Translations under genes and position numbers: made by a program
Virus record (IMG/VR): IMGVR_UViG_3300013125_000053
Location: 1-22,081 of that record
DNA: 22,081 nt
Reading direction: 5' to 3' (one strand)
Source: a virus
Notes under the pieces: generated by a model
What the model saw: the letters and a program-made list of their open reading frames with translations, nothing else
Database searches by the model: none
Told to the model about the DNA's origin: nothing
Part shown: positions 1 to 22,081 of the stretch, in pieces
Layout: each line of letters starts with the position of its first letter
How positions within the stretch are numbered: the first letter of the stretch is position 1

Positions 1-64
1 TCAAAGAGAGAAGATGGATATTGCCAATTCCATCATCAATACGGTTAAGGGGATTATCCCCTGT

Positions 65-89
65 GTGGGTTCGACTCCCATCTCGTGCA
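65..89 (+). other. tRNA/tmRNA-type T-arm (3' end of an unresolved tRNA-like RNA)
   Basis: GTGGG at 65-69 pairs with CCCAT at 77-81 around the loop TTCGACT, which is the classic T-arm. The next seven bases (82-88, CTCGTGC) stand where the 3' acceptor strand would be, with an A as discriminator at 89. Acceptor position 70 is T, as expected for alanine identity (tRNA-Ala or tmRNA). No CCA is encoded. The matching 5' acceptor strand is not found in positions 1-64, and no normal anticodon arm folds there. Instead there are two hairpins: GATGGA/TCCATC around 13-34 and AGGGG/CCCCT at 48-62. This suits the 3' part of a tmRNA or a phage tRNA starting before the window, or a tRNA 3' fragment left by integration. 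Which of these it is cannot be settled here. Confidence 0.4.
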
Positions 90-180
90 AAGTGAAAGGC
101 TTTGCCACCTCTTCCCTCTAGTAAGTAAAGCAATGTATAACATCGAACAATGAATAAAAAACAAAAATAGGCCTTCTTCT

Positions 181-513
181 ATGCCAGACTTAAATGAATT
201 GCTACAACAACTCGAACCCTACATTGTAGTTCGAGCCCAAAAGTCCAGTATTGCTGGTATGGACTGGGAAGACATTGCCCAGGAGCTTCGGATTGAGGTC
301 TGGAAAAAATACGACAAAATAATCAACGGTAAATCAAAGCCCACCACATTTACTTTTAAGTTGTTTCGCAACAAGGAGATCTCACTTTGGCGCAGATCAA
401 AACCAAAAATGGATTCAATCGAATGTTTGCTCACAGAGCCAGGAGAGTGCAGATTTGATTTGGACGTTCTAGAGTCAATTTGTAAATATGAGGATGAAAG
501 GGCGTGTAACTAG
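181..513 (+). CDS. Small sigma-70 region 2-like protein
   Basis: The product has 110 residues. Residues 28-45 (DWEDIAQELRIEVWKKYD) and 57-72 (F-T-F-K-L-F-R-N-K-E-I, then WRR) follow the region 2 pattern of sigma-70/ECF factors: an acidic DxEDxxQE helix, a VW-containing helix, then a basic helix ending in RR. No region 4 DNA-binding domain follows, so if this is a sigma factor it is a minimal, region-2-only one. The C-terminus is acidic and ends in Ala-Cys-Asn encoded by a motif repeated elsewhere in the window. It sits 3 bases before the small terminase gene. There is no clear Shine-Dalgarno sequence before the ATG. Alternatives are a DNA-binding packaging accessory protein or a degenerate sigma homologue without promoter activity. 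The resemblance was judged by eye only. Confidence 0.5.
   Translation: MPDLNELLQQLEPYIVVRAQKSSIAGMDWEDIAQELRIEVWKKYDKIINGKSKPTTFTFKLFRNKEISLWRRSKPKMDSIECLLTEPGECRFDLDVLESICKYEDERACN
502..513 (+). repeat. GCGTGTAACTA motif, copy 1
   Basis: This is one of four copies of an 11-base motif, here GCGTGTAACTAG. It overlaps the last four codons (Ala-Cys-Asn-stop) of the sigma-like gene and ends 3 bases before the small terminase start. TGTAACTA is close to the T4 late promoter element TATAAATA (6 of 8 positions). A promoter role is inference. Confidence 0.4.
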
Positions 514-516
514 AAT

Positions 517-921
517 ATGGCAACAATCAAACAAAAAAGAACGGTAGCAATACTCCTAGAAAACCCCAGAAAATCAGTCTCAAGCGCGATGAGGGAGGCT
601 GGTTATTCTTCGGAAACGGCGAAAGTTCCGAGTGATCTTACTAACTCCGCTGGCTGGGCTGAATTGATGGACAAGTTCTTGCCAGACGAGGAACTCATCA
701 GAGTTCACACTGAAGGACTGAGAGCGACCAAAAAACAGTATAACGGCAAGGAGACCGTAGAAGATCCCGACTATGCGATACGCGAGAGGTATCTTGAGCT
801 CGGCTACAAGGTTAAAAAGAAAATCAACAACAATCTTGAGCTTACCGGCAAAGACGGCAAGGATTTGAAGTTTGAGGTTGTATATACCAATGAGAATAAT
901 TCTACATCCGAAACAAAGTGA
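517..921 (+). CDS. terS: Terminase small subunit (TerS)
   Basis: The small terminase subunit recognises the phage packaging site and hands DNA to the large subunit. The protein has 134 residues, usual for the family. Residues 5-37 form a helix-turn-helix-like stretch with the typical 'SVSSAMREAGYSSETAK' pattern of phage TerS. A central helical oligomerisation region follows, with 'DPDYAIRERYLELGYKVKK' near residues 83-101; DPxxAxRxxYLEL is common in podovirus and siphovirus TerS. It lies between the sigma-like gene and the large terminase, and its last 32 bases overlap the large terminase start. The stop is TGA, which argues against TGA recoding. The assignment rests on both motifs and position. 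Confidence 0.8.
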   Translation: MATIKQKRTVAILLENPRKSVSSAMREAGYSSETAKVPSDLTNSAGWAELMDKFLPDEELIRVHTEGLRATKKQYNGKETVEDPDYAIRERYLELGYKVKKKINNNLELTGKDGKDLKFEVVYTNENNSTSETK

Positions 922-2170
922 AATTGCTCAATCCAAAGCGAGATTCAAAGTTGTTCGTTGCGGACGCAGATTCGGAAAAACTTATTTAGCTGTCACAATG
1001 CTGATTGCAAATGCAATGGAAACACCGGGAAAGTATTGGTTTATCGCTCCGTACTATGGTCAGGCTAAAGACATTGCTTGGCAGATGTTGAGTAAGTTCA
1101 TACCGGAGGGAGTAATCGCTTCAAAAAACGAAACGGAGCTTTCGGTCGAACTTCGCAATGGATCGTCAATAGTTTTGAAGGGGGCTGACAACCCCGACCG
1201 ATTAAAGGGTGTTGGGCTAAATGGCTGTATCCTTGACGAGTATGCGTTTATCAAACCGTTCGTCTGGGAAGAAGTGATCAGGCCGATGCTTTTTGACACT
1301 CAAGGCTGGGCGATGTTTATCTCTACTCCGCAAGGGTATAACCATTTCTACAGATTATGGGAGAGCACGTCCGGTAAGGCTGATTGGGAGAGATTCTACG
1401 CCACAACTTACGATAATCCTCACATCACCAAAGAAGAAATTGACGAGGCTAAAGCCTCGATGAGCGAAGAGAGATTTGCGCAAGAAATTATGGCCGACTT
1501 CGCTCAGTTTGAAGGGCAAATCTACAAGGACTTCCGCAGAGAGAGAAATGTAGTTAAATCCTTCGAAATACCGGCGAACTGGAACAGATACCGCACAATC
1601 GATCTGGGAGTGAATGATCCAACCGCTTGTCTTTGGATCGCTCAAGACGCTGATAAGAATGTCTATATCTACCGAGAATATTACGAGAGCAACCGAGCAA
1701 CCGAAGATCACGCTGAGGATATATGTTTTATGAGTTCAAAAGAAATTTATCGCGGGACGATTTTTGACCATCACGGCCTAGGAAAGCAGTTGATCATCGA
1801 TTATAACCGTCTGGGACTTAAAGGAACTGAACACAAAGAACATCGCATTATCTCTGGAATTACGAGAATACAGGAACTATTAAGATTAAATTCTGCTGGT
1901 AAGCCGCAACTGTTTGTTTTTGAAAATTGCCTCAACACAATATTTGAATTTGAGAACTACCAGTGGGATTTGAAGCGACAAAACAGAGAGTTAAATTCTG
2001 GTGAAAAACCACTCGACTATGCTAATCATTGTTTGGACGCATTAAAAAACTGGGCAATGACTTACTACTACACTAAAACCCCGACAGATTCAGAGATTAA
2101 AGAGCGTCGAGAACGCCGAGAGACGAGAAAGGCTAATATATATAAAGTCAGTAGTCTCACCGGATATTAA
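890..2170 (+). CDS. terL: Terminase large subunit (TerL), ATPase and nuclease
   Basis: This is the packaging motor, which cuts concatemeric DNA and drives it through the portal. The N-terminal ATPase shows a Walker A GRRFGKT at residues 25-31 and a Walker B CILDE with D116 and E117, followed by a 'FISTPQGYNHFY' coupling motif. The C-terminal RNase H-like nuclease has D238 (TIDLGVNDPTA), D293 (IFDHHG) and D383 (HCLDALKNW), the expected acidic triad. The length, 426 residues, is normal. I chose the ATG at 890 because a GAGG lies 9-12 bases upstream and homologues begin close to the 'HPKQ' stretch; a TTG at 872 would add six residues. The frame overlaps terS by 32 bases. A copy of the GCGTGTAACTAG motif starts 2 bases after the stop. 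Confidence 0.93.
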   Translation: MRIILHPKQSEIAQSKARFKVVRCGRRFGKTYLAVTMLIANAMETPGKYWFIAPYYGQAKDIAWQMLSKFIPEGVIASKNETELSVELRNGSSIVLKGADNPDRLKGVGLNGCILDEYAFIKPFVWEEVIRPMLFDTQGWAMFISTPQGYNHFYRLWESTSGKADWERFYATTYDNPHITKEEIDEAKASMSEERFAQEIMADFAQFEGQIYKDFRRERNVVKSFEIPANWNRYRTIDLGVNDPTACLWIAQDADKNVYIYREYYESNRATEDHAEDICFMSSKEIYRGTIFDHHGLGKQLIIDYNRLGLKGTEHKEHRIISGITRIQELLRLNSAGKPQLFVFENCLNTIFEFENYQWDLKRQNRELNSGEKPLDYANHCLDALKNWAMTYYYTKTPTDSEIKERRERRETRKANIYKVSSLTGY

Positions 2171-2172
2171 AA

Positions 2173-2184
2173 GCGTGTAACTAG
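2173..2184 (+). repeat. GCGTGTAACTA motif, copy 2
   Basis: This copy lies outside any reading frame, directly after the terL stop and 37 bases before the portal start. Being non-coding while identical to the coding copies, it argues for a function at the DNA or RNA level. A leader carrying an ACAGGCC element follows, as in copy 4. Confidence 0.4.
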
Positions 2185-2197
2185 ATAACAGCATTAA

Positions 2198-2213
2198 CCA
2201 ACAGGCCAGTTGG
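2198..2213 (+). promoter_or_regulatory. Small hairpin with CAGGCCAG element before the portal start
   Basis: CCAAC at 2198-2202 pairs with GTTGG at 2209-2213 around the loop AGGCCA. It lies 7 bases upstream of the GTG start of the portal gene, where a ribosome would bind. The octamer CAGGCCAG (2202-2209) recurs before two other genes at a similar distance. An effect on translation is inference. Confidence 0.3.
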
Positions 2214-2220
2214 GAATTAA

Positions 2221-4377
2221 GTGAAGAATGATCTTGAGATCAAAGAACCAGAACTAACCTACAATCCTTCAAAAGCAGACAAAAAAGTCCTTGATTATGT
2301 TCGAGACCGAATTTATGATATGAATTTGACTCGACAAAATCATAATCTCGAAACCGATTGGGACAAATGGACTAAACAGTGCGAACCAAGCGAAGCGGAG
2401 AGAGGGACTGACCTACACATCAAGAACCCGTCAAAAATAAAGAAGTCTCTCACTCGTGAGGCTGTTTTTGGCATTTTGGCGATGACGGTGTCTAGGAACA
2501 ACGAAGTTCAGCTCATTATGCAGTCTGAGAACGACAATAAGTTGGCTCCAGTATTTCAGAAACTATCTGACCATCTCTCTTATGTTTCGAAAGAAACTGT
2601 AATCAAACTTAAAAACTATCTTACAACTATTATGTTGGGCACTGGTGTCAGAAAGAGAATATATCGCTGCGACACCAGAAAGATTAAAGAGATCATCAGT
2701 TATGATCCCGAAACAGAGAATATTGAATACAAGGAAACCACAGTCAAGGACTATGATGACGCTGATTTAATTGATGTTGATCCCCGAATGTTCTACTGGG
2801 ACGAGAGAGCAACTTCACACGATGATATGCGCTACTGTGCCGAGCGCAAGATTGTCCCTTATTCCTCGTTTTTAGCTGAATATCCAATTGAAAAATATCC
2901 TAATTCTAAATACGTCCAGGCGGGAAGTTGGATTTGGGGAACACAAGATGAGAAGCGCCAAGAGCCGATCTTTACCAATATTGGTCAGAATGATGTCGAG
3001 GTTTGGGAATTTTGGCATAAGGTCAAGGATATGAGAGTTCTGATCGCCAATGGAGTTTTACTTCAAAATATTCCAATCCCCTATCGCCATAAGCAATTGC
3101 CCTACACAATCTCGGTCTTCCAGACGAGGGATGCTAAGCGTCTTGATGGTATTGGTATTCCTGAATTAGTTGAACACGATCAAGCGCTCTTGGATACACT
3201 CCTTAACCTCACCGTGGACTGGATGAAGTTAATGCTCAATAAACCGATTTTAGAGTCATCCGGTGACGAAATGGAGGGCGAGGGCGATGTGATCGAATTA
3301 GAAGCTGGTAAGAGAATCACCGTCTCCGATGTCAATAATTTTAAGTTCTTCGATATCCCTAATATTGATCAGTCGATCTTTGAAGGAATCGACAAAGTCG
3401 AACAGAACGCCAAAAAGAAAGTCGGTGTTGATGATCCGATGTTCGGAGTCAAGACTGGCGGCACAGCAACTGAAAACGCTATCGCCGCTCAAGCAACTAA
3501 GCAAAAAATTGATCTCTTTTTCAAGCTCCTCGAAGAGGATGTTGATGTTCGTGATGAGTGGTTGAAGTTAAATATCATCCAGCAGTTCTACTCACAACCA
3601 GAAAAAATGAATCCGATTTTAGGTGAGGATGGTAAACAGATGATGGATGAGAACAATCAGCCGATGATGGAGCCGCAATACCGTTCTCTGCCGATTGGAC
3701 TCAAGCAAGGTGAGAATGAGTTTGGCGAGACAGAATTTAGCGAGAAAATGGGCGCTTACTTTACCCTCTCGCCCGAAGCTCTTGGCGTGAAAGATGATAA
3801 ATTTGCTCAATTCACTGTCCGAGTGGCTTCACGCTCAACACTGCCAATCTCTAAGGAACTCCGACAGCAAAAATGGAATGAATTTTTGAAAACGATTAAC
3901 TCGATACCAGAGTTTGTCCAATTAGCCGACTGGAAAAAACTGTGGCAAAAGACGGGAGAAATAAACGAGTTTGATGCTGAAGAGTTTAGCGCCGAACCTA
4001 TTGAGGACAACTTAACAAAACTGGCAGAAGAAGAAAACTCAAGAATGATGAATGGCGAGAATATCCCAGCAACTCAGGGATCCAATGAACAGCACACCGC
4101 TATCCATATAGCTTTGGCTGACTCAACTGACTTTGACCAACTCTCCCCAGAAATACAGCAAGTCATAGTCAAACACGCTCAAGGAGAAGTGGCTGAACAG
4201 CGAATGAATGAGGGTCAGCAGACACTTCAAGCCGCACAAAATATGAATATGCAGAAAAATATGGACAACGAAAAATTTAATCAGCAGATGGCGCTTAAAG
4301 GTGCGCCACAGGCAACCCCGTCAGTAGCACAGACTGCCTCGGCCGGTGTGCCTGTAAATATTGGTAAAGGAGTTTAA
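2221..4377 (+). CDS. Portal protein
   Basis: This is the dodecameric ring at one capsid vertex through which DNA enters and leaves and to which the tail attaches. At 718 residues it has the size of large portals of the podovirus type. Visible signs are an N-terminal charged helical region, a 'DVDPRMFYWDERA' stretch near residues 185-200 typical of portal wing domains, a central helical stem, and the 'GTATENAIAAQATKQK' motif near residues 415-430 seen in many portals. The C-terminal ~80 residues are rich in Gln and Met, suiting a barrel-like helix. It starts with GTG behind a poor Shine-Dalgarno sequence and a small hairpin. Its stop overlaps the next start (TAATG), so it is probably translationally coupled to the GroES-like gene. 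Position after terL supports the call. Confidence 0.85.
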   Translation: MKNDLEIKEPELTYNPSKADKKVLDYVRDRIYDMNLTRQNHNLETDWDKWTKQCEPSEAERGTDLHIKNPSKIKKSLTREAVFGILAMTVSRNNEVQLIMQSENDNKLAPVFQKLSDHLSYVSKETVIKLKNYLTTIMLGTGVRKRIYRCDTRKIKEIISYDPETENIEYKETTVKDYDDADLIDVDPRMFYWDERATSHDDMRYCAERKIVPYSSFLAEYPIEKYPNSKYVQAGSWIWGTQDEKRQEPIFTNIGQNDVEVWEFWHKVKDMRVLIANGVLLQNIPIPYRHKQLPYTISVFQTRDAKRLDGIGIPELVEHDQALLDTLLNLTVDWMKLMLNKPILESSGDEMEGEGDVIELEAGKRITVSDVNNFKFFDIPNIDQSIFEGIDKVEQNAKKKVGVDDPMFGVKTGGTATENAIAAQATKQKIDLFFKLLEEDVDVRDEWLKLNIIQQFYSQPEKMNPILGEDGKQMMDENNQPMMEPQYRSLPIGLKQGENEFGETEFSEKMGAYFTLSPEALGVKDDKFAQFTVRVASRSTLPISKELRQQKWNEFLKTINSIPEFVQLADWKKLWQKTGEINEFDAEEFSAEPIEDNLTKLAEEENSRMMNGENIPATQGSNEQHTAIHIALADSTDFDQLSPEIQQVIVKHAQGEVAEQRMNEGQQTLQAAQNMNMQKNMDNEKFNQQMALKGAPQATPSVAQTASAGVPVNIGKGV

Positions 4378-4676
4378 TGTTTCAGGCCACAACAGGCAAT
4401 TTGATCCTAAAACCAACCGAAAAAGAAATTAAGACCGAATCAGGGCTGTTCATCGCTAGTGATTCAGCCGAAATCTCTCGTTCGATCCGAGGCGAGGTAA
4501 TTGCGACCGGCGGCAAGAAGGTTCTAGGAAATCAAATTGTAAATATGGAAGCAAAAGTTGGTGACACCGTGCTTTTTGACACATATAAATCATCAGAACT
4601 TACTTTTGAGGGGAAAGTTTATTACAAGATCGAAGAAGATAAAATCTTCGGGATCATACTAAAAGCGTGTAACTAA
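4377..4676 (+). CDS. GroES-like co-chaperonin (Cpn10)
   Basis: The 99-residue protein matches the Cpn10 pattern along its whole length. The N-terminal strand is 'NLILKPTEKE', in place of the usual 'DRVIVKR'. The mobile loop spans about residues 16-38, with S22-G23-L24-F25-I26 in place of GG-IVL, the hydrophobic tripeptide that docks on GroEL. Then come 'RGEVIATGG' (38-46), 'VGDTVLFDTYKSSEL' and a C-terminal 'YYKIEEDKIFGII' strand. The likely role is to form a folding chamber with host GroEL for a bulky phage protein such as the capsid protein, as T4 gp31 does. It sits between portal and scaffold, with AAAGGAG 5 bases before the ATG. Partner specificity is inference. Confidence 0.85.
   Translation: MFQATTGNLILKPTEKEIKTESGLFIASDSAEISRSIRGEVIATGGKKVLGNQIVNMEAKVGDTVLFDTYKSSELTFEGKVYYKIEEDKIFGIILKACN
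4665..4675 (+). repeat. GCGTGTAACTA motif, copy 3
   Basis: This copy encodes the Ala-Cys-Asn end and the start of the stop codon of the GroES-like gene and lies 2 bases before the next ATG. The flanking AAAA before the motif is shared with copies 2 and 4. Confidence 0.4.
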
Positions 4677-4677
4677 T

Positions 4678-4944
4678 ATGAGCTACTCAAAAAGACAACT
4701 TGAGGATTTGGAATCGCTCCAAAGTCACAGGGGTTATGCCGTTTTATTACTAGAGCGGGAGAGAGTAGCGAAGCAGACATTAGTCAAGAATTCGCAGGCT
4801 AAAAATCGTGACCTTGTCTCTAAGGAGACAATCATTCACGAATCTGCAATCGAACAAATAAGAGAGAACAACGGTTTTTTGGCTGGAATAGACTCGATGA
4901 TTAAGTTGGTCGAGACAGCCAGAGAAAAAAGATTAAAACAATAG
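4678..4944 (+). CDS. Small helical protein of unknown function
   Basis: The 88-residue product is not recognised. It is predicted by eye to be almost wholly alpha-helical and highly charged, with hydrophobic positions at coiled-coil spacing (LEDLESLQSHRGYAVLLLE, then IRENNGFLAGIDSMIKLVE). Small helical proteins of this kind are common just after the portal in short-tailed phages, but no function follows from that. It starts one base after the GroES-like stop with no Shine-Dalgarno sequence of its own apart from the upstream coding sequence, so it probably depends on translational coupling. The stop is TAG, directly followed by a large hairpin. Confidence 0.65.
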   Translation: MSYSKRQLEDLESLQSHRGYAVLLLERERVAKQTLVKNSQAKNRDLVSKETIIHESAIEQIRENNGFLAGIDSMIKLVETAREKRLKQ

Positions 4945-5000
4945 GATGTTTGGAGTTTCGGTTGATTTCGGGCCTGTTTTCAACCGAAGCACTGAACATC
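4945..5000 (+). promoter_or_regulatory. Long RNA hairpin between packaging and capsid genes
   Basis: A perfect 9-base inverted repeat, TTCGGTTGA (4957-4965) and TCAACCGAA (4980-4988), is nested within AGT/ACT and GATGTT/AACATC (4945-4950 and 4995-5000). The whole forms a stem of about 18 pairs with small internal loops and a 14-base apical loop. There is no T-run after it, so it is not a normal intrinsic terminator. It could be an RNase III-type processing site, an mRNA stabiliser or a protein-binding site separating the two gene blocks. Confidence 0.5.
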
Positions 5001-5012
5001 TTAAAAGGCTCC

Positions 5013-5041
5013 TTGACAATTAAATAAAGTTAAAAAACAAT
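5013..5041 (+). promoter_or_regulatory. Sigma-70-type promoter for the capsid genes
   Basis: A perfect -35 box, TTGACA (5013-5018), is followed by a 17-base AT-rich spacer and AACAAT (5036-5041), which matches four of six -10 positions. It lies about 60 bases before the scaffold gene and just after the hairpin. Host RNA polymerase could use it to boost scaffold and capsid expression. It has not been tested; the weak -10 box is the main doubt. Confidence 0.45.
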
Positions 5042-5103
5042 CTTTGACCGCAAAATTTAGTATTTATGCCTAACTCCACAAGGACTGGCAGTAAAGGATT
5101 CAA

Positions 5104-5883
5104 ATGGACAAAACCACTCCAACTTCTCCCGTCTCAGGCACAGGAGAATCGAGCGCAACCGGCGACAACGGTGAACTTGAGAACGATACTCAAGGTCAAA
5201 ACGAAGGCGATGACGATCAAACGGATGTCTCGGACTACTTAGGCTCAGAGGACGATAACACATCTAAAATAGAGGAAGACGGTAGCTTCAAAAAGCGCTA
5301 CGCTGATTCTTCGAGAGAAGCCCAACGCCTTGCAAAAGAAGTCGAGGCAAAACAGAAAGAAATTGACGATTGGGTTCAGTTTGTCGAGTCTGACCCAGAG
5401 CTTGCAGAAGCCGTCAAAAATAAAACCGGCAAACCGTTTGGTAAGGAAGTAGAGAAGTTGACCCAGCTTGAAACACGGCTGGCTAACATCGAAAAAAAAG
5501 AACGAGAATTGACGATCAAATCATTTGAATCTGACAAAAAAGCTCTTGGTTTCGTCTTTAATCATGATGTTAGAAGGCAAATTGGTGAGATCGCAAAAAA
5601 CTTGGAAAGCGTAGATGTCCCATACGAGGAAGCCCTTGAAATTGCCTATATCCGTCTAAACAAAACCGGAATAGTCAAACAAGCGACTGAATCTGGTAAA
5701 AAACAAGCATTTGCTCAATCCAAAGTCAACTCTGAAGCTACCTACACTACTTCAAACAGTGCCCAAAATGGAACGCAATCCTTTAATCTCTCCAAAGAAG
5801 AACAGGAATATATTAAAAATATGCCTGGTACTCCCGAAGAGAAGAAAAGGTTTATCGAATTTCACAAAAGTAAACAAATTTAA
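5104..5883 (+). CDS. Scaffolding protein
   Basis: The 259-residue protein has the usual scaffold build. Residues 1-60 are acidic and low-complexity (Gly, Ser, Asp, Glu). Residues about 65-150 form a long charged helix or coiled coil ('SREAQRLAKEVEAKQKEIDDW', then 'LTQLETRLANIEKKERELT'). The C-terminus is basic and helical ('TPEEKKRFIEFHKSKQ'); in known scaffolds this end binds the capsid protein. It lies just before the cement-like and capsid genes, the standard place. AAAGGA lies 5 bases before the ATG. No capsid protease motif was seen in it or nearby, so the scaffold probably leaves or is degraded by other means. Assignment by build and position, not by sequence motif. Confidence 0.72.
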   Translation: MDKTTPTSPVSGTGESSATGDNGELENDTQGQNEGDDDQTDVSDYLGSEDDNTSKIEEDGSFKKRYADSSREAQRLAKEVEAKQKEIDDWVQFVESDPELAEAVKNKTGKPFGKEVEKLTQLETRLANIEKKERELTIKSFESDKKALGFVFNHDVRRQIGEIAKNLESVDVPYEEALEIAYIRLNKTGIVKQATESGKKQAFAQSKVNSEATYTTSNSAQNGTQSFNLSKEEQEYIKNMPGTPEEKKRFIEFHKSKQI

Positions 5884-5898
5884 TAGAAAGTGACTACT

Positions 5899-6354
5899 AT
5901 GAGCGTATATGGATTTAAAGTTCACAAGCTCAATGGATTTACCGAAAGCATCGAAAAAGTCGTCAAAAGCGGCTCAACCATCACCAAGGGCGATCCAATT
6001 TCCCTTGAGGATGACACTGCTATTGTCACCACGGCTGCTTTGCCAATTCTTGGAACATACCAAGGCGTTGACACTGTTGTTGGTGACGGGGCAGAGAAAA
6101 TTTCAATCCTTTGCGGTTCTGATATTGAGTATATCGTTGATAATGACAACGATACCAACACATTTGCTGGCGCAGGTTATGGCGCAGGCAAAGCATACAA
6201 CATTACAGGCACGACTGGCGCTGTATTGGTCGATACAAGTTCCGCCTCCGCAACGACTGCCGCTTTGAATCTGGTCTGCGTTAATGAAGCACCAGACACC
6301 TCAGATACTTCTCGCGGTGTTTTCAAAGTTAATAAGGCCAACTCACAGTATTAA
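5899..6354 (+). CDS. Capsid cement/decoration-like protein
   Basis: The 151-residue protein is rich in Thr, Ser, Gly, Ala and Asp and is predicted to be all beta. The 'TITKGDPISLED' stretch, a middle 'PILGTYQGVDTVVGDG' and a late 'ALNLVCVNEA' recall the small beta-barrel cement proteins (DUF2190 type) that brace HK97-type capsids. Its place directly before the major capsid gene supports this. I prefer the ATG at 5899: the upstream GAAAGTGA is a fair Shine-Dalgarno match at the right distance, and the same TAGAAAGTGA arrangement precedes the ATG of the capsid gene. A GTG at 5890 would add three residues. Other small beta-rich head proteins remain possible. Confidence 0.55.
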   Translation: MSVYGFKVHKLNGFTESIEKVVKSGSTITKGDPISLEDDTAIVTTAALPILGTYQGVDTVVGDGAEKISILCGSDIEYIVDNDNDTNTFAGAGYGAGKAYNITGTTGAVLVDTSSASATTAALNLVCVNEAPDTSDTSRGVFKVNKANSQY

Positions 6355-6373
6355 ACTGTAGAAAGTGAACAAA

Positions 6374-7339
6374 ATGCCTTCAGGAATAATGACACGAGCC
6401 CAGTTCACCGATTTAGACGATTCGAATTTCCGAAAAATCTACTCCGATGAATATGGTAAATACAAAACATATTACGAGAAAGTCTTTCAGTTGAAAGACT
6501 CCGACCGTAATGAAGAAAAATACTCTGGTGTGGCTGGTCACGGGTTAATGCAACCAATCGAGGAGAACGGCACAGCCGATGTTGATTCACGCATTCCCGA
6601 ATTTGACATCACCTTGGTCAACCAGTCTTACTCTCTCTCAGCTCAAATTTCTTACGAGAGATTTAAGGACGACAGATTTGGTGAAATTAGAAAAGAAGCC
6701 TCAATCTTGGGTGAATCAGCTAAAAAGACACCTGATGTCTATGCCGCTGACGCTCTCAAGCGTGGTTTCTTGACAACTGATCGTTTTGGCAACTCACAAC
6801 TTGCGGCTGATGGAGTTCGATTCTTCTCGACTCAGCATCTAAAATCAACGGTTGACTCAACTGTCAAATCCAATGCTTCGGCGACTGGTTTAACACTGAC
6901 AGAGGACAACCTTGAAACTGCTCTTGTTGCAGTTCGTGAGCAATTAAACGAACAGGGACAGATTGCTAACTGTGAAGCCAAAATTCTAGTGGTTCCACCA
7001 AAGCTTCGCAAACCGGCAACGATCATTACTGAATCTGATAAACGACCAGATACGGCTGACAACGATATTAACATCTACAAAGGTGGTTCGTTGACTGTTA
7101 TCGAGTGGCCAGAGCTTGGTGCCGCCGCTGGTGGTTCAGACACAGCTTGGTTCTTGATCGATCCGGAAAAAGCCAAACTGATCTTTCAGTGGAGAGAACA
7201 GCCCAATGTCTTTGACGTCGAGTTTAAGAGAAACCCTTACCGCTATGTTTATGACTGTTTTGCTCGTTGGAGCTACGGTATGCAAAACTTCCGCGGTGTG
7301 TGGGGTTCAAAGGGCGATGGTCAAGTTTACAGTTCTTAA
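6374..7339 (+). CDS. Major capsid protein (HK97 fold)
   Basis: The 321-residue protein is the main shell subunit. Signs of the HK97 fold are a helical N-arm, then 'YSLSAQISYERFKDDRF' and the spine-helix region up to 'DALKRGF', the 'DGVRFFSTQHL' motif common in this capsid group (about residues 145-155), the strand 'AKILVVPPKLRKPA', and a C-terminal 'WREQPNVFDVEFKRNPYRYVYDCFARWSYG' P-domain end, where Tyr/Arg/Trp-rich strands are typical. The gene follows scaffold and cement genes and is closed by a GC-rich hairpin. The ATG at 6374 follows GAAAGTGA at 6361-6368; a GTG at 6365 would add three residues. There is no separate protease-like or delta domain. Confidence 0.85.
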   Translation: MPSGIMTRAQFTDLDDSNFRKIYSDEYGKYKTYYEKVFQLKDSDRNEEKYSGVAGHGLMQPIEENGTADVDSRIPEFDITLVNQSYSLSAQISYERFKDDRFGEIRKEASILGESAKKTPDVYAADALKRGFLTTDRFGNSQLAADGVRFFSTQHLKSTVDSTVKSNASATGLTLTEDNLETALVAVREQLNEQGQIANCEAKILVVPPKLRKPATIITESDKRPDTADNDINIYKGGSLTVIEWPELGAAAGGSDTAWFLIDPEKAKLIFQWREQPNVFDVEFKRNPYRYVYDCFARWSYGMQNFRGVWGSKGDGQVYSS

Positions 7340-7352
7340 TAATTAAAGGCTT

Positions 7353-7380
7353 GGGGCGTGCCTTAACAAACGCCCCCTCT
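7353..7380 (+). terminator. Hairpin terminator after the capsid gene
   Basis: GGGGCGT (7353-7359) pairs perfectly with ACGCCCC (7370-7376) around a 10-base loop, and CTCTTACTT follows. The stem is strong but the T-tract is weak and broken, so it may act as a partial terminator that sets a high capsid-to-downstream ratio or as a 3' stabiliser. Confidence 0.5.
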
Positions 7381-7418
7381 TACTTGAGACTTTTCCGAGT
7401 CAATATAGGTATAGAGAA

Positions 7419-7426
7419 CAGGCCAG
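7419..7426 (+). repeat. CAGGCCAG element before the 884-residue gene
   Basis: The octamer overlaps the start of the Shine-Dalgarno sequence AGAAGGA and ends 9 bases before the ATG at 7436. Two more copies lie at matching places before 2221 and 17103. Confidence 0.3.
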
Positions 7427-7435
7427 AAGGAAAAA

Positions 7436-10090
7436 ATGAATCTGGATAATAAAAAGTATACTGCCCTCAAAGGCGTATATGTAAAAGGCACTGGTAATAC
7501 AGGAGAAGGAAGCGGTGCGATAAGACTGCCGAACCTGACTGACGCGCCTATCTCAACCGCAACAGAATATGGACTTTATGTCAAGAACGGTTCGCTAGTC
7601 TTTTATAATGCTGGTTCCGAAACAACCGTAGGATCGTCTGGTGGCGGAGTTGCCTCACTCGATTCACTCTACGACCTTGATAAAGCCTTAACGCTTGATG
7701 ACGCTTCGTTGACTTTTGCAGGGACGCACGCAACCAATGATGTTATTACCATCACCAATGCCACTGGTACAGGTGATTGTTTGCAAATTACCAACTCTGG
7801 GACAGGTAAAGATATCCAAGGCACGGCAGGTTGGGACATTACCAAAGCCGGTGTGGTTAGTGCTACTGGTCTCACAATGGGTGATGACAAACCAATTACC
7901 CTTGGTGCTACTTCTGATGCTACGATCCAATGGGTAAACGCTTCATCATTTACTGATTTTCACGGTGCGGTCAACTTCGATGGTGCGATAACCGGTGAAT
8001 CTACTGTCACAGCCGTTTTGGCTGGGGTAGCTACTGGTACAGCTGTTGTTACCTTAACCGCCGGTGATTTAGTTTTGTCTGATGGTGTAGCTTCGATTAC
8101 GCAGTCCGGTGACGCTTCAGCTTTGACAATCGTTGCTGATTCGCAAGTTGCGACTAACGTTGTCGACATTAACGCTGACGGTCTAACAACCGGCTCGATT
8201 CTTCATCTTGATACGACTGCGGCTGGTTTTACTGGTAAGTTCGTTGATTGTTACAACGGTGCGGCAACTGTAATGAGTGTCGGTCTCGATGGTGCAACCA
8301 CAATCGCTACCACGGCTAACTCAACTGTCGGTCTCAAAGTTACTGGTATTCAGACTGCTGAAGATTTGGTTGAGCTTACTTCATCTGGCGTTACGGCAAC
8401 TGGACAGGGTGTTCTTTTGATCAATTCTTCTGGCGCTTCGGCTGACGGATCGGCTCAAATCAGAATCGCCCCCTCTGGTTCGCCTGTAGAAGGTTCGGCT
8501 GGTATTAAATTTGTTGGTGCTTCAAAAGTAATGCAAGCTCTTAACCTTGACGGTGACTCGGTTGATAACTCAGTTGCCAAGATTAACGGTGGTGGTGCTT
8601 TAGCCGCGAACAAGGCGGTTCTTGAGGTTCTGGCTGACGGAACACCGGCGGCTAACACAGCTTCTGCTGTAAGAGTTGATGTGACCGGGATTACGGCAAC
8701 CAATAATCCTTACGCGGTGAGAGTTTTGGCTAACGGTAAGGATGCTGGCGGTCTGTATATTGATTCTGACTCAGCAACTCTTTCGGCTGTCGCTATTAAC
8801 TGCGGTGGCGCAATTGCAACTGGAAAAGCTGCTTTTGCTTTAACAGCTGACGGCACGCCTGCAGCGGCTGATTCATACCTTGCTTTGTTTGACTATACCG
8901 CAATGACATCTACCAACAATCCAGTAGCGGTAAAGATTGCTTCCAAAGGCACGGCTCAAGCACTTGAGGTTACTTCAACTGGTGCTGGCGCTGATAATAA
9001 AGGGGTTCTCTCAATCACGACTTCGGGTGCAACGGCGGCCGGTGGTTCGGTTCTCCGAGTTACTGGCACGGGAACACCCGCAGCGGCAACTTCTTACTTG
9101 GTTGATTTCGATTATTCTGGCGCCACGATGACGAATAACCCGATTGGAGTTTACGTCAACAACGGCGGCTCAACTGCTGAAGCATTGAGTGTTGTCTCGA
9201 CCGCTGCTACCAACACTGGTGCGGTGACGATTACCAACAATGCTTTAACGACCGGTACTGGTTTGCTCGTTACCTCTTCAGGCACTGTCGTTACAACCGG
9301 CGAGATGATTTCAGTTGTTGCTAACTCAGCCACAACTTCAACCGGTTTGGTGAGAGTATCTGGTACGGCGCTAACTGACGGTTTTGCAATGGAACTGACT
9401 GGTGGCGGTGCAAATGCGACTGCTTCTGGTGGTGTTCTTAACTTAGCCGCTGGTGCGGCGACTGACGGTTCAGCGCTAAAAATAACAACTTCTGGTGTTT
9501 ACGCTGGCACAGTTGGGGTTGTCGATATTAACGCCGCTTCGGCGACTACTGGCACGATCGTTGATATTGGCGCAGCCGGTCTGACTGAAGGTACTGGTCT
9601 AAAGATCAACGCCGTTGAAGCTACTTTGACCACTGGTAAATATCTTGACTGTTACGATGGTGCCGCTTCTGACTTCTCGGTGGAGAAATACGGTGCAACG
9701 GTCATTGCTGGTAACGCTTCTGGAACAGCCGCCCTTACCCTTACTGCTGGTGATGCGACTTTGACTTCAGGCAATGTCAATCTGACCAACGGTTATATCA
9801 AGGCTGGCGCACAGGCTATTTCAAACGCTAATACTGCCATTGACGTGACCCACACCCTAACAACGATTGCCAACAACGCCGCTTCCACTCATGCACTGGC
9901 TGATGGTGTTGCTGGGCAAATTAAGATTATTACTTGTATCACTTACACCGGTGACGCTGTCATTTCCCCGGCCAACTTCCATAACGGTACGACAATTACC
10001 CTAAATGCTGTCGGAGATAGCGCAACGCTTATTTTCGCGGGTACAAAATGGGCGGTGATAGGAACAGGTGGCACAACTGCAATAGCTTAA
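7436..10090 (+). CDS. Very large repetitive beta-rich virion protein (fibre or capsid-appendage candidate)
   Basis: The product has 884 residues and is almost free of charged helices, dominated by Gly, Thr, Ala, Ser, Val and Asn in short beta-strand repeats, as in beta-helical fibre shafts. Residues about 375-590 hold three imperfect copies of a ~72-residue unit. Two related modules flank them: a 'TGKFVDCYNGAA' module near 270 and 'TGKYLDCYDGAA' near 730, each with a 'GTAxxTLTAGD' strand close by. The C-terminus, with 'DAVISPANFHNGTTITLNAVGDSATLIF', is the globular end seen on many phage fibre-like proteins. The N-terminus has 'AIRLPNLTDAPISTATEYGLYVKNGSLVFYN', a common phage structural opening. 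Lying right after the capsid gene, it may decorate the head or be a second fibre; the function is not proven. Confidence 0.6.
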   Translation: MNLDNKKYTALKGVYVKGTGNTGEGSGAIRLPNLTDAPISTATEYGLYVKNGSLVFYNAGSETTVGSSGGGVASLDSLYDLDKALTLDDASLTFAGTHATNDVITITNATGTGDCLQITNSGTGKDIQGTAGWDITKAGVVSATGLTMGDDKPITLGATSDATIQWVNASSFTDFHGAVNFDGAITGESTVTAVLAGVATGTAVVTLTAGDLVLSDGVASITQSGDASALTIVADSQVATNVVDINADGLTTGSILHLDTTAAGFTGKFVDCYNGAATVMSVGLDGATTIATTANSTVGLKVTGIQTAEDLVELTSSGVTATGQGVLLINSSGASADGSAQIRIAPSGSPVEGSAGIKFVGASKVMQALNLDGDSVDNSVAKINGGGALAANKAVLEVLADGTPAANTASAVRVDVTGITATNNPYAVRVLANGKDAGGLYIDSDSATLSAVAINCGGAIATGKAAFALTADGTPAAADSYLALFDYTAMTSTNNPVAVKIASKGTAQALEVTSTGAGADNKGVLSITTSGATAAGGSVLRVTGTGTPAAATSYLVDFDYSGATMTNNPIGVYVNNGGSTAEALSVVSTAATNTGAVTITNNALTTGTGLLVTSSGTVVTTGEMISVVANSATTSTGLVRVSGTALTDGFAMELTGGGANATASGGVLNLAAGAATDGSALKITTSGVYAGTVGVVDINAASATTGTIVDIGAAGLTEGTGLKINAVEATLTTGKYLDCYDGAASDFSVEKYGATVIAGNASGTAALTLTAGDATLTSGNVNLTNGYIKAGAQAISNANTAIDVTHTLTTIANNAASTHALADGVAGQIKIITCITYTGDAVISPANFHNGTTITLNAVGDSATLIFAGTKWAVIGTGGTTAIA
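8560..9190 (+). repeat. Three imperfect ~216-bp tandem repeats inside the large beta protein
   Basis: Three units share 'GGA', 'DGTPAA' and 'TNNP' landmarks. The DGTPAA-equivalent residues are 400, 471 and 544, giving spacings of 71 and 73 residues (213 and 219 bases). The DNA has diverged while the protein pattern holds, so these look like old duplications kept by selection rather than fresh slippage. Confidence 0.7.
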
Positions 10091-10111
10091 TAATTAAATA
10101 AGGAGATCCAG

Positions 10112-10300
10112 ATGGAAAAGGAGAATCAATACTCTCTGACCGAGAATGAGGCGAACACGCTCATTCAAGTGTTAGACAGAGTTCAGTCTTCCAGCTATCA
10201 GGCTCGCAAAGCCATCAATGAATTGATGGAAAAGTTAGCGGAACCTCTTGGCGGATTGACATTTGAACCTGCCAAACAGGAAGTCAAAAAGAAGAAATAG
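10112..10300 (+). CDS. Small helical hypothetical protein
   Basis: The 62-residue product is not recognised. It reads as two helices ('TENEANTLIQVLDRVQSSSYQARKAI' and 'NELMEKLAEPLGGL') with a Lys-rich tail. A strong Shine-Dalgarno sequence, AAGGAG, lies 6 bases before the ATG, so translation is likely. The stop is TAG, followed by a second TAG, then the hairpin at 10313. Small helical proteins like this are common between capsid and neck genes, without known function. Confidence 0.65.
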   Translation: MEKENQYSLTENEANTLIQVLDRVQSSSYQARKAINELMEKLAEPLGGLTFEPAKQEVKKKK

Positions 10301-10312
10301 TAGACTGTCAAA

Positions 10313-10337
10313 CCCCGGTCATCGCTGTTGGCCGGGG
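10313..10337 (+). terminator. GC-rich hairpin, possible weak terminator or mRNA stabiliser
   Basis: CCCCGGTC (10313-10320) pairs with GGCCGGGG (10330-10337), one G-T pair included, around a 9-base loop. No T-run follows (CGGGCAGAAAAATTATT), so termination would be inefficient; protecting or pausing the transcript is as likely. Confidence 0.4.
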
Positions 10338-10369
10338 CGGGCAGAAAAATTATTTAAGAAAGGAAAATT

Positions 10370-10555
10370 ATGGGCGAAATGCGCATCCTGTCGCCTCAGG
10401 TCTATGAAAGACTGGCTAAAGAAGCCAGAGAAAAAGGCGAAAAAGAGGTAGAAGTTCCCGTAGTTGAATCCACCTCGCTAAAATGCACTGAATGTGCGTT
10501 TGTAGCTAAAAGTTCCTTTGGTCTAACCAGTCATATGAGAAAACATAAGGAGTAA
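10370..10555 (+). CDS. Small C2H2 zinc-finger protein
   Basis: The 61-residue protein ends in an exact C-x2-C-x12-H-x3-H zinc finger (residues 39-59): CTEC, twelve residues, HMRKH. The 'CxFVAKSSFGLTSH' spacing, with Leu two residues before the first His, is that of a classical finger. The N-terminal half is a charged segment (PQVYERLAKEAREKGEKEVEV). It has AAGAAAGGA before the ATG and ends one base before the next gene. Single C2H2 fingers occur in other phage morphogenesis clusters, where their role is unclear; a small DNA-binding regulator or a zinc-stabilised virion part are both possible. The finger itself is certain from the sequence. Confidence 0.75.
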   Translation: MGEMRILSPQVYERLAKEAREKGEKEVEVPVVESTSLKCTECAFVAKSSFGLTSHMRKHKE

Positions 10556-10556
10556 A

Positions 10557-10880
10557 ATGTCAAGCACAATTACTAATGACCCAAATGGTCAATCACAGGT
10601 TAAAAATAGGTATGAGAGTATCGAGTTTACTCTTAACACAGGCATAACTGATTATGATCTTGATTCGCAACAGGCGACTTTCAAATCTGTCATTGCCGAG
10701 CCGATGTATTGCCGGATTTACACTTCACAAAACATTTCAATTAAGTTCGATGCTACAACCAATCACACAATTTCTCTTAATTCAGGCACAACAACTGACT
10801 TTGACCGACAGATTTTTAAGAATATCTATTTATCAAACTCTTCAGGAGCAAATTCAACAGTGAGAATTTATGTCAAATGA
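10557..10880 (+). CDS. Small beta-rich virion protein
   Basis: The 107-residue protein is predicted to be a beta sandwich. It has the pattern 'TLNTGITDYDLDSQQATFKSVIAEPMYCRIYTSQNISIKFDATTNHTISLNSG' followed by 'NIYLSNSSGANSTVRIYVK', broken here only for description. This small-domain pattern recurs in phage structural clusters near the neck or tail. It starts one base after the zinc-finger gene (AAGGAGTAAAATG) and overlaps the next gene by 11 bases, so it belongs to a tightly coupled run. The stop is TGA. A structural role is likely from context; the exact place in the virion is unknown. Confidence 0.6.
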   Translation: MSSTITNDPNGQSQVKNRYESIEFTLNTGITDYDLDSQQATFKSVIAEPMYCRIYTSQNISIKFDATTNHTISLNSGTTTDFDRQIFKNIYLSNSSGANSTVRIYVK

Positions 10881-11766
10881 TGAAATTAAAAATTTAGAAT
10901 CCAAGAAACTTGAACTTCAGGGCAAGGTTGATCAACTTATTACCGAGTTTAACTATCGGACAACTCAAGCAACAAAACAGATTGAGAAACTTTTAGAGTT
11001 CGACCTTAAAATTGCTCAAAAAGAAAAGCAACTTTCAGATGACAAAGACCGACTGATTGCCGAACGAAAAGCGCTTGAAATCGCGACCGAGAAATATGTG
11101 AGGGCAGAAAATAGACTAGCTGATACGAAAAAGAATTTAGGCGACGAAAACTCGAAGCTGGATCTTCGTTCCAAAGAACTTGATCGAAGTAGTGCTGATT
11201 TAAATGAAGAACTCCTAAAACTACAGCGAGAGCAAGAAAGTGTCGCAAAATCGATTCTGGAGGCAAATAAGCGTGATAACGCCCTAACCGAGCGGGAAAA
11301 AAGTCTTAATTCTAAAGAGCAATCTCTTGATGACCGCGCTGGCACACTCGATCAGGCTGAGAAAACACTAAAGGACAAAACCTCTTCGCACGAATTGGAA
11401 ATCTATAAACTTGAATCAGAGAAGATAAAATTTAACGATCAAGTTAAGCTCGAAGACAACCGCCGTTCAGCTCTAATTGAAGCAGAGGACAAATTGCGAA
11501 AAGACAAGGATGATCTCGAAAAAAAATCAGTCGAACTTGTAAAGAAACGGACGGAATATGCTCTTGAGTTAGATGAACAAAAAAACCGAGAAGAAAAGCT
11601 GACCAAGCAGTCGCTAGTCAATTCTGACAAGGAAAATGAGCTTGAAACATTTAGAAAAACCTTGAATGAGCGAGAACTTGATTTGGATGTCCGTGAAGCG
11701 GAACTGCTTGACAAAACCAAGAAACTAAAGGTAAAAGAGCTGACTTTGAACGCCAGAGAGGACTAA
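10870..11766 (+). CDS. Long coiled-coil protein
   Basis: The 298-residue product is one uninterrupted coiled coil from about residue 5 to 290, with no globular domain, signal peptide or membrane segment. In the middle, leucines fall every seven residues in 'LNSKEQSLDDRAGTLDQAEKTL'; Glu, Lys, Arg and Asp fill the outer positions. It overlaps the gene before by 11 bases and abuts the one after, so it is made with the neck and tail proteins. A rod of this length would reach roughly 40 nm if fully extended, fitting a fibrous virion part such as a neck whisker, or a length or assembly factor. No family is recognised; the role is inference. Confidence 0.6.
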   Translation: MSNDEIKNLESKKLELQGKVDQLITEFNYRTTQATKQIEKLLEFDLKIAQKEKQLSDDKDRLIAERKALEIATEKYVRAENRLADTKKNLGDENSKLDLRSKELDRSSADLNEELLKLQREQESVAKSILEANKRDNALTEREKSLNSKEQSLDDRAGTLDQAEKTLKDKTSSHELEIYKLESEKIKFNDQVKLEDNRRSALIEAEDKLRKDKDDLEKKSVELVKKRTEYALELDEQKNREEKLTKQSLVNSDKENELETFRKTLNERELDLDVREAELLDKTKKLKVKELTLNARED

Positions 11767-12117
11767 ATGGCTACAGCCGAGAAGGTAAAGATTGTTGATA
11801 CAACCGGGAATAAGGTTGTGACCATTGAGACTAAAGGCTCATCGAATGTCTTAGCCGTTGAGATTGTTGACTCAGATGGAAATTTAATTGACAGCTTTAA
11901 TTCGAGTAATTATTCCACTATAACAACAGACGACGCTGACGGAAATATCGAATATGTCGGCTGGGCACTACCGGAAAACCAAAACAACACTGGATCAGCT
12001 GTTTGGCGCATAGCCAAGCTAACATATACGTCTTCGGGAAATCCCATAATTAAATTTGCTGACGGAATGGATTCATTTACTAAAACTTGGGACTCAAAAG
12101 GAGATTATGTCTATTAA
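11767..12117 (+). CDS. Small beta-rich structural protein
   Basis: The 116-residue product resembles a small domain common in short-tailed phage structural clusters. Its signature is 'GNIEYVGWALPENQ', then 'AVWRIAKLTYTSSGNPIIKFADG' and a final 'FTKTWDSKGDYVY'. The ATG directly follows the previous stop, and the last 11 bases overlap the next gene. Residues 1-45 are two or three strands repeating 'VDTTGNKVVTIET'. A virion role, in head, neck or tail, is likely from context. Exact function unknown. Confidence 0.6.
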   Translation: MATAEKVKIVDTTGNKVVTIETKGSSNVLAVEIVDSDGNLIDSFNSSNYSTITTDDADGNIEYVGWALPENQNNTGSAVWRIAKLTYTSSGNPIIKFADGMDSFTKTWDSKGDYVY

Positions 12118-13444
12118 ATTAAATTTAATTCTGGAAAATTCTCGTCTACGAGTTCGCAATCGAGAGCTTTTAGACACAAATAATTTAACTTATTTAACAG
12201 AGCCAGCTTCGGCGGCTTCAGGAACTTTGACTGTAGAGAACATCTCTGGTGGTGCTGTTTCTGGTTACATCATTCTTGGTGAAATCGGATCAGAAAAGAC
12301 CGAGATTGTTCAAGTTCACGCTGCAACTGCCCCAGCTGGTACTACAATAACCCTAGCGGCTAATACCGTTTTTGCTCATCCCTCAGATAGTCCAGTTTAT
12401 TTTGTCTCTTACAATCAAATTGAATTCTCCAGAGCAACATCGTCTGGCGGAGTAAAGGCGGTTTTAGCGACGGTTGCTGTTACCCCAGATCAGGAGTTTA
12501 CAGGGTACGCCGATACTAATACTACCGGCTATGCTTACGCTCGGGCAAAAAACTCAACAACAACAACTTATTCGGATTATTCTGATGAACAGGTTTATTC
12601 ATCATTAACTTTCAATTCTATCGGGGTGATTATTGACGCAGTTTTTAATCGAGCCAATGAGGAAACGGAAGCAAAAATCACTCGCAAAGAGGTCTTAACT
12701 GATTATATCTGGGGCTTTATCAATAAAGTTTCTGAACTTCGGACTAAATGGAAACACGAGGAATCAGATCAGGATAACTCAAACACAACTTCGCTTGGAG
12801 GTGAGACTTTTTCTCTACCGAGCGATATTAAAACATCTGACCAAAAATCTATTCAATGCCTCTCGATTGAGGGCTATGAGCCTCTAAAATACATCTCGAT
12901 CACGGACTGGCGCAAAAAGATCGCAGGATTAGCTCGTTCAACCCTAGATGGAGCTGTTTTGATTGGGGCGACTGAAGTTGATCTGATGGACGCTTCTAAT
13001 TTTGCCGAGGCTGGGACTGGTTACATTTCGGGAGACACTTTCACTTGGACTGGCAAGACCGATAATCAACTAACAGGGGTCTCGGGAATTTTAGCTCACG
13101 ATGACGGTTCAGTCGTCTATCAATCTGATGCTTGCGGACTACCGGAATACTATACGATCCAAAATGAAACCGGGCGACTTTTTGCCGCTCCAGATGACGA
13201 CTATGACGGCATTCCTCTCGTAATTGATTATTACAAAGAAACCACCAGACCAGACTCAGAAAATGACACTTTACCAGTGAAATTCGTTGAGGCTTGCAAA
13301 GACTATTGTTCAATGAGGGTGGCTGAAAAAAAAGAAGATTGGCAAGCAGTTGACAGGTTTGAGAAAAAATCTACCGCTGGAATTATCCAAGTGATTAGAA
13401 ACGAACGAATCGGCGATCAAAAATACCTAACCTCAAAGGAATAA
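12107..13444 (+). CDS. Probable head-tail adaptor/neck protein with beta-domain additions
   Basis: The 445-residue protein is modular. Residues about 30-105 form a beta domain with 'YIILGEIGSEKTEIVQV', residues 110-165 an Fn3-like domain ending 'YAYARAKNSTTTTYSDYSDE', residues 170-280 a helical region with 'WKHEESDQ', residues 285-345 a second beta insert related to the first, and the C-terminus has 'LPEYYTIQNETGRLFAAPDDDYDGIP' followed by a helical 'ACKDYCSMRVAEKKEDW'. The last part is the pattern of phage neck/adaptor-type proteins. AAAGGAG lies 5 bases before the ATG at 12107, which decides the start; an upstream ATG at 12056 in the same frame has no such site. Neck function is inferred. 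Confidence 0.55.
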   Translation: MSIKLNLILENSRLRVRNRELLDTNNLTYLTEPASAASGTLTVENISGGAVSGYIILGEIGSEKTEIVQVHAATAPAGTTITLAANTVFAHPSDSPVYFVSYNQIEFSRATSSGGVKAVLATVAVTPDQEFTGYADTNTTGYAYARAKNSTTTTYSDYSDEQVYSSLTFNSIGVIIDAVFNRANEETEAKITRKEVLTDYIWGFINKVSELRTKWKHEESDQDNSNTTSLGGETFSLPSDIKTSDQKSIQCLSIEGYEPLKYISITDWRKKIAGLARSTLDGAVLIGATEVDLMDASNFAEAGTGYISGDTFTWTGKTDNQLTGVSGILAHDDGSVVYQSDACGLPEYYTIQNETGRLFAAPDDDYDGIPLVIDYYKETTRPDSENDTLPVKFVEACKDYCSMRVAEKKEDWQAVDRFEKKSTAGIIQVIRNERIGDQKYLTSKE

Positions 13445-13445
13445 A

Positions 13446-14894
13446 ATGGCTAGATATGTCCAACCGTCTTACACTTCGGGAGTCCAGCTCAAAACGAATA
13501 AATTTATCGTTCGCCCAGATGAACTTATCTTAGCTAAAAATGTCTATAATGATATTTTAGGTTCGTGGAAAACCCGCCTAGGGTCAACTAAAGCCGGAGG
13601 GACGCTTCAAAGTGGTAAAGACATTACCGGTCTTTTTGGCGACCGAACAACCGGAGGCAAACATCTAGCAGTTGTTAATAATTCCGGAGACACAAACTCA
13701 ATTCTAAAGTGGAATAACTCTGGAACTTGGACTGCAGTTTCTGGTGCCACCTCGCTTCCGGCTGATTGTAATGTCAATTTTGCCTCATTTCTTGATCAAA
13801 CCTATATTTTTGGAAAAAACGATTCTAATACTTTTATGACGACCGCTTCTCTTTCGGGCACGACCTACTCGCAAGAGTCGTCATTCCCTAAAGCGGCTTA
13901 TGGCGGGGTATTTTTTGACCAACTCTATTTAGCTGATTGTGAAGTTGATGGGGTGAGATATGCCAATCGAATTTATTATGGATCGATTCCAACTTACTCA
14001 AGCGGTTGGAGTTTCAGCTTTACTCCGTCAACGGATTACTTACAAATTGATACCGATGATGGCGATTATCTAACTGGTGTCCAAAAAAGTTATGGTCAAT
14101 TTCTGGCTTTCAAAAATTACTCAATCCACTCAATCGATCTAAATCAAAATGTTATTCAGGTTGATGGCACTGGTTGCACTTCGCCTCGCTCGATAGTGTC
14201 TGATGACGACAAAAATGTTTACTTTTTCCACTACTCGAACAAGAAAAAGGGCGTTTATTGCTGGGACGGGACAGGGGCAAAAAAGAAATCACGGGCGATT
14301 GATCCAATCATTGATGGCTGTTCTGGCTCTGGTGTAATCGGTGGAATCAACAATGATCATATTTATATGTATATCGGAGATGTCACGCTAAATAGTGATG
14401 TAGCAGAATACTTTGGTCTTGAATCAATGAGCAATGTTTTACTTGACTATTCGATTCTTGATGACTTATGGACTATTCATACCTTGCCTGTCGATATTAC
14501 CGTGATGGCACATTACAACAACGTTCTCTATTTTGGTGACAATACAGGAATTGTTTACCAGTGGAATTTGGGAACTTCGGATAATAACTCAAATATCGAG
14601 TCAATAATTGTTACTCATAACTTTTTCGGTCAATTCCCGGCCGAATACAATAAACGCAAGACTTTTCAGAATTTGATCGTAAATATGCACAGAACTGGTC
14701 GAGCGGAGGCTTTTTACTCGATTGATAATGGGGACTGGAAACCACTCGGACAGTTAAAGGATAAGGTCAACGATTTCTCGATCAACGGCAAGGGTTATGG
14801 AATAAAAGTTAAAATTGCCTCTAACTACGGCACTTTCATTTTTGAGGGGTTAGAGATCGAATATTCAGTCGAAAAAACATTGAGGAGTAAATAG
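13446..14894 (+). CDS. Beta-propeller tail protein (P22 gp10-like tail hub / stabilisation protein)
   Basis: The 482-residue protein is all beta with repeating blade-like segments: 'GKHLAVVNNSGDTNSILKW', 'DQLYLADCEVDG', 'DTDDGDYLTGVQKSYGQFLAFK', 'NVYFFHYSNKKKGVYCWDG' and 'NNVLYFGDNTGIVYQWNLG'. The run 'TDDGDxLTG...LAFKNYSI...SPRSIVSDDDKNVYF' is characteristic of gp10-like packaged-DNA stabilisation or tail-nozzle proteins, and P22 gp10 is of similar size. It would close the portal-adaptor channel and carry the fibres. AAAGGA lies before the ATG, and the next gene starts directly after the stop. Match judged by pattern only; a related tail-tube nozzle (T7 gp12-like) is the alternative. Confidence 0.6.
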   Translation: MARYVQPSYTSGVQLKTNKFIVRPDELILAKNVYNDILGSWKTRLGSTKAGGTLQSGKDITGLFGDRTTGGKHLAVVNNSGDTNSILKWNNSGTWTAVSGATSLPADCNVNFASFLDQTYIFGKNDSNTFMTTASLSGTTYSQESSFPKAAYGGVFFDQLYLADCEVDGVRYANRIYYGSIPTYSSGWSFSFTPSTDYLQIDTDDGDYLTGVQKSYGQFLAFKNYSIHSIDLNQNVIQVDGTGCTSPRSIVSDDDKNVYFFHYSNKKKGVYCWDGTGAKKKSRAIDPIIDGCSGSGVIGGINNDHIYMYIGDVTLNSDVAEYFGLESMSNVLLDYSILDDLWTIHTLPVDITVMAHYNNVLYFGDNTGIVYQWNLGTSDNNSNIESIIVTHNFFGQFPAEYNKRKTFQNLIVNMHRTGRAEAFYSIDNGDWKPLGQLKDKVNDFSINGKGYGIKVKIASNYGTFIFEGLEIEYSVEKTLRSK

Positions 14895-17084
14895 ATGTAT
14901 ACCGATGAGGGCTACACAACAAGTTTGGTCAGAGAACCAGTTTTAGATAGACGGTCGCTTTTGGCACGACCAGAGGTATTTGGGGTGATCAATTACCCAC
15001 CGCAACAGACTCAGAATGAAGTCACGCTCATCATCCCGCCGAAATCCTTGAATATAGATAAACTGGTTATCAATAAGATCGGGATCAATGATTATATCTC
15101 ATCAAATGTCTTCGTAGCCGGATCGAGTGGCTGGCGGATTCACGGTAACGGCGATGCCGAATTTAACAACGTAGTCGTCCGAGGCGATGTTACGGCTACT
15201 ACCGGTCGGATCGGTGACTGGTCGATTACCACCGATGGGATTTATTACGATGGCACTGGGACACCTTACATTAAAACGGCCGCTACGGTCGAGGTGGGTT
15301 CCACTGGAGTCATCTTTGATAAAGATGGTATTCGCGGATATGATTCCGTTTTGGGCAACACATTTAATCTGCCTACGGATGGTTCTGCACCGACTTTTTC
15401 TTCTGGAATTATAAACTCAACAATTTTTGAGATAAATACTAATGCTGTCTTGAGAACGTCGGATACTGTTGGAGATGGAACGGTTAATTCTGCTGGGGTA
15501 TTGATAAATAATACAGGCTTTTATGCCTGCGGAGTAAGCCAAACTCCAGCTACAGCGAATGTAAAAATTCTAGCTACGGGGTCGGCAACTTTCAGTGGTA
15601 CAGTTACTGCAGTCGCGGGAGCTATTGGTGGATGGACTCTAGGCACAAATTCATTAACTACTGGCTCAGGTGCTACCACGGTTGGTTTGGATAATACTGT
15701 GACTGCGGGTGATGATGTCAGGATTTATGCAGGTTCGACAACTAAGACATCCGCTCCTTTCAGAGTAACTGAAGCCGGGGTTTTAACAGCAACCAACGCG
15801 ACAATTACCGGAACAGTCAATGCGAATGCAGGAGCGTTTACGGGTTCACTTACCTTGGGGGATGGATCTTCATCCTCGGGTGTGCTTACATTATCAATTG
15901 CCGATACCAAAGGTGATTGCTACATAGGGGCTGGTAAAACCGATTTTACTAATGTTCAAACAGGCTTTATTTTGGGACTCGACGACTCAGATTCAAATAA
16001 AGCAAAGTTTTATATTGGAAGTTCAACTAAATACCTTAATTGGAATGGAAGTGATGTGTCTGTTGTTGGCGGAACGATTACTGGTGGGACAATTCAAACT
16101 GCATCAAGTGGACAAAGAGTTGTTCTAAATAGTGCTGGGGTTAGTTTCTACCCACCTTCCGGTTCCGATTCAATTGGGTATATTAACAATTCTTCTGATC
16201 CGAATTCTTCGATCTTTTCAGCACGTGTTTTTTCAAATCAGAGAGCTTTATCCATTTGGAATTTATCAACAAGCGCGGTATCCATGCCTTTAACTTGGAT
16301 CATGAATGAAACGACAAATGCAGATTTTACTGGTGCGGAATTAGATATTGTTCGCCATATGACTTCGACTGACGATACTGCTAGGACTTCTTCTGGTTCA
16401 CTCGCTCTATTAACTCGATGCGGAGTTGATCGAACCCCTCCTGTGACTGAATCTAAAACTGGAAGTTTGTCTTTGACGGCATATACTGGGGTCTTTGGAT
16501 ATCAATCTATTTCTGTAGTCAATTATAAAGTTCAAATAGATGGAGATGGTGGTCCAAACACATTCAAATGGTCTGATGACGGTGGATCAACATGGGATGC
16601 GACTGGGGTAGAAATTACCGAAGATGGTATTGAGCTGAATAATGGTGTGATGGTAGGGTTTGATAATCTCACTGGGGGTGTCATCGGGGATTATTACACC
16701 TTTACAATGAGACCCAATACTTCATCTGGATATGTTTTGGATCTCGCCAATTATGATACTACTGCTGTTGTTATGCGAATAACTAGCGCTGACGATGACC
16801 CAATGTTTCCAGGAAGGAGAATAGATATTGAAGGAAATAAAGGTAATTGGTATGCCTTCTCGAACGGGGGCATTGAAGGTAAAGAAATTAGGGCAAGTGG
16901 GGATCTTGGGGGATTGACGAGCAAAAATTGCCTGACTAATGTATCTGACTTGACCGCAAATTCAACTGGAGTCGGAACAATAAAATTTAAAGGTACAACT
17001 GCTAGAGATAGTTCAGGTTTTATAAAAATTTATATTGGAACAACAGCATATTATATTCCGGTATTTAGCGCGATAACCGGATAG
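14895..17084 (+). CDS. Tail fibre / receptor-binding protein
   Basis: The 729-residue protein has an N-terminal attachment segment (residues 1-70, 'LARPEVFGVINYPPQQTQNEVTL'), then the 'GWRIHGNGDAEFNNVVVRG' motif (about 79-97) that marks the start of fibre shafts in many phage host-specificity proteins. It continues with beta repeats of the 'GTVTAVAGAIGGWTLGTNSL' and 'ATITGTVNANAGAFTG' type. A later Ig-like segment has 'KWSDDGGSTWDATGVEI', and the end is 'SGFIKIYIGTTAYYIPVF'. It follows the propeller protein without a gap; GAGGAG lies before the ATG. The second half is visibly richer in A+T than the first, which may mark exchange of the receptor-binding end. Likely role: adsorption to the host surface. 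Confidence 0.75.
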   Translation: MYTDEGYTTSLVREPVLDRRSLLARPEVFGVINYPPQQTQNEVTLIIPPKSLNIDKLVINKIGINDYISSNVFVAGSSGWRIHGNGDAEFNNVVVRGDVTATTGRIGDWSITTDGIYYDGTGTPYIKTAATVEVGSTGVIFDKDGIRGYDSVLGNTFNLPTDGSAPTFSSGIINSTIFEINTNAVLRTSDTVGDGTVNSAGVLINNTGFYACGVSQTPATANVKILATGSATFSGTVTAVAGAIGGWTLGTNSLTTGSGATTVGLDNTVTAGDDVRIYAGSTTKTSAPFRVTEAGVLTATNATITGTVNANAGAFTGSLTLGDGSSSSGVLTLSIADTKGDCYIGAGKTDFTNVQTGFILGLDDSDSNKAKFYIGSSTKYLNWNGSDVSVVGGTITGGTIQTASSGQRVVLNSAGVSFYPPSGSDSIGYINNSSDPNSSIFSARVFSNQRALSIWNLSTSAVSMPLTWIMNETTNADFTGAELDIVRHMTSTDDTARTSSGSLALLTRCGVDRTPPVTESKTGSLSLTAYTGVFGYQSISVVNYKVQIDGDGGPNTFKWSDDGGSTWDATGVEITEDGIELNNGVMVGFDNLTGGVIGDYYTFTMRPNTSSGYVLDLANYDTTAVVMRITSADDDPMFPGRRIDIEGNKGNWYAFSNGGIEGKEIRASGDLGGLTSKNCLTNVSDLTANSTGVGTIKFKGTTARDSSGFIKIYIGTTAYYIPVFSAITG

Positions 17085-17092
17085 CAGGCCAG
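17085..17092 (+). repeat. CAGGCCAG element before the membrane-anchored protein
   Basis: This is the third copy of the octamer, directly after the fibre stop and 10 bases before the GTG start at 17103. The following GAAAG is a weak Shine-Dalgarno sequence. Confidence 0.3.
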
Positions 17093-17102
17093 AAAGACAT
17101 AT

Positions 17103-17426
17103 GTGCGTAAAATTATTTCATTATTGATACTGTTCACGATTGCTTTTTCCTTTTTCTCAGGATACGCAATTAGTTTTTTCAAATACCAAAAATATCAACC
17201 GCTTGAAGAAGCAATGCAAAATATTGCAAAACACGAATATACTGATGATTACCAATGTTTGCAGTTTTCCCAAGACTTACAAAAAGAATTAAAGAATAAA
17301 GGCATTCATTCAAGCATAATTATTGTTAAACAGCTCGATAATTTACACGCAGTTGTAGGAGTGTGGTTCGAACCACAAACTGGCGAATACGCAGACGAAA
17401 CAGACTCTGTAAGAATTTACAAGTAA
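17103..17426 (+). CDS. Membrane-anchored transglutaminase/papain-like Cys-His protein
   Basis: The 107-residue protein begins with MRK and a hydrophobic stretch at residues 4-26, a signal anchor placing the rest outside the cytoplasmic membrane. The soluble part has 'YQCLQFSQDLQKELKNKGI' with C52 at a helix start, 'LHAVVGVWFEPQTGEY' with H82 on a strand, and E90. This C-helix, H-strand, acid-strand order is that of transglutaminase-like and related thiol peptidase folds. The start is GTG. The gene stands alone between fibre and ejection-protein genes, is much AT-richer than its neighbours, and ends in its own terminator, so it looks like an accessory (moron) gene. Possible roles are cell-wall or protein processing, lysis or superinfection exclusion; none is shown. 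Confidence 0.55.
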   Translation: MRKIISLLILFTIAFSFFSGYAISFFKYQKYQPLEEAMQNIAKHEYTDDYQCLQFSQDLQKELKNKGIHSSIIIVKQLDNLHAVVGVWFEPQTGEYADETDSVRIYK

Positions 17427-17456
17427 ATTCTTGTATTTATTTTATTGTATTTTTTG
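17411..17456 (+). terminator. Intrinsic terminator overlapping the end of the membrane-anchored gene
   Basis: AAGAATTTAC (17411-17420) and GTAAATTCTT (17423-17432) are perfect inverted copies; with a 4-base loop this gives a 9-pair AT-rich stem. A T-rich tail, GTATTTATTTTATTGTATTTTTT, follows in two runs. The stem overlaps the stop codon. Its low GC content makes it weaker than usual. Confidence 0.5.
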
Positions 17457-17507
17457 AAAGGAATTAAAAAAACAGTTATCTTTCCGGAATTAGAAATCAG
17501 CTAAAAA

Positions 17508-17518
17508 GCGTGTAACTA
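17508..17518 (+). repeat. GCGTGTAACTA motif, copy 4
   Basis: This copy is intergenic, 60 bases before the ACG start of the 22-residue-repeat protein and preceded by AAAA as in copies 2 and 3. A terminator hairpin begins 10 bases after it, within what would be the first transcribed bases if the motif is a promoter. Confidence 0.4.
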
Positions 17519-17527
17519 AATAGAGAT

Positions 17528-17557
17528 AAAACAGGCCGTTATCTTGGTCTGTTTTTT
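17528..17557 (+). terminator. Intrinsic terminator or attenuator
   Basis: AAACAGGCC (17529-17537) pairs with GGTCTGTTT (17546-17554), one G-T pair included, around the loop GTTATCTT, and the stem runs straight into six T residues. This is the best canonical terminator in the window. It stands between motif copy 4 and the next gene, so it may act as an attenuator. Its 5' arm contains the ACAGGCC seen in the portal leader. Confidence 0.7.
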
Positions 17558-17577
17558 AAATATAGGAAGTAGGTCAT

Positions 17578-19971
17578 ACGGCAAACACTTTATACGAATA
17601 TTATACAGGAAAAGGTCAATCGCTCCCCTCGGTTTCATCGAGGGCGCCACTTTACGAACAGATGGGTCTTGGCTCGGCTAGAAGTTATCGCGGAACGGCT
17701 GATCAAAATACACGACTTTTGCGTGCGCTAGAAGGTCGAGATACCCAACAACAGCGAGACGCTGAAGCAGCGGCGCAAAGGGCCAGAGACGAAGAAGCCG
17801 CCCGACAGCGACAAGCCGAAGCGAATCGACAGCGTGAGGTCGAAGCGGCAGCTGCGCAACAAAAACAGATCGCCAAAGATTTTGTCGATTCGCTTCTACC
17901 AGCTGATAAAAAAATCACCCCTTACAAGGACTTTGAGCTTGACGATCCAGAAAAATATGCTGAATGGGAAAAAGGCACAATTCAGTACGCAGAATCGGTT
18001 TATGGAAAGTATTTTGCCGATCAATTAAAAGAATATGTTGACTCGGCCAACACTGCAACAACTAGAATCAACGAAGATACACTATTTGCCACTCAAAATC
18101 TCCAAACCCAACTTCAAGATTATTTGAATAAATTGCAAACTGACCAACAACGGATTGAACAAGACTATACTCAAGCGCGCGATGATGAGGCTAGAAAACT
18201 AGGGATAGACCTTCAATCAATTGATATTGCAAAACAACAAGGAACTGAAGACAAGGATCGCCAATTAGCCGAACTTCAATTTGATTATGAGCGTACTGGT
18301 GGCAGAATATCCGAACAGCAGGCAAAAGATTTAGCCAAATTGACCGAAGAAAAATTTAGAACAACCGGTCGAATTGATGAGGATTCATCACGAATTCTCG
18401 GAGAATTAAACCAAGATTACAACCTTCAGTTGGGAAGAATGACCGAGGACAAAAGCAAGGAACTTTCTCAATTACTGGACGATTACAATACTTCTGGTGG
18501 AATGCTGACAGCAGATAAACAACAACGCTTAGATCAACTAACTCAAGATTACCAATTGACAACCAGTCGAACCTCAGAAGATCGGGACAGGGTTTTGGGT
18601 GAATTTCAGACAGAATACCAAAAACAAACCAGTCGCCTTACTGAAGACAAATCAAGAAACCTTTCTGAGCTCTTGGATGATTACAGCCGGACGAATGGTC
18701 GCCTAACTTCCGACAAACAACAACGGCTTGATGAACTTTTGACTGATTATCAAACTTCAACTGGAAGAGTTAATGAAAATAAAAATACTATCTTATCCGA
18801 ATTATCCTCAGATTACGCCAAACAAAAAAGTCGTTTAATCGAAGACCAGGGACTGGCCGAGGATGACGCCAAACGCATCTATGGCGAACAATTAGTCAAC
18901 AAGACCGAGGAGATGAAAAAAAGAGGTTTAACTTTTTCCGGTAATCGGATTAAAGAGGAAGCCAAAATTACTGATGCTGAGAAAAGACAACTTGAAGATA
19001 TTGCCAGAACTACAGGCAGGAACCTCTCCGATCTGGAAACAGATTATTCTCGCCAAAAAAGTCGCACAGAAACATCGACTGGACGTACTTTATCCGATCT
19101 GGCAACCAATTATAATCGTGATTTTAAAAATACAAATACTGGTTATGATCGGCAACTGGAAGACTTGGCTTTAGAGAATTCAAGGCAAGTGGCAGAGATT
19201 GAGAGGATTACAGGAAGGTCGTTGCAAGACCTTCAAGACCAATATAGTCAAAATACCGGTGATGTAATTCGTCAAGCTAGTCGGATTTTACAAGACGCCG
19301 AAACTCAATATGGTCGGGGAACACAAGAAGCCCAAACTGCTTTTATTAGAGGAATGCAGTATTTGACGACTAATTACGAAAGAAATACGGGAAATGTAAA
19401 TACGGATTATATGAGAAACACACAAGATATGGAAACGCAATTAGATCGTCAAGCCGGACAAGTTCAAAGAGAGACCGGGCGTCAAATTGAGGACATCAAC
19501 AAAAATTATATGTATAGCACACAATCTGTTGAAGACCAAGCTAGAAAAAATCTTGAGGATTTGAAAACCGACTACACTCGTTCATCTGAAGGAACCCAAC
19601 GAAGTTATCAGCGAAATCTGGCTGATTTAACTAGACAGGGACAACTCCGAACTGAAGAGTCTCAAAATACTCAACAACAACTAGAACAGGCTAGAAATAG
19701 AAATACCGAGGATATTCAAACCGGAGTCGCTCAGACGACAAGGGATACAAATACAAACATTGCTCGTCAAAATACTCTGTCTCAGAGAGGAATTTTTGAT
19801 ATTAACGACCAGCTAAGAAAACAACAAATTCAAAATGAACTGGATAAACAGGCTCAGATTGAGACCGGATATTACGGCGTCGGTCAACAGTATGGTAGAG
19901 CATTAAATAACTACACCAGACAAGCACAGAACTACTATTCTGCGCAAGGTGTCGGTGGATATTATAGTTAG
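17578..19971 (+). CDS. Long 22-residue-repeat protein, probable internal (ejection) virion protein; likely ACG start
   Basis: From the first ATG (17662) the protein has 769 residues, but the frame stays open upstream and 28 further codons give 'ANTLYEYYTGKGQSLPSV' and so on, which reads as a natural phage N-terminus flowing into 'GLGSARSYRGT'. It would start at ACG 17578, with AGGAAG 8 bases upstream; no ATG, GTG or TTG is available in that stretch. Residues 50-100 are Gln/Ala/Arg-rich helix. Two blocks, about 215-413 and 469-688, are made of near-perfect 22-residue repeats with a Tyr at each end and 'GRxxEDxxRxLxxL' within, separated by a 'KKRGLTFSGNRIKEEAKI' break. The end is Tyr-rich. Size, coiled-coil nature and place after the tail genes suggest an ejection protein. 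Confidence 0.7.
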   Translation, partial: TANTLYEYYTGKGQSLPSVSSRAPLYEQMGLGSARSYRGTADQNTRLLRALEGRDTQQQRDAEAAAQRARDEEAARQRQAEANRQREVEAAAAQQKQIAKDFVDSLLPADKKITPYKDFELDDPEKYAEWEKGTIQYAESVYGKYFADQLKEYVDSANTATTRINEDTLFATQNLQTQLQDYLNKLQTDQQRIEQDYTQARDDEARKLGIDLQSIDIAKQQGTEDKDRQLAELQFDYERTGGRISEQQAKDLAKLTEEKFRTTGRIDEDSSRILGELNQDYNLQLGRMTEDKSKELSQLLDDYNTSGGMLTADKQQRLDQLTQDYQLTTSRTSEDRDRVLGEFQTEYQKQTSRLTEDKSRNLSELLDDYSRTNGRLTSDKQQRLDELLTDYQTSTGRVNENKNTILSELSSDYAKQKSRLIEDQGLAEDDAKRIYGEQLVNKTEEMKKRGLTFSGNRIKEEAKITDAEKRQLEDIARTTGRNLSDLETDYSRQKSRTETSTGRTLSDLATNYNRDFKNTNTGYDRQLEDLALENSRQVAEIERITGRSLQDLQDQYSQNTGDVIRQASRILQDAETQYGRGTQEAQTAFIRGMQYLTTNYERNTGNVNTDYMRNTQDMETQLDRQAGQVQRETGRQIEDINKNYMYSTQSVEDQARKNLEDLKTDYTRSSEGTQRSYQRNLADLTRQGQLRTEESQNTQQQLEQARNRNTEDIQTGVAQTTRDTNTNIARQNTLSQRGIFDINDQLRKQQIQNELDKQAQIETGYYGVGQQYGRALNNYTRQAQNYYSAQGVGGYYS
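18220..19641 (+). repeat. Two blocks of 66-bp (22-residue) tandem repeats
   Basis: Counting from the ACG start, DY-type landmarks fall at residues 237, 260, 281, 303, 325, 347, 369, 391 and 413 in the first block and every 22 residues from 490 to 688 in the second. Unit DNA sequences have diverged strongly. Twenty-two residues equal two hendecads, a coiled-coil period. The spacing is exact except for one 23/21 pair at the beginning. Confidence 0.8.
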
Positions 19972-19978
19972 GAGATAA

Positions 19979-20857
19979 ATGTCTGTTTTAGATGATTATA
20001 AACGAAAACTAGATGAAATAGGCGGAAAATTAACACAAGCGACCGATCTTGTTTCTCAATATCAAGGTGCCGCTTATCAAATACCTGAAATGATTAAAAA
20101 ACGAGTTGGCGAAATTTACAATAATAACGCCGATTTGATTAAGCAGGAAAATGTTGCTCAAGAGCAACTAACTACCACCCCAACTGGCTATGCCGCTGAA
20201 ATGCAATCAGGACGATTTGCCGGTAATCCGATCCTTGCCGGTCAAGCGGCGGCTCAAAGAGAGGCGTCAATAGAAAAACGACTTCAGGATTTGCGCGGGA
20301 TGAGAAAAGAACGCGAAGGAACAATGGCTGATATTATCTCCGCCTCGACTAATGCTTTTGGTGCGCAAACAGCAGCAGTTCAGGGTGTAGCCGATCGATA
20401 TAAGAATGAGTATGACTTAACAAATCAAAGCTACAATAGAGCTTATCAAGAGGAGCAAGACCGCCTAGCGGCTGAACGACAGGCGAGACAAGAAGCCGAG
20501 GACAGGCGGAGATACGAAGAGCAGAAAGTTCTGGAAGAGCGCAAATTTCAAGAATCTGTCCGACAGTTTAATGCTACTCCACACGGAAGCAATGGTGGGA
20601 GCGGTTCCTCAATGCAAAAACTGCTTGATAGCTTGAACAAAGACATTTCAACGGCAATCAATAACTCTGGTAAATATGTAGCGCTTGAGAGTAATAATTT
20701 TTTACCATCTAGTAATAGGGAGAGTTTAATCAAATCGTTATCACAAAAATACTCAGGAAAAGTTGACAGCAAAGTAATTGCTGATCTCGTCTATTCAAAC
20801 ATTAGAGGGTATGGCGAGGCTGAATACACTGGTCTTCCGGACGATTGGAGACTTTAA
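19979..20857 (+). CDS. Helical protein, probable internal virion (ejection) protein
   Basis: The 292-residue product is mostly helical. Residues 1-60 carry 'YKRKLDEIGGKLTQATDLVSQYQ', residues 60-90 a looser 'TPTGYAAEMQSGRFAGNPILAGQAAAQRE', residues 95-200 a long charged helix with 'EEQDRLAAERQARQEAEDRR', residues 200-215 a Gly/Ser linker, and the C-terminus a small helical domain ending 'AEYTGLPDDWRL'. AGGAGA lies 5 bases before the ATG, and the stop overlaps the next start (TAATG). No family motif is recognised. Its neighbours, a repeat protein before and a metallopeptidase-bearing giant after, suggest that the three are co-packaged ejection proteins like T7 gp14-gp16; this is inference. Confidence 0.6.
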   Translation: MSVLDDYKRKLDEIGGKLTQATDLVSQYQGAAYQIPEMIKKRVGEIYNNNADLIKQENVAQEQLTTTPTGYAAEMQSGRFAGNPILAGQAAAQREASIEKRLQDLRGMRKEREGTMADIISASTNAFGAQTAAVQGVADRYKNEYDLTNQSYNRAYQEEQDRLAAERQARQEAEDRRRYEEQKVLEERKFQESVRQFNATPHGSNGGSGSSMQKLLDSLNKDISTAINNSGKYVALESNNFLPSSNRESLIKSLSQKYSGKVDSKVIADLVYSNIRGYGEAEYTGLPDDWRL

Positions 20858-22081
20858 TGCTCTTAGACTGGGAAACATATAACAGAATCAAGAATCAACC
20901 CTCCGCTTCTAAAAGCGGTTATTTGGATTGGGACACATATCGACAAAGTTATGCCACAACACCGCTATATGACAAGAGAGCTGAAGAAGAAAAACGCAAG
21001 CGTCTTGAGATTGAGCAACGGCAGATAGAAGAGCAGAACAAAGCGCAAGAAAAACCGAACCTAATAGAGCGGATTATTTCGAGTGCGAAAAATATCGGTG
21101 GTCTTGCCAAAAATCAAATAGTTTATGCCGCTCATAACCCAATTCAGGCGGCCAAAAATGTCGGGAACGCTTTAATCGAAAACGAAAAGACTTATGTAAA
21201 AGGTGTTGGTTATGCGTTTAATCCCAAAAGGGCTTACAATAACATCGCTTTTGCGATCAATCCAAATAACACAAAGGCTCGTGATTATATTCTCAACGAC
21301 AAACCTGCTCCGGTAACACCAAAAGAAATGATACTCTCTGGAGTTGGGACAGCGATTGATGTTGGAACGTTCGGGGTTGGATCAAGCCTCGTAAAACAAG
21401 GAGCAAAAACAGGAGCAAAAGAGATACTGTCTGGAATAGTGAGCAGAAGGGCTTTGCCGTCTGTTGGAATTGGTGCCGCCTATGGTGGGTTGCAATCTGC
21501 CAAAGAGGGATCGACTAAAAACCTAGCTCAAAATGTTGCTCTTGGTGGCGGGCTTGGTCTGGTTGGCCAAGCTGGTTTTGAATTAGCCGGAGCGGCTGGA
21601 GGCAAGATAGTGTCAAAAATCAGGGGAAAAGCGCCTGATATTGGATCGGCCGCTGAAGCTGGTTTTACAAAAAGACCTATCGTCCCACCCGAAACCTCTC
21701 TAAATATTGAGTGGAAAACTGGCAAAAAAGCATTTCAGCAGTTTGACGCGCAAAATAACAAGTCGGTTATCACTCTGCCAAAAGATGTGTCTGAAAACAC
21801 AATCTGGCACGAAATTGCTCACGCCGCCGACAGACAGAAACCTGGACTAAGAGAACAATTAGCACCAGAGATCAAATCTGTTACAGGCTCTGATATTGTA
21901 GATAACGAGATATTTGCCGGAGCGTTCAAGAAAGTTGCGTCTAACCCCGATCTACGAACACAAGCACCACAGATAAGCGGTATTATGGATTCGGTTCAAA
22001 TCCCCGAGACCGTAAAAGTTAAGATTAAAAAAACCGGCAATACTATAATTGATTCGGCACTTTCTACAAACAAACCACTAA
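20857..22081 (+). CDS. Large virion protein with HEIAH metallopeptidase domain (partial, runs off the window)
   Basis: The frame is open from the ATG at 20857 to the window end, 408 codons with no stop, so the gene is cut. The N-terminus has two copies of a short motif, 'LDWETYNRI' (residues 3-11) and 'LDWDTYRQS' (about 23-31). A charged helix (45-70), a helical region and a Gly/Ala-rich, amphipathic and possibly membrane-active stretch (about 165-260) follow. Then comes 'TIWHEIAHAADRQK' with the zinc motif H318-E319-x-x-H322 and, 29 residues later, E351 in 'DNEIFAGAF', the third zinc ligand pattern of zincins. It is coupled to the gene before (TAATG). Metallopeptidase-bearing large or polyvalent phage proteins enter the cell with the DNA; that role here is inferred. 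Confidence 0.7.
   Translation, partial: MLLDWETYNRIKNQPSASKSGYLDWDTYRQSYATTPLYDKRAEEEKRKRLEIEQRQIEEQNKAQEKPNLIERIISSAKNIGGLAKNQIVYAAHNPIQAAKNVGNALIENEKTYVKGVGYAFNPKRAYNNIAFAINPNNTKARDYILNDKPAPVTPKEMILSGVGTAIDVGTFGVGSSLVKQGAKTGAKEILSGIVSRRALPSVGIGAAYGGLQSAKEGSTKNLAQNVALGGGLGLVGQAGFELAGAAGGKIVSKIRGKAPDIGSAAEAGFTKRPIVPPETSLNIEWKTGKKAFQQFDAQNNKSVITLPKDVSENTIWHEIAHAADRQKPGLREQLAPEIKSVTGSDIVDNEIFAGAFKKVASNPDLRTQAPQISGIMDSVQIPETVKVKIKKTGNTIIDSALSTNKPL

Follow-up and report, generated by a model that had tools for sequence, protein, structure and literature searches.

In sigma factors, region 2 recognises and melts the −10 element of a promoter, and region 4 reads the −35 element. Promoters that depend on phage-encoded sigma factors are reported to be few and well conserved, to lie before structural genes, and possibly to overlap the 3′ ends of upstream genes (PMC4331800). 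The late and middle promoters of phiEco32, which has the ECF-like sigma factor gp36, and of phage 7-11 consist of a short single −10-type element, and structural genes are preceded by a small number of well-conserved copies of it (PMC4331800). The late promoters of T4 have a single 8-bp −10 box, TATAAATA, no conserved −35 element, and an AT-rich downstream sequence, and T4 gp55 is a very small, divergent sigma factor that has been modelled with region 2.1-2.4 (PMC2988020). Here, we analysed a 22,081-nt stretch of DNA from an uncultured phage, referred to as the window, that resembles these systems in combining a small, divergent ECF-like sigma candidate with a short single element, present in a few well-conserved copies before structural genes, that has no conserved −35 element and is followed by AT-rich sequence. 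The following features are relevant:

181..513, + strand, sigma-70 region-2-only protein of 110 aa (Pfam PF04542), candidate reader of the motif
502..512, + strand, motif copy 1, GCGTGTAACTA, at the 3′ end of the sigma-like gene (final codons plus stop); terS ATG at 517
517..921, + strand, probable terS, assigned by position only, without a convincing family match
923..2170, + strand, terminase large subunit (terL), start codon uncertain (phrog_2, E 1.3e-50)
2173..2183, + strand, motif copy 2, 2 bases past the terL stop and 37 bases ahead of the portal GTG
2221..4377, + strand, portal protein, GTG start (phrog_156, E 1.5e-6; 67% identity to the portal of the related contig L055)
4377..4676, + strand, GroES-like co-chaperonin (Cpn10, E 2.1e-15)
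4665..4675, + strand, motif copy 3, at the 3′ end of the GroES-like gene (final codons plus stop), with the next ATG at 4678
4678..4944, + strand, 88-aa helical protein behind copy 3, without a Shine-Dalgarno sequence
5013-5041, sigma-70-like site TTGACA-17-AACAAT, ahead of the capsid block at 5104
17508..17518, + strand, motif copy 4, intergenic, 143 bases ahead of the ejection-like gene
17528..17557, + strand, terminator-like hairpin with T6, directly behind copy 4 (−13.4 kcal/mol, z −4.7)
17662..19971, + strand, large coiled-coil, putative ejection-like gene behind copy 4

The order of genes is sigma-like, probable terS, terL, portal, GroES-like, 88-aa helical protein, probable scaffold, major capsid protein, tail, and ejection-like. 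An 884-aa low-complexity protein that is rich in Thr, Ala, Gly, and Ser and had no PHROG match is encoded at positions 7436-10090, after the capsid genes and before those for the tail.

An exact search of both strands of the window identified GCGTGTAACTA exactly four times, at 502, 2173, 4665, and 17508, always on the + strand and never on the − strand, and this bears out the four coordinates, and the claim of no further copy, in the original prediction. No copy arose in 100 dinucleotide shuffles of the window, and, overlapping words excepted, GCGTGTAACTA is the sole word of at least 11 bases with at least three copies there. Allowing up to two mismatches yielded five additional sites in the window, where 3.56 were expected in all; thus, there is no clear degenerate or graded family around the motif. 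For comparison, we examined 517 kb from 37 other phage loci; in 3 of these, at least four scattered places shared an 11-mer, and these cases involved repeat-rich genes (two) and a purine-rich word resembling a ribosome-binding site (one). Locus L075 carries the ribosome-binding-site-like word AGGATAAGGAAT four times (at 1650, 2539, 2841, and 18167).

Every copy is either intergenic or at the end of a gene, although such positions make up only 5.0% of the window; the associated p of about 6e-6 is post hoc and assumes independence as well as our own gene calls. The copies had been described as each heading a gene or gene block. Their placement at gene boundaries holds throughout, but three of them are tied more tightly to the 3′ end of the preceding gene than to the next start, touching the stop codon or following it within 2 bases. 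This fit to the upstream gene, together with the position of copy 4 directly ahead of the terminator-like hairpin, is what an RNA-level signal would provide, i.e., an endonuclease processing site or a 3′-end/termination element that parts the upstream message from the next. However, a strict 11-mer is unusual for RNA processing and termination sites, the copies shared no hairpin in the folds made, and Rfam gave no match; we consider this explanation rather unlikely. At the protein level, copies 1 and 3 encode Ala-Cys-Asn-stop and copies 2 and 4 are noncoding, as previously noted; because of the two noncoding copies, selection on the protein was rejected.

Copy 1 forms the end of a sigma-like gene (181-513), which the original prediction had overlooked. 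The product matched Pfam PF04542 (Sigma70_r2) with an E of 2.5e-6 and 27.6 bits (curated cut-off, 24) and a PHROG sigma family with an E of 4e-4. Its match to TIGR02937, an ECF sigma model of 165 positions, extends from position 3 to about 74-76. Because this match stops at position 74 of 165, the protein is predicted to hold region 2 and to be without region 4, which a complete ECF sigma factor would contain; profile searches of all six frames of the window and of the related contigs L052 and L055 gave no match to region 4 (PF08281, PF04545). By the yardstick of phiEco32 gp36, the sigma assignment does not appear weak, since this known phage sigma factor fits Sigma70_r2 less well (18.3 bits) than the 110-aa protein. 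AlphaFold models made with one and two input sequences were of low confidence (mean pLDDT, 40-42).

That the gene for a predicted region-2-only sigma factor ends inside copy 1 is the main support for a promoter, and we conclude that GCGTGTAACTA is probably a phage-sigma-dependent, −10-only late promoter element that is read by the 110-aa protein. A phage-specific −10-only promoter, as originally proposed, remains the best reading, although it is favoured here on other grounds, and the hairpin behind copy 4 and the closeness of copies 1 and 3 to start codons had not been taken into account. In the proposed mechanism, the host RNA polymerase core together with the phage sigma factor would read GCGTGTAACTA as the sole recognition element; region 2 would read and melt this −10 element, and, without region 4, a −35 box would be unneeded. 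Because the sigma factor seems to consist of region 2 only, a single −10 element with no −35 element and with AT-rich downstream sequence is expected. Copies 1 to 4 would initiate or enhance the transcription of, respectively, terS/terL, the portal gene, the head block that follows the 88-aa gene, and the ejection-like gene.

As expected of phage-sigma, −10-only late promoters, a single element recurs ahead of late genes, always on the same strand, and a conserved −35 element is absent. Identity among the four copies ends sharply at 11-15 bases. AAAA directly precedes copies 2, 3, and 4, in agreement with the three instances reported earlier, and a comparison of all four copies revealed no further shared upstream sequence. 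Likewise, the lack of a −35 box had been anticipated: neither a −35-like element nor upstream conservation was found. Downstream, the 15 bases after each copy are 67-80% AT versus 57% for the window, matching the AT-rich stretch described before. Extended −10 promoters for host sigma-70, unrelated to the phage sigma factor, would account for the 4 of 6 matches between TGTAAC and TATAAT. In addition, the terL-portal gap of L060, a distant relative, holds the sigma-70-like promoter TTGACA-18-TATAAT (read by eye); this also favours the phage-sigma reading, in that the gap becomes a plausible place for a promoter across the broader group. Nevertheless, no TTGACA-like hexamer is present at the right spacing upstream of the copies (best match, 3-4 of 6), and the exact conservation of GCG and CTA would be left unexplained, making host sigma-70 promoters improbable.

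The motif lies 4, 37, 2, and 143 bases from the next start codon for copies 1 to 4, respectively. Copies 1 and 3 are thus so close to ATGs that starts 6-8 bases after the motif would fall inside the genes, which argues against promoters at these sites. A promoter at copy 1 could be reconciled with this spacing if terS transcription were to begin at the AUG, giving a leaderless mRNA; for the 88-aa gene, the same arrangement would be less comfortable and marginal. Leaderless mRNAs are possible because neither terS nor the 88-aa gene has a well-placed Shine-Dalgarno sequence and their ATGs are 4 and 2 bases behind the motif; many other genes in the window have a strong Shine-Dalgarno sequence. 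These same two genes could point to a translation-level element ahead of start codons. The variable distances to the next start and the lack of any match between the motif and the anti-Shine-Dalgarno sequence make such an element extremely improbable.

Two further observations speak against promoter function. First, because the strong terminator-like hairpin with T6 lies directly behind copy 4, starting within 10 bases, a transcript from this copy might end at once. Transcription from a promoter here would run into the terminator within some 30 bases, barring read-through, antitermination, or a role of the hairpin as a 5′ stabiliser. Second, the capsid block at 5104 has the sigma-70-like site at 5013-5041 ahead of it and no copy of GCGTGTAACTA directly ahead. 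We also observed a very stable imperfect hairpin (4942-5003; −29.7 kcal/mol, z −6.7) in the stretch that separates the 88-aa gene from the scaffold/capsid block. It had no Rfam match and is possibly a processing or termination site.

Compared to described systems, the GCGTGTAACTA system is best called a variant of phage-sigma late promoters, judging from the sequence features. It differs from phiEco32 in that gp36 has 214 aa and matches positions 3-157 of the ECF model, whereas the sigma candidate in the window appears to have region 2 only. Also, the phiEco32 consensus, TAATGTATA, has just TGTA in common with GCGTGTAACTA. The promoters of phiEco32 and 7-11 were demonstrated experimentally, whereas those in the window are predicted from sequence. 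T4 has about fifty late promoters compared to four copies here, and its late transcription additionally involves gp33 and the gp45 clamp. The similarity to the T4 late promoter that was pointed out originally amounts to 2 mismatches in 8 bases in all copies (TGTAACTA versus TATAAATA); this count is correct, but the likeness is too loose to count, and the element is not a T4 box.

A different system with short oriented words is that of the cluster A mycobacteriophages, in which an asymmetric operator, or stoperator, is bound by a phage repressor at gene boundaries and blocks elongation. The stoperators of mycobacteriophage L5 are asymmetric short words that are oriented along transcription and lie in short intergenic gaps (PMC9283540), and all four copies of GCGTGTAACTA share this orientation and placement. 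However, the L5 system comprises over twenty sites plus a dedicated repressor, while the window has four sites in 22 kb and a sigma-like neighbour. Among the proteins scanned, which covered a minority of the small ORFs of this incomplete genome, none was recognised as a repressor or integrase, and a stoperator would leave the adjacent sigma-like gene unused. Stoperators are therefore quite unlikely.

Searches with terL, the major capsid protein, the portal, the sigma-like protein, and the TerL nuclease recovered only L052, L055, and distant contigs, and none of the distant contigs had a region-2-only sigma gene adjoining terL. No relatives were found among genome contigs, isolated phages gave no convincing relative of the sigma-like protein (E 0.01) or of the portal, and plasmids gave no portal relative. 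Of the related genomes, a search of which had been suggested, L052 carries copies 1-3, and L055 is without the 11-mer and has a 7-base core only. L052 is the same virus (99.97% identity over 14.6 kb), and its three copies therefore add little independent evidence; it reaches 1,646 bases further upstream, where there is no new copy of the motif.

In L055, the order is sigma region 2, a small ORF, terS-like, terL, portal, and GroES, and the sigma-terS-terL-portal-GroES order is conserved with the window by sequence comparison. The L055 sigma-like protein has 38% identity to that of the window and matches PF04542 with 41.9 bits. The full GCGTGTAACTA is absent from the 5.6 kb of L055. CGTGTAA occurs there a single time, in the terL-portal gap, i.e., at the place of copy 2 in the window. 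Because a run of seven also appeared in 548 of 20,000 shuffles of this gap (p 0.027), the CGTGTAA footprint is suggestive only as support for the motif. At the end of the L055 sigma gene, similarity to the motif was not significant. This comparison also bears on whether the copies are a recombination linker, i.e., a boundary sequence spread between junctions by modular exchange without a regulatory role, as identical short words at gene boundaries could suggest. Such an origin is very improbable given that the genes around the copies keep their order in L055 and are not shuffled, that L055 lacks the full word and has only the 7-base core, and that identity among the copies stops so abruptly.

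If the promoter reading is correct, the sigma-promoter pair would be near the lower size limit, with one domain and one 11-bp element. Such a pair would offer a direct test of how little of a sigma factor suffices for promoter-specific initiation and could serve in the laboratory as a compact orthogonal expression system. Moreover, it would suggest that another phage lineage arrived anew at the region-2-only solution of T4 gp55, starting from an ECF-like sigma factor. The more far-reaching proposal, a minimal late switch that consists of a 110-aa region-2-only ECF-like sigma factor, exact 11-bp promoters, and partly leaderless mRNAs in a lineage unrelated to T4, is conceivable but doubtful.

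Among viral contigs, AAAAGCGTGTAACTA was found in 44 stretches, roughly the number expected by chance; most contigs had one copy, and two others had two. A wider spread of the motif was rejected based on this count. An intergenic CGTGTAACTATTATA before a gene is common to the AT-rich phages L015, L017, L020, L023, L026, L027, L038, L041, and L044 and may be a late promoter of their own. The two longest CGTGTAACTATTATA contigs checked encode longer sigma factors of 255-260 aa, and we treated the resemblance to the motif in the window as coincidence or a parallel. Two additional observations concern L055. The terL gene (953-3193) appears to be split near its conserved C-terminal NHC(L/M)D site by an insert that is intein-like and overlaps an HNH-type ORF. 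Finally, the GroES-like co-chaperonin gene is located directly 3′ of the portal gene in both the window (4377-4676) and L055 (5354-5596).
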